This document shows, piece after piece, positions 1 through 43,388 of a stretch of 43,388 bases of DNA. Below the pieces are notes generated by a model. That model did no database searches and was not told the DNA's origin. It worked only from the letters and a program-made list of their open reading frames with translations. This DNA comes from a virus: positions 1-43,388 of the IMG/VR virus record IMGVR_UViG_3300035698_010081; one strand, given 5' to 3'. The position numbers and the translations under genes are program-made. The first letter of the stretch is position 1. Every line of letters begins with the position of its first letter.

Positions 1-36
1 AAATCAATGTAAATCTGTACCTAAATTTTCAACTTT

Positions 37-132
37 TTATTCTTTCGGCAGAGTGTAAACGCCTGCCTTACCACCGAGTGCGACCATTATCTCGTCAGCC
101 TTTTCTATCTGTGCCGCCGTCAGACCAATTCG
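37..132 (-). other. Possible frameshifted continuation of the 50-aa lipoprotein
   Basis: After the lipoprotein gene stops at 120-122, the -1 reading frame stays open and encodes a plausible tail (GLTAAQIEKADEIMVALGG, then KAGVYTLPKE) ending in TAA at 37-39. A stop in this frame lies just upstream, and no ATG with a ribosome site precedes the coding-like part. It would be translated only by -1 frameshifting or if one base is missing in the assembly. It may also be noise. Confidence 0.3.
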
Positions 133-272
133 GAGTTAACGGCCTGCGGTTGAAGCAGTTCGTCACTTGACTTTACTTTTACCGTTTCGCTACATCCGGA
201 AAAGATTAAAATACTCAACAGGATCACTAATACTATCACACCATAAATTACGCCCTTTGCTACTGTTCTCAT
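120..272 (-). CDS. Small membrane lipoprotein (50 aa)
   Basis: This short gene is preceded by AAGGAG about 10 bases before the ATG. The protein starts MRTVAKGV, followed by a long hydrophobic stretch and a lipobox ending IFSGC at about residue 27. The remaining part (SETVKVKSSDELLQPQ) is hydrophilic. It should be exported and lipid-anchored at Cys27, probably in the outer membrane. It lies between a SEC-C protein and, across the presumed circular junction, the scaffold gene. Roles could be an outer-membrane spanin subunit or a superinfection-exclusion lipoprotein; neither is shown by sequence. The reading frame may be truncated, because coding-like sequence continues in the -1 frame. Confidence 0.6.
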   Translation of the reverse strand: MRTVAKGVIYGVIVLVILLSILIFSGCSETVKVKSSDELLQPQAVNSELV

Positions 273-286
273 TCCGTTCTACTCCT

Positions 287-649
287 TCAATTCTTAAAAT
301 GGTTAATTTTACCTGGTCTCGTAACCAGTTTATTACTCGATAGGATTATTGGCGACTCTTTCTTTTTCTTTACCGTCAGGATAAGGAAGTTAGGGTTATC
401 AGCGATCAATATCTCATTAACAAGATCGTCCGGCACTTCCTCTATCATCTTCCTCGAAAACGGTATCGGCCCTTTAGGTATAGCCAGATTCTGCTCACTC
501 GCTCCTTTGAGTAGTAAATAGAAACATTTCAGAATATCTCGAATAGTAATATCCTTAGCTGCCATCTGACCACAGCATTTCTTAAACTTTTTACCACTAC
601 CACAATTACACAAGTCGTTACGACCCTGTTTGTCCGCTGCCTGTATCAT
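287..649 (-). CDS. SEC-C zinc-motif protein (120 aa)
   Basis: Residues 9-27 carry a full SEC-C motif: Cys14, Cys16 and the pair Cys25-Cys26 around SGKKFKK. This motif binds one zinc ion in SecA and many small bacterial and phage proteins, usually mediating protein or nucleic-acid contacts. The rest (residues 30-120) is a basic domain that I do not recognise, with a KKKKES patch near residue 95. The start ATG overlaps the stop of the 25-aa lipoprotein gene as ATGA, and GAGGTG lies 6 bases upstream. A second SEC-C protein is encoded on the other side of the portal and Bbp19-like genes. Function unknown; a structural or assembly role is inferred only from position. Confidence 0.75.
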
Positions 650-723
650 TTTTCACCTCTTCGGAGTGTAGAACACCCTGCAAACCACACCGCATATATT
701 ACTAAGCACCACACAATAGTCAT
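646..723 (-). CDS. Very small lipoprotein (25 aa), o-spanin-like
   Basis: This gene fills the gap between the Bbp19-like and SEC-C genes. It has a ribosome site (AAGGAAG, 7-8 bases from ATG) and its stop overlaps the next start as ATGA. The product is a hydrophobic stretch ending in a consensus lipobox (FAGC, Cys17) followed by only nine residues, CSTLRRGEK. That is the minimal design of a lipoprotein. Rz1-type outer-membrane spanin subunits can be very small, which makes a lysis role possible, but no inner-membrane partner is encoded next to it and nested. Other lipopeptide roles remain open. Confidence 0.55.
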
Positions 724-724
724 C

Positions 725-991
725 TCAACTTCCTTCCTCGCTTATCGGAACATTCTCAAGCTTCTTACCGACCAAAGCCCTTACCATCTTCTCGCCGGTT
801 ATACCAAACCCAATCCCGCAGCGAGCAAGAAACATTTTCATAGTATTCTGAGCTATCTGCTGCTCTTCGTTGGCCGCAATGTTCACAAACTCAGTCTCAT
901 CGAGCATTTTACCCAGTACCTTCGGACCAAGCGGACTCTTCAAAAACAAGTCCTGATAATCCTTATCGACCTGTGGATTCTTTTCAGACAT
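725..991 (-). CDS. Bbp19-like phage protein (88 aa)
   Basis: The central part (YQDLFLKSPLGPKVLGKML, then a Phe/Asn-rich turn and QNTMKMFLARCGIG) follows the pattern of the short Bbp19-type domain found beside portal genes in BPP-1-like podoviruses: an aromatic-rich helix, GxxVLxxLL, and a closing helix of about 12 residues. It begins 1 base after the portal stop, with GGAG in the portal end serving as ribosome site, so the two are probably co-translated. The role of the family is unknown, though its constant place beside the portal suggests head assembly or packaging. The assignment rests on pattern and synteny. Confidence 0.55.
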   Translation of the reverse strand: MSEKNPQVDKDYQDLFLKSPLGPKVLGKMLDETEFVNIAANEEQQIAQNTMKMFLARCGIGFGITGEKMVRALVGKKLENVPISEEGS

Positions 992-992
992 A

Positions 993-2720
993 TCATCCTA
1001 CTCCTTCCGCAATCGCCGCTATCGGACTATTCGGTTCTACCGGCTTACTCAGTTTAGGTACGGCATCCGCTATCTGACTACCAGCTTCCAGGGCTTCTTT
1101 CTGCCGCTCTCTGGCCGCGATATCAGCCATTATTTCAGCGAACTCTTCTTTGGAGTTTATAGAATTCATATCGAACCCTATAGCTTCGAGCGTCTTTTCT
1201 AATAGCTGTTCTGACTTTATCTTATGCACATCCTGCGGGAAGGTCTCTATATGGCCATCGATAACCCCTTTACCTTCGAAGTACCTGCGGACTGCAAACG
1301 CCTTTTTTTGAGCTTGCAATAGCGGCCCTATAAACTCCGCGTCCACCTGGCCATCTGTCATTTCGAGTATAACATCAGGCGGCTCCGGCATTCTACCTGC
1401 GTTGAGTTCGATACTAAAGAACGTGTCATCTATTGGGGTCAGGGCATCGTCTACTACCCTCTGGATATTCGTACCCCGCAGTAGTGCGTTTTCGCCTTGC
1501 GCTCCGATCCACGCCGTTGCAGTCTGCGGGGATCCACCGGACATCATATTACGAATAATCATCTGGTAGTATTGGACATCGAACCATCGTTCAACGTTAT
1601 TTACTATCCGGTCGCGTTCCTTCTCACCGATAGGATAGTTCTTACCACCCTGCGGCATCTCCTTAACAAACGATTCGGCTGTTTTGGCATAAGTAGTTGA
1701 CCTGGGCTTCCTGCGTATCTTACCCCTCATATCCGACGATGCAAAGTATTGAGGCTCCACATACCCTTGCCCCGCCTCCATCAGCGTCTTTGAGGCAATT
1801 ATCTCGCCCCTTGCATCGTGGAGGCTGTACCACGCGGGTGTTCTGGCGTATATCTCATCAGTTGATATTTCATAGCGCCATACAGCGTGAGGCCTCGCCC
1901 AGTAACCGGAAGCCTCGAACGGTTTTTTATTACCTGCGACACCGCCGTCGGCACCAACTTCCAACAGGTACATCCGCCACGGCCTGTCTGGCTTTATATC
2001 CCCGAATTGACCTGAAAAAGTAAGACCATCGAAGATAGGGTCATCTTCACGGTAATATACCTGCATAACCTCGACATCGGTATTCAAACCGTTCTTAATC
2101 GCCGTCTGGGTAGCTGGTGATAAAACTTCCTTATAATCTATCTGTCGCTGCTTGAGTTCTATCTGCAGTTGTGTAAGCGTCTTCTTGAATCGCCTGTGAT
2201 ATTGGACAGGAACTCCAAACGAATCGAAACGAAAATAGTTCTCCCGTGGATGCGGGAGAGTGCATTCAATCTTACCTGTAAGGATATTCTCTTCCGATAT
2301 AAGTGCCGGCGTCCCTACCGAAAGTGCACTCCTGAAATAAGGACCAAGACAAGCGTAAAAACCCGACCTGGCATAAACATCCAGCATATGATCTTCAGTA
2401 GCCTGCAGCCATTCAATAACTTCGTCAACACCTTTGAAAAACGGCTGAGGCATTGTATACTTAAGCCAGTCTATCGATCTCGATACGATAGAACCCTGCA
2501 TACCATCACTCATTATCCGAAGAGCCGAAGCCGGCGTACCATTGAAAGTATCGCGTATCCGTTTCTTATCGGCAGTCTCCTGAAACTCTGACAGACCCGG
2601 ATTGAATATCTCGATAATATCCTCGAAATCTTTTTCGTAAGGAAGCCGTTCAGCGACCATCTCACCTTGCCTGATCATTATCCGCTCGAACAAATTAGCA
2701 TCTTGCCACTTAGTAGCCAT
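993..2720 (-). CDS. Portal (head-tail connector) protein
   Basis: At 575 aa this has the size of T7/BPP-1-type head-tail connectors. Recognisable family features are the N-terminal helix with RLPYEKDFEDIIEIFNPGL, the segment TFNGTPASALRIMSDGMQG near residue 60, the aromatic WLKYTMP stretch and the C-terminal region of PLLQAQKKA followed by helices. A ring of twelve copies would form the vertex through which DNA enters and leaves, with the adaptor and nozzle attaching below. It is followed directly by the Bbp19-like gene and preceded by a SEC-C gene 4 bases away. No signal peptide is present, unlike the outer tail proteins. Confidence 0.9.
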   Translation of the reverse strand: MATKWQDANLFERIMIRQGEMVAERLPYEKDFEDIIEIFNPGLSEFQETADKKRIRDTFNGTPASALRIMSDGMQGSIVSRSIDWLKYTMPQPFFKGVDEVIEWLQATEDHMLDVYARSGFYACLGPYFRSALSVGTPALISEENILTGKIECTLPHPRENYFRFDSFGVPVQYHRRFKKTLTQLQIELKQRQIDYKEVLSPATQTAIKNGLNTDVEVMQVYYREDDPIFDGLTFSGQFGDIKPDRPWRMYLLEVGADGGVAGNKKPFEASGYWARPHAVWRYEISTDEIYARTPAWYSLHDARGEIIASKTLMEAGQGYVEPQYFASSDMRGKIRRKPRSTTYAKTAESFVKEMPQGGKNYPIGEKERDRIVNNVERWFDVQYYQMIIRNMMSGGSPQTATAWIGAQGENALLRGTNIQRVVDDALTPIDDTFFSIELNAGRMPEPPDVILEMTDGQVDAEFIGPLLQAQKKAFAVRRYFEGKGVIDGHIETFPQDVHKIKSEQLLEKTLEAIGFDMNSINSKEEFAEIMADIAARERQKEALEAGSQIADAVPKLSKPVEPNSPIAAIAEGVG

Positions 2721-2723
2721 AAT

Positions 2724-2993
2724 TTATCCCGTCAGTCCTTTTGTTCTTTTATAACAACACCTTTTAAACTTTATCCCCGACCCGCAAGGGCAGGGTTTGT
2801 TTCTTATGGAATTTCGATGTTGTATTCTAATCCGCCCCAAAGGCGAACGATTATCAAATTTAGATACTTGATTTTCTTGTCGTTGCCTAAGCGTCATTAA
2901 CTGCTCATCTATAGGCAGGCACAATTCTTGTGTACTTAAATCTAATCTTTCCATTTCAGTTAATGTCATCAACTGGCCTGTGTCACTATTCAT
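2724..2993 (-). CDS. SEC-C zinc-motif protein (89 aa)
   Basis: The C-terminal part holds a SEC-C motif, NKPCPCGSGIKFKRCC (Cys68, Cys70, Cys79, Cys80), as in the tail of SecA. The first 60 residues are polar and probably helical (TLTEMERLDLSTQEL, then a Gln/Arg-rich run). The gene ends 4 bases before the portal start, so the two are likely coupled. It is the second SEC-C protein of the structural block; the other has its motif at the N-terminus. The two may bind a common partner, or the motif may be a remnant used for zinc-stabilised folding. Confidence 0.75.
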   Translation of the reverse strand: MNSDTGQLMTLTEMERLDLSTQELCLPIDEQLMTLRQRQENQVSKFDNRSPLGRIRIQHRNSIRNKPCPCGSGIKFKRCCYKRTKGLTG

Positions 2994-3012
2994 AACTTAA
3001 TCCTTCCTTTGT

Positions 3013-3285
3013 TTATAATCCTAACAATTCTGCTTTTGATGTTTCCGCCCTACCGAAGTCCAGTTCCCGGGTCAGTATCGATCTTGATCGGCCTCTCCTC
3101 TTTGCAGCGAGGTCACGTTCCTCTTTTTCAGCGGCCGCAACGTCAACTTCAACCTTTTTTGGTATCGGGTCCGGTGTGGGCGGCGGCTTCGGTCCTTTGC
3201 CTCCGCCTCCGCCTCCGAAATAACGCCATGTCGGATGCTCTGGATTAAATGTTCTGAAACACTCGTCTTTTATCAGATCTCGCAT
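3013..3285 (-). CDS. Small phage structural-module protein with RGRS motif
   Basis: The 90-aa product has a glycine run, a proline-rich stretch (GPKPPPTPDPIPKK), a charged helix (AAAEKEERDLAAKRRGR) and the ending ILTRELDFGRAETSKAELLGL. The layout of disordered Pro/Gly start, helix with RRGRS, ILT and terminal LLG is common in small proteins next to portal genes of podoviruses. Their role is not established; they are presumed minor head proteins. It overlaps the end of the upstream GNAT-like gene by 13 bases and precedes the SEC-C/portal pair. Confidence 0.6.
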   Translation of the reverse strand: MRDLIKDECFRTFNPEHPTWRYFGGGGGGKGPKPPPTPDPIPKKVEVDVAAAEKEERDLAAKRRGRSRSILTRELDFGRAETSKAELLGL

Positions 3286-3677
3286 TTTATTACCACCGCA
3301 TGTTCTTTAAACCCATGTCTGGTTAGTGCCGCCATTTCCTTCCGCCTGGTCTCTCCCATAATACTCGTTAGCCCCCTATTTCTTGCCCATTGTTTTGCCA
3401 TTCTCATCGCCTCTCTGCCTGGCTGCAGGTCTGCCTGTGGCCTGTGAAACACCTGATGTATCCACAGGCAATCATTTTTTTGATACGCTATCATAAACCC
3501 GTCAATTTCTTTTCCGACCGGAAAATCATATTGCGTCTCATACAATAGTACAAGAAAGTCCGGCTGTTTCTGCCGTTCTATCAACTCTGCCAGGCTGACA
3601 TCTGTCGGATAGTCCGCCGCTCCGGTAAAATTCTCTACCAGTGTATTCAAATCAATATCATTTTTTTCGTATACCAA
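3273..3677 (-). CDS. GNAT-like acetyltransferase-fold protein
   Basis: This 134-aa protein follows the GNAT order: a central strand pair (GFMIAYQKNDCLWIHQVFH), then a helix and strand (REAMRMAKQWARNRGLTSI) and a closing GFKEHAVVIK strand like the HGFK ending of GNAT enzymes. The acetyl-CoA loop is not a clean Q/RxxGxG/A, so catalysis is uncertain. GNAT-fold proteins next to terminase are frequent in T7/BPP-1-like phages. The start is a TTG, supported by AAGGAG ten bases upstream at the end of the terminase gene. Confidence 0.6.
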   Translation of the reverse strand: MVYEKNDIDLNTLVENFTGAADYPTDVSLAELIERQKQPDFLVLLYETQYDFPVGKEIDGFMIAYQKNDCLWIHQVFHRPQADLQPGREAMRMAKQWARNRGLTSIMGETRRKEMAALTRHGFKEHAVVIKCEI

Positions 3678-3683
3678 TTTTCG

Positions 3684-5252
3684 CTAACTCCTTAAATAAT
3701 CCGTTTCCTCTTCGATATCAATATCAAGTCCCATCCCTGCAGGTACCGCGTGAGCAAAGCCCATGTGCCTGCCGCCAATCCTTCCATATCGATATTGAAC
3801 GGCCAAATGCCTTAGTGCGTCCATCACATGCTTATGCCATGTATCCTTCGGCTGGGAATGGTACGCTGGTTTATCGTCGGTACTCAAAGCCTCATTCTTC
3901 TTTTTACCATACCCGCTCGCTGCCTGGATAATAGTCTGGCAGTTGAGTTCGTTAATATCCAGCAGCTCCCATATACTCCGCGTCGCCTCAATTCCGTCCT
4001 CAAATTCATGCTCTATCACCGGCACGATATTATAGCCGAGTTGAGCTGCAAGGTCCTTAGTCGCCATTCCAGTCTGGAACCTGCCGGCCTTACCGTATTT
4101 ATGCTCCCAGCCGGTATAATGTTCTTTTCCATAGACATAAGGTTTGCTATCGAGTGCCTTCGCCCAGGCAGGCTGGCCTTGCCCTGAATTATCGTAATAG
4201 CAATCTATCAGTCGTATCCTGTCCCTGATCAACTGGAAGAATATACATGCAGTCCACCAATCACCTGTATCGGTAGCCGTAAACACCGGTTGCGTAGTAT
4301 CATGGCGATATTCGTTAGAGATCCGCTTCTCTTTTTTGGCCGCCGCTAATTTATAACCGTAATAAGTTCCCTCTTGATATGATGGAAACAGACCCTTAAC
4401 TCTCATTCTGGTCCCATCACCATCGATACCATATTTTTTAATTATCCTTTCAACCCACTCATAGCTCGCCAGTCCGGGAATCACTCGTTTTCTTTGAACG
4501 TAATTCGGATTATCTCTCGCATCGATAGTTATAACATTAAAGCCCTGATCACTGGTATACGTATCTTTACCCTCGTTTTTGTCAGTATCACTACTAAAAC
4601 AGGCCTTAGCAAATTCACAGTTAGGGTCAGTAGGGTTACCTTGAGCCAAAAGCTTACATCGCTCGTCGATAATCAGCCCTTCCAAAATCGTCCGCCATAT
4701 CTGCGGTATTATCCCACACACTTCATCAATCAACGTCAGCGTCCAGGTATTGTGCCAGCCCTGCATTTTTGTTGCATGTTCGCTCGCCGAGTCGGGCGAG
4801 GTTGAGAACCCTATCGCAAAATTCTTCTCCCATGCCTCCTTATCTTCCGGCGGCAGACTTTGCAAAATATCCAAAGCGGGCTTAACATCCCATCTTAGAG
4901 TAGTCATTTTCCCACCAAGTGGAATCTTAGCACCCGCATACGCAGCATGTATCTCTCGCCAAAGTTGGTTCCTGACCTGATTATCACTCGGCGCAGTTGT
5001 AATTACCGTTGAGGGCTGAAAACAGGTCTTAAACCACGGAACAATTCTACCTGCACCGTAGGTTTTCGATACCGAATGGCTCGCACGAACTGCCGTAAAT
5101 TGGTGATCCCTGATGGATTCAACAACCTCCACCATCTTTGGCCAGATATATTCTTCCCGCATACCAAGAACATCAATATAGAAACCACGCGGATCCTGAC
5201 GGTAGCCGATGAGTTTCTCTGCTATTTGATTTTCCTGTGCCGTTGCTATCAT
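3684..5252 (-). CDS. terL: Terminase large subunit
   Basis: The 522-aa protein is a DNA-packaging motor. The ATPase part has a Walker A-like loop ASHSVSKTY (residues 57-65) and Walker B LTLIDEV with Asp175/Glu176. The linker GNPTDPN and the C-terminal RNase H-like nuclease begin near residue 320, with TATDTGDWW giving the first acidic metal ligands (Asp327, Asp330). Walker A has SVSKT in place of the usual G-rich loop, a variant typical of this terminase group. Its start overlaps the small terminase stop as ATGA. It would dock on the portal and cut DNA during headful or site-specific packaging. Confidence 0.93.
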   Translation of the reverse strand: MIATAQENQIAEKLIGYRQDPRGFYIDVLGMREEYIWPKMVEVVESIRDHQFTAVRASHSVSKTYGAGRIVPWFKTCFQPSTVITTAPSDNQVRNQLWREIHAAYAGAKIPLGGKMTTLRWDVKPALDILQSLPPEDKEAWEKNFAIGFSTSPDSASEHATKMQGWHNTWTLTLIDEVCGIIPQIWRTILEGLIIDERCKLLAQGNPTDPNCEFAKACFSSDTDKNEGKDTYTSDQGFNVITIDARDNPNYVQRKRVIPGLASYEWVERIIKKYGIDGDGTRMRVKGLFPSYQEGTYYGYKLAAAKKEKRISNEYRHDTTQPVFTATDTGDWWTACIFFQLIRDRIRLIDCYYDNSGQGQPAWAKALDSKPYVYGKEHYTGWEHKYGKAGRFQTGMATKDLAAQLGYNIVPVIEHEFEDGIEATRSIWELLDINELNCQTIIQAASGYGKKKNEALSTDDKPAYHSQPKDTWHKHVMDALRHLAVQYRYGRIGGRHMGFAHAVPAGMGLDIDIEEETDYLRS

Positions 5253-5959
5253 TTTTTATTCAATATCCCTGTTTTAGCCAGAATATCCGCTAATGATTGA
5301 CTCTCGACATCCACATTCTGAATATCCGTCCACCGCTCTTCAGTTTTACCCATATTCTGATTAGCGTATTTAGCCGCCGTAGTATCAGACGGTATGAATT
5401 CCTCTTCAGTGCGAACAATAGCTAATTCCTTGATCTGCAGCTGCTCTATCCGCTTCCTGATCGCTATTTCGATAGCCCCTTTTTTATCTTTCTTAGCAAA
5501 CTTCAACCGCAGGCCTACGGATTTTGAATAAGCTATCAGATCGTCTTTACTGAACCGCGAATATGGTGGATGAGCTGGACCTGTGGTCACAGGCTCTTTA
5601 ATTATCTTTTTCTTTTTATAGCCCTGGGCACGTTTGACAACGCCCCTATTGATCTTACCGAGTTCTACGCTCTCTAACTGCAAAGCAATTTTCTTACGGA
5701 GCTGGTCCTCGGCAACCTCAATAGCCGCAAGGAAGTCAGGCTTGAACAGTTTATCGCCCGGCGTCCGCCATTTCAGCATTGTACTAACCCCAACCCCCAG
5801 AGCTTTGGCAATAACACCAAAAGCCAGTTTCCCCTTCCGATTCAAAGGTATCTTACTGATAAGAACGCCAACCTGCACAGCGTAAGAACTCTCATACTTC
5901 TCCAGACGAACAGCCTTTTTGGCTTTAGGGATAGGCTTTTTAACTCTTTTTTTTGCCAT
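5249..5959 (-). CDS. terS: Probable terminase small subunit
   Basis: The gene directly precedes the large terminase and overlaps it by 4 bases. The protein starts with a Lys-rich tail (MAKKRVKKPIPKAKKAV) and has a helix-turn-helix-like segment near residues 50-80 (FGVIAKALGVGVSTMLKWR). A basic middle (KRAQGYKKKKII) and a C-terminal part follow that could contact TerL. I placed the start at 5959 because ATG with AGAAGAGAG upstream fits better than the TTG seven codons earlier. The family match is by position and architecture. It would recognise phage DNA for packaging. Confidence 0.7.
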   Translation of the reverse strand: MAKKRVKKPIPKAKKAVRLEKYESSYAVQVGVLISKIPLNRKGKLAFGVIAKALGVGVSTMLKWRTPGDKLFKPDFLAAIEVAEDQLRKKIALQLESVELGKINRGVVKRAQGYKKKKIIKEPVTTGPAHPPYSRFSKDDLIAYSKSVGLRLKFAKKDKKGAIEIAIRKRIEQLQIKELAIVRTEEEFIPSDTTAAKYANQNMGKTEERWTDIQNVDVESQSLADILAKTGILNKK

Positions 5960-6149
5960 CAATCGCGACTCTCTTCTCAATTATTTCTATTTCCAGCGCT
6001 TTCGCTCTACGTCTTATTTTTTCGGCAAGCGATACCAATTCATCTTTAATCTTCCTCTCAGCATCAGATATAAGCCAACTTTCAACAGACAGTGCCGCCC
6101 GTTGAATATCGGCCACACTGCGAATAATATTATCGAGTTCAAGTATCAT
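5940..6149 (-). CDS. Small helical protein (69 aa), unknown
   Basis: I start this at the ATG at 6147-6149, which overlaps the end of the upstream gene and has a GGGGGAA ribosome site. The product (MILELDNIIRSVADIQRAAL, and later AERKIKDELVSLAEKIRRR) is charged and strongly helical, likely a coiled coil. It overlaps the small terminase start by about 20 bases. Position suggests a packaging accessory role, but I recognise no family. Confidence 0.55.
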   Translation of the reverse strand: MILELDNIIRSVADIQRAALSVESWLISDAERKIKDELVSLAEKIRRRAKALEIEIIEKRVAIDGKKKS

Positions 6150-6429
6150 TCCCGTCTTGTTCCCCCAATACTCGATAAGCCTTAAACACCTCAAAGACAG
6201 CATCTATCAAGCTGCTCCCGACGTTATCTATCCCGTCTGCCAGTGCCTCGATAACGCGGGTCTGTAGTCCGGGATCGTTTTTTATAGTATTCAGAACCCT
6301 TTCCGGGTCTTTGCCCAGGTCCTCAATATCCTTTTTGTTTACTCCATACGCCCCTCGTCGGGCTGCCAGTTCTCTAACAAGCGGTATTGCGATATATTCG
6401 ATAAGAAGTGCTGCTGTCGCTGGACTCAT
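6139..6429 (-). CDS. First gene of the late unit, unknown (96 aa)
   Basis: The protein begins with a mildly hydrophobic helix (MSPATAALLIEYIAIPLVRE) followed by a charged part with KDIEDLGKDPERV and an acidic end. AGGG lies 8 bases before the ATG. It is the first gene after the putative late promoter and leader hairpin, and overlaps the next small gene by 11 bases. No family recognised. Confidence 0.6.
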   Translation of the reverse strand: MSPATAALLIEYIAIPLVRELAARRGAYGVNKKDIEDLGKDPERVLNTIKNDPGLQTRVIEALADGIDNVGSSLIDAVFEVFKAYRVLGEQDGNDT

Positions 6430-6474
6430 TTGTTTATCCCTAAATCATAATTACGATTAAATTACCGTAAAGTT

Positions 6475-6513
6475 TTGCGGGCAGTCCCGGGGCGTAACCA
6501 GGTCTGCCCGCAA
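6475..6513 (-). promoter_or_regulatory. Strong leader hairpin upstream of the late unit
   Basis: A 10-base perfect inverted repeat (TTGCGGGCAG / CTGCCCGCAA) is continued after an A/A mismatch by CCTGG/CCGGG, closing a 7-base loop. The run is GC-rich inside AT-rich surroundings. It lies about 30 bases downstream of the predicted late promoter start and 45 bases before the first gene. It is not followed by a clear T-tract on the minus strand, so a stabilising or regulatory leader is likelier than a simple terminator; on the plus strand TTTT follows. Confidence 0.5.
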
Positions 6514-6546
6514 TTTTAAAGAAAACTTTTCTTAATCATAAACTCT

Positions 6547-6575
6547 TTTATTTAACCTTTACCACCCAATGTCAA
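6547..6575 (-). promoter_or_regulatory. Candidate sigma70-type late promoter
   Basis: On the minus strand a perfect -35 hexamer TTGACA (6570-6575) is followed after 17 bases by AATAAA (6547-6552, 4 of 6 matches to TATAAT). It sits in the gap between the accessory block and the terminase/portal block, pointing into the latter. The weak -10 could mean activator dependence. Read by eye only. Confidence 0.4.
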
Positions 6576-6583
6576 GATGATTT

Positions 6584-6805
6584 TCATTTATTTGGTAACT
6601 TTTCAAAAGCAAAAAGCGTCCTCTTATACACTCCGCCCCTCGCTACGATATAGCATTCATTAACGTATGTTGCTATTTCCGGGCAGCCGAAAGACAGTTG
6701 CCCAGCCCCCTCTAATCCATCTAATCGTTTACTATGCGGTCCTTTTTTAGTATACGCATTAAATGTATCCCCAACCTTAATACCGTCCCTGATACGCCTG
6801 GTCAT
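6584..6805 (-). CDS. Unknown small protein (73 aa)
   Basis: The start is taken at the ATG at 6803-6805, seven bases after AAGGA, giving MTRRIRDGIKVGDTFNAYTK. The product looks like a compact beta protein (KVGDTF, ATYVNECYIVARGGVYKR). It is the last gene of the early/accessory unit, before the late promoter. No family recognised. Confidence 0.55.
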   Translation of the reverse strand: MTRRIRDGIKVGDTFNAYTKKGPHSKRLDGLEGAGQLSFGCPEIATYVNECYIVARGGVYKRTLFAFEKLPNK

Positions 6806-6846
6806 CACAATTCCTTTCAATTATAATTAACGCTAATTACACTGAT

Positions 6847-7500
6847 TTACTTACTTTCTGCAAACAATCCCATTTGGCCTTTTCTGGCCTCTTTTACCGG
6901 CACGCCGGTTTCGACGGCCTTAATCCTATCCCTTGCTATCTGGCAGTATTCCTCTGATATATCTATGCCTATGTAGTTCCTGCCGAGCATTTTAGCGGCT
7001 ACGCAGGTTGTTCCAGAGCCGACATAGGGGTCTAATATCAAATCGCCGGGGTTACTAAATTTTTCCAAGCACCAAATAAACAATTCTGACGGTTTGGGCG
7101 TTGGATGGTCAACTTTTTCGTCTTTACTGTCTTTAACAAATCCTCTATTCCTGCAGGTGAACCGCCGAGCGACACTGCTAAATGATGTAATTGCCAATTC
7201 TACATCAGCAAAACACATTTCAGCCCATTTTCCTTTGTCCCATATTAGGAAACAGTTTGTCGAAGGAAGTGCTTCAAGGAAATAATTGCCTCCCCAAACA
7301 ATATAATTTTTCCCGGCCGCAAGTATTGTTTTTATTTCTTCTGTGGTCGGTTTTTTTATAGTTCCCCATTTTGCCGCACTCTCATACGTTCTGTTTTTTT
7401 CTTTAAGTAACCCTGTTCCATTTTTACCCCTATAACAGACTTTCCCATACGGCGGGTCAGTCAGCACTAAATCCACGCAATTGTCCGGCCAGTCCCGCAT
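6847..7500 (-). CDS. DNA adenine/cytosine-N4 methyltransferase
   Basis: The protein has catalytic motif IV DPPYG (residues 15-19) near the start and the S-adenosylmethionine motif DPYVGSGTT (157-165) near the end. This order marks the beta class of N6-adenine/N4-cytosine methyltransferases. NYIGIDISEEYCQIA follows as motif II. The usual family opening (NQIICGDCLEVM) is encoded in frame just upstream of the first ATG, between 7501 and 7548, where no ATG, GTG or TTG exists. True initiation may therefore use ATT at 7546-7548, or the 5' end is damaged. It probably protects phage DNA or alters its regulation. No cognate nuclease is adjacent. Confidence 0.85.
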   Translation of the reverse strand: MRDWPDNCVDLVLTDPPYGKVCYRGKNGTGLLKEKNRTYESAAKWGTIKKPTTEEIKTILAAGKNYIVWGGNYFLEALPSTNCFLIWDKGKWAEMCFADVELAITSFSSVARRFTCRNRGFVKDSKDEKVDHPTPKPSELFIWCLEKFSNPGDLILDPYVGSGTTCVAAKMLGRNYIGIDISEEYCQIARDRIKAVETGVPVKEARKGQMGLFAESK

Positions 7501-7570
7501 AACCTCAAGGCAATCGCCACAGATTATTTGATTTATTGGTAGTTTAATTTCTTATTCTTTTTTAAGATGC

Positions 7571-7819
7571 TTATTTTTCTGTCTCTTTGTCTTCAAGCTT
7601 CGCTTGCAGCAGGACAATATCACCTGCCAACGCCTTGATCATCTGATCCCTCCCTTCAAGTTCGGCTTGCAGTTCGTCTATTTTTTTACAGGCCGCACGT
7701 CCCCAATCAGCTAAAATCTTAACCGCAGGAGGCATATCTTGAAACATTAAGCTATTAGCTTGTGGGTTAATAGTATTTATCACCTCTCGGAATCTTCTTT
7801 CTATTTTCAGTACACTCAT
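7571..7819 (-). CDS. Small coiled-coil protein, unknown (82 aa)
   Basis: The N-terminal half includes NPQANSLMFQDMPPAV and a conserved-looking ADWGR. The C-terminal half is a heptad-like coiled coil (KKIDELQAELEGRDQMIKA, later LLQAKLEDKETEK). It begins 2 bases after the papain-like gene ends, so it belongs to the same coupled cassette. Function unknown. Confidence 0.55.
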   Translation of the reverse strand: MSVLKIERRFREVINTINPQANSLMFQDMPPAVKILADWGRAACKKIDELQAELEGRDQMIKALAGDIVLLQAKLEDKETEK

Positions 7820-7820
7820 A

Positions 7821-8393
7821 TCATTCGCCTTTTAATTCTTTCGGTTCGCCATACATTTTGGCTAATATCGCTGCCATTTCTATAGGGCTGATTGCTAACT
7901 TTTGTATTGCAATCTCTCCCATCAGTTGTTTTAATTTCATCCCTATTTCACTGCAAAACCAAAGTAATGGATTTTGTCTCTGCCACAATACGCAGCCCAT
8001 CGCACCTGCATAATCATAGCCTTTTCCCATTTGTCTAATAAGCCACAGCAATGCTATATTTTCCCACCTTTGCTTATTAACTTCATACTCAAAATATTTC
8101 CAGCGCCCCGGGTGGATAAGGACCTGGCTTGCGGGTCGCATAACAACTCCCTTCTGCCCACCTCTGGTTGTCGATGTGAAGCACCAACCTAAATAATGAG
8201 TAGTTCCGTCTTCGGCGACTTCAACAAAATCACCGTTCTCGTCAGGCGTCCATCGCTCATAATGCGAGAAGTTGTATTTTAACGCCTCAAAATTAAACGT
8301 AAGTACCGCCTTTATCTTTGTGGTGAAGCTGATAAAATTATCTAAGTATTTACCGTCAATATCAGCTTTATAAAATAGGTCTCGATGTTTCAT
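7821..8393 (-). CDS. YiiX-like permuted papain (NlpC/P60 superfamily) protein
   Basis: The sequence matches the permuted papain-like pattern seen in phage YiiX-type proteins: NFSHYERW with His44 early, RGGQKGV and HPGRWKYFE strands, a helix with QMGKGYDYAG, then WFCSEIG with the presumed catalytic Cys147, and a final ISPIEMA helix. Such enzymes hydrolyse amide or thioester bonds of peptides, peptidoglycan or lipids. No signal peptide is present, so it would act in the cytoplasm. The ATG overlaps the radical SAM gene stop (ATGA). The physiological substrate is unknown. Confidence 0.65.
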   Translation of the reverse strand: MKHRDLFYKADIDGKYLDNFISFTTKIKAVLTFNFEALKYNFSHYERWTPDENGDFVEVAEDGTTHYLGWCFTSTTRGGQKGVVMRPASQVLIHPGRWKYFEYEVNKQRWENIALLWLIRQMGKGYDYAGAMGCVLWQRQNPLLWFCSEIGMKLKQLMGEIAIQKLAISPIEMAAILAKMYGEPKELKGE

Positions 8394-9229
8394 TTATAAT
8401 CCTCCCATTTAACTGTCTTAAATATAGCTTTATGATTTACCCACCGCGCAAACCGTTTCTGGTACGGGTTTTTTTTGTTATATGGTATTGCGAATGGATC
8501 AATTTTTAACTTTCGCAAAGTTTCTACCCTATATAAATCTTCGGCCTTCGTTGACCAGTAACCAATCAGAACATAACACATTAACCTATATGGTTTAATT
8601 ATCTTGATTATCTCTCGGAGTTTAGGTTCCAAATCTTCTTTGGGATTATCCCAAGCAATTTTTATTTGCTTACAGTGTTTCAGGGTTAATAACTGCTCAC
8701 AGCGATAGATTGACATATCCCTTGCATCAACACCCTGAAAAGCTACCGGCTGACTCAATTTTTGTAATTGCCGGATAGCTTTTTCCCAATCTGGATTGGC
8801 AAAGAAATTATTGTCCTGAACAATAATATATTTACCTTTAGGATTAAGCTGTTTTGGTTTCACTCGCTTGATATTACCCTCTTTTTGGCGAACACAACAA
8901 AATGGGCAGTTCCTATTGCACCCTCGACTAAACCACAAAAAGGAACAATAACACTTCGGATATATTGAATAATCAAGCTGGCAACCTTCGATAGCTTGCG
9001 ACAATCGACTCGTAACATCAAATCCTGTTCCACCACAAATGGCTCGTTTCGGAACTTCCGATTTATCCGTAAAATCAAATATACTCGAACAATAAACGCG
9101 GTCAAATTGCCTATCCGACAAAGGACTCCACCACTCTACAATATCGCCCCGACTTTTGTGATATTGGCTTATCTGCATATATGCCGTATTAAATATCTTT
9201 GGCTCAATGTCGATTAAACCAATTTTCAT
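8390..9229 (-). CDS. Radical SAM protein
   Basis: The 279-aa protein has the iron-sulfur motif SRGCNRNCPFC (Cys104, Cys108, Cys111), which binds a 4Fe-4S cluster used to cleave S-adenosylmethionine. Upstream, ICGGTGFDVTSRL and DYSIYP recall the linker of cobalamin-binding radical SAM enzymes, and the N-terminus (MKIGLIDIEPKIFN) looks like a shortened B12-type domain. Downstream are the expected strands (YIIVQDNNFFANPDW, QGVDARDM, KIAWDNPKED). It is coupled by 4-base overlaps to an ASCH gene upstream and a papain-like gene downstream. The reaction cannot be told from sequence; nucleic-acid or peptide modification are both possible. Confidence 0.85.
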   Translation of the reverse strand: MKIGLIDIEPKIFNTAYMQISQYHKSRGDIVEWWSPLSDRQFDRVYCSSIFDFTDKSEVPKRAICGGTGFDVTSRLSQAIEGCQLDYSIYPKCYCSFLWFSRGCNRNCPFCCVRQKEGNIKRVKPKQLNPKGKYIIVQDNNFFANPDWEKAIRQLQKLSQPVAFQGVDARDMSIYRCEQLLTLKHCKQIKIAWDNPKEDLEPKLREIIKIIKPYRLMCYVLIGYWSTKAEDLYRVETLRKLKIDPFAIPYNKKNPYQKRFARWVNHKAIFKTVKWEDYK

Positions 9230-9600
9230 TTTTTCACCTCAAAAATTCCCTGTTGTCCCTTAACGGGGAATGGGGCGAGTGGTCTGATGTTCTTGAGTAT
9301 CCAGCTATACGCACCCGAAAGGACAACACACTGTGCCGCTTTCTCGTCGTCGGCGGTCATACGCCTACAATCAACAATTTCTGCTGTGCACAGTGCCACG
9401 CCGAATTTGAGTTGCATCATTGCCCAAAGACCGAAATTCTCGTGAAACCACTCTCTTATATTAATATCTGAAACCGGCTTTTTACCTGAACATATCAATA
9501 AATCACCCCGATACGAAGTTGGCCATGTTCGTGTTTCAATTGATTTTCTTTCGGTAGCAATAAGCCATGCCCACGGCTGTTTAACTGATAATGCTTTCAT
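9226..9600 (-). CDS. ASCH-domain protein
   Basis: It opens with the hallmark ASCH sequence ALSVKQPWAWLIATERKSIE followed by TRTWPTSYRGDLLI, and continues through FGVALCTAEIVDC to PVKGQQGIFEV. ASCH domains are PUA-like folds that bind RNA or modified bases; some hydrolyse N4-acetylcytidine. At 124 aa it is a single domain. Both ends overlap neighbouring genes as ATGA. In this cassette it may recognise a modified nucleoside or structured RNA, which is inference. Confidence 0.85.
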   Translation of the reverse strand: MKALSVKQPWAWLIATERKSIETRTWPTSYRGDLLICSGKKPVSDINIREWFHENFGLWAMMQLKFGVALCTAEIVDCRRMTADDEKAAQCVVLSGAYSWILKNIRPLAPFPVKGQQGIFEVKK

Positions 9601-9962
9601 TTTTTCACCTCTTTATTTGCGATTTCAAGGAGAACATCTGCGTGGCAAGGTTTATCTAAAGGACACCAGCAGCATAAATCTTTGCCCTTGAGTTCATTTT
9701 TTATATCTGTATATTCAAAACGTAAAACACACTTTGGACTATCATTGTTTTTTAATAATTCTAATTGCTCTTTGAATCCCTCTACCGCCTCCTCTTTTGT
9801 GCGAAGAACGCAATAGGGATTCAAATCGTATTTATGGTCTTTATATTTATTTGCGTAAACAAAACATGGATTCCCCCACTTCGACCCACGTCCCACGTAA
9901 ACCGTATTCGGCGGCATCCGCCAACCCTTAACTCTACGCCTTTGTATTCGTTTAGGCTTCAT
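9597..9962 (-). CDS. DUF4326 family protein
   Basis: The signature RIQRRRVKGWRMPPNTVYVG followed by RGSKWGNP, and the C-terminal block GKDLCCWCPLDKPCHADVLL, identify DUF4326. The Cys/His-containing ending (CCWCP...CHAD) looks like a conserved metal or active-site region. The family is widespread in phages and bacteria without known function. Here it is the first gene of a four-gene chain (DUF4326, ASCH, radical SAM, papain-like) joined by ATGA overlaps, so its product is probably needed together with theirs. Confidence 0.85.
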   Translation of the reverse strand: MKPKRIQRRRVKGWRMPPNTVYVGRGSKWGNPCFVYANKYKDHKYDLNPYCVLRTKEEAVEGFKEQLELLKNNDSPKCVLRFEYTDIKNELKGKDLCCWCPLDKPCHADVLLEIANKEVKK

Positions 9963-9976
9963 TTCTCATTTTCCTT

Positions 9977-10273
9977 TCAGGGCTTCAAAACTTTACATAA
10001 CAAACACTTCCAATTATATTCCTGTGGTAGACAATTTTCGCAACCAAAAACATCTATCGGCTTCTCACCGTTGACAATCCTGTCGATTTCGTTGAGCCAG
10101 TCCTTAATGTCAAATTGCAAATCATCCACACAATCACATTGTGGACTTGCTATACATCGCAATAACTGACGATACAATCTTGATTCTTGCTTTATGTCGT
10201 CATTCTCGGCTCGGAGTTGCTGTAATTCCTCAAACAATGGCTGTCTATCAGGTTTTTCGTCTATTATTTCCAT
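9977..10273 (-). CDS. Unknown small protein with coiled coil and Cys pairs (98 aa)
   Basis: An N-terminal coiled coil (FEELQQLRAENDDIKQESRL) is followed by a cysteine-rich part with SPQCDC and a possible metal site CENC...CLLC at the end. A GAAAGGA ribosome site precedes the ATG. It follows the structured intergenic element at 10288-10386 and may be controlled by it. No family recognised. Confidence 0.55.
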   Translation of the reverse strand: MEIIDEKPDRQPLFEELQQLRAENDDIKQESRLYRQLLRCIASPQCDCVDDLQFDIKDWLNEIDRIVNGEKPIDVFGCENCLPQEYNWKCLLCKVLKP

Positions 10274-10287
10274 TTCTCATTCCTTTC

Positions 10288-10386
10288 AAAAATAAACCGG
10301 CGGGCAGGGAAGATTAACCCTTTTATGCGTAACGCTTTGTACCCTGCGCAGAATGGGTAACTCGCCAGCTTTCGCCGCCGCCGGTT
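10288..10386 (-). ncRNA. Multi-hairpin intergenic RNA element (candidate)
   Basis: On the minus strand a 9-base perfect stem (AACCGGCGG / CCGCCGGTT, 10378-10386 with 10295-10303) encloses about 75 bases. Further short stems are possible inside: GC-GAAA-GC, GTTACCC/GGGTAC, GCGTTACGC, and AGGG/CCCT. TTTATTTTTG follows the closing stem. It could be a leader RNA, an attenuator or a terminator with a large top. It is not a tRNA: there is no T-arm or CCA-type end. Confidence 0.45.
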
Positions 10387-10420
10387 ATTAACTTATCAAA
10401 CCTCCTTTACTCAAGTGTTT

Positions 10421-10594
10421 TCAACGTCCCCTAAGGGCTGTTGAACAGCGACTACAAAGGTCGTCTTCGACCCAGTGGCAAGGATAGCCCTGAGCCTCGA
10501 TACACTGCCGGCAATCATCCTCGGTACAGCCGCAGATCCGGCACGCTTTCTCACTGTTTTTTTTACTCGTTTTTTTGCTTCCATTTTTCGTCAT
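10421..10594 (-). CDS. Small zinc-binding protein (57 aa)
   Basis: The start is set at the ATG at 10592-10594, after GAGAGGTG. A Lys/Ser-rich N-terminal tail is followed by a Cys cluster, ACRICGCTEDDCRQC, then YPCHWVEDDLCSRCS. This layout, with paired CxxC units and a CxWVExDLC core, is common in small phage zinc-ribbon-like proteins, often encoded near replication genes. Its function is unknown. Confidence 0.7.
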   Translation of the reverse strand: MTKNGSKKTSKKNSEKACRICGCTEDDCRQCIEAQGYPCHWVEDDLCSRCSTALRGR

Positions 10595-10634
10595 TGCTTC
10601 ACCTCTCAAAAAACCGCATTCTCAGCCCTTTCCT

Positions 10635-10730
10635 TCACGATTTTACACTGCTTTTTGTTCTTTTTGACGCATTTTTTCCCACTGTCAAGAAAAGGTCTTG
10701 TTTGTAACGTTCCATATTTTTTGCAATCAT
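10635..10730 (-). CDS. Possible small basic protein (31 aa)
   Basis: An ATG overlapping the stop of the preceding small reading frame (ATGA) opens a frame MIAKNMERYKQDLFLTVGK followed by a basic end. No homologue is recognised. The overlap style matches the rest of the genome, but the length is close to chance. Together with 10727-10882 it fills most of the 340-base stretch between the integrase and the zinc-protein gene; attP could also lie here. Confidence 0.3.
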   Translation of the reverse strand: MIAKNMERYKQDLFLTVGKNASKRTKSSVKS

Positions 10731-10882
10731 AACCTCATTACCTGTCCTTGTTTATATTTGTAGTAAATCCTTATCCGGTAATATGCTATGCAAAAAACGG
10801 CTCGAACGACCCACCCTCTCTGTTTTAAACCCTTAAATCTTAAACTTTTCAATTTCAGCGATAAGCCTCGAAACCACAACAT
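10727..10882 (-). CDS. Possible small basic protein (51 aa)
   Basis: An ATG six bases after GAGGG opens 51 codons giving a strongly basic, aromatic product (MLWFRGLSLKLKSLRFKGLK, later YYRIRIYYKYK). It overlaps the next small frame as ATGA. It lies just downstream of the integrase. The composition is unusual and the case for a real gene is weak. Confidence 0.3.
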   Translation of the reverse strand: MLWFRGLSLKLKSLRFKGLKQRGWVVRAVFCIAYYRIRIYYKYKQGQVMRL

Positions 10883-10932
10883 TTTATACCCTCTTTGGTC
10901 ATTTACCTACAAACTATTACAATACACAATAT

Positions 10933-11739
10933 TTATATCAATTCATTAAAGCAGTCCATTTGGTCAATTTTGCCCTTTTCGGAGGTCTTAGCGTAGATTT
11001 TCGTAGTCTCAAGGCTCTCGTGCCCGAGCTGATCATGCACCAATAAAATGTCCTTTTTATAATCGTATAAAATGCACCCAAAGGTATGTCTTAGGGCATG
11101 GGGGTGCAGCCAGTTAAAACCTGCTATTTTACCTATTTTTTTTACACGGTAATAGATGTTCTTATAGTTCAACCCATCCCCCTGCCTGCCGGTGAACAAA
11201 AACCCGCTTTTACCCCGAATATAGGCTCTCAACCTCTTTCTCAAACCCGTTGACAGCGTGATCGTCCGCCATTTACCCTTACCTCTACCCTTACCCAGCA
11301 CCCGAACCTGACTCCGCCGACCCCTCAACGACAAGTCGCCAACCTTAACCCGCACGACCTCACATGACCTGACGCCACTGCCAACCATGAACATGAACAG
11401 CATCGCCAGATCGGAATTTTCAGTCGCTTTTATCGCAACCAGGCAGTCGGAAACCTCCGCTCGTTCAAGATGATCGTGCGGCGATAACTCCCTCTTTTTG
11501 TAGCCTCTAACCTTTTTTGCAGACTCTCTGCTCTGCCAGTATCGGACCACATTCTTAACCGTTTGAGGATACCAGAATTTGCCGTCACGGGGCAGGATGC
11601 CTTCAGAGTTGAGTTCTTTAGCTATCTGAGTAAAAGGCGTAGGCCCCGCAGCCCCCTTCCGTTTGCGTCGTTTCAACCTGATAATATCAACTATCCCCGC
11701 CTCCTTCGCACAATATCCAAACGGCTTTCTACCTGTCAT
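10933..11739 (-). CDS. int: Tyrosine-type integrase with serine-recombinase-like N-terminal domain
   Basis: The C-terminal 170 residues form a tyrosine recombinase: GSGVRSCEVVRVKVGDL with the first catalytic Arg, HPHALRHTFG with the HxxR box, then LGHESLETTKIYAKT with the GH motif and catalytic Tyr. The N-terminal 70 residues (GRKPFGYCAKEAGIVDIIRL, FTQIAKELNSEGILPRDGKF and WYPQTVKNVVRYW) resemble instead the Recombinase (PF07508-like) DNA-binding domain that follows the catalytic core of large serine integrases. Such a mixed architecture would give a different att-site reader. At 268 aa it lacks a typical SAM-like core-binding domain of full length. It implies integration into a host chromosome. 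Confidence 0.8.
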   Translation of the reverse strand: MTGRKPFGYCAKEAGIVDIIRLKRRKRKGAAGPTPFTQIAKELNSEGILPRDGKFWYPQTVKNVVRYWQSRESAKKVRGYKKRELSPHDHLERAEVSDCLVAIKATENSDLAMLFMFMVGSGVRSCEVVRVKVGDLSLRGRRSQVRVLGKGRGKGKWRTITLSTGLRKRLRAYIRGKSGFLFTGRQGDGLNYKNIYYRVKKIGKIAGFNWLHPHALRHTFGCILYDYKKDILLVHDQLGHESLETTKIYAKTSEKGKIDQMDCFNELI

Positions 11740-11962
11740 TTTCGGCCTCCAAACTACTCCATGTTTTCCACCCTTCGACGGCTAAAACCAAAAATATAAT
11801 ATCCCTTACAACCAGTGACCACGGACCCGTATAGAAATGAATAAAAGCACTCAATAAATTACTTACTATCCATAAAACAAAGCACCACTTGACTTTACGA
11901 GTATTGAGTATCACGCCCGCAACCGCAATAACCGTCACAATTACCCCTATTATCTCAAGCAT
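11729..11962 (-). CDS. Small three-helix membrane protein, PnuC-like
   Basis: The 77-aa product has three hydrophobic segments (IIGVIVTVIAVAGVIL, CFVLWIVSNLLSAFIHF, VRDIIFLVLAVEGW). The WIVSN turn and the closing EGWKTW recall half-size PnuC/SWEET-like repeats found in phages. It could be a small transporter half or a holin-like membrane protein. It follows DUF1376 immediately (TAAATG) and overlaps the integrase start by 11 bases. Confidence 0.55.
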   Translation of the reverse strand: MLEIIGVIVTVIAVAGVILNTRKVKWCFVLWIVSNLLSAFIHFYTGPWSLVVRDIIFLVLAVEGWKTWSSLEAENDR

Positions 11963-12970
11963 TTAAGTTCCTTTTCGTTTCTCTTTGGCCTCTTTAATTG
12001 CCTTTTCCAAATCTGGATTTTGGGCTGCCATCCGGTCCAATCTAGCTTTACTAAACGAATTAGCTTCGTATTGTTCCATAAACCTCGTAGGGTCACTCTG
12101 GGCTTCGTGTATATACCGCTTAATTCTATCTTCGGGGTCCTCGGCATTGGCGAGTGCTGTTCTTGCGGATTGTGATGCTTCTTCCCTAAGGGCGGAGTGG
12201 GCTGCTTTACCAGCGCTTTCTCGTATTTTCGCTATTATTTCATTGAATTTCGGTTGATTCCCTTTTGTTGTTGTGCTATGTTCATAAATAATTTTATTGA
12301 TGATCTTCGCGGGGTTAGGCAACCACACATGGTCATGCCAATCCTTCAATCTCGCAACTGTCGGTTTATAATTCTTCCAGCGTCCGAGGATTTCGGTTTC
12401 GAACCACGTAAAGAACTCAGTCGACATATCTTTATTCAAATTGCGAGCGTTGATGTAGTCGTCTGAAAAAGAAAGAAATTCTCTCTCCTCAGAGAGGAGA
12501 GAATTTCCTTCTTTTTCTTGTTCACTTCCCTTTACTTTACTTCTCTTAGTTATATCGCTGTTATCGCCCCATCTTTTTCTCATACCTTTTTTACCCGCCC
12601 CACTCTTAGCTATCCTGAAATTTTCAGCCCTCCTCAATTCCTCCTGGACCCGTTTGTGAGTTAAGATATTCCCTGTTATTTGGAACTTATGAGCGATTTT
12701 GACCCATACTGTCCGCCAATCATTATCTGTTTTATGGTACCCCGAAATAGTGGCAAGCTTACTATATTTACCCCGTAACAGTGTTATATCTTTGTTATCC
12801 CCTAAATCGATTTGTCCTTTATTACAGTATAAATAGAAAATTATCGAACAGAACGCTCCGCGCTGTTCGGCGTCCATCATCTGAAAGTCAATATCGGTCA
12901 GAAAAGCCGCGGATTCAAGCTGTATATATTTAATTGGTTCAAGCTGTATATCTTTGATGTTTTTATTCAT
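11963..12970 (-). CDS. DUF1376-type replication protein
   Basis: Residues 15-110 match the DUF1376 (YdaU-like) pattern: YIQLESAAFLTDIDFQMMDA, EQRGAFCSIIFYLYCNKG, then WVKIAHKFQITGNILTHKRV and the GAGKKGMRKRWG hinge. These proteins stand in for phage replication initiators or helicase loaders. The C-terminal half is a charged linker, a WFETEILGRWKNYKP segment and a long helix (EDRIKRYIHEAQSDPTRF). No helicase or polymerase gene is found, so it would recruit host replication enzymes. It is preceded by the lysozyme-like gene and a very small frame. Confidence 0.75.
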   Translation of the reverse strand: MNKNIKDIQLEPIKYIQLESAAFLTDIDFQMMDAEQRGAFCSIIFYLYCNKGQIDLGDNKDITLLRGKYSKLATISGYHKTDNDWRTVWVKIAHKFQITGNILTHKRVQEELRRAENFRIAKSGAGKKGMRKRWGDNSDITKRSKVKGSEQEKEGNSLLSEEREFLSFSDDYINARNLNKDMSTEFFTWFETEILGRWKNYKPTVARLKDWHDHVWLPNPAKIINKIIYEHSTTTKGNQPKFNEIIAKIRESAGKAAHSALREEASQSARTALANAEDPEDRIKRYIHEAQSDPTRFMEQYEANSFSKARLDRMAAQNPDLEKAIKEAKEKRKGT

Positions 12971-13024
12971 TTCGCATCATAGCACATCCAGCTAATTCGT
13001 TGTGTTTTTTGCCTGGCACCCTTT

Positions 13025-13123
13025 TCAAACTCCCATTAATTTGTCTTCATCACTCAGATACTTATTCGTATCGTTTTGCTGGATTCTTATTGCCAGCCAG
13101 ATTGTTATTAACAGGTTTATCAT
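13025..13123 (-). CDS. Possible 32-aa membrane peptide
   Basis: The ATG overlaps the stop of the lysozyme-like gene (ATGA). The product starts with a short hydrophobic segment (MINLLITIWLAIRI) and ends in a polar tail (QQNDTNKYLSDEDKL). It could be a small membrane peptide linked with lysis. It is short and could be chance. Confidence 0.35.
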   Translation of the reverse strand: MINLLITIWLAIRIQQNDTNKYLSDEDKLMGV

Positions 13124-13917
13124 TTCTGCTCCAATCTAGCTTTGATTTTCTGCCAATAAGCTTTAGTATTCGCAATTTTTTCTTTGGCCTCTTTCAAGGT
13201 GTAGTCCCTGTTGCGAACAAACCAGTTAGGGTCATTCTGCCAGCCATCAGGCCCGCCGTTGTGGATTCTGGCCAAATCTTCAAACATTACGTCCCGAGGT
13301 CGAAGAGAAGCTGGTTTTTTATATGCTCCCCAGTGCATCATATACATTTTTACCATCCCCCTACTTAAACTTTTACTCCACCTGTGTTCATATTCAAGGT
13401 CAGGGTTTTGGCCGTTTAGTAGAAAAATTCTATTGCACTCGTCAACATAGATCTTGTGGAGCTGATAGGCTCCAACAGCTTGGGCATGTTTACAATATAG
13501 TATATCATTTTCTTTGACTGCTTTATCTACTCTCCAATCTCTTAAACAAGGTGTTTCAATTCCACAGTTGCCATATATATACGTTTCCCAATCTCCTACG
13601 GCATTAGCATCACCTTTGCTTTCAACCCATTCAATCGCGTCGAGCAGATCGTCAAGAAGAGTAACCGGCGACATATTGGCATCCGTGCCGCCGGTTTTTG
13701 AGGAGGAAGAAGATTCTCTATCGGATAGGGGTCTATAATTTTCTTCGGTCGGGTCAACCGCTCTTAATGAATCTATCCAATCCATATTAATAGCACTAAA
13801 CGTGCAGTGTACAACAGTTGCACTATCACCTTCTATATTTATTCCAAATTCAGAACTGGTAAACATTCCTATCCCAAAACCAGCGATAAATCCCAATGCA
13901 ACTATTACATATTTCAT
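13120..13917 (-). CDS. Membrane-anchored lysozyme/transglycosylase-like endolysin
   Basis: An uncleaved-looking hydrophobic N-terminus (YVIVALGFIAGFGIGMFT) should export the protein and hold it in the inner membrane, as in signal-arrest-release endolysins. A Ser-rich linker leads to a lysozyme-fold domain: LLDAIEWVESKGDANAVGD with the likely catalytic Glu99, AVGAYQLHKIYVDE, a helix with SRGMVKMYMMHWG, and the EDLARIHNGGPDGW block. This pattern is seen in lytic transglycosylase-like proteins of phages and Planctomycetes. It would cut peptidoglycan glycan strands. It carries a strong AAAGGAG site and a hairpin 20 bases upstream of its start. Confidence 0.75.
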   Translation of the reverse strand: MKYVIVALGFIAGFGIGMFTSSEFGINIEGDSATVVHCTFSAINMDWIDSLRAVDPTEENYRPLSDRESSSSSKTGGTDANMSPVTLLDDLLDAIEWVESKGDANAVGDWETYIYGNCGIETPCLRDWRVDKAVKENDILYCKHAQAVGAYQLHKIYVDECNRIFLLNGQNPDLEYEHRWSKSLSRGMVKMYMMHWGAYKKPASLRPRDVMFEDLARIHNGGPDGWQNDPNWFVRNRDYTLKEAKEKIANTKAYWQKIKARLEQK

Positions 13918-13937
13918 AGTTCAAACTCCTTTCAAAA

Positions 13938-13955
13938 GAGGGGATCCGTCCCCTC
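13938..13955 (-). promoter_or_regulatory. Hairpin with T-run before the lysozyme-like gene
   Basis: A 7-base perfect stem GAGGGGA/TCCCCTC closes a 4-base loop, followed on the minus strand by TTTTG and then the AAAGGAG ribosome site. It could be an attenuator/terminator or a 5' stabiliser that limits expression of the lytic gene. Confidence 0.45.
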
Positions 13956-13995
13956 AAAACGCCTTCCATAGCTTTATCAATTTTTCAAGAAAGCA

Positions 13996-14043
13996 GTCGT
14001 CGCAGTGTGGCCGGGGGTCAGCAGAGCCACGGTGTACGACGAC
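13996..14043 (-). terminator. Candidate terminator or structured leader
   Basis: GTCGTCG/CGACGAC forms a 7-base outer stem and GTGGC/GCCAC a second stem inside; TGCTTTCTTG follows on the minus strand. It lies downstream of the DUF2303-partner gene. The T-run is interrupted, so termination is only possible. Confidence 0.35.
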
Positions 14044-14066
14044 CGCTATATAAATATTTTTATTTT

Positions 14067-14432
14067 TCAAGTAATTGTTTTGCCGGACTTTGTCTGCAAT
14101 CTGCTTTGTCGCGGGTTCCCTTTACTCGTCCCTGCCAACTGAGTAAATAATGTTTGTTGCCCTTCGGTGTCCTCTGCCACAAAAGCGGTCGTTACGCCAG
14201 ATGGTTTCTTTGGTAATTTTGGTGCGATGTCTGTAACTATCGCATACGCGATTTTTGCTTTGTCGTAACTGATTTTGATTGCCATAATCAGAGATGCCGC
14301 CGAAGATACGTCATACTCTTCAACGTGTGCAACGAAATCTCGCATCAATTTTGTGAATGCCTTTTCGCATTCCTCGTTAAAATCACCTCTTTCGATGTTA
14401 AGTAGTTCCACGGGTACAAATTGAGTTGCCAT
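14067..14432 (-). CDS. Conserved phage protein that accompanies DUF2303
   Basis: The start is taken at MATQFVPVELLN (14432), after AAAGGA. The core follows a familiar small-phage-protein pattern: RGDFNEECEKAFTKLMRDF, a strand ASLIMAIKISYDK, a second strand, KLPKKPSGVTTAFVAEDTEG, and a C-terminal NPRQSRL. Proteins of this style, ending in xTTxFxxEDG and DPRQ, usually lie beside DUF2303 genes, as here. Function unknown; possibly DNA-related given the early module. Confidence 0.6.
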   Translation of the reverse strand: MATQFVPVELLNIERGDFNEECEKAFTKLMRDFVAHVEEYDVSSAASLIMAIKISYDKAKIAYAIVTDIAPKLPKKPSGVTTAFVAEDTEGQQTLFTQLAGTSKGNPRQSRLQTKSGKTIT

Positions 14433-14455
14433 AATATATCCTTTCATTTAGTAGA

Positions 14456-14500
14456 GGACACCGAGAACTCAGAGAAAAGGATTTGCAATTCTCGGTATCC
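14456..14500 (-). promoter_or_regulatory. 12-base hairpin in the DUF2303-partner leader
   Basis: GGATACCGAGAA pairs with TTCTCGGTGTCC over 12 bases with one G-U pair around a 21-base loop. It begins just after the DUF2303 stop and ends 23 bases before the next ATG. No T-tract follows, so it is more likely an RNA processing or leader structure than a terminator. Confidence 0.4.
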
Positions 14501-14511
14501 CTGTGGTTAAT

Positions 14512-15333
14512 TTAACTATTATATTTCCAGCTTGATTCCCTCGGACAGCCATATACAACAGTTATCTTTTTTGACTTCCTGATGCCTTCCATCATTGTCT
14601 CAAAAACTTCATACTTTTTAAGCTCAAGCTCCGGCGAATCGGTAACAACTATCACCGCTTCTGATTTGGTCGAGATGGTCAGATCAATATCGAACGTAAC
14701 CGCCTCGGTTTTGAGATAAATAGGCACCTCTACGGTGATTGAATCTGGAAGGTCTAAACGCTCTTTTGCTTCCGGTCCGCCCGTTGTGATTGATGTAGTC
14801 GTCATAACACCATTTACTGACGTTTTTCCATCGCCAATCGCTTGAACTATGCCGGTCGCTACTGTTAATTGCTGCATCGCCATTGCCAGGCTATTGGCGT
14901 CGCATGCGGGGGTGTCCTTAATGATTTTGCGATTCCGCATAACGCCCTGGGCAAACGTCTCTATCGCCATTTTTTTATTTAACAACGAATCATCTAGCAG
15001 CTGGAATTCCGGGTGATACGGCGGCGATAGTGATACCGTTTCAAATCCCCTTCCTGCCTGATCGTCCAATACAGCTACAATAGAGACGGAGTTTACATCC
15101 GCAAAAACAACTGTATTGTTCGTTTTGTTGGCTGCAAGAAACGCGCCGAAGCCAGCGACGTCATGGAATATATGTTCGCGAGGTGGACTTTCCATACGTT
15201 CGGGCATTATTTTGTTCCGCTCAAGAACTACTTTGATTTGTTCTTTACCATCTTTGAGCAGTTCTTTTGCCAGGCTGACAACGCTGATTTCATTTTTTTG
15301 GACGTGTTTGATTGATTCTTCTACATCATTCAT
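14512..15333 (-). CDS. DUF2303 (YfdQ-like) protein
   Basis: The 273-aa protein matches DUF2303: an N-terminal helical part, the conserved PPREHIFHDVAGFGAFLAAN, then TVVFADVNSVSIVAVLDDQA, and a C-terminal beta-rich domain (ITVEVPIYLKTEAVTFDIDL) with the final SSWKYNS. YfdQ of a defective E. coli prophage belongs to the same family. The role is unknown; the gene is common in early regions of temperate phages. A structured leader precedes it. Confidence 0.75.
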   Translation of the reverse strand: MNDVEESIKHVQKNEISVVSLAKELLKDGKEQIKVVLERNKIMPERMESPPREHIFHDVAGFGAFLAANKTNNTVVFADVNSVSIVAVLDDQAGRGFETVSLSPPYHPEFQLLDDSLLNKKMAIETFAQGVMRNRKIIKDTPACDANSLAMAMQQLTVATGIVQAIGDGKTSVNGVMTTTSITTGGPEAKERLDLPDSITVEVPIYLKTEAVTFDIDLTISTKSEAVIVVTDSPELELKKYEVFETMMEGIRKSKKITVVYGCPRESSWKYNS

Positions 15334-15367
15334 AATTCAATTCCTTTCATAATAAAACTATAATAAT

Positions 15368-15435
15368 TCGGCGACGAGTGCGGCACCGAGCCGCACTCGG
15401 TTCATTGATTTTGTTGCAGGATTTATTGTCGCCGA
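15368..15435 (-). promoter_or_regulatory. Nested hairpin element before DUF2303
   Basis: Outer stem TCGGCGAC/GTCGCCGA (15428-15435 with 15368-15375) encloses a second perfect stem GAGTGCGG/CCGCACTC (15391-15398 with 15376-15383) that abuts it. An alternative CCGAG/CTCGG pairing overlaps the inner stem, so two folds are possible. It lies between the 58-aa gene and DUF2303; the ATTATTATAG after it is a weak T-run. Confidence 0.45.
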
Positions 15436-15438
15436 TAT

Positions 15439-15615
15439 TCACTTTTCAAACGGTAGAGACTCTACGCCTAACGGCGGAATTGTCAGCCCTACTTTATCAT
15501 CATGTCTGATAACTTTTCTTGACCATGCTACGGCACTCATCGTTAAATACCATTCATTACCCATTGAAAAACCTACAATTTTTTCTTTTTGATATAACCT
15601 GTACATCATTTTCAT
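15439..15615 (-). CDS. Unknown small protein (58 aa)
   Basis: I chose the ATG that overlaps the HNH stop as ATGA (15613-15615); ATGs 6 and 9 bases further fit the GGAGGAG ribosome site equally well. The product (MKMMYRLYQKEKIVGFSMGN and then EWYLTMSAVAWSRKVI) looks like a small beta protein. No family recognised. Confidence 0.5.
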   Translation of the reverse strand: MKMMYRLYQKEKIVGFSMGNEWYLTMSAVAWSRKVIRHDDKVGLTIPPLGVESLPFEK

Positions 15616-16004
15616 ACTCCTCCACACAGCACCGTTTGCTGCAGTCCGCGTAATGTTTTTTCGAGATCTATCTCTCTGTTTGAATCTGTGGCGTGTTTAC
15701 GTTTCTGGACAATAACCCAGTTATACCATCGCGGATGCTCTCGTTGTAGCCAGTCCATTATCAGGCGATCATCGTGGCAGTCCTGGCAGCCGGCGATGCC
15801 GTTGCGCAGGTCCCACCTGGTCGCCCGGTGACCACGGCTGATGATATGACAGGCCTGTATCCACAGCAACTTACCCTCTTTGGGTTTTGATATTCCGCAG
15901 ATCACACACTTTCCCTTTGCCCGCATAAGTATTATCTTTCGCCACCACTTATCGCATTGGCGGACGAGCATATCAATCATCGCCTTTTGGGTATAATTTT
16001 TCAT
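15612..16004 (-). CDS. HNH-type nuclease, NinG-like
   Basis: Two CxxC zinc knuckles, KCVICG and GCQDCHDD, flank the HNH-like core QACHIISRGHRATRWDLRNG. The layout is like NinG/Rap recombination nucleases and other small phage HNH proteins. I start it at 16004, where ATG overlaps the previous stop as ATGA; a longer form from 16058 is possible. It may cut branched recombination intermediates or serve packaging or homing. A repeat (GTATAATTTTTCA) lies exactly at its start. Confidence 0.75.
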   Translation of the reverse strand: MKNYTQKAMIDMLVRQCDKWWRKIILMRAKGKCVICGISKPKEGKLLWIQACHIISRGHRATRWDLRNGIAGCQDCHDDRLIMDWLQREHPRWYNWVIVQKRKHATDSNREIDLEKTLRGLQQTVLCGGV

Positions 16005-16108
16005 AAGCTCGATCTTTCCAGTTTGAGATTTATTACTCGCTGGGATATTCTTAACCATGTTCGGATAATCTTTTCTTTTACACGAAGCTTTACAGTATAA
16101 TTTTTCAT
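16001..16108 (-). CDS. Possible 35-aa protein
   Basis: The frame links the 49-aa gene and the HNH gene through ATGA overlaps on both sides. The product is basic (MKNYTVKLRVKEKIIRTWLR, ...). Its first five residues, MKNYT, equal the start of the HNH protein, reflecting the DNA repeat. It may only be a spacer. Confidence 0.3.
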   Translation of the reverse strand: MKNYTVKLRVKEKIIRTWLRISQRVINLKLERSSL

Positions 16109-16254
16109 TTTAACCACAGTTCAAATACTACAGTGTTTCCCCCGCCTTCTCTTACGTTTTCAATATCATAATGCTCATTATCCCCATCTTCAACTGCAAC
16201 CTCTGCGTCTGACGGCATTTCTTGGAGTATCTTTATCAGTTCATTTACTTGCAT
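16105..16254 (-). CDS. Small conserved phage protein (49 aa)
   Basis: The product MQVNELIKILQEMPSDAEVA, VEDGDNEHYDIENV and a closing VVFELWLK strand has the layout of small phage proteins with an ELIxxLQxxPxDAEV start and one beta sheet. AAGGAG lies 12 bases upstream. Function unknown. Its stop overlaps the next ATG. Confidence 0.6.
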   Translation of the reverse strand: MQVNELIKILQEMPSDAEVAVEDGDNEHYDIENVREGGGNTVVFELWLK

Positions 16255-16320
16255 TTTATGTACAACTCCTTGCGTCTTTTGGGTTTGGACGACTTTGCAT
16301 ATTTATTACCAAAGGCTCCT

Positions 16321-16378
16321 TAGCCATATATAGCCATATATAGCCATATATAAATATATATATATATTTATATATGGC
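16321..16378. repeat. 10-base tandem repeats leading into a 36-base AT palindrome
   Basis: TAGCCATATA is present three times in tandem (16321-16350). The third copy forms the left arm of a perfect 36-base palindrome centred between 16360 and 16361 (GCCATATATAAATATA and its complement). It is very AT-rich. Iteron-like repeats beside an AT-rich palindrome suit a replication origin or operator; a weak terminator is also possible. Confidence 0.6.
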
Positions 16379-16508
16379 CAATACTTCTACCTCTCAAAAA
16401 CATCCGAAAACACAATGAAACCGTATCAACATCTTTTTCGCCCACTTTGGTCAATTCCTTGTAGTATCTATTAAATTCCGCGTTTAGCTCATCAAAAGTG
16501 TTCTTCAT
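16368..16508 (-). CDS. Small protein (46 aa), unknown
   Basis: The frame starts 7 bases after AGGGGAT and reads MKNTFDELNAEFNRYYKELT followed by KVGEKDVDTVSLCFRMFL. It is helical and charged. Its last codons run into the AT palindrome. No family recognised, but length, ribosome site and composition support a gene. Confidence 0.45.
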   Translation of the reverse strand: MKNTFDELNAEFNRYYKELTKVGEKDVDTVSLCFRMFLRGRSIGHI

Positions 16509-16536
16509 TTCATATCCCCTTTGTCAGTATAATTTT

Positions 16537-16719
16537 TCACTTATTCAAGACTCCTCTTTCGATATGCCGGATCCGATGCTGCAGCACCCTCGCCTTTTCT
16601 CTCGCCCTTCTGGCTATACGGCAGTAGAACATATCCTTTGTGCGGAGGTAATCGCGTCTTATGGACTCTGCGACGTTACGCAGGAGTATGTAGTTAGCTT
16701 TGAGTTCAGGTAATGTCAT
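16537..16719 (-). CDS. Small basic helical protein (60 aa)
   Basis: I use the ATG at 16717-16719, giving MTLPELKANYILLRNVAESI followed by a basic helix (RRAREKARVLQHRIRHIE). It is the first gene after the early promoter and its leader hairpin. The ribosome site is poor (GGATAT). A DNA-binding role would fit the charge but nothing specific is recognised. Confidence 0.45.
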   Translation of the reverse strand: MTLPELKANYILLRNVAESIRRDYLRTKDMFYCRIARRAREKARVLQHRIRHIERGVLNK

Positions 16720-16732
16720 TATATATATATCC

Positions 16733-16795
16733 AAAAAAAGAGCCACCGATTATCCGGATATGTGGCAAGCATAGCAACGGAGGGACCGGCGGCTC
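16733..16795 (-). terminator. Leader hairpin with seven-T tract (terminator or attenuator)
   Basis: On the minus strand GAGCCGCCGGT pairs with ATCGGTGGCTC (11 positions, two G-U) and TTTTTTT follows at once. It lies downstream of the early promoter and upstream of the first early gene, which is the layout of an attenuator. The loop contains CTATGCTTGCC, which can instead pair with GGTAAGCATAG closer to the promoter (16825-16839). Confidence 0.55.
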
Positions 16796-16844
16796 GTTAA
16801 TTTGTTTTAGGTTAGTTTTATAAACTATGCTTACCATATTCGCA

Positions 16845-16872
16845 ATTATCAGGGTATTGTTTAATTCGTCAA
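16845..16872 (-). promoter_or_regulatory. Candidate sigma70-type early promoter
   Basis: On the minus strand TTGACG (16867-16872, 5 of 6) and GATAAT (16845-16850, 5 of 6) are separated by 16 bases, preceded by an AT-rich run (CTTTTTATTTTTTG). It sits right after the late terminator and would drive the early/accessory block. No operator is recognised apart from the inverted repeats just downstream. Confidence 0.6.
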
Positions 16873-16946
16873 CACAAAAAATAAAAAGTTTTGAAGATTA
16901 GCTACTTAGTGTTATTAGAGGGTAGTTTTAGCAGGATAGTTACATA

Positions 16947-16978
16947 AAAGCAAGGCGGCCAACCGAAATCAGCCGCCT
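16947..16978 (-). terminator. Terminator at the end of the late unit
   Basis: AGGCGGC/GCCGCCT forms a perfect 7-base stem around a 12-base loop, followed on the minus strand by TGCTTTTATG. It lies 24 bases after the stop of the last late gene and before the early promoter. Confidence 0.6.
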
Positions 16979-17002
16979 CACAGGAGGAGGGTGAAGAAGA
17001 TT

Positions 17003-17323
17003 TTATCGGGGGAGACGGTCAAGAATATCAGTAAATCCCTGCTTTTGCTCCCGTTTAATCTCGGCGATATCCTTTTGTATCGTAGTTATATCTTTTTGTG
17101 TAAGTGCGATATCGAGTGTGTTTCTCTTTGCCGGTTTACAGCCTTCCATCTCAAGATCGTCGGCGTCTGAGATTATTTCGGAGGCGATAGATAGGTTGTT
17201 ATTAATCTTATTACCCAGGTTCCCCCATGCCATCACAACGCTGGTAAACATACCGACCAGCGTAGCGATCCCAATAGCAATGTATATCAGGTTTTTCAAT
17301 TTACTAACGTTCTCTTTTGCCAT
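17003..17323 (-). CDS. Small one-helix membrane protein, possible holin or i-spanin
   Basis: The 106-aa product has one membrane segment (residues 13-32, IYIAIGIATLVGMFTSVVMA). A polar part follows, then a C-terminal coiled coil (DITTIQKDIAEIKREQKQGF). Position as last gene after the tail spike and the topology fit a holin or inner-membrane spanin, but neither is certain. GGAGCAG precedes the ATG by 8 bases. The endolysin-like gene is in the early unit, so the lysis genes would be split. Confidence 0.55.
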   Translation of the reverse strand: MAKENVSKLKNLIYIAIGIATLVGMFTSVVMAWGNLGNKINNNLSIASEIISDADDLEMEGCKPAKRNTLDIALTQKDITTIQKDIAEIKREQKQGFTDILDRLPR

Positions 17324-17350
17324 GATGCTGCTCCAATATCCATTTTAATC

Positions 17351-17836
17351 TTAGAATATATAACCGAAAACATCGATAGTTACTGTATAAGCAGCCCCAG
17401 TAGCCCCAGCTATCGGATAAACGCCGAAAGTCCTGTTATTTGCAGTAGCGTCGTCCCCGTCAATAACAGAGAACTCGTTGCTGATATGGTTTGTCCTCTC
17501 GAACACTTGGTAGTCATCAGTAGCCGTCATATCTGCAATTCCAGATTCAGCATCTATCCATGAACCGGTTGTTCCGGCACCAACACCAAAGTTTACATCA
17601 GTGCAACCGGTTAAAGATGCCGACGGGTTTCGTAAGATTATATATTCCACTATCCCATCCTTGCCGGACGGGACGGTATATAAATCTTGTTTCGCTGCGT
17701 TAGCATTTGTACCAATAGTTACAGACGTACTACTAAGTAATTGCATACCGCCAATTTTTTTCAGGTCAGCACCCATCACCCACACAGTGACAAGAAGCAA
17801 ACCAACTACCCATTGTTTTGAAATTTTCTTAAACAT
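17351..17836 (-). CDS. Exported small tail-associated beta protein
   Basis: A cleavable-looking signal (VVGLLLVTVWVMGA) is followed by a beta sandwich of a type found in phage tail regions: QDLYTVPSGKDGIVEYIILR, NPSASLTGCTDVNFG, ATDDYQVF and the closing YTVTIDVFGYIF. Such small proteins sit next to spikes and fibres and may be tail tip or decoration proteins. It follows the spike gene by 11 bases with a good AAGGAG site. The signal peptide is unexpected for a virion protein. Confidence 0.65.
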   Translation of the reverse strand: MFKKISKQWVVGLLLVTVWVMGADLKKIGGMQLLSSTSVTIGTNANAAKQDLYTVPSGKDGIVEYIILRNPSASLTGCTDVNFGVGAGTTGSWIDAESGIADMTATDDYQVFERTNHISNEFSVIDGDDATANNRTFGVYPIAGATGAAYTVTIDVFGYIF

Positions 17837-17847
17837 CTTTTTACTCC

Positions 17848-19749
17848 TTAATAAGTTACAACTTCATTTTCATAAGTTACTACTTCGCCTTCATAGCATA
17901 CTATTGTTTCGGGGAGTGATGAAGTTAATCGCCAAACAGAAGCAGTTGTTCCGCCTGTTTCACAAACCCACTTAGTTATATCTCCATAAGTAGTTGAAAT
18001 ATCATCGGAACTACCTATTAACCTTGTTCCGAGTGAAGTATCAAAACGTATTGCTGCTTTTGATATAACAGTAATTTCCTGACCACCAACGCCATTATCA
18101 AATCGCAAAATCAAACCGTCTGTCGTGGTGGTAAACCACATATTACCATTAGACACATTAGGTGATTGACCTGCTTGGAAAGTATGAAAATCGTTTGCAA
18201 TCATACCATTATATCGGCCTTGGTCTAATTCTACAAAAATATTACCAACACCGCTGTCAATAATATCGCCATTGCTAATATCAAAATCTCCAACCAAACG
18301 ATTGAATCTGCTGGCTGCACCCAATGTTACCGTGTCTCCTGTCGCACCAGACCAGTCCCAAACCCTTATAGCATTGAAATTATTACGTTTAATTTCAGTT
18401 GCAACCAGTCCATCATCAGTTACTGCGCTTTTTGCTTGCATTACTAAACTTGTAAACACGTTACTTTCCAATGCACCATCAGTCGTTTTGTTGTCCATTG
18501 TCAATAAAGTTGTGCCATTAAAAAGATACACTGCTTCAAAAGTATTGCTATTGATAAAAGCTGAACCACCGCTGGCCTCATTAACAGACATGACCATAGT
18601 TTTTTCATACCCTTCAATGATAATGGTTCCGAACGAAGAAGTTGTTACATAGAAACTTCCACCTGCGGTATCTGTAGCATCGAGTAGTAATCCAATACTA
18701 CCAGCAGTAACATCAGAAGTATTCCTGTTATTAGCCATGATATGAACTTCGTCTAATACCATTGTTTGACGGTTCACCTTGCCCGTTACATTTAAGGCTG
18801 TAGTATCATAACCAGCAGGTGTTATGATTTTAAGTTTATGAATCTTACCAGTAATTTCAAATTCGGATGTATGGGTAACTGTTATAGTCTGGTCAGCGGC
18901 AAGTTTAAAAATTGTACTCTCTGGGTCTGAGCCTGTAAGAACGCAGTTATCTATCGTTATACTATTCATAGCGTATGAACCAACTGGAACGAACACTTTT
19001 GCGCCATTTGCGGCATCATTTGCAGCTTGCAAGGCAGTAGCATTATCAGCAGCAGAATTACCTGTACTCACCCCATAAGCCCTGGCATCTAAATATCCTA
19101 AAATCAGTAATGTTCTGGCCGTATTAACGTTTGTAGTTTCCGCCATACTGGTCCCGAAAGCAGAAAAAGCGACACTCCCCTCCGGTACAGCATTGATCGC
19201 CGTTACTCCACCCGTTGAAGTAAAGGCCGCCACTTTACTTGCCCTATCAATGGAACTGGGATATTCCAGATCGAGTGCCGTTGTCGGATCACCTTTCGGG
19301 ACCTTTACACAAAAGCCCATGTTCTTATCGATATCCTGAATTGCCATCGTCTGTTTATCGAATGTTCTCTCGGTACTCTCTGCCGGCAGTGCCTGTCCCT
19401 GGATAAGGTTCACCTCCTGCGTTCGTAACGTGTTCCTGTGCAGGATAAGCGTATTACCTGATGCGTAAGTTTCGGTTGTAGTAAGTGTTCCGCCGCTGGA
19501 AAAGTCGTTATTCGTTGCGGATAGTGTATATCCAACGTTCAGGATCAACGATGTATCAACACCGGTCGAATCATTCCGGACTATTACAGCTAATTCCGTC
19601 TGATCTGTGAGTCTCATATCGAAATTAAACGTCGTTGACGACCCGTTAGCCGCAAACCTTTCAGGTACCGCCGTTCCGCTAACCGTTCCAAAAACAGGTT
19701 GACAACCCAATAAACCCAATAATATTATACTGATAAGTAACTTTTTCAT
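17848..19749 (-). CDS. Tail spike with beta-helix domain and lipoprotein signal
   Basis: After a lipoprotein-type signal MKKLLISIILLGLLGCQ (lipobox LLGC, Cys16), residues 25-155 resemble the tail-binding domain of T7-like fibres: VPERFAANGSSTTFNFDM, YTLSATNNDF, LILHRNTLRTQEVNL, RTFDKQTMAIQDID. A pectate-lyase-type beta helix starts near residue 220 (DARAYGVSTGNSAADNATAL, VFVPVGSYAMNSI). The protein should bind or degrade host surface polysaccharide. The final residues repeat GEVVTYENEVVTY. A lipid anchor on a tail spike is odd: it could tether the spike to the outer membrane before assembly. Confidence 0.8.
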   Translation of the reverse strand: MKKLLISIILLGLLGCQPVFGTVSGTAVPERFAANGSSTTFNFDMRLTDQTELAVIVRNDSTGVDTSLILNVGYTLSATNNDFSSGGTLTTTETYASGNTLILHRNTLRTQEVNLIQGQALPAESTERTFDKQTMAIQDIDKNMGFCVKVPKGDPTTALDLEYPSSIDRASKVAAFTSTGGVTAINAVPEGSVAFSAFGTSMAETTNVNTARTLLILGYLDARAYGVSTGNSAADNATALQAANDAANGAKVFVPVGSYAMNSITIDNCVLTGSDPESTIFKLAADQTITVTHTSEFEITGKIHKLKIITPAGYDTTALNVTGKVNRQTMVLDEVHIMANNRNTSDVTAGSIGLLLDATDTAGGSFYVTTSSFGTIIIEGYEKTMVMSVNEASGGSAFINSNTFEAVYLFNGTTLLTMDNKTTDGALESNVFTSLVMQAKSAVTDDGLVATEIKRNNFNAIRVWDWSGATGDTVTLGAASRFNRLVGDFDISNGDIIDSGVGNIFVELDQGRYNGMIANDFHTFQAGQSPNVSNGNMWFTTTTDGLILRFDNGVGGQEITVISKAAIRFDTSLGTRLIGSSDDISTTYGDITKWVCETGGTTASVWRLTSSLPETIVCYEGEVVTYENEVVTY

Positions 19750-19777
19750 AATCTAAATCCTTTCTTGTATTAAAATT

Positions 19778-22700
19778 CTATTCTTTTTCGGCTATGCTCA
19801 GTAGATTTTCTACAACATCGACAAGCTGCTCAATCTTTTCCGGGTCGTCAGCTTGGGCAATCGCTTTTGATATTTTCCCGATCCTTGATTGCAAGCCATT
19901 CATTACAACGGATTTCGTACTTTCCGCCACGGTTGCACTATCGTCGTCAACTTTTGATTTTAGTTTCCTCCTGATTGTAGTAAAATTCGAGAGTCTTGTC
20001 GACAACTCTTCTGATACTTCCCAAATTCCTTTCGGTTCGATCTTGAAGTTGACCAGTATATCTCTGATTCTTTCAGACTCTTTGGCGGTGTGTGCAGAAC
20101 TCTGATAATTGGTCTGCTTGTTCTCGAGGAACTGCTCGGTATCGATAGGTAGATCATCCTGAAATTCCTCTCGTATATCCTGGTCCACTTTCGGGCTACT
20201 TATAATCCTTTCCACTTTTTTGTTATAAGCTGCTATTATGCCTCGCGGTTTGTGTCCCACTCTGACTTGTTCAAATACTCGAGCCCTTGCGGCGATCAAG
20301 TCAAACATTGAATTGAGAACTTGCGTCCTTCTTATATCGGCTTCCGAAAGTGTCGGTCGGGTGCCTGTTACTGCTTGTAAAAGTGCGACTGGAAAATTCA
20401 TTCCCTTATTAAGTCCTTGGCGTAGTACAGAGGTGGATATAGGTTCAATTTTTTCGAGTTCATACAAAGCGAGCGTTCGAAGTTTGCCTCTTAGTGAATC
20501 TGTTGGTTCAATTATCCTATCACCCTTCCAGTCATAAATATCGCTTCCAAGTACCATGGTTGCGAGATCATAAGTTATATTAGCGAAAGGAGCAGTCATA
20601 CCGCCAACTCGGCGGAGGATCTCTTTGCCAAGACTGACGGTGCCGTGTTGGGCCCAGCCAAGCAGGAGATTGTAATAGTCCTTATCGTAAGTCAGGGTGT
20701 CGATGAATACTTTGCGTCCTCTGTCGTCTGTCTTTCCGGTGTCGATCTTGAATAGATCCCTGACATCCTCAGCGTTTTTAGGCTTTTTCGGAGGCTTGCC
20801 GGTCAGTATCATTGTTCCAATTGACGCGGCTATGGCTTTCAGTAATAAAGAATTGACTACATTTCGCCTTGACCTGGCAGCGGAATAAGAATCCCCTATC
20901 CCCCACTGGGTTGCTCCTTTGGCAATAGTACGGTAGTTACCCTCGGCAAAGCCCGGAGCAAGGAATATGAATCTCAGTATTGATGTTGCGGTTGACGATC
21001 GACCAAACAGTTTTTCGTTCATCTCGCCATAGAAGTTCTGGCCCTCTTTGATAATCGCTATCTTTTCACCATCTGTCAACCCTCGACCAAGTTTGCGTTC
21101 CTGATCAGCAACAAAATCAAGGTATTTAGTATATTTCAGTTTTGGTATATAGCTGTTGAACATCCATTCAGTAAACATATTCACAATTCTCAATGGTAAT
21201 ATAGCTGTTTTCAGGGCGACCCCGGGCTTACCCAGTGCGGTAATAATTTCATTGAATAAATTTTGGGCCTGAGCCTCAATGCTAGTCCTGTGGCTTCCAC
21301 CTAATGCTATATAATCTTTATATTCAGCTGTCTTGAACACAGGATCATCTGTTCTGAATCCTGTAGTAAATCCCCTTAGTGCAGAAGCTGGATTCAAATA
21401 AGGTGTATCGGCTATAGCTTGGGAGGCCTCTACCGTCAAGTGGAAAGCTGAGCCGGCAAACTTGAATATCCGCAGGACGTTATTCATACCCCTCAGTGCC
21501 CGCAGTGGTAAGTATTGCGAGGTTTTATTTGCACTAATAAGTTTATTTATCATCATGGCCAGATTTTCATCTGCCCTGAGCCCGTCGAATACGGGCTCTG
21601 TCCCGATCTTGACCCACCCCTCCTGTGCTTTGATTGTAGTATCGATAAACTCGCCCTTACCAAACTTTAGGAGATCATCCCGCATCATCTGCATCCCCTC
21701 GAGTCTGCTTATAGCTGACCATTCGGATTTAAGGTTGGTTACAGGGTTATTTGATTTTAGTGTCAAACCATACTCTTTGGCGTCCGCTACAGTTGGCAAG
21801 CTCTTTTCCTTAAGGAACCGTTTCGTTGTCCTATAATATTGGTCGAGGAACTTATCGATCTTACCGGGCGACTGGTCATATATACCGTAAAAATAGTCCC
21901 GTACTTTGGTTATATCGCCCTCAGCTATCTCAACGAGTTTGTTGTAGTTGAAGTCCGCTATTTCCTGCAGGGCCGTCTGCAGTCCGGGTTCTTTCAAAGG
22001 CTCAGGCAGTTTAACGGAGGCCTCTTTCTGGAACTCTTTAGCGAATTCGCCCCTGGGCGTACCCCGGCTGAGCATGAAGTTTTTCAAGTCCTCTTTACTG
22101 AACTTATCAAAGAATTTTTCCAGTTCACCGAAGTTGGTATCGACAACATCGAGCACCTGCTCATTAAACTCAAGTGCCCGGACGTCTGGTAAACTAATAC
22201 CCCGTATAACGGTTGAATAGACATTGTCGCCGAGTTTTACTTGAGCCAATTTGGCCGGCTCGAATATTTCAATGATCATCTTTGGTACGCTCTTGGCGAT
22301 GTCCAGCATATTTTTCGCCGCCGATTTGGCTATGTCCGGTAGGCTCCTGCCTGTCTGTTCAAAGGTTTTCTGGCCGAGTAACTTGGTAACTTTCTCCTTT
22401 TCCGCGGCAGTTTTCTTGATCTCGACCTTATTCTTAGCGATCTCTTTCTCAAGGAATTCGGCAAAAGCTGGGTCACGAACCGTCTCAGGCTTACTGAGCA
22501 CCTCCTGTCGCCACTTCTCCAATGCTGCATTCTCTGCTATCAGCTGCTCCGTTCTACTCTCAGGCAGCGTCCTGGGTTCACCCTTGGCCGCTGCAGGGGC
22601 CCTCTGTGGTTTCTTGCCGCCCGGCACGGGCTCAATCCCGAACCTGGCCGAAGTGAATCGGGACTTGACCTTATCCATCACATCCTGAGAAACCGGGGCC

Positions 22701-25700
22701 TTGCCCGACATTATATCTCTGGCCAGTTTTATCACGTCTTTCGGCAGGTCTGACCGGAATTTCGGGTAAGTCTCAATCAGGGCCATCTCTTCGGCAAAAT
22801 CTTCATCTATGTTTTGCCCGGATCGTTGGGGCCTGTCAGCGTGCCAGCTTCGTATTGCTTCAAAACTGTCTGGAGCTGTTTCTCCGATAATGTCGAAGAC
22901 AGGGTGGTATATTTCTTCGGCAAGTGTCCCTGCCTGGCCAGTGCCCTCACTAAAGACCTCGTGCGTGAGTCGCCCGCTATCCCTATCGAAGAATGTTCGC
23001 CCGACGATTTGGATGTTCTCGTTTTTGTGGTCATCGTACCAGTCCTTTCCTTTATCTGCTATTATGACATCTTTCGTTGGTTTTGCCGGGAACTTCCCCG
23101 GTGATATGGCAATAGCCGTATTTTCACCTACATAGGAGGCTTTGCTGTGCTTCTCTATTAGAGAGGAAGTCTCCTGTGTAGCGTTAGTATCACCAAGTGT
23201 GATAATTTTTGGTGTCAGGTCAATTTTTTTCAGCCTTGCCTTTTCTTCCGCGAATGTTCCCCACGCCGATTCTCTCGGCATGCTCCGCAGATCAAAACCT
23301 GAATAATCTTTACCAAACCGGTCAATAAGAGCCTTTTTACGTGCAGCCATAGCCTCTTCTTTTGTACCGAATCTCCCCAGGTTTGTTCTTTTGTCTGATT
23401 CCGGGAAGTTTACAAAAGCTTCCCATTTACTCCTTTCTTTGTTGAAACTTACACCCTTTTCCAGTAATTCAGGGTTAGCTTTCACCCTTAGAGCCTCCCG
23501 CTGCTCCCAGAGCCGCGTAGCCGCCTGGGTATGCATCTTAACAGCCTGATTCCAGAAAAACTCTGCAGTATCTTTTTTGACGCCGAGGCTTTTCTGGAAA
23601 CCCTCTAAGAAGTTCTCCCACACATATGCGAACGGATCCACGTTCAACCTTACAGCCTCCGCCTCTAACCGTTCGATTTCCGTGATCTGGTCGGTTGTCA
23701 GTGGTGAACCACCAATTTCTATCTTCTCGCCCTGGTAATCAAACGAAAACGCCTTTTGGTTTTTCAAGTACTCCAATACAGTATCTTCCGGAAGCTCAAA
23801 TATAACATCCTTATTGGGGCCCGTCGGTCTCTTACTGCCCGACAACGGCCACGCTGGTTTGACTCTGCGAATATCACCAACGCTCTCAGCCATTCTCCTG
23901 AACGACAATTCCGCATTCGTTCTTATCGGTAACGGCATACCTTTTGAAGTTTCAAGAATGGCCAGGACAGACGCTTCTTCGCCTTTAGGCCCGTTCATAA
24001 TTTCTGATAAAACTTTCACTCCAGGAGGCAATTTCTTTATTCCCCCTGCTTGTTTCCTCTCCTTTGCCAATTGCGTCCTCACAGCCCGCAGAGGGCTAAA
24101 CTTAGTACCCTTTGTCCCAATCATCAACATGCGAGCTGCATCTAAATCGCTTGCGCCGATATCTTTTTGAATATCCTTCACTATTTCAAGCCACTTTTTC
24201 CCCTCAGGTCTACTCAGTTTAGTTAATGTTTCATCGAATACCCTGGCAATGGCTTCACTTTGGGATATCTTAAATTCTTTGCTAAGATCAGCGGTCACCT
24301 TCGTAAATATCTTATCAGGCAATTCCAACCGATCAGTTTCAGTTATTTTGATTCGAGACAGATAGTCCTCAACAGAAGTAAGCGCTTCTTTTGTTTTGGC
24401 TGATCCCGTCTTTAATATATTACTCTTTTTGGTAGTTACCGACTCAATAGCAAATTTAGGCCCATGAACGGCCGCATGCTTACCAATCTCTCTCACTGCC
24501 TTACCTGCCAACCGTTTACTCGGCTCCGTTGGTCCTATCTCAGCGAACGCCGCCCGGAATCCCTGCGGTACGATCGCTCCCGACCTACCAGCCGTCTGTT
24601 CACTGGTGAATCTTATCGCATCTTTTGCCAGGGCGACCATGAAAGATTTGTGATTACTGTCCCATGTAGCTTGCGTCATATTACCAACCTGTACCTGTAC
24701 ACTGTCATTGACAGCAGTTCTCAGGCTATTTATCTTGGTCTCGTCGAGCGTTTTCAAATATCCCTCGAGCTTCGGGCTGCGTTTTATTAAAGCTTTTCGG
24801 ATAAGCTCCGTTTTTACACTATCTATCTTCGTGCTAATCTTCGACCCTATAGCACTCAGGCCTGACAGAGCCAGACTGAATACGGCCCCGGCAATTGCGC
24901 CGGTTCCGGTGGAAATCGTTACACTCCCAACTCTTTCATTAAAAGTCTCACCTTCCTTTGGCGCTTGAAGTAGATTTATCAGGCCGGATTTCGTTCCAAT
25001 TCCTATGGCGGACTTAGCGGCCTTCGACAGACCAGTAAAAGCTTTAACTTTTGACACGTCGGGTAATAGTGTGAATTTTATTATATCAGCCAGAATGCTA
25101 CCGCTGCTTAACCCGATCTGTGTCAGAAGCCGAGGATCTTCTCTGGCGATCTGTTCACGTACACGTGCAACCGCCGCAAGCACATTTGCAACTTCACCTT
25201 TTTCAACACCATAAAACTTATCGAACAGGTCAACACCTTTCCGATGGGCGAATCCTGTTGAACCTAATGTTATACTATCGAAGAATCCGGTACCGCCGAC
25301 GATGAGGAACGGCTTCTCAGCTATCTCCGCCAGGGCCTTGGGCATTATCTCTCTTATCCGAACTTCATCGTTAATCGCCCTGACAACATTATCCGGTAAA
25401 GCTATCGGGTTCTGTTTAACGTACTCGGCCAGAAAATCAACATCCTCCTGGGCGGCATACTTTATTATATCAGCCGTCTTGGGATCCAGGGCATCGGCGG
25501 GTGGCTCTGTGGGATCGGCGGGGCCGGTCGGGAAAGTAAGCATGTCCTGCAGGGGATCTTCTGAAATCTCTTTAGGAACCTTAATATTCAGGTGGCCTTT
25601 TATAAGATCGGACTGTATTTTCTTCTGCAGCTGTATGAGATCGACGGTCGTCGGGACCTTTTCTCCTCCCTCAATACCAAGTTCGGTCAGTACTTCAGGC

Positions 25701-26104
25701 GGCAGGAACTGTCCCTCGTCCCGCCACCAGAACTTCAATGCTACCTGCTGGGCGACCTCATCAACAGGCGGGGGCCACAACGGCGACACCTCGGCCAGTG
25801 GATTAAGAACCCTGCCAAATCGTTTCTTGACCTCATCAACCCGTTCCGGTGTCCACTGGAAGTCCCGTTCTACATCGAATACCGACCTGCCCGTCTCCGC
25901 CGCGATCTTAAGTGTCTCTTCCGCCCGCTTGCCCGCCTCTACCGGGTTAGTAAGGACCTCGGCAAATGTGTCTGTCGGCGGCAACTGCTGCTGGGCGATG
26001 TTAGGGTCTGGGATAAAGAATTCGTCCAGTGCTTCATCAGGAATGAAGCTATCATCCAGCTCGGCCGGATCCTTATTCGGTTTTGTTTTTACTACCTTCG
26101 GCAT
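19778..26104 (-). CDS. Giant internal virion (ejection) protein, gp16-like position
   Basis: At 2108 aa this is the largest gene and holds the slot of T7 gp16, after gp13/14/15-like genes. Seen by eye: a Pro-rich acidic start; an alanine/glycine-rich amphipathic stretch near 400-430; an AP2-like segment near 880-935 (GVSFNKERSKWEAF, LGRFGTKEEAMAARKKAL); a zincin-like region near 1060-1110 where HExxH reads EEIYH; coiled coils near 1180-1250; a region near 1740-1790 with IAASIGTMILTG like large polyvalent phage proteins; and a helical end. It probably helps carry DNA across the envelope. No clear transglycosylase motif was seen. It overlaps the gp15-like gene by 32 bases. Confidence 0.75.
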   Translation of the reverse strand: MPKVVKTKPNKDPAELDDSFIPDEALDEFFIPDPNIAQQQLPPTDTFAEVLTNPVEAGKRAEETLKIAAETGRSVFDVERDFQWTPERVDEVKKRFGRVLNPLAEVSPLWPPPVDEVAQQVALKFWWRDEGQFLPPEVLTELGIEGGEKVPTTVDLIQLQKKIQSDLIKGHLNIKVPKEISEDPLQDMLTFPTGPADPTEPPADALDPKTADIIKYAAQEDVDFLAEYVKQNPIALPDNVVRAINDEVRIREIMPKALAEIAEKPFLIVGGTGFFDSITLGSTGFAHRKGVDLFDKFYGVEKGEVANVLAAVARVREQIAREDPRLLTQIGLSSGSILADIIKFTLLPDVSKVKAFTGLSKAAKSAIGIGTKSGLINLLQAPKEGETFNERVGSVTISTGTGAIAGAVFSLALSGLSAIGSKISTKIDSVKTELIRKALIKRSPKLEGYLKTLDETKINSLRTAVNDSVQVQVGNMTQATWDSNHKSFMVALAKDAIRFTSEQTAGRSGAIVPQGFRAAFAEIGPTEPSKRLAGKAVREIGKHAAVHGPKFAIESVTTKKSNILKTGSAKTKEALTSVEDYLSRIKITETDRLELPDKIFTKVTADLSKEFKISQSEAIARVFDETLTKLSRPEGKKWLEIVKDIQKDIGASDLDAARMLMIGTKGTKFSPLRAVRTQLAKERKQAGGIKKLPPGVKVLSEIMNGPKGEEASVLAILETSKGMPLPIRTNAELSFRRMAESVGDIRRVKPAWPLSGSKRPTGPNKDVIFELPEDTVLEYLKNQKAFSFDYQGEKIEIGGSPLTTDQITEIERLEAEAVRLNVDPFAYVWENFLEGFQKSLGVKKDTAEFFWNQAVKMHTQAATRLWEQREALRVKANPELLEKGVSFNKERSKWEAFVNFPESDKRTNLGRFGTKEEAMAARKKALIDRFGKDYSGFDLRSMPRESAWGTFAEEKARLKKIDLTPKIITLGDTNATQETSSLIEKHSKASYVGENTAIAISPGKFPAKPTKDVIIADKGKDWYDDHKNENIQIVGRTFFDRDSGRLTHEVFSEGTGQAGTLAEEIYHPVFDIIGETAPDSFEAIRSWHADRPQRSGQNIDEDFAEEMALIETYPKFRSDLPKDVIKLARDIMSGKAPVSQDVMDKVKSRFTSARFGIEPVPGGKKPQRAPAAAKGEPRTLPESRTEQLIAENAALEKWRQEVLSKPETVRDPAFAEFLEKEIAKNKVEIKKTAAEKEKVTKLLGQKTFEQTGRSLPDIAKSAAKNMLDIAKSVPKMIIEIFEPAKLAQVKLGDNVYSTVIRGISLPDVRALEFNEQVLDVVDTNFGELEKFFDKFSKEDLKNFMLSRGTPRGEFAKEFQKEASVKLPEPLKEPGLQTALQEIADFNYNKLVEIAEGDITKVRDYFYGIYDQSPGKIDKFLDQYYRTTKRFLKEKSLPTVADAKEYGLTLKSNNPVTNLKSEWSAISRLEGMQMMRDDLLKFGKGEFIDTTIKAQEGWVKIGTEPVFDGLRADENLAMMINKLISANKTSQYLPLRALRGMNNVLRIFKFAGSAFHLTVEASQAIADTPYLNPASALRGFTTGFRTDDPVFKTAEYKDYIALGGSHRTSIEAQAQNLFNEIITALGKPGVALKTAILPLRIVNMFTEWMFNSYIPKLKYTKYLDFVADQERKLGRGLTDGEKIAIIKEGQNFYGEMNEKLFGRSSTATSILRFIFLAPGFAEGNYRTIAKGATQWGIGDSYSAARSRRNVVNSLLLKAIAASIGTMILTGKPPKKPKNAEDVRDLFKIDTGKTDDRGRKVFIDTLTYDKDYYNLLLGWAQHGTVSLGKEILRRVGGMTAPFANITYDLATMVLGSDIYDWKGDRIIEPTDSLRGKLRTLALYELEKIEPISTSVLRQGLNKGMNFPVALLQAVTGTRPTLSEADIRRTQVLNSMFDLIAARARVFEQVRVGHKPRGIIAAYNKKVERIISSPKVDQDIREEFQDDLPIDTEQFLENKQTNYQSSAHTAKESERIRDILVNFKIEPKGIWEVSEELSTRLSNFTTIRRKLKSKVDDDSATVAESTKSVVMNGLQSRIGKISKAIAQADDPEKIEQLVDVVENLLSIAEKE

Positions 26105-27830
26105 CTGCTCCTACTCTTGTAAAACCACGCGGTTTCAGTTCCGTCTCAAATATACCCTCTTCACTCCAGCCAGTCCGACCGCTCGGGTCTGCTACCCTGA
26201 TGGAATTTTCGAATCGGGCTTTTATTCTGGCCGGCGGTATTTTCTCTCCGGATGTCAATCGCTGTTCGAAGTCGTCCCTGGCCGTTTTTATCTCCGTCAA
26301 TGGCCGTCTGTACTGAGTGATCAGTTTCCTACTCTCAATATATATCTCATCTGATTCAGCCTCTGGATGAGCGGTCAGCCAGTCGTTGAGTGCTTTGCGA
26401 TACTGTCCCATGTTCCATAGTTCCAGCTCTCTTTTCTCTATAGCCGTCTCGATATCAACTTCTTCTCCGGTCAACTGTTTAGCGATAAGAATATCCACAA
26501 CACCCTGCGTAACCGTAACGAGCTGTCCCTGTCCGTAATTGACACCTTCCTTAATAGCCGTTGACTGATATGATTTATGTTCCCGCTCGATCAGTTTCCG
26601 TATCTCATCGTAGGCATTGTCATCTATGGTGCCCTCAATAAGCCAGGCCTGATTAGTGGCGCTCAAAACCTCATCTTTTGTAACTGACCCGAGAGGGATA
26701 TCATTAGCCATCGCTTCAAGATCGCTTTTTACTACCTGGTCTACCTGTACTTGCGGCCTTTTTGCATTGATCTTTGTTGTCCATTTTTCACCATCGGTAA
26801 CTTTCATCCTCTTAGATTTTACAAGTTGGTTCACTTCTTTTTGCAGCGTATTAAGATCCTTCTCTTTATTAGCTGCGTTCAGTTTAATGAATGTCGTTCT
26901 ATTATCCTCATCCTCGAATTTAACAAGGTCCTCATCAAATTTTTTCTGATTCTCCGCCTGGTCGATCAGATATTTGTTAATCTGTCCGTAAAAAGTTGCC
27001 GTCATATTCGGACGATTCACCTGTACCCAGGTATCGGTAAGTTCATTCTTCCTCATAAGGTCGAAAGCTTCTTTTTGTGTCTCCTCATTCAGTATTTTAT
27101 TCGCCTGTTGCTGGTCCGCCCGTATCCTACTGATATTAGAGCGTGCTTTTGTTTCCAGCGACCTCTTCTGTTCACTCGACAGCAAAGCGAACAGTTCCTT
27201 CGTCTTTTCGGCATCGACATTATCGAGGTACCATTGCGGATTAGTTTCAATAACCGCATTTGCAAGTGCCATGTCCTTTTGTTCCGAAGTTAGTAAGCTG
27301 TTTCCCTCAATAGCATCATTCGCTAATATCAGTCCTTCATCGAACGATGGATTCGTTTGCAATTGAGATACCGCTGAATTATAAACTTTAACTTTCGCTC
27401 TGTCAGCTGAAACTGCCCACGCGATATTATCAACGTCTCTATCCCATTGCGGGGTAATACCCCTTATGTACATACCGTATTCTTTTTGAGCCTTTCGCTG
27501 TTTTGTTGTATTGCCGATGGTCTTAAAATTCGTCTTCTTAAAGTCAACCCACGCATCATTTATTCCGTTATAGTCCAGGTCAGTCGTCCTCAGCGATTTA
27601 AGGAACTTGTTACGGGCCACTGCGGTCCCAGCTTTCATACCCACAAAATCAGCTTTTGCCAGTTCGGTATTCCTGCGTTCGATCAGATCACCCACAGCCC
27701 CCCCGTCACTGGCAATAGCACTGCCGAACAGGCTTACCGCGTTCGGCACGATCTGCCCTATCGCCGGATCAATTATCGCCGCCGGTGTCGCCCGTGGCTT
27801 TCGCCTTCTTATCCCTGCTAAACTTGGCAT
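26073..27830 (-). CDS. Internal virion (ejection) protein, gp15-like position
   Basis: The 585-aa protein is mostly charged and helical, without membrane segments or signal peptide. It starts with a basic, Ala/Pro-rich tail (RRRKPRATPAAIIDPAIGQI) and continues with long helices (AEKTKELFALLSSEQKRSLE; TFIKLNAANKEKDLNTLQKE). Size, helical character and place between the gp14-like and giant proteins match the T7 gp15 slot, which forms the inner core and later a trans-periplasmic tube. The assignment is by synteny rather than clear homology. Confidence 0.65.
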   Translation of the reverse strand: MPSLAGIRRRKPRATPAAIIDPAIGQIVPNAVSLFGSAIASDGGAVGDLIERRNTELAKADFVGMKAGTAVARNKFLKSLRTTDLDYNGINDAWVDFKKTNFKTIGNTTKQRKAQKEYGMYIRGITPQWDRDVDNIAWAVSADRAKVKVYNSAVSQLQTNPSFDEGLILANDAIEGNSLLTSEQKDMALANAVIETNPQWYLDNVDAEKTKELFALLSSEQKRSLETKARSNISRIRADQQQANKILNEETQKEAFDLMRKNELTDTWVQVNRPNMTATFYGQINKYLIDQAENQKKFDEDLVKFEDEDNRTTFIKLNAANKEKDLNTLQKEVNQLVKSKRMKVTDGEKWTTKINAKRPQVQVDQVVKSDLEAMANDIPLGSVTKDEVLSATNQAWLIEGTIDDNAYDEIRKLIEREHKSYQSTAIKEGVNYGQGQLVTVTQGVVDILIAKQLTGEEVDIETAIEKRELELWNMGQYRKALNDWLTAHPEAESDEIYIESRKLITQYRRPLTEIKTARDDFEQRLTSGEKIPPARIKARFENSIRVADPSGRTGWSEEGIFETELKPRGFTRVGADAEGSKNKTE

Positions 27831-27854
27831 AATCTCACCTTTTATTATTTAATT

Positions 27855-28439
27855 TTAAGCCGCATCAAATCGCGACGCTAACTGTCCCACGCCCGTCAAT
27901 AGTGTAGTTCCCGTCCTGAAACGACCGGCTCTTCTTATATTCTTACCTCTTTGAATTTCCTGCCGGGCCCTGGTCTCCAGTCCGAATCCTCGCTGTCGTC
28001 CCGCCTGACCGGCGAGTAGTCTTTCTTCCTCGAATACCCCTGCGATTTCCTCGGCTTGTAATAGTGGGGTCCCCGCCATATCGATTCCGGCATTGGCGGC
28101 CAATACTCTCAACCTCGACGATCTGCGTTTCTTATCCTCTTTTATCCCTTTCTGCTCTTCTTTGGCTACGAGTTCTTCCTGAGCCGCCTGGGCTCTGAGG
28201 TTCGCTGCGTTCTGCTTAGCCGCGTCCTGGGCCGCCTGGTCGGAAGCCTGCCCCGCCCCCAGTGCCATTCCGGTACCGACGATACCTGCCACCGAGGATA
28301 TAGCGGTTCCAAGTGAGAAAGCGCCAGCAGTACCAAACAGACCTCCTGTAGCTGCTGTTGCCGCTACTGCCGGAGCTGTTGCCGTTGCCGCTACTGCCGG
28401 TACCGCCGCCGCTCCAAATAATAAAAAAGGCATTATCAA
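27855..28439 (-). CDS. Internal virion protein, gp14-like
   Basis: The 194-aa product has an Ala/Gly-rich hydrophobic first half (LFGTAGAFSLGTAISSVAGI, VGTGMALGAGQASDQAAQ) followed by a coiled coil and a basic helix with VLAANAGIDMAGTPLLQAEE. This is the pattern of gp14-like proteins that insert in the outer membrane during ejection. The ATG overlaps the upstream gene stop (ATGA). The hydrophobic part is an amphipathic pore-former type, not a signal peptide. Confidence 0.75.
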   Translation of the reverse strand: MIMPFLLFGAAAVPAVAATATAPAVAATAATGGLFGTAGAFSLGTAISSVAGIVGTGMALGAGQASDQAAQDAAKQNAANLRAQAAQEELVAKEEQKGIKEDKKRRSSRLRVLAANAGIDMAGTPLLQAEEIAGVFEEERLLAGQAGRQRGFGLETRARQEIQRGKNIRRAGRFRTGTTLLTGVGQLASRFDAA

Positions 28440-28951
28440 GTCTCCTTATTATTAAGGTACTTTTTAGTTATTATTTTGTACATCCGTGCATCCGTTCCGT
28501 CTGGATGATAATTTTCCAAAGTAGCCTCGAACTCGAATCCCAGCCATCGCAGATAACTTTCTCCAACCGGGAAATCACTTCTCGCCGGTACCTGAACCCG
28601 CCATAGTTTGTATTCATCAATTTGGTTGTACAGCCATCTCTTACCGATTTGCGGGTCGATATGATAATCACCAATCGCCTTTACGTTCACCGCCCACTGT
28701 TCACCCACTCCCGGCCATGCCAGGAATATACCGGCACAGGAAACTACTTTACCATCGAATATACCTGTAGTACACGGCCCCTTCTGACCCATTATCTGAG
28801 CCCATTCGGCGGTAAGTTTAGTGAAAACCAGCCCCGGCTCCTTTGCTCCGTTGGTTATTATCTCGATAGCATGTTCCGGTTTGTATTCGATAAACTCGAA
28901 GTGCTTTAGGCACGTAGTATCAACTTTCGTTTTAACTGCCGTCTCAGACAT
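28436..28951 (-). CDS. GNAT-fold internal virion protein A-like (DUF2833 type)
   Basis: The 171-aa protein resembles T7-like internal virion protein A/DUF2833: FEFIEYKPEHAIEIITNGAK at the start, AEWAQIMGQKGPCTTGIFDG, AGIFLAWPGVGEQWAVN, and the GESYLRWLGFEFEATLENY ending with the GNAT-like LGF turn. Such proteins are minor virion or assembly proteins. It lies between the nozzle gene and the gp14-like gene, exactly as expected for this module. Enzyme activity is doubtful. Confidence 0.75.
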   Translation of the reverse strand: MSETAVKTKVDTTCLKHFEFIEYKPEHAIEIITNGAKEPGLVFTKLTAEWAQIMGQKGPCTTGIFDGKVVSCAGIFLAWPGVGEQWAVNVKAIGDYHIDPQIGKRWLYNQIDEYKLWRVQVPARSDFPVGESYLRWLGFEFEATLENYHPDGTDARMYKIITKKYLNNKET

Positions 28952-28972
28952 TTACAATCTTTCTGCTTTTAA

Positions 28973-31588
28973 TCAGTTAAAAATCTCAATTTCCGGTATT
29001 ATAGCTCTAATCGTTACTGGTAACGGTTTATCCTGCTGAATATATACTGTACTCTGCCTCTCGTATCCGTGCTGGAACGTTACCGGTTTTTTCCCTGTAA
29101 ATAATGGTACCGCATCGCTTAGCGGCGTTTCTGTAGTCTGAAAGTTTATAGGCCGCAGATTATCGGCATCGACACCATATTCTACACCGAGAGTCTTATA
29201 GAAATCAAATGTAACTTTGCGAATCGCTTTTATTCGTGCCATTGCATTTCCGGTCTGGCCGTTGAACACTATCGGCATGGTCTCTAATATACTGGTATAC
29301 GGCAGTCCTGCCACTACATTATTGGCCCACCTATCAATAGTTATCGAGCTGGCGGCCACGAGTTCATCGGCCACAGTCCCGCCATCAACCAGCATAGACA
29401 CCGTTTTACCCTCAAGATGTGATAGTCCGCCGAAAGTATTCTCCATCCGCTGAGATGTCCCTCCGGAGGTATATTTCGTGAATCCTATAGAGTTTATATC
29501 AACGGCGTCGGTAGAGTCCCGTAGCTCGAACGTTTTTGCTGATGTATTCTCGTTTGATATCGTATATATTTTGTCGTTAACTTCGGTCATTCCTGCAACC
29601 GAACGTATCTGTACCTGATCGCCATCTTCAAGATCATCGCCATCGCCATCAACCGGATAGCTTGACATTGTAACTACCGCCGGATCGGCCTGTGTAATTT
29701 TCGTTATCAAAACCGATGGTCCACCGTCGAACTGCAACCCTGAATCGACAAACCACATATTCGTTTGATCGGTTCCCCAGTCGAATGGCTGTAATTGCTC
29801 CACATATCGCTTTGTAGCCCCGCCGATGGTTCTGTTGACTATCAGCCATACCTCATCCTCCTCATCCCCTGGTATCACTGCTACGCTCTCTACCGTGCCA
29901 TCTGTAACGTGCCTGGCCCATGCAATAACTTCCTGAGCCCTTTTGTATGTAAATGATAATAAGACGCCATCGTCACGAACACACCATAAAATCGATTCAG
30001 GCCGCTCCTGATAGGCTATTTCCTTTATCCCCGACTCTGTAATATGCTCAGCTAATAATGTAAGGTCAGGCGAAACATATTTATCGTGTTCGATACTAAA
30101 AGCGAACTCGCGGAGCCTCCTGCTGCCGCGTTCCACAAATAGTATCTGATCATCAGCTATAACCGCCTGAACAGCCGCCGAGCCGGTATATGTCTGCGAC
30201 CGATAAGTTGGTAGCTCCTCGGCAGATATCGCATCCTGCGGGCTGTTACCGCCAAGTTTGCCGGCACCGCCTAGCGTCCCGGTGAAAAGAAAGTCCTGAG
30301 AAGCCATCCACTGGATCGGGTTCTGGCCTGGCAGAGAATAGATAACGGCGTCAGCTGCCAGCGTCCCCGCAGTGAAATTATTATAGTCTCCAGTCTGCGA
30401 CATCCATATCGTTTGCGGATAATCTTCGTTACCACCGTAGGCCAGCCGTTCCCCGTGAAAAACGACCGTCTCCGGCCATCCGTGCTTCTTCCCGAAGTAA
30501 CCCTCCGCCCATTCGGTAGTCGCCGTAGCATTACCCAGCGTACTCTTCACCGTCCCTGTAACAACCTTCGTAGATGTATATGCAGTTATCTCCACGACGC
30601 CATCAAGTTCGACTGTCAGGGCCTCGAAGTTATAATAAAGCGTCCCCGATGTATAAGCGTTCATTCTTACCCTGTAGAGTGCCTCAGCGACTTTTTCACC
30701 GCCGTCTGGTGAATAGTCGAGATTACCATTGTCCTTATAAGCCCTCGTCACAACATCACGCCAGGTACTGCCATCGTCATAGGACCTTTGGAGTATAACC
30801 GTTCCTGTCCAGGTAAAATGTGTTAGAAAGATATAGTTCTGCGTCTTTAATACTGATACCGTCGTTGAATTAGCCTCGCTGGTGAACGATCCCGAAACCG
30901 AGTTATTATCCACGATGGTCGATATCTGCCAGATAGAGCCAACGTCATTGGCCTCAAATATCGCCGCCGACGCCGTTAATGTAATCGAGCCGGTAGTTGC
31001 CGAAGGTGTTATCGTTGTGTCAGTAGTGTTCCTGTTGATAAATGGCCCTGTTATCAGATCCTCATCGGTAAGCGTCCATGATGTATGACCCGTTCGAGTA
31101 AGTTCCTGCACTTCATGATCAGGATGGACCAGCCACATTATATCAGCCGATTGAACGAACTGGATATCCGCCAATTCGGCTGTCGTAAAGGTTGTTGTCA
31201 GCTCATAAGGGTCGTCGTTAGCGTCCAGTACCTGCCCGCCATTTCGAAACGCTCTCATATATAGGTTACCGAACTCCAGCGTGTAGGTATCGGATTTCGA
31301 GAACTCGAAAGGTATTAGCCTTACCTCTTCGTTATCTTTTGTTGTTGCGATAAACTTAGTACCAGGCCGCCTCGATACCGGCCCTTGCGACCGCACTATC
31401 ATATTCTGCAGTTGATTACAGGAGTTCAGATACTTGGCAAAATCGTTTCTCGCTAACATCAGAGGCGAAACTTCACCTGCATTAAACTTATTAATCGCCG
31501 GTGTCAGCAGACCAAAAGCTGTTGCCCCCCCCAATATGAATAATATTATGAATAATATCGTGAATATTTTAGTTACTATTTTATTCAT
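28973..31588 (-). CDS. Tail nozzle (gp12-like tubular protein B) with signal peptide
   Basis: From residue 31 the protein matches gp12/BPP-1-type nozzles: INKFNAGEVSPLMLARNDFA, KYLNSCNQLQNMIVRSQGPV, SRRPGTKFIA, then EEVRLIPFEFSKSDTYTLEF, and further on HPDHEVQELTRTG. The family usually begins at this FNAGE segment. Here about 27 extra residues precede it: MNKIVTKIFTILFIILFILG and then GATAFG, a textbook signal peptide with an AFG cleavage site. The start is secure because GGAAGGTGA lies 5 bases before the ATG. Six copies should form the tail tube below the adaptor. The signal means export or membrane tethering before assembly. Confidence 0.88.
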   Translation of the reverse strand: MNKIVTKIFTILFIILFILGGATAFGLLTPAINKFNAGEVSPLMLARNDFAKYLNSCNQLQNMIVRSQGPVSRRPGTKFIATTKDNEEVRLIPFEFSKSDTYTLEFGNLYMRAFRNGGQVLDANDDPYELTTTFTTAELADIQFVQSADIMWLVHPDHEVQELTRTGHTSWTLTDEDLITGPFINRNTTDTTITPSATTGSITLTASAAIFEANDVGSIWQISTIVDNNSVSGSFTSEANSTTVSVLKTQNYIFLTHFTWTGTVILQRSYDDGSTWRDVVTRAYKDNGNLDYSPDGGEKVAEALYRVRMNAYTSGTLYYNFEALTVELDGVVEITAYTSTKVVTGTVKSTLGNATATTEWAEGYFGKKHGWPETVVFHGERLAYGGNEDYPQTIWMSQTGDYNNFTAGTLAADAVIYSLPGQNPIQWMASQDFLFTGTLGGAGKLGGNSPQDAISAEELPTYRSQTYTGSAAVQAVIADDQILFVERGSRRLREFAFSIEHDKYVSPDLTLLAEHITESGIKEIAYQERPESILWCVRDDGVLLSFTYKRAQEVIAWARHVTDGTVESVAVIPGDEEDEVWLIVNRTIGGATKRYVEQLQPFDWGTDQTNMWFVDSGLQFDGGPSVLITKITQADPAVVTMSSYPVDGDGDDLEDGDQVQIRSVAGMTEVNDKIYTISNENTSAKTFELRDSTDAVDINSIGFTKYTSGGTSQRMENTFGGLSHLEGKTVSMLVDGGTVADELVAASSITIDRWANNVVAGLPYTSILETMPIVFNGQTGNAMARIKAIRKVTFDFYKTLGVEYGVDADNLRPINFQTTETPLSDAVPLFTGKKPVTFQHGYERQSTVYIQQDKPLPVTIRAIIPEIEIFN

Positions 31589-31591
31589 TTT

Positions 31592-32227
31592 TCACCTTCC
31601 AGTCAGCCATGTACTTTCACCTTCATCGTTTCCACCTTCCATATCACCCTCAGCCTGGTTACGTCCTATTGCCTCCGGCAGGACCCGCAATCTCAATTCT
31701 CTCTGCATACCCTGAATATGCAGTTGGCTCTCTTCAGATATCCCCATAAGTTTAGGAGCCATTGCCAGCGCCAATTTTAATGCGATATACTCGATCAGCC
31801 CGGGCGAATACTTTGATACATCACCAACGCTTATATAATCTATATAAGCCGAAACTCCGTCGTCATTGGAATAGTTATTGGTAAAGAGTTGCCGCCCTTT
31901 TATTATATGAGCGTATTTCTTCGTATGATCACCCTCATCTATCTGAGCAATCACCTGCAGGCAATCGTCCGGCAGGTTGAAGACATACTCCCAGTCCGCC
32001 TGTTCAGCTACAGTTACCTCCCCACCCAGGTCAGCAAATTTCGTTAGTCCACTCCACTCTGCTCTCGCCAGGCAAGTACTCGTAATCACCGGCAGCAGTT
32101 TGCGGCAGAGTTGAGCATTGTCGGAGATATCACTATCGGCGAGAGTGTCTATCAGATCCGCACCATCCTGGATTAACGCTAAATTACATATATCCGTTGC
32201 CGTCTGAAATTCTGTCATTTTAGCCAT
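31592..32227 (-). CDS. Tail adaptor (gp11-like tubular protein A)
   Basis: The 211-aa protein follows the adaptor pattern: ATDICNLALIQDGADLIDTL near the start, CRKLLPVITSTCLARAEWSG, then WEYVFNLPDDCLQVIAQID and the long helix SPGLIEYIALKLALAMAP. Twelve copies would bind below the portal and hold nozzle and fibres. It has no signal peptide, in contrast to the nozzle encoded 3 bases downstream. Its stop lies inside the ribosome site of the nozzle gene. Confidence 0.85.
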   Translation of the reverse strand: MAKMTEFQTATDICNLALIQDGADLIDTLADSDISDNAQLCRKLLPVITSTCLARAEWSGLTKFADLGGEVTVAEQADWEYVFNLPDDCLQVIAQIDEGDHTKKYAHIIKGRQLFTNNYSNDDGVSAYIDYISVGDVSKYSPGLIEYIALKLALAMAPKLMGISEESQLHIQGMQRELRLRVLPEAIGRNQAEGDMEGGNDEGESTWLTGR

Positions 32228-32236
32228 TGTCTTTCC

Positions 32237-34399
32237 TCAGTTTTTATATTCCATTAAACCCATTGTGCAGGTAAATATATTAGCTGCATCAGCAGTTCCC
32301 CATTGAGCAGTTACGGTTATATCTAATGCACCGGTAGTGTCTATCGTTTCAACGGCACAGGAATCAGTTGAATTATCACCTTCTATAGTCATATCCACGT
32401 GCCAAGCCATACTTCCTGAACCTCCAACGCTTCGCACAGTAGCAAAACCCTTAATATGCCAGCAAGCATTTGTAAACTTAGCGGCTGTTGAAAGAATAGT
32501 AGCTACTTCATCCAAGCCAACATAAACTCTCATCGTAATAGTATGACCGGCAGCCCCAACCTTGTTGGTTAAATCCCCTGCCATAAACATCTTTAAGAAA
32601 TTACCTGCAACCCAAGAGCCAGCAGGAACTGATGCCGAATACACTTCTGTTTCAGTTGTTCCTTGTGCCCCGGCATCTCCGTCAACAGTAGTGGTAGTCA
32701 GTTTTACATCGCTTGTTCTGTCGAGAGCCTTACGAACAGATTTATTTGTCATATAAAGTCTGTTATCGTGAAATTCCAATGCTCCTGTTTCTGGAGTCGT
32801 CAAGGCTGTGCCATCAGTAAATTTAAGTGGCGCACGACCAACGCCAATAGCACCAGCAGGAAGGACTACGTTGCCTGTCGCCGATATTCGAGTATCATTT
32901 GTGCCGTCGCCGATATTAGTAGCTGGCAAATCAAGAACGCCTTTGCCTATTTCAATTACCCCGTTTGTCTGATTGTGTGTAAAGCTAATCCATTCGTCTG
33001 TCGCTTGATTATCTGAATGGACAAACAAGGTCGGATTAAGCTGAGCAGGATGAGCAAAGTTGAAAGCGACATCCAAATCACCACAAATAATCATACTTCT
33101 TGAATGGGTACTATCAGCGTCATCATTTAAGCCAATTACAAAAGTTTCAGGGACTTGGTGGTTTTCCCATTGTAAGGTTGCAAATCTATCAGGGTTATCT
33201 CCAAATCTCACTTCTCTATTATCAGAAAATACTAAATTTCCAAGAGAAGTAAGTTTTAATCTTGTAGACCAATTTGCTCCGTCATCAGCACTTGTTCTCC
33301 ATTGATACTCGCCTCCACCATTACCGACTCTCCAATCGGTATAAGCATTACCTGTTCTCATAAAATCTAAGTATGCGTTAGTATGATTGGTAGATGTAAG
33401 CGTTGCTACAGTTTCGCCACCGGTTGTAACTTCAAAGGCACCTTCTATTGTTGCATCTCCCCCTACGGAAAGGTCGCCAGTGCATGATATGTCTACAGCA
33501 TCCGTTAATGAACCGCCCGTCAAAGTGGCAACTCCGTCTGTCAGGCTTGTTACTGTCGTCGCATTAAAACTTGCAGTTGCCGCCCCTACCTGCGATATTC
33601 CTCCAGCCGGGGAAAACGCTGTATAATTAATTGTTCCAGCGCCAACTCTTAAACTGGAATCTGCAAATAATACGCCGTTCGTCCCATCAGAATAGAGAAT
33701 TAAATCGCCCCCTGCACCAAAAGTTAATCGAGTGCTGTCTGGAATCGAAATAAGGTCAGGTGTTCCTTCCGTTAATGTAAGAACGTCCTCTATGCTTGTC
33801 CCTAACTTGAAAACAATACTCTTAGCGTCATGATTGTTTATAATATACAAATCGTCATCATGATTCAAAAACTCATGAGCAAGAGGACCTGTTGTAGCAT
33901 CAATAAATAATGAACCAAAATAACCGTACCCCTCAACATCAAGATTCGCAGCGCTAAGTTTGCCTGCTGTAAGAGTAATACTATTGGCAGCTATTACCCA
34001 ATCGCCCGTCAGGTCGCGTGTACCGTCGGCTAATAGATATATTGTATGATCGTCATCTGATAAGCCGGACAATCCGCCGTGATCTCTAAATGTCTGTGCC
34101 TGCCAGCCAGGCAGCCCCGCTGTTATCCCCAGTATATCGTTATTATCTCCTATCGGCAGGTCGCGCCAGTCGCCGTTGGTCAAAGCGTAGATTATATCAC
34201 CTTTAACCGCCGTCGCCGGAGTTGTATCTCCGTGAGTAACGGAAAGGAGGTTATGTTTTAGCGTCGCCATCGAGCCTGGCCGATAATATTTACGGTTATC
34301 GTTGGGATATATATCCCTGTCAAAGCCGAGTACCTGACTCGAGGCGCAAACCAATATCAAAGTACATATCAGTTTTTTTATTTTACTTTGCGAAACCAT
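32237..34399 (-). CDS. Exported tail fibre protein (720 aa)
   Basis: I start at 34399 (MVSQSKIKKLICTLILVC, AGGAG just upstream), giving a signal peptide ending near QVLG. The rest is a fibre: repeated short beta motifs (LTFGAGGDLILYSDGTNGVL, GDLSVGGDATIEGAFEV), an RFGDNPDRFATLQW part, a knob linker HDNRLYMTNKSVRKALDRTS and a C-terminal beta domain (EVYSASVPAGSWVAGNFLKM). Such fibres bind host receptors. It overlaps the end of the preceding small exported protein gene by 17 bases and precedes the adaptor. It is likely a trimer; no chaperone gene was seen. Confidence 0.75.
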   Translation of the reverse strand: MVSQSKIKKLICTLILVCASSQVLGFDRDIYPNDNRKYYRPGSMATLKHNLLSVTHGDTTPATAVKGDIIYALTNGDWRDLPIGDNNDILGITAGLPGWQAQTFRDHGGLSGLSDDDHTIYLLADGTRDLTGDWVIAANSITLTAGKLSAANLDVEGYGYFGSLFIDATTGPLAHEFLNHDDDLYIINNHDAKSIVFKLGTSIEDVLTLTEGTPDLISIPDSTRLTFGAGGDLILYSDGTNGVLFADSSLRVGAGTINYTAFSPAGGISQVGAATASFNATTVTSLTDGVATLTGGSLTDAVDISCTGDLSVGGDATIEGAFEVTTGGETVATLTSTNHTNAYLDFMRTGNAYTDWRVGNGGGEYQWRTSADDGANWSTRLKLTSLGNLVFSDNREVRFGDNPDRFATLQWENHQVPETFVIGLNDDADSTHSRSMIICGDLDVAFNFAHPAQLNPTLFVHSDNQATDEWISFTHNQTNGVIEIGKGVLDLPATNIGDGTNDTRISATGNVVLPAGAIGVGRAPLKFTDGTALTTPETGALEFHDNRLYMTNKSVRKALDRTSDVKLTTTTVDGDAGAQGTTETEVYSASVPAGSWVAGNFLKMFMAGDLTNKVGAAGHTITMRVYVGLDEVATILSTAAKFTNACWHIKGFATVRSVGGSGSMAWHVDMTIEGDNSTDSCAVETIDTTGALDITVTAQWGTADAANIFTCTMGLMEYKN

Positions 34400-34961
34400 A
34401 ACTCCTGACCTGGATAATGACATTTGTTATACCCGTAAACGTTTCCGGCTCGAAGTACAGCCATTGGAGACCTGCCATATCGATCTTGAGTTTACAAATA
34501 GTATTACTCGCACTATCAGCTACTTCAACGGTTTCGGTATGCTTATCGGTCCCTGATATAGTATCGGCATATAATCCAGAACCGGGCGCCACAGCCGTAC
34601 CTAAGGTAAAGGTCGTCGCCTCATATATCCGCATCGCCGGGCCATCTTTTCCGTAGCCGTAGATATTTATCTTCGCACTATCGCCGTCCGTATCACTGCC
34701 CGTCGAGTACAGGTGCACCTCTACCCAGTCGGCACGGTCATCGATATGTACTGAATACGTCGATACTCTGTCAGATGCCATATAAGTACGGCTGGTTGAG
34801 GTTCCATCCAGGATAGTAGCATCGACCGCACTTATCGTAAGCGTCTGATCCTCTACGATCCACGTTGCGGCCCTCGCCTCCGGCGGGTATGTCGGCCAGC
34901 AGATGAACAAAAATGCCGTTATTAATATTCCTGCCAAAGCAATAGATTTTAATGTTTTCAT
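34383..34961 (-). CDS. Exported small protein of the tail block (192 aa)
   Basis: The start at 34961 follows GAAAGGAAAG. A long signal (SIALAGILITAFLFICWPTY) ends near EARA. The mature part is beta-rich, with EDQTLTISAVDATILDGTST, WVEVHLYSTGSDTDGDSAKI and a closing VIIQVRSYGFAK. It may be a tail or capsid decoration protein, or a fibre-associated protein. No family recognised. It lies between the LamG-like and fibre genes. Confidence 0.6.
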   Translation of the reverse strand: MKTLKSIALAGILITAFLFICWPTYPPEARAATWIVEDQTLTISAVDATILDGTSTSRTYMASDRVSTYSVHIDDRADWVEVHLYSTGSDTDGDSAKINIYGYGKDGPAMRIYEATTFTLGTAVAPGSGLYADTISGTDKHTETVEVADSASNTICKLKIDMAGLQWLYFEPETFTGITNVIIQVRSYGFAK

Positions 34962-34997
34962 AATACTTTCCTTTCTTTTCAAATTTAGCATTATTTT

Positions 34998-35798
34998 TTA
35001 CCGTTCACGCCCGCGAGTTCTTTGTCGCAGAGTATTAACACTGACACTAACTGATTCAGTACCGGTACCGTTATTATAGAGACTGGTAATTTGGGCTTGC
35101 GTAAGCTCGGTATCGTAGATAACTACATTGTCAATAACGCCTTTTGCTACACTTGCGCCGTCGATACCCATAGCCAAATCTTCGTTAGAATCATCGACAT
35201 TAACAAAAGTACCGTTAATATCATTACTGTCATCAACTTTGTCGGCGTCAAGATACAATTTAACACCACTGGACAATGAACCACCGTCATAGGTACCTGC
35301 AACAAAGATAAAGCCGGCACCTTCGTAAAGAGCATAATCCGTCGTGGAATCGTATCTACCAATTTTAGCCTGAGCCGCACTTTCATCATATAGAGTAAGG
35401 TACAGGTTATCGCCACCAACATTAAAGCTCCATTCAAGAGCTGTACCTTTCTTATTGATTATCATAAAGTCAAGAGCACCCTCGTCAGCCGACAGGCTTA
35501 CCCATGCAGTGATACTCAAAGGCGTACCATCCGGTGTGAAAGCAGCGGCGTCGCCAACGGTGATATAGTCATTCGTACCGTCAAGTTCGAAAGCTCCGTT
35601 TATATGACCGGTAGTATTATGGTCGCTCGTAACAGCGGCGGCACCATTCTCATCTACGAATGTTCCTGTATAACTACCGACCGAATCAGCTACAACAGCA
35701 TCGTTAGCATCTTCGTTCATCTTCCATTGTGCGATTGCAGCGGCGAAACAATTTCCGGACAGAAACAATATCAACATCACAATCAGAATACGTTTCAT
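34998..35798 (-). CDS. Exported LamG/concanavalin-like protein
   Basis: A signal peptide (MKRILIVMLILFLSGNCFA) precedes a LamG-like jellyroll: AIAQWKMNEDANDAVVADSV, GAFELDGTNDYITVGDAAAF, SITAWVSLSADEGALDFMI, AGTYDGGSLSSGVKLYLDAD, IDNVVIYDTELTQAQITSLY and a Ser-rich tail ending RTRGRER. These domains bind carbohydrate or protein surfaces. In a phage it may decorate the virion for glycan adhesion. It follows a terminator and may be expressed less than the head genes. Confidence 0.8.
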   Translation of the reverse strand: MKRILIVMLILFLSGNCFAAAIAQWKMNEDANDAVVADSVGSYTGTFVDENGAAAVTSDHNTTGHINGAFELDGTNDYITVGDAAAFTPDGTPLSITAWVSLSADEGALDFMIINKKGTALEWSFNVGGDNLYLTLYDESAAQAKIGRYDSTTDYALYEGAGFIFVAGTYDGGSLSSGVKLYLDADKVDDSNDINGTFVNVDDSNEDLAMGIDGASVAKGVIDNVVIYDTELTQAQITSLYNNGTGTESVSVSVNTLRQRTRGRER

Positions 35799-35810
35799 CT
35801 CTTATCCCTT

Positions 35811-35846
35811 AAGAAAAGACCCGGGCGGCGGTAAACCGCCCAGGTC
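35811..35846 (-). terminator. Rho-independent terminator after the beta-helix gene
   Basis: On the minus strand GACCTGGGCGG and CCGCCCGGGTC form an 11-base stem (one G-U) around TTTACCG, followed by TTTTCTT. It lies 9 bases after the beta-helix gene stop and separates capsid genes from the tail block. Confidence 0.8.
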
Positions 35847-35854
35847 GTTAAACT

Positions 35855-38800
35855 TTAGTCAGTATCAACAGCAGGGGTAATCACACCGCTTGCACCGTGA
35901 GTACCTGAAATATAGTTCTCAAAGCACCATATAGCCGTATCTCCTGTTAAACCGTTTAGCATTGTTTCGCCAGTACCAAGATAGTTGTCGCAAAAAATCC
36001 CTGTAGTTGCCGCATTGAGCAGAACAGAGGCAATCGCAGTCTCGGTGATAAATACGTTATCCTCGATGAGTATATTAACAGAAGCAGCGTCATCGGCCTT
36101 TAGAACCGCCGTCGCATACGTTCCGTTAACACGATTACCTTTAATAACACCGTTGTCCATACCGCCTACCAGTTCGATACCGATAGTACACTGGCCGGTT
36201 ACAACGGTCGTTAGCCTGTTATTCAAAAGTCGAACGGCATCGGCGTCGGCAGCAACCTGGATACCAACCAGCAGTTCTTCGCCAGCAGCACCATCGCTCA
36301 AAACGCAACCTTCAATAACCGAACCATCACTGGCATTGCTCATAACAATACCAATTTTGCAATCGGCAATATCAGACTCGATACGGATGCCCTGTAATCG
36401 GCAGTTTGCCGCTGTTATAGATACTTCCGCGTCAACATGGTCTAAGACAAATACCGGCATCTGGCTGTCTGTGCCTGCTACATCACCGGTAGTGATAACG
36501 CCGGAAGGTGTTCCGTTGGAAATTCCGATCACCGAGACACCTTCGACATCCATAGTAAATATGGGGCCGGTGGCTGCTTCTTTTTCATGATGACCTTGAG
36601 CGACATAGATCGTATCGCCACGGTCGGCTACACAGTCGTCCATAGCGGCATCGACGGTATTGAACGCGGTATCCCACGTCCCACCGCCACCGGCGGTAGC
36701 ACCGGAATCGACATAAATGACCCGTCCTGTACCATGAACAGAGTCAATCTTCTGTCTCTGGGCGGGGAACAGGTATCCATTTTCGTTGATCTCATGGCTG
36801 ACATAGTTGTTAAAGCATTTCAGTGAACCTGGGTCGATTATCACACCCCAGGTATCGCCATAGCATCTGTTGTCGGATAATTCACCTGTAGCGGCAGAAG
36901 AAAATACTATCGCACCTACACCAGTCTCGGTGTTTTGAACACTGTTATTGCGAACTATTACGCCGGTATCGGCATCGTCAGAGCTAATCGCTCCTACCGA
37001 CCATACGCCTCTAAATTCGCAATCTTCGACAATCATACCATCAGTAATGCCTGCAATATTCGTAATAGCAGCGGTTGCATTATCTCCGCCGACATTATCA
37101 AACTTACATCTGGTAATCCTGACATCATCACAATCACTTGCCACCGTAATCGAACTAAGAAACTCAATGCCAGCCTGGTCGCCTCTGAACTCACAGTCCT
37201 CAAACACAGTTCCGTCAGAGGAAGCATTCAAAGTTACGGCTGCCGTAGGATCAACAGTTATAGCACGGAATATGCAGTTTTTGTACATCACATCGGAAAC
37301 GGTATGAGCTAAACATTCGTCAGCCGAAGTGTATATAAACTGCGGGCGTGATTCGCCTACGCCCAAACCCCATATCGTTATACCGGCATTGTCAACAGCT
37401 TGCGAAGCGACAAAAGTTTCCAGGTGGTTCGCAGCTACAAAAATAATCGCACCGGTATCAGTAGTACAGTGGTCTATACCTTTTTTCAAGGTACTGTCGG
37501 CCTCTGCCCAGGATTGACCGGTATTACTGGCACCACCACCAGTTGCATCAACGTAGAAGATGTTCTCAGCCGTACCATCTCTGCCAAGAGCAGCCAGAAT
37601 GTCGTCAGATTTGTCCTGTAGCCATTCCAGTCGTTCAAGGTTAGAACCATCAGCAACTCCGGTAACATCCGTTGTTTCAGCACTAATTGGTACAGGTATG
37701 CCCTGCTGGTCGTGATCGTCAGCTCCAATATTGCCTGAACAAAACAATTCACCTGGGTCAAGCATTGTGGCGTAATCGTTTGAGTAAAACCTGTTGTCGG
37801 TCAACACGCCCGTTGCAGCGCCAGTGCCGTAGATACAATACTTAGCCGCGGTTGTATTGCTTATTATGTTGTCTGTGATAGCCAGGTTGAGCGGAATAGC
37901 AGCCGCCCAATAAATTGCACCATTCGCAAACTCACCGAAAAGAGTACACCCGGTTATCGTAGTATTCTGGATAGCCGCTTCGGAAAGGTCCACGAAACAG
38001 GATGTGTGAGCAGTAGTAGCGTTGGTATTGTAATATGTGCAATCCTTGACGGTCAGCTTGTCAGCTGCGGCGTCAACATCAATACAAATCACAAATTCAT
38101 CGTCAGCTGCTACGCCGATAATAAATGAGACATTCTCAATCGTACAGCCGATACCGGCATCTTCTACCCGAATAGCGGAAGTCTCTGCGGTCGCACTGGG
38201 TTGCATCCGAAAGTTTTTCATGGTAATACCGGCGGCATCAAGAGTAAAATCATCAGCGGAAGCATCTGCGATAAATACCGGACGGGCATCGCCTTCGCCC
38301 ATACCTATCCACGAAATATTAGCTACATCGAAGTCCGTACCGCCCGTATTGATACTCTCACTATGACCATCGGCGATATAGACAACATCACCGGCAGTAG
38401 TAACAGCAGCTTCGGCAGCGTGTATTGTCAGATAAGCATTTTCCCACGTCAGACCAGTAGCGTCACCTGCCGCTCCACTATCGACATAGTGAATCGTTCC
38501 GGCACTACCCAACGCAGTCGGCATATCGAGTTCCAAATCTTCGGTACGCCTGACCATAACAGCGTCGCCATCAGTCAATGCCACTGAAAAGTTTTCCGAT
38601 ACGGTAAACGTGCCGGTGTTTGAGACATAATTGATAATATCTATTATCTCACCTTCAGGGGCAGTACCGGCGGAGGTATCGCGTAATATACAAATCATGG
38701 ACCATCCGGTATTGAAATAATCATTATCGAAACCAGCTAACAGGGGAACAACAGCGGTAGTCTGGCTGGAATTGGTCGTACAAGTCCCTACATAACCGCT

Positions 38801-40198
38801 ATCGTTCATTGCGACTATCGCAGCGATAAGACTGGTCACATCGGTTTGCAGTAAATCAACGTCGGATTTTACACTATCGTCATCGTTTGCACCCAAATCA
38901 CCGGTATACGCACCAATTATATCATGCTGCATCTCTAAAGAGTCGGTGGTGTAATCATACGTATCCACTGCAAGAGTTTTTGACATTAAAAAATTAAAGA
39001 CAGATTCAGCGACTATCGAATCAGGATAAGCCAAAGATGCACTACGGTCATCATTGGATGTTAACTCATCCAAACCATAAGTCTCAAAATCTTCGATAAT
39101 CGCAGCGGTATCGGTCTTAATAAGGGTGGTTGCAGCTTTGACATTATCGTCGATAGCGGCACCGCTTACAGGGCCGGTATACGCGCCCAGCATGGACTCG
39201 AAGTTTCTTGTAACCGCAGCCGTAGCTTCGGTCTGCATGAAAACATTGTCAGGCGATACGAACATCGCAGCACCGACAAAAGCAAACGTCGCTCCGTTAC
39301 CGTAACATTTATTACCAACTACATTGCCGGTAGATAAAGCTGAAAAACTCATCAACTTACCGGTTCCGGTATCGAGGTTGTTGATTGTGTTGTTCTCAAT
39401 GAGCATACTCAATGAAGTAGCACCGTTCTTGATAACGTAATCAGACCAGTCGCCGTAGAAGTAGTTGTCCGCAATAACCGATTGACTTGAAGCGCCTGCA
39501 AGATTGATAGCAACCGTATCAGAGCCGCCGGCTACACCGATAAATCTGTTACCGGCGATAACCAACTCGTCAGCGGCAGCAGCGGCATTAATCATTATCA
39601 GCATCTCGTAAGTGTCAGAAGTTTCCCTGAACTCACAGCCGATAATCCGCGTACCATCACCGTCGCCGTCGATAACTATACCGGCAGTCAAACCGCCCTC
39701 GTAATTACTCAAAAACCGAATGTTGTAAATCGTTACGTCAGCAGCACTAATCGTCAGTTCTGCGGTGGCGTTAGTTATAAACGAAATTTCCGGCATGTCC
39801 TCACCTTCGCCAAAGCCGTAAATAGTGATACCGGCTTTATTGGCAATAAGAGCGGAGGCGTGAGTAACAGTCTCGGCATGTCCCTGAGCAACGTAAATAA
39901 TATCACCGTTGTTATTCGCACACAGGGCGATAGCCTCTTTCAAAGTATCGACAGCCGTAGCCCATGACGTTCCGGCAGTCGCTCCGGATATAGCGGAGTC
40001 CAGATAAAACTTCGAACCCGTCCCTATCTCGTCGCTTTCGAGAGCTTCGTAATCCACCAGGTGAAGATAAAAGGGATCGAACTGTGTATTTTTCATCCCT
40101 ATATAATCACCACCAGCCAGGTATTCTTCTTTTGTTAAAGCCTGTACCTGTATCACCTGGACCATTAACAGGAACAAAATAATAAATATTTTCTTCAT
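35855..40198 (-). CDS. Exported four-module beta-helix protein (1447 aa)
   Basis: A signal peptide (IFIILFLLMVQVIQVQA) is followed by four related modules starting near residues 61, 569, 879 and 1159. Each opens with FYLDS/IHYVD/IFYVD/VIYVD, then a Trp-containing TSWATA or TWENA turn and GDIIYVAQGHAET. The first three continue with a GITIYGFGEGE-type turn, and right-handed parallel beta-helix rungs (Asn/Cys-rich IEDC, VIGCEF) follow. Between modules 1 and 2 lies an unrelated segment of about 230 residues. It could be a long appendage or capsid-associated polysaccharide binder. It sits between the cement protein and a strong terminator. No catalytic residues could be assigned. Confidence 0.75.
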   Translation of the reverse strand: MKKIFIILFLLMVQVIQVQALTKEEYLAGGDYIGMKNTQFDPFYLHLVDYEALESDEIGTGSKFYLDSAISGATAGTSWATAVDTLKEAIALCANNNGDIIYVAQGHAETVTHASALIANKAGITIYGFGEGEDMPEISFITNATAELTISAADVTIYNIRFLSNYEGGLTAGIVIDGDGDGTRIIGCEFRETSDTYEMLIMINAAAAADELVIAGNRFIGVAGGSDTVAINLAGASSQSVIADNYFYGDWSDYVIKNGATSLSMLIENNTINNLDTGTGKLMSFSALSTGNVVGNKCYGNGATFAFVGAAMFVSPDNVFMQTEATAAVTRNFESMLGAYTGPVSGAAIDDNVKAATTLIKTDTAAIIEDFETYGLDELTSNDDRSASLAYPDSIVAESVFNFLMSKTLAVDTYDYTTDSLEMQHDIIGAYTGDLGANDDDSVKSDVDLLQTDVTSLIAAIVAMNDSGYVGTCTTNSSQTTAVVPLLAGFDNDYFNTGWSMICILRDTSAGTAPEGEIIDIINYVSNTGTFTVSENFSVALTDGDAVMVRRTEDLELDMPTALGSAGTIHYVDSGAAGDATGLTWENAYLTIHAAEAAVTTAGDVVYIADGHSESINTGGTDFDVANISWIGMGEGDARPVFIADASADDFTLDAAGITMKNFRMQPSATAETSAIRVEDAGIGCTIENVSFIIGVAADDEFVICIDVDAAADKLTVKDCTYYNTNATTAHTSCFVDLSEAAIQNTTITGCTLFGEFANGAIYWAAAIPLNLAITDNIISNTTAAKYCIYGTGAATGVLTDNRFYSNDYATMLDPGELFCSGNIGADDHDQQGIPVPISAETTDVTGVADGSNLERLEWLQDKSDDILAALGRDGTAENIFYVDATGGGASNTGQSWAEADSTLKKGIDHCTTDTGAIIFVAANHLETFVASQAVDNAGITIWGLGVGESRPQFIYTSADECLAHTVSDVMYKNCIFRAITVDPTAAVTLNASSDGTVFEDCEFRGDQAGIEFLSSITVASDCDDVRITRCKFDNVGGDNATAAITNIAGITDGMIVEDCEFRGVWSVGAISSDDADTGVIVRNNSVQNTETGVGAIVFSSAATGELSDNRCYGDTWGVIIDPGSLKCFNNYVSHEINENGYLFPAQRQKIDSVHGTGRVIYVDSGATAGGGGTWDTAFNTVDAAMDDCVADRGDTIYVAQGHHEKEAATGPIFTMDVEGVSVIGISNGTPSGVITTGDVAGTDSQMPVFVLDHVDAEVSITAANCRLQGIRIESDIADCKIGIVMSNASDGSVIEGCVLSDGAAGEELLVGIQVAADADAVRLLNNRLTTVVTGQCTIGIELVGGMDNGVIKGNRVNGTYATAVLKADDAASVNILIEDNVFITETAIASVLLNAATTGIFCDNYLGTGETMLNGLTGDTAIWCFENYISGTHGASGVITPAVDTD

Positions 40199-40276
40199 GA
40201 TTCTATCTCCTAAAATAAGAGAAAATTAACTTTTTAATTCAACAAACAAAAGCCCAAAAAACAAAAGCTCAAGTTG

Positions 40277-40735
40277 TTACGAAGGTTCCTTCTGAATATT
40301 CAAATCGCTCAGAGGTTCCATACCCAGCCACGAATCAACAACCAAATCGCCTGCCGACTGGCTGACTATCAGCCATTCGCACTCGACGTATTTGTGTAGT
40401 ACATACAACGGAACCGCCAGGCTGAACCGTGCACCCGCAACGAGCTGAGCTGTGAACAACGGATTTTCAGCCGAGCCGAAAGAGCCGAGTACCTGCTCGC
40501 CGCCTGTACCCGTTGCAAATGTCTCCGAATCACTAGTAACAAGTTGGAAATAACCGCCACTTGTCAGTGTGCCGTCCTCTGCCGTACTTACCGCCAGGTT
40601 CCACCATAGGAACCCCAACTGAGCGTCCGTAGCACCGTAGGTTTCCATATCGAGGATATTACCGTTAGTACGGCTCTCTTCTGCAGATGTTAATGCCTGG
40701 GCATCCCAGAATTCTAAAATACTGTCCATAAACAT
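40277..40735 (-). CDS. Capsid cement protein (Bbp16-like)
   Basis: The ATG at 40733-40735, eight bases after AAGGAG, gives MFMDSILEFWDAQALTSAEE, matching the start of Bbp16-type cement proteins (M-D-x-x-L-x-F-x-D-A-Q-A-L-T). A beta-rich body follows: GYFQLVTSDSETFATG, AGARFSLAVPLYVLHKYVEC and the ending WLIVSQSAGDLVVDSWLGME. In BPP-1, Bbp16 is a jellyroll that glues capsid subunits. It is encoded just downstream of the major capsid protein, as there. An upstream in-frame GTG is too close to the ribosome site to be used. Confidence 0.8.
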   Translation of the reverse strand: MFMDSILEFWDAQALTSAEESRTNGNILDMETYGATDAQLGFLWWNLAVSTAEDGTLTSGGYFQLVTSDSETFATGTGGEQVLGSFGSAENPLFTAQLVAGARFSLAVPLYVLHKYVECEWLIVSQSAGDLVVDSWLGMEPLSDLNIQKEPS

Positions 40736-40805
40736 AATATTCACTCCTTAAAAGGATTAACTATTTAACTGATTAACTTTTCAAAAACTCAAACTCAAAA
40801 TTCAA

Positions 40806-41801
40806 CTACGAAGTAACCGTACTCTCATTGGTCTTAATAGCGTCAAGCTGCCTGATAGGTATATTCATAAACGTCATAACCGCAACTCCGCCAAGTCCGT
40901 TGACTTTATCAAAGTTGACGTTACCCTTATCTTTAAGCCTTATCTGCATCTGGGTCATAACCTCAACACCGACATACAGACGTGCTCCCAGTCCCTTCAT
41001 GTGGTTACGATTCAACAGTTCAATGAGCTTGTTCTCATTAAAGCTATTTGTTCCGCCGATAGTAGCGTTGATATTGGCGTAACGGATAGTGGTAAGTTCA
41101 TCCTTAACCGCCAGTCCATTCCACCACTTGAACTGTGTCCGGAATACGTGATAAGTATAATCATCACTGTCGAGCTTATCGACGATATCCTTATCGATCA
41201 TCTGCAGACCGAGTGTGCCTCGATTAGCACCGGCGGCAGGGTAGATACCGTAAGTTTTGCGACGGCCCCAGTTGACGCCGTATACACTGGTCCCGCCGGA
41301 GTTGCCACCGTCGATAACATTCGTCTGGTCAAGATCGTTGAGGCGTATCTTAAGACCGTCGAACTGCTCTGGATCGCCCGCCTGTTCGCTCTCTAAAAAA
41401 GCATCTGCAAGCTGCTGTGAAAGTCCTTCAACGAACGCTACATCCTCACCCCTGCGGAATCCCTGCGGGTCAGGTGCGTTATTAACTATATCCTCATCGA
41501 TATCGGATAGTGTTTCGAGGAGCGATACCGGCTCGATAACTACCTGGGTAGTCGATGCCTTAGTAGGAACACCCTTATATGCTTTCCTGAATGTCCCTGA
41601 CGGCAGTGATGTTCTGCGTGTGATCTTTTCGGAAAGGACCTGATTAGCCTGGAACCATGGAATATCGAGAAGCATTTCGTTTTTCTCTTCCATGACCTCG
41701 GCGATTTCCGCAAGGTCCTTATCACCTGGTGCCAGGCGATTAGACAGCTCTCTAAATGTGAGCTGACTATTTACTGTCTGTGTCGCATTTGCAATAACCA
41801 T
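40806..41801 (-). CDS. Major capsid protein (GP7-type HK97 fold)
   Basis: The 331-aa protein shows the GP7-type pattern of BPP-1-like phages: an N-terminal LTFRELSNRLAPGDKDLAEI, EKNEMLLDIPWFQANQVLSE, then TSLPSGTFRKAYKGVPTKAS, ETLSDIDEDIVNNAPDPQGF and RRGEDVAFVEGLSQQLADAF. The ending includes GVNWGRRKTYGIYPAAG and DKDIVDKLDSDDYTYHVFRT. It builds the icosahedral shell with the scaffold. AGGAG precedes the ATG, and the GC-rich segment at 41840-41998 lies just upstream. No signal peptide. Confidence 0.9.
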   Translation of the reverse strand: MVIANATQTVNSQLTFRELSNRLAPGDKDLAEIAEVMEEKNEMLLDIPWFQANQVLSEKITRRTSLPSGTFRKAYKGVPTKASTTQVVIEPVSLLETLSDIDEDIVNNAPDPQGFRRGEDVAFVEGLSQQLADAFLESEQAGDPEQFDGLKIRLNDLDQTNVIDGGNSGGTSVYGVNWGRRKTYGIYPAAGANRGTLGLQMIDKDIVDKLDSDDYTYHVFRTQFKWWNGLAVKDELTTIRYANINATIGGTNSFNENKLIELLNRNHMKGLGARLYVGVEVMTQMQIRLKDKGNVNFDKVNGLGGVAVMTFMNIPIRQLDAIKTNESTVTS

Positions 41802-41839
41802 TAGAAAATCTCCTAAAATTAAATTAAATTCTCATTCAA

Positions 41840-41998
41840 TTAGTTAATTTCGGGAGGTTTCCGCTTTCGCGGGCTCGCCTTGCCGGATGCGTCCGGCCAG
41901 CGACCTTCTTTTAGGCTTGCACCCGGGTCCATTTCAGGAGTGTCCGGGGACTCTCCCCTCTTGTCGCCGGGTATCCATTGCGGGCCGGCATTAGAGGG
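41840..41998 (-). other. GC-rich structured segment, in frame with the preceding gene
   Basis: This stretch before the capsid gene is much richer in G and C than its surroundings. On the minus strand it can form GGGGA/TCCCC, ACCCGG/CCGGGT, GCCGGA/TCCGGC and CCGC-GAAA-GCGG hairpins. It is also open in the same frame as the 86-aa gene after its TAA, for 52 codons (NAGPQWIPGDKRGESPDTPE then MDPGASLKEG). It could be a structured leader for the capsid gene or a readthrough extension. There is no other gene in the 197 bases before the capsid start. Confidence 0.5.
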
Positions 41999-42259
41999 TT
42001 AGTTTAATTTTTTATTTCGTTTATTCATACCAGAATAGTTCAAACTGCCTTTCGACAGATCATTCATTGCTTTACTACTATCTTTTTGCGATTTAGCACG
42101 TTCGGCTTCTTCTTTTGCGAGTCTCTTAGCCGCTTTCTCGGCAGCTTTAAATCTATCAGCGTCCAGAGTAATGGCCTTAGCTTCCGTAAGTGATCTGGCA
42201 TCGCTTTCCGCTTGCCATCTCGCCATTTCCTGCGTCGGTGATCCCTTTGTTTCTGCCAC
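41999..42259 (-). CDS. Charged helical protein upstream of the capsid gene (86 aa)
   Basis: I start at GTG 42257-42259 because AGGGAAGGGCAGG precedes it by 7 bases; an ATG at 42226 and an upstream TTG are alternatives. The product contains ARWQAESDARSLTEAKAITL and a long charged helix (FKAAEKAAKRLAKEEAERAK). The Ala/Lys/Glu-rich pattern with SLTEAxAI is common in small proteins beside capsid genes of podoviruses. Its role is unknown; a head or scaffold accessory is possible. In-frame open sequence continues beyond its TAA. Confidence 0.55.
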   Translation of the reverse strand: MAETKGSPTQEMARWQAESDARSLTEAKAITLDADRFKAAEKAAKRLAKEEAERAKSQKDSSKAMNDLSKGSLNYSGMNKRNKKLN

Positions 42260-42263
42260 TATT

Positions 42264-42413
42264 TTACCTGCCCTTCCCTTTGCCTCTACCACCACCATTT
42301 TTAGTTCCATTTGCTTTTGCCATCGTTTCAGCCTTTCCAAATATCCTTTTAAAGTTCTCGGCGTACTGCTCTTCGCTTATGAACATCGGGCGACGTTTAC
42401 TACCCTTACTCAT
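42264..42413 (-). CDS. Small basic protein (49 aa)
   Basis: The ATG overlaps the previous stop as ATGA. The product begins MSKGSKRRPMFISEEQYAEN, continues FKRIFGKAETMAKANG and ends in a Gly/Lys/Arg tail (GGGRGKGKGR). It is one of a chain of coupled small genes between scaffold and capsid genes. No family recognised; the basic tail could bind DNA or the scaffold. Confidence 0.5.
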   Translation of the reverse strand: MSKGSKRRPMFISEEQYAENFKRIFGKAETMAKANGTKNGGGRGKGKGR

Positions 42414-42601
42414 CCGTTCTCCGTCGCTCTTTTAACCCTTCTGAGCTGATTGGTAAAACCACAACAATATACTTCCGCATCAGGGTCTCCCATAAAAGCA
42501 GGTGCAGCTTCATGTATTTCCCGGGCTACTTTCCTTGTTATAGGAATCCCTGACATAGTATACCCTACAATATCATCTTCTCTGTGTTCACATTTAACCA
42601 T
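42410..42601 (-). CDS. Small protein with Cys residues (63 aa), unknown
   Basis: The start overlaps the scaffold stop by one base (TAATG). The sequence MVKCEHREDDIVGYTMSGIP, then ITRKVAREIHEAAPAFMGDP and YCCGFTNQL looks globular with three cysteines. The last residues RATENG equal those of the scaffold protein because of a DNA duplication (42417-42432 and 42608-42623). Function unknown. Confidence 0.55.
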   Translation of the reverse strand: MVKCEHREDDIVGYTMSGIPITRKVAREIHEAAPAFMGDPDAEVYCCGFTNQLRRVKRATENG

Positions 42602-42678
42602 TACCCATTCTCCGTCGCTCTTTCTTCCATTTTCTTATACCGTAGTGCTCCGCCGGTCTTTTGACCCTTCTGAGCTGA
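42417..42678. repeat. Short duplication at scaffold gene end
   Basis: TTCTCCGTCGCTCTTT occurs at 42417-42432 and 42608-42623, and ACCCTTCTGAGCTGA at 42435-42449 and 42664-42678. Both pairs keep their order but with different spacing, which suggests a partial duplication of the scaffold 3' end with a later insertion or deletion. Confidence 0.5.
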
Positions 42679-43359
42679 GGCGGGCATTGTCCGACCCTCT
42701 TTAACCGCCATTTTAGCCATTTCATTTATAAACTTAAAGAATCCTACATGATTACCCATACCTTTGTCTTCTATCAGCTTTGCGGTTTCAGCATCGGCGA
42801 AGGCCTCAAGGCATCGGGTATTCAGTTCAGAAGCGACTTTAAAGCCATCTGCTCCGCCAAAGTCACCGGTCAACTTAACAACTGCAGCGTCCTGAGCGGC
42901 CTTATCAGCGGCAATGGCTTGAGTGTCTTGTGCAACCATAACATCATTGTAATTTTTTAAAACCGCCGCCATTTGTTCCTGGTTCATACCGGCATTAACT
43001 GCCGTCGCTAAAAACGCTTTTTCGGCAGCGAAGTTATAATTCGTCTCATCCGACCCGTCCGGCCGGAGTCCGTCCAGCTTGAAATCCTCAACATTAGCTA
43101 CCGCGCCGGTATGCTCTGCTATCTGTGCCTTAAATTTATCTTTCGCAGTCTGGTCCGCGTCATCGCCTGGAACATTGATATGCGGCCTGCCGACTACCGT
43201 CATTGCCTCAACGCCCCCGTTCAATGCCGCAGGTACACTGTCATATTTCGCCAGTGCGTTTTTAGCAGCCGGGTTGGCCATTATATCCGGATATTCGTGC
43301 AGAAAGTGACCGTCACCTTCGGCAATACCTGAAGTATCTGCTACTATTTGTTCTGGCAT
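42601..43359 (-). CDS. Probable head scaffolding protein
   Basis: The 252-aa product is acidic and helical. The segment PHINVPGDDADQTAKDKFKA followed by a long Ala-rich helical part (GMNQEQMAAVLKNYNDVMVA; QAIAADKAAQDAAVVKLTG) is typical of phage scaffold proteins, as is the end with a basic KGQKTGGALRYKKMEERA that could contact the capsid protein. It lies three genes upstream of the major capsid gene and, across the presumed circular junction, downstream of the portal block. AAAGGAAAA precedes the ATG. It should be removed or expelled during maturation; no protease gene is seen. Confidence 0.75.
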   Translation of the reverse strand: MPEQIVADTSGIAEGDGHFLHEYPDIMANPAAKNALAKYDSVPAALNGGVEAMTVVGRPHINVPGDDADQTAKDKFKAQIAEHTGAVANVEDFKLDGLRPDGSDETNYNFAAEKAFLATAVNAGMNQEQMAAVLKNYNDVMVAQDTQAIAADKAAQDAAVVKLTGDFGGADGFKVASELNTRCLEAFADAETAKLIEDKGMGNHVGFFKFINEMAKMAVKEGRTMPASAQKGQKTGGALRYKKMEERATENG

Positions 43360-43388
43360 AGTTTATTTTCCTTTCACTTTTTATTTTA

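Follow-up and report, generated by a model that had tools for sequence, protein, structure and literature searches.

The closest described systems are podoviruses with a phrog_376 nozzle and a GP7-type capsid, namely Salmonella phage epsilon15, phiV10 and the Pelagibacter HTVC phages; together with PDB 8CK1, they have the same families of capsid, portal, adaptor, nozzle and internal proteins, in the same order, as the DNA studied here. Assembly of tailed phages is regarded as entirely cytoplasmic and, to our knowledge, none is finished outside the cytoplasm. Virion proteins with cleavable Sec signals are found in the filamentous phages, whose pIII and pVIII assemble at the membrane or beyond the cytoplasm; these ssDNA phages lack capsid, portal and terminase and leave the cell by extrusion, with no lysis. 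The likeness to the proteins described below is a functional analogy only: the window (i.e. the whole stretch of 43,388 nucleotides that was analysed) has a capsid, a portal and a terminase-like gene and would build its heads on the tailed-phage plan, and membrane assembly of the filamentous type was rejected for that reason.

The known use of host Sec by tailed phages for a late protein is that of the signal-peptide and SAR endolysins (PMC6116005); those are lysis enzymes, whereas the signals reported here are on structural proteins. For bacterial diversity-generating retroelements, the surface-displayed, ligand-binding proteins carry signals, and absence of a signal has been taken as support for a phage origin (PMC6199706), a rule of thumb that the signal-bearing phage proteins described here break. 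Our search of the open-access literature turned up no podovirus described as having signals on its tail proteins, in line with an initial sequence-only reading of this DNA, which knew of no podovirus with such an arrangement. As a sequence trait, the signals represent a new podovirus variant.

The window and the signals on its external proteins

The window is a podovirus genome with every structural gene on the minus strand. An overlap between its ends was looked for and not found; the portal and scaffold genes lie at opposite ends, as would be expected of one circle cut open. Profile searches revealed the families GP7 (PF20911), phrog_332, phrog_394, phrog_376, phrog_418 and phrog_13893/1640. 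The capsid is of the GP7 type (PF20911, E=1e-67; phrog_212 also matches) and the nozzle, adaptor, portal and internal virion protein families occur in order (phrog_376, 394, 332, 418), which places the window, by capsid as well as by gene families and their order, among the phrog_376/GP7 podoviruses with an epsilon15-like virion plan. The head and inner-virion genes are:

42601..43359, minus strand: scaffold-like protein (weak phrog_3742 and phrog_458 matches), no signal
40806..41801, minus strand: major capsid protein (GP7, PF20911), no signal
40277..40744, minus strand: cement-like protein (weak phrog_427 match), no signal
31592..32227, minus strand: adaptor (phrog_394), no signal
27855..28439, minus strand: internal virion protein, a small core protein (phrog_418)
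26073..27830, minus strand: internal core protein, 585 aa, no signal
19778..26104, minus strand: large internal core protein, 2108 aa, no signal
993..2720, minus strand: portal (phrog_332), no signal

The N-terminus of the small core protein is hydrophobic and rich in Ala but has no basic n-region. The 2108-aa core protein has a 45.7% identical homologue in the related locus L153, and its residues 883-938 form an HNH/AP2 endonuclease-like segment. An odd chimera is encoded at 10933-11739 (minus strand), where a tyrosine-recombinase domain (Phage_integrase, E=7e-25) follows a serine-recombinase-type 'Recombinase' fragment, and suggests that the phage is temperate.

Signals were called with a rule-based scan for a basic n-region, an uncharged hydrophobic core and either a -3/-1 site or a lipobox. 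This simple rule set recovered 9 of 11 known E. coli signal peptides; its background, in 165 relatives without a nozzle signal, was 54 calls among 2273 genes (2.4%). The sequence-only reading had claimed export signals on seven external proteins, starting at 40198, 35798, 34961, 34399, 31588, 19749 and 17836, and all seven indeed have a Sec-type signal at a credible start codon. Six were called outright, and by the scan's rules they have the basic n-region, uncharged hydrophobic core and small -3/-1 residues typical of Sec and signal peptidase I substrates; for the small beta protein, the scan called the N-terminus hydrophobic and an EARA↓ATW site is evident just past the scanned range (arrows mark predicted cleavage). 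The seven genes are:

35855..40198, minus strand: beta-helix protein, 1447 aa, putative head/tail decoration; signal 40139-40198 (MKKIFIILFLLMVQVIQVQA↓LTK)
34998..35798, minus strand: LamG protein, 266 aa; signal about 35736-35798
34383..34961, minus strand: small beta protein, 192 aa from the ATG at 34961; signal 34869-34961 (...PPEARA↓ATW)
32237..34399, minus strand: putative fibre, 720 aa from the ATG at 34399; signal about 34325-34399 (...SSQVLG↓FDRD)
28973..31588, minus strand: tail nozzle, 871 aa; signal 31517-31588 (MNKIVTKIFTILFIILFILGGATA↓FGL)
17848..19749, minus strand: spike with a podoviral N-terminal attachment domain, 633 aa; signal about 19687-19749 (MKKLLISIILLGLLGCQPVFG↓TVS)
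17351..17836, minus strand: small tail protein, 161 aa; signal about 17771-17836

The LamG protein matches Pfam Laminin_G_3 (E=1e-14) and could be cleaved at CFA↓AAI or AAA↓IAQ. Judging from gene position, the beta-helix, LamG, small beta, fibre and small tail proteins are probably virion parts. No lytic (muralytic) domain was found in any of the seven by profile searches. As the sequence-only reading had also held for portal, capsid, cement, adaptor and core, the scan called no signal among the portal, scaffold, capsid, cement, adaptor and large core proteins; it called none on an acetyltransferase-like protein either. The window thus has signals on 7/7 external versus 0/9 internal proteins (Fisher p = 9e-5). 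Two more of its proteins have a hydrophobic N-terminal segment: a small membrane protein (17003-17323) and a 265-aa protein (13120-13917, minus strand), Gly/Ala-rich at its N-terminus, which weakly matches Destabilase (i-type lysozyme) and may be an exported endolysin of the signal-anchor type.

Placement of the nozzle and spike signals

Similarity of the window nozzle to phrog_376 (E=2e-204) begins at residue 33, and that to the solved Tail Nozzle PDB 8CK1 (E=2e-93) at residue 34; when the protein is aligned with four relatives, its extra N-terminal stretch ends where their Met stands. Among 231 loci of the same nozzle family, taken from viral contigs, bacterial genomes and phage records, an N-terminal signal extension is present in 17 (the window, L148, L149, L150-L154, L205, L206, L212, L217, L220, L059, L081, L089 and G506:C18) and absent in more than 200 relatives. 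Nearly all nozzles start 8-13 residues before an invariant F..GE motif. The Met-to-Phe distance has a median of 10 in the 211 signal-less nozzles, and the predicted mature arm before the invariant Phe has a median of 9 residues in the signal-bearing ones. Relative to the surveyed nozzles, of which the signal-less start is a property rather than a formal criterion of the family, the window protein has a 24-residue signal in addition. The nozzles of Manatee Spring MW202898, Baldr and HTVC035P, unlike that of the window, start without a signal 10 residues before the conserved Phe.

Although the nozzle signals diverge in sequence, each has retained a basic n-region, a hydrophobic core free of charges and a -3/-1 site that permits cleavage (e.g. 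MKKILVFVLLLCSAVFA↓GNP in L220, MRHILIFLFLCCTAFA↓ENP in L059 and MVKRISYIVLCLFALVFLGAQA↓TPL in L205). Absence of signals from close homologues, which the sequence-only reading had named as evidence against itself, was not observed: they are present in L148 and L149 (59-75% nozzle identity) and in L150-L153 (44-47%). Two further candidates, L071 and L091, were excluded, as their real ATG is closer to the motif. Internal ATG or GTG starts that would give cytoplasmic nozzle copies are absent in 14 of the 17 signal-bearing nozzles, and dual localisation through such starts was rejected on this basis. In one signal-bearing clade (L059, L081, L089, L206, L212, L217 and L220) the nozzles reach 1027-1301 aa. 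The extra length includes LamG-like insertions in L059, L081 and L089, and the separate LamG protein of the window matches the L059 and L220 nozzles.

It is hardly credible that the signals are an artefact of wrong start codons or of over-prediction by simple rules. The starts at 34961 and 34399 are, admittedly, in-frame ATGs inside longer ORFs, and a few of the rule-based calls depend on weak cleavage motifs. But genes are tightly spaced, Shine-Dalgarno-like sites are good upstream of 40198, 31588, 19749 and 17836 (weaker at 35798), the one alternative start of the window nozzle is a TTG without a ribosome-binding-like site and, against the 2.4% background, calls concentrate in external genes across 17 phages.

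The spike presents a similar picture. Its tail-protein matches to phrog_13893 and phrog_1640 begin at residues 22 and 33. The attachment domain starts at residue 3 in 51 of 66 signal-less homologues and at 19-31 in the spikes of the window, L153, L151 and G506:C18, and in the alignment the Met-Thr of the signal-less proteins stands at the G↓T or A↓T cleavage sites of the signal-bearing ones. Because these sites coincide with the ancestral Met-Thr, signal peptidase I is favoured over a lipobox. The lipid-anchored spikes envisaged in the sequence-only reading are not supported: the LLGC lipobox of the window is weak, with Leu at -2 (versus [LVI][ASTVI][GAS]C), its Cys is missing from the related spikes of L153 and L266, and the alternative site, VFG↓TVSG, falls at the position where spikes without a signal begin with Met-Thr. 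As far as the alignments tell, nozzle and spike, two separate phage-specific families, have each gained a signal exactly at the ancestral start, and predicted cleavage restores the N-terminus of the signal-less relatives.

This last point bears on the view that the signals are uncleaved anchors, the precursors staying in the inner membrane, where tails would be assembled, or the peptide being kept in the particle for a membrane interaction during infection. The segments of the window nozzle, LamG and beta-helix proteins are indeed very hydrophobic (scores of 21-22 versus 11.6 for OmpA and DsbA), and cleavage motifs are only mediocre in some relatives. However, short cores are followed by permissible cleavage sites whose use would give back the ancestral end of nozzle and spike, and unrelated folds show the same design; we regard anchoring as rather improbable.

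Signals in related phages

The phages were grouped by nozzle signal, so that nozzle figures are descriptive, while those for spike, beta-helix protein and neighbouring genes are independent of the definition. Spikes had a signal in 3/4 cases in signal-bearing phages and in 0/58 in phages with a signal-less nozzle. Non-nozzle genes had one in 46/263 cases in signal-bearing phages versus 54/2273 in the other nozzle relatives. In the signal-bearing phages, genes between cement and nozzle had a signal in 30/40 cases, against 3/92 for capsid, cement, adaptor and core genes (p=8e-18, uncorrected for kinship); by position, the counts were 0/16 for adaptors, 0/14 for capsids, 2/14 for the gene next to the capsid (capsid+1) and 1/48 for core genes. 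The only core-protein relative with a clear signal peptide is a 224-aa protein of the intB type in L153 (10573-11247).

In the beta-helix family (an 11-member cluster), a signal is present in 7/7 relatives, across the three main signal-bearing clades; a distant homologue adjoining the capsid gene of MW202647 has none. Weak relatives of the small beta protein in L150 and L151 bear signals, as does a fibre homologue in L149. Scans of viral contigs with the window capsid and beta-helix proteins gave no relatives of these two. The division into external and internal proteins drawn in the sequence-only reading therefore holds by gene position, relatives keeping the signals as signals and not as sequence. 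The conservation of the signals, their sorting by position and their placement at the ancestral start are shown at the level of sequence, and the signals themselves are well supported.

The arrangement is conserved in relatives, but it is not all-or-none. In the nozzle tree the trait is patchy, with at least four changes on well-supported branches, and is found in three main clades and in single cases. Two complete circular relatives (127-base overlap), G506:C18 and its sister G516:C12, come from bins of one Planctomycetota class: the former has signals on nozzle and spike, the latter on decoration proteins only. The nozzle of L028 and two neighbours of the L081 nozzle also have no signal. Conversely, L107, L129, L156 and L169 have signals on fibre-like genes although their nozzles have none; L107 and L129 are in Thermodesulfobacteriota MAGs. 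L089 is located in a Planctomycetota MAG, and Planctomycetota are plausible hosts of the window's group. A trait of the whole phylum was rejected, as other prophage nozzles of Planctomycetota are without signals, and the signal habit is wider than one phylum.

Could the signals be functionless relics of bacterial surface-protein genes captured by phages? Exported LamG and beta-helix proteins are common in bacteria and external phage genes are frequently exchanged. But nozzle and spike attachment domain are phage families to which the signal was added, signal character has been retained despite sequence divergence, and the three main clades and the single cases all carry the trait; this very improbable explanation is already largely contradicted.

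Two other leads were followed. Disulfide-driven export was rejected: cysteine content is not clearly different between exported and other proteins (8.9 versus 7.3 per 1000 residues, without even-number bias) and does not differ between the two nozzle groups. Two small window proteins flanking the portal region (287-649 and 2724-2993, both minus strand) have a SEC-C motif (PF02810; E=3e-9 and 7e-9), which is the zinc motif of the SecA C-terminus. Such proteins also occur in the G506:C18, L149 and L220 records, are absent from the large signal-bearing records L081 and L206, and gave one weak match in 20 signal-less-nozzle records. With this patchy occurrence they were rejected as dedicated export helpers and kept as a lead, a link to Sec export being possible.

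A putative assembly in two compartments

Of the distinct assembly route suggested in the sequence-only reading, the lipid-anchored spikes are not supported; a step outside the cytoplasm stays the best reading that we infer. Our tentative proposal, which may well prove wrong, is that the external parts are exported by Sec and cleaved, then joined to cytoplasm-made heads after the inner membrane opens. The signal-less capsid, portal, adaptor and core proteins would form DNA-filled heads in the cytoplasm. The nozzle, the spike and probably the fibre, beta-helix, LamG and small beta proteins would be translocated across the inner membrane by cleavable Sec signals, trimmed by signal peptidase I to the N-termini of signal-less relatives, and folded in the periplasm. 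If nozzle and spike are exported unfolded, they would be kept from joining heads in the cytoplasm. When lysis opens the inner membrane, heads ending in the adaptor would encounter the mature nozzles, spikes and decorations, which would join them at the adaptor-nozzle junction (the proposed seam) and on the capsid surface. The adaptor would be the cytoplasmic side of the seam, which in G516:C12 would lie further out. The gain from export could be folding, modification or delayed fibre activity.

Late joining is possible in principle, since finished P22 heads accept tailspikes in vitro. A point against it is that a head without nozzle should, in known podoviruses, leak DNA, so that a temporary plug would be needed. 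Export of each part cannot be obligatory, as signals are missing from the nozzle and spike of G516:C12, the L028 nozzle and the two L081 neighbours.

The exported proteins might instead act outside the virion, coating or remodelling the host surface (superinfection exclusion, adhesion, polysaccharide cutting), with virions built from an unexported fraction. In its favour, LamG and beta-helix are folds well suited to binding surfaces, membership of the virion is putative for the beta-helix, LamG, small beta and fibre proteins, and in G516:C12 the signals are on decoration proteins, not on nozzle or spike. Nevertheless, no nozzle function is known other than in the virion, most of the 17 signal-bearing nozzles have no internal start for a cytoplasmic form and, as is generally known, very hydrophobic signals favour co-translational export, which would leave little behind. 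We consider this explanation fairly unlikely.

Under the proposal of Sec export followed by late joining, there would quite possibly exist a two-compartment virion, with heads from the cytoplasm and hub, spikes and decorations from the periplasm, recurring in several podovirus branches, with phages binned with Planctomycetota among them. A Sec signal conserved on the very hub of the tail would mean that the tail is attached outside the cytoplasm, and two-compartment assembly, if shown, would be new in kind. It would provide a new way to time assembly with lysis and possibly allow receptor-binding proteins to be folded or modified in the periplasm. Signals on tail genes would also offer a sequence marker for finding such phages.
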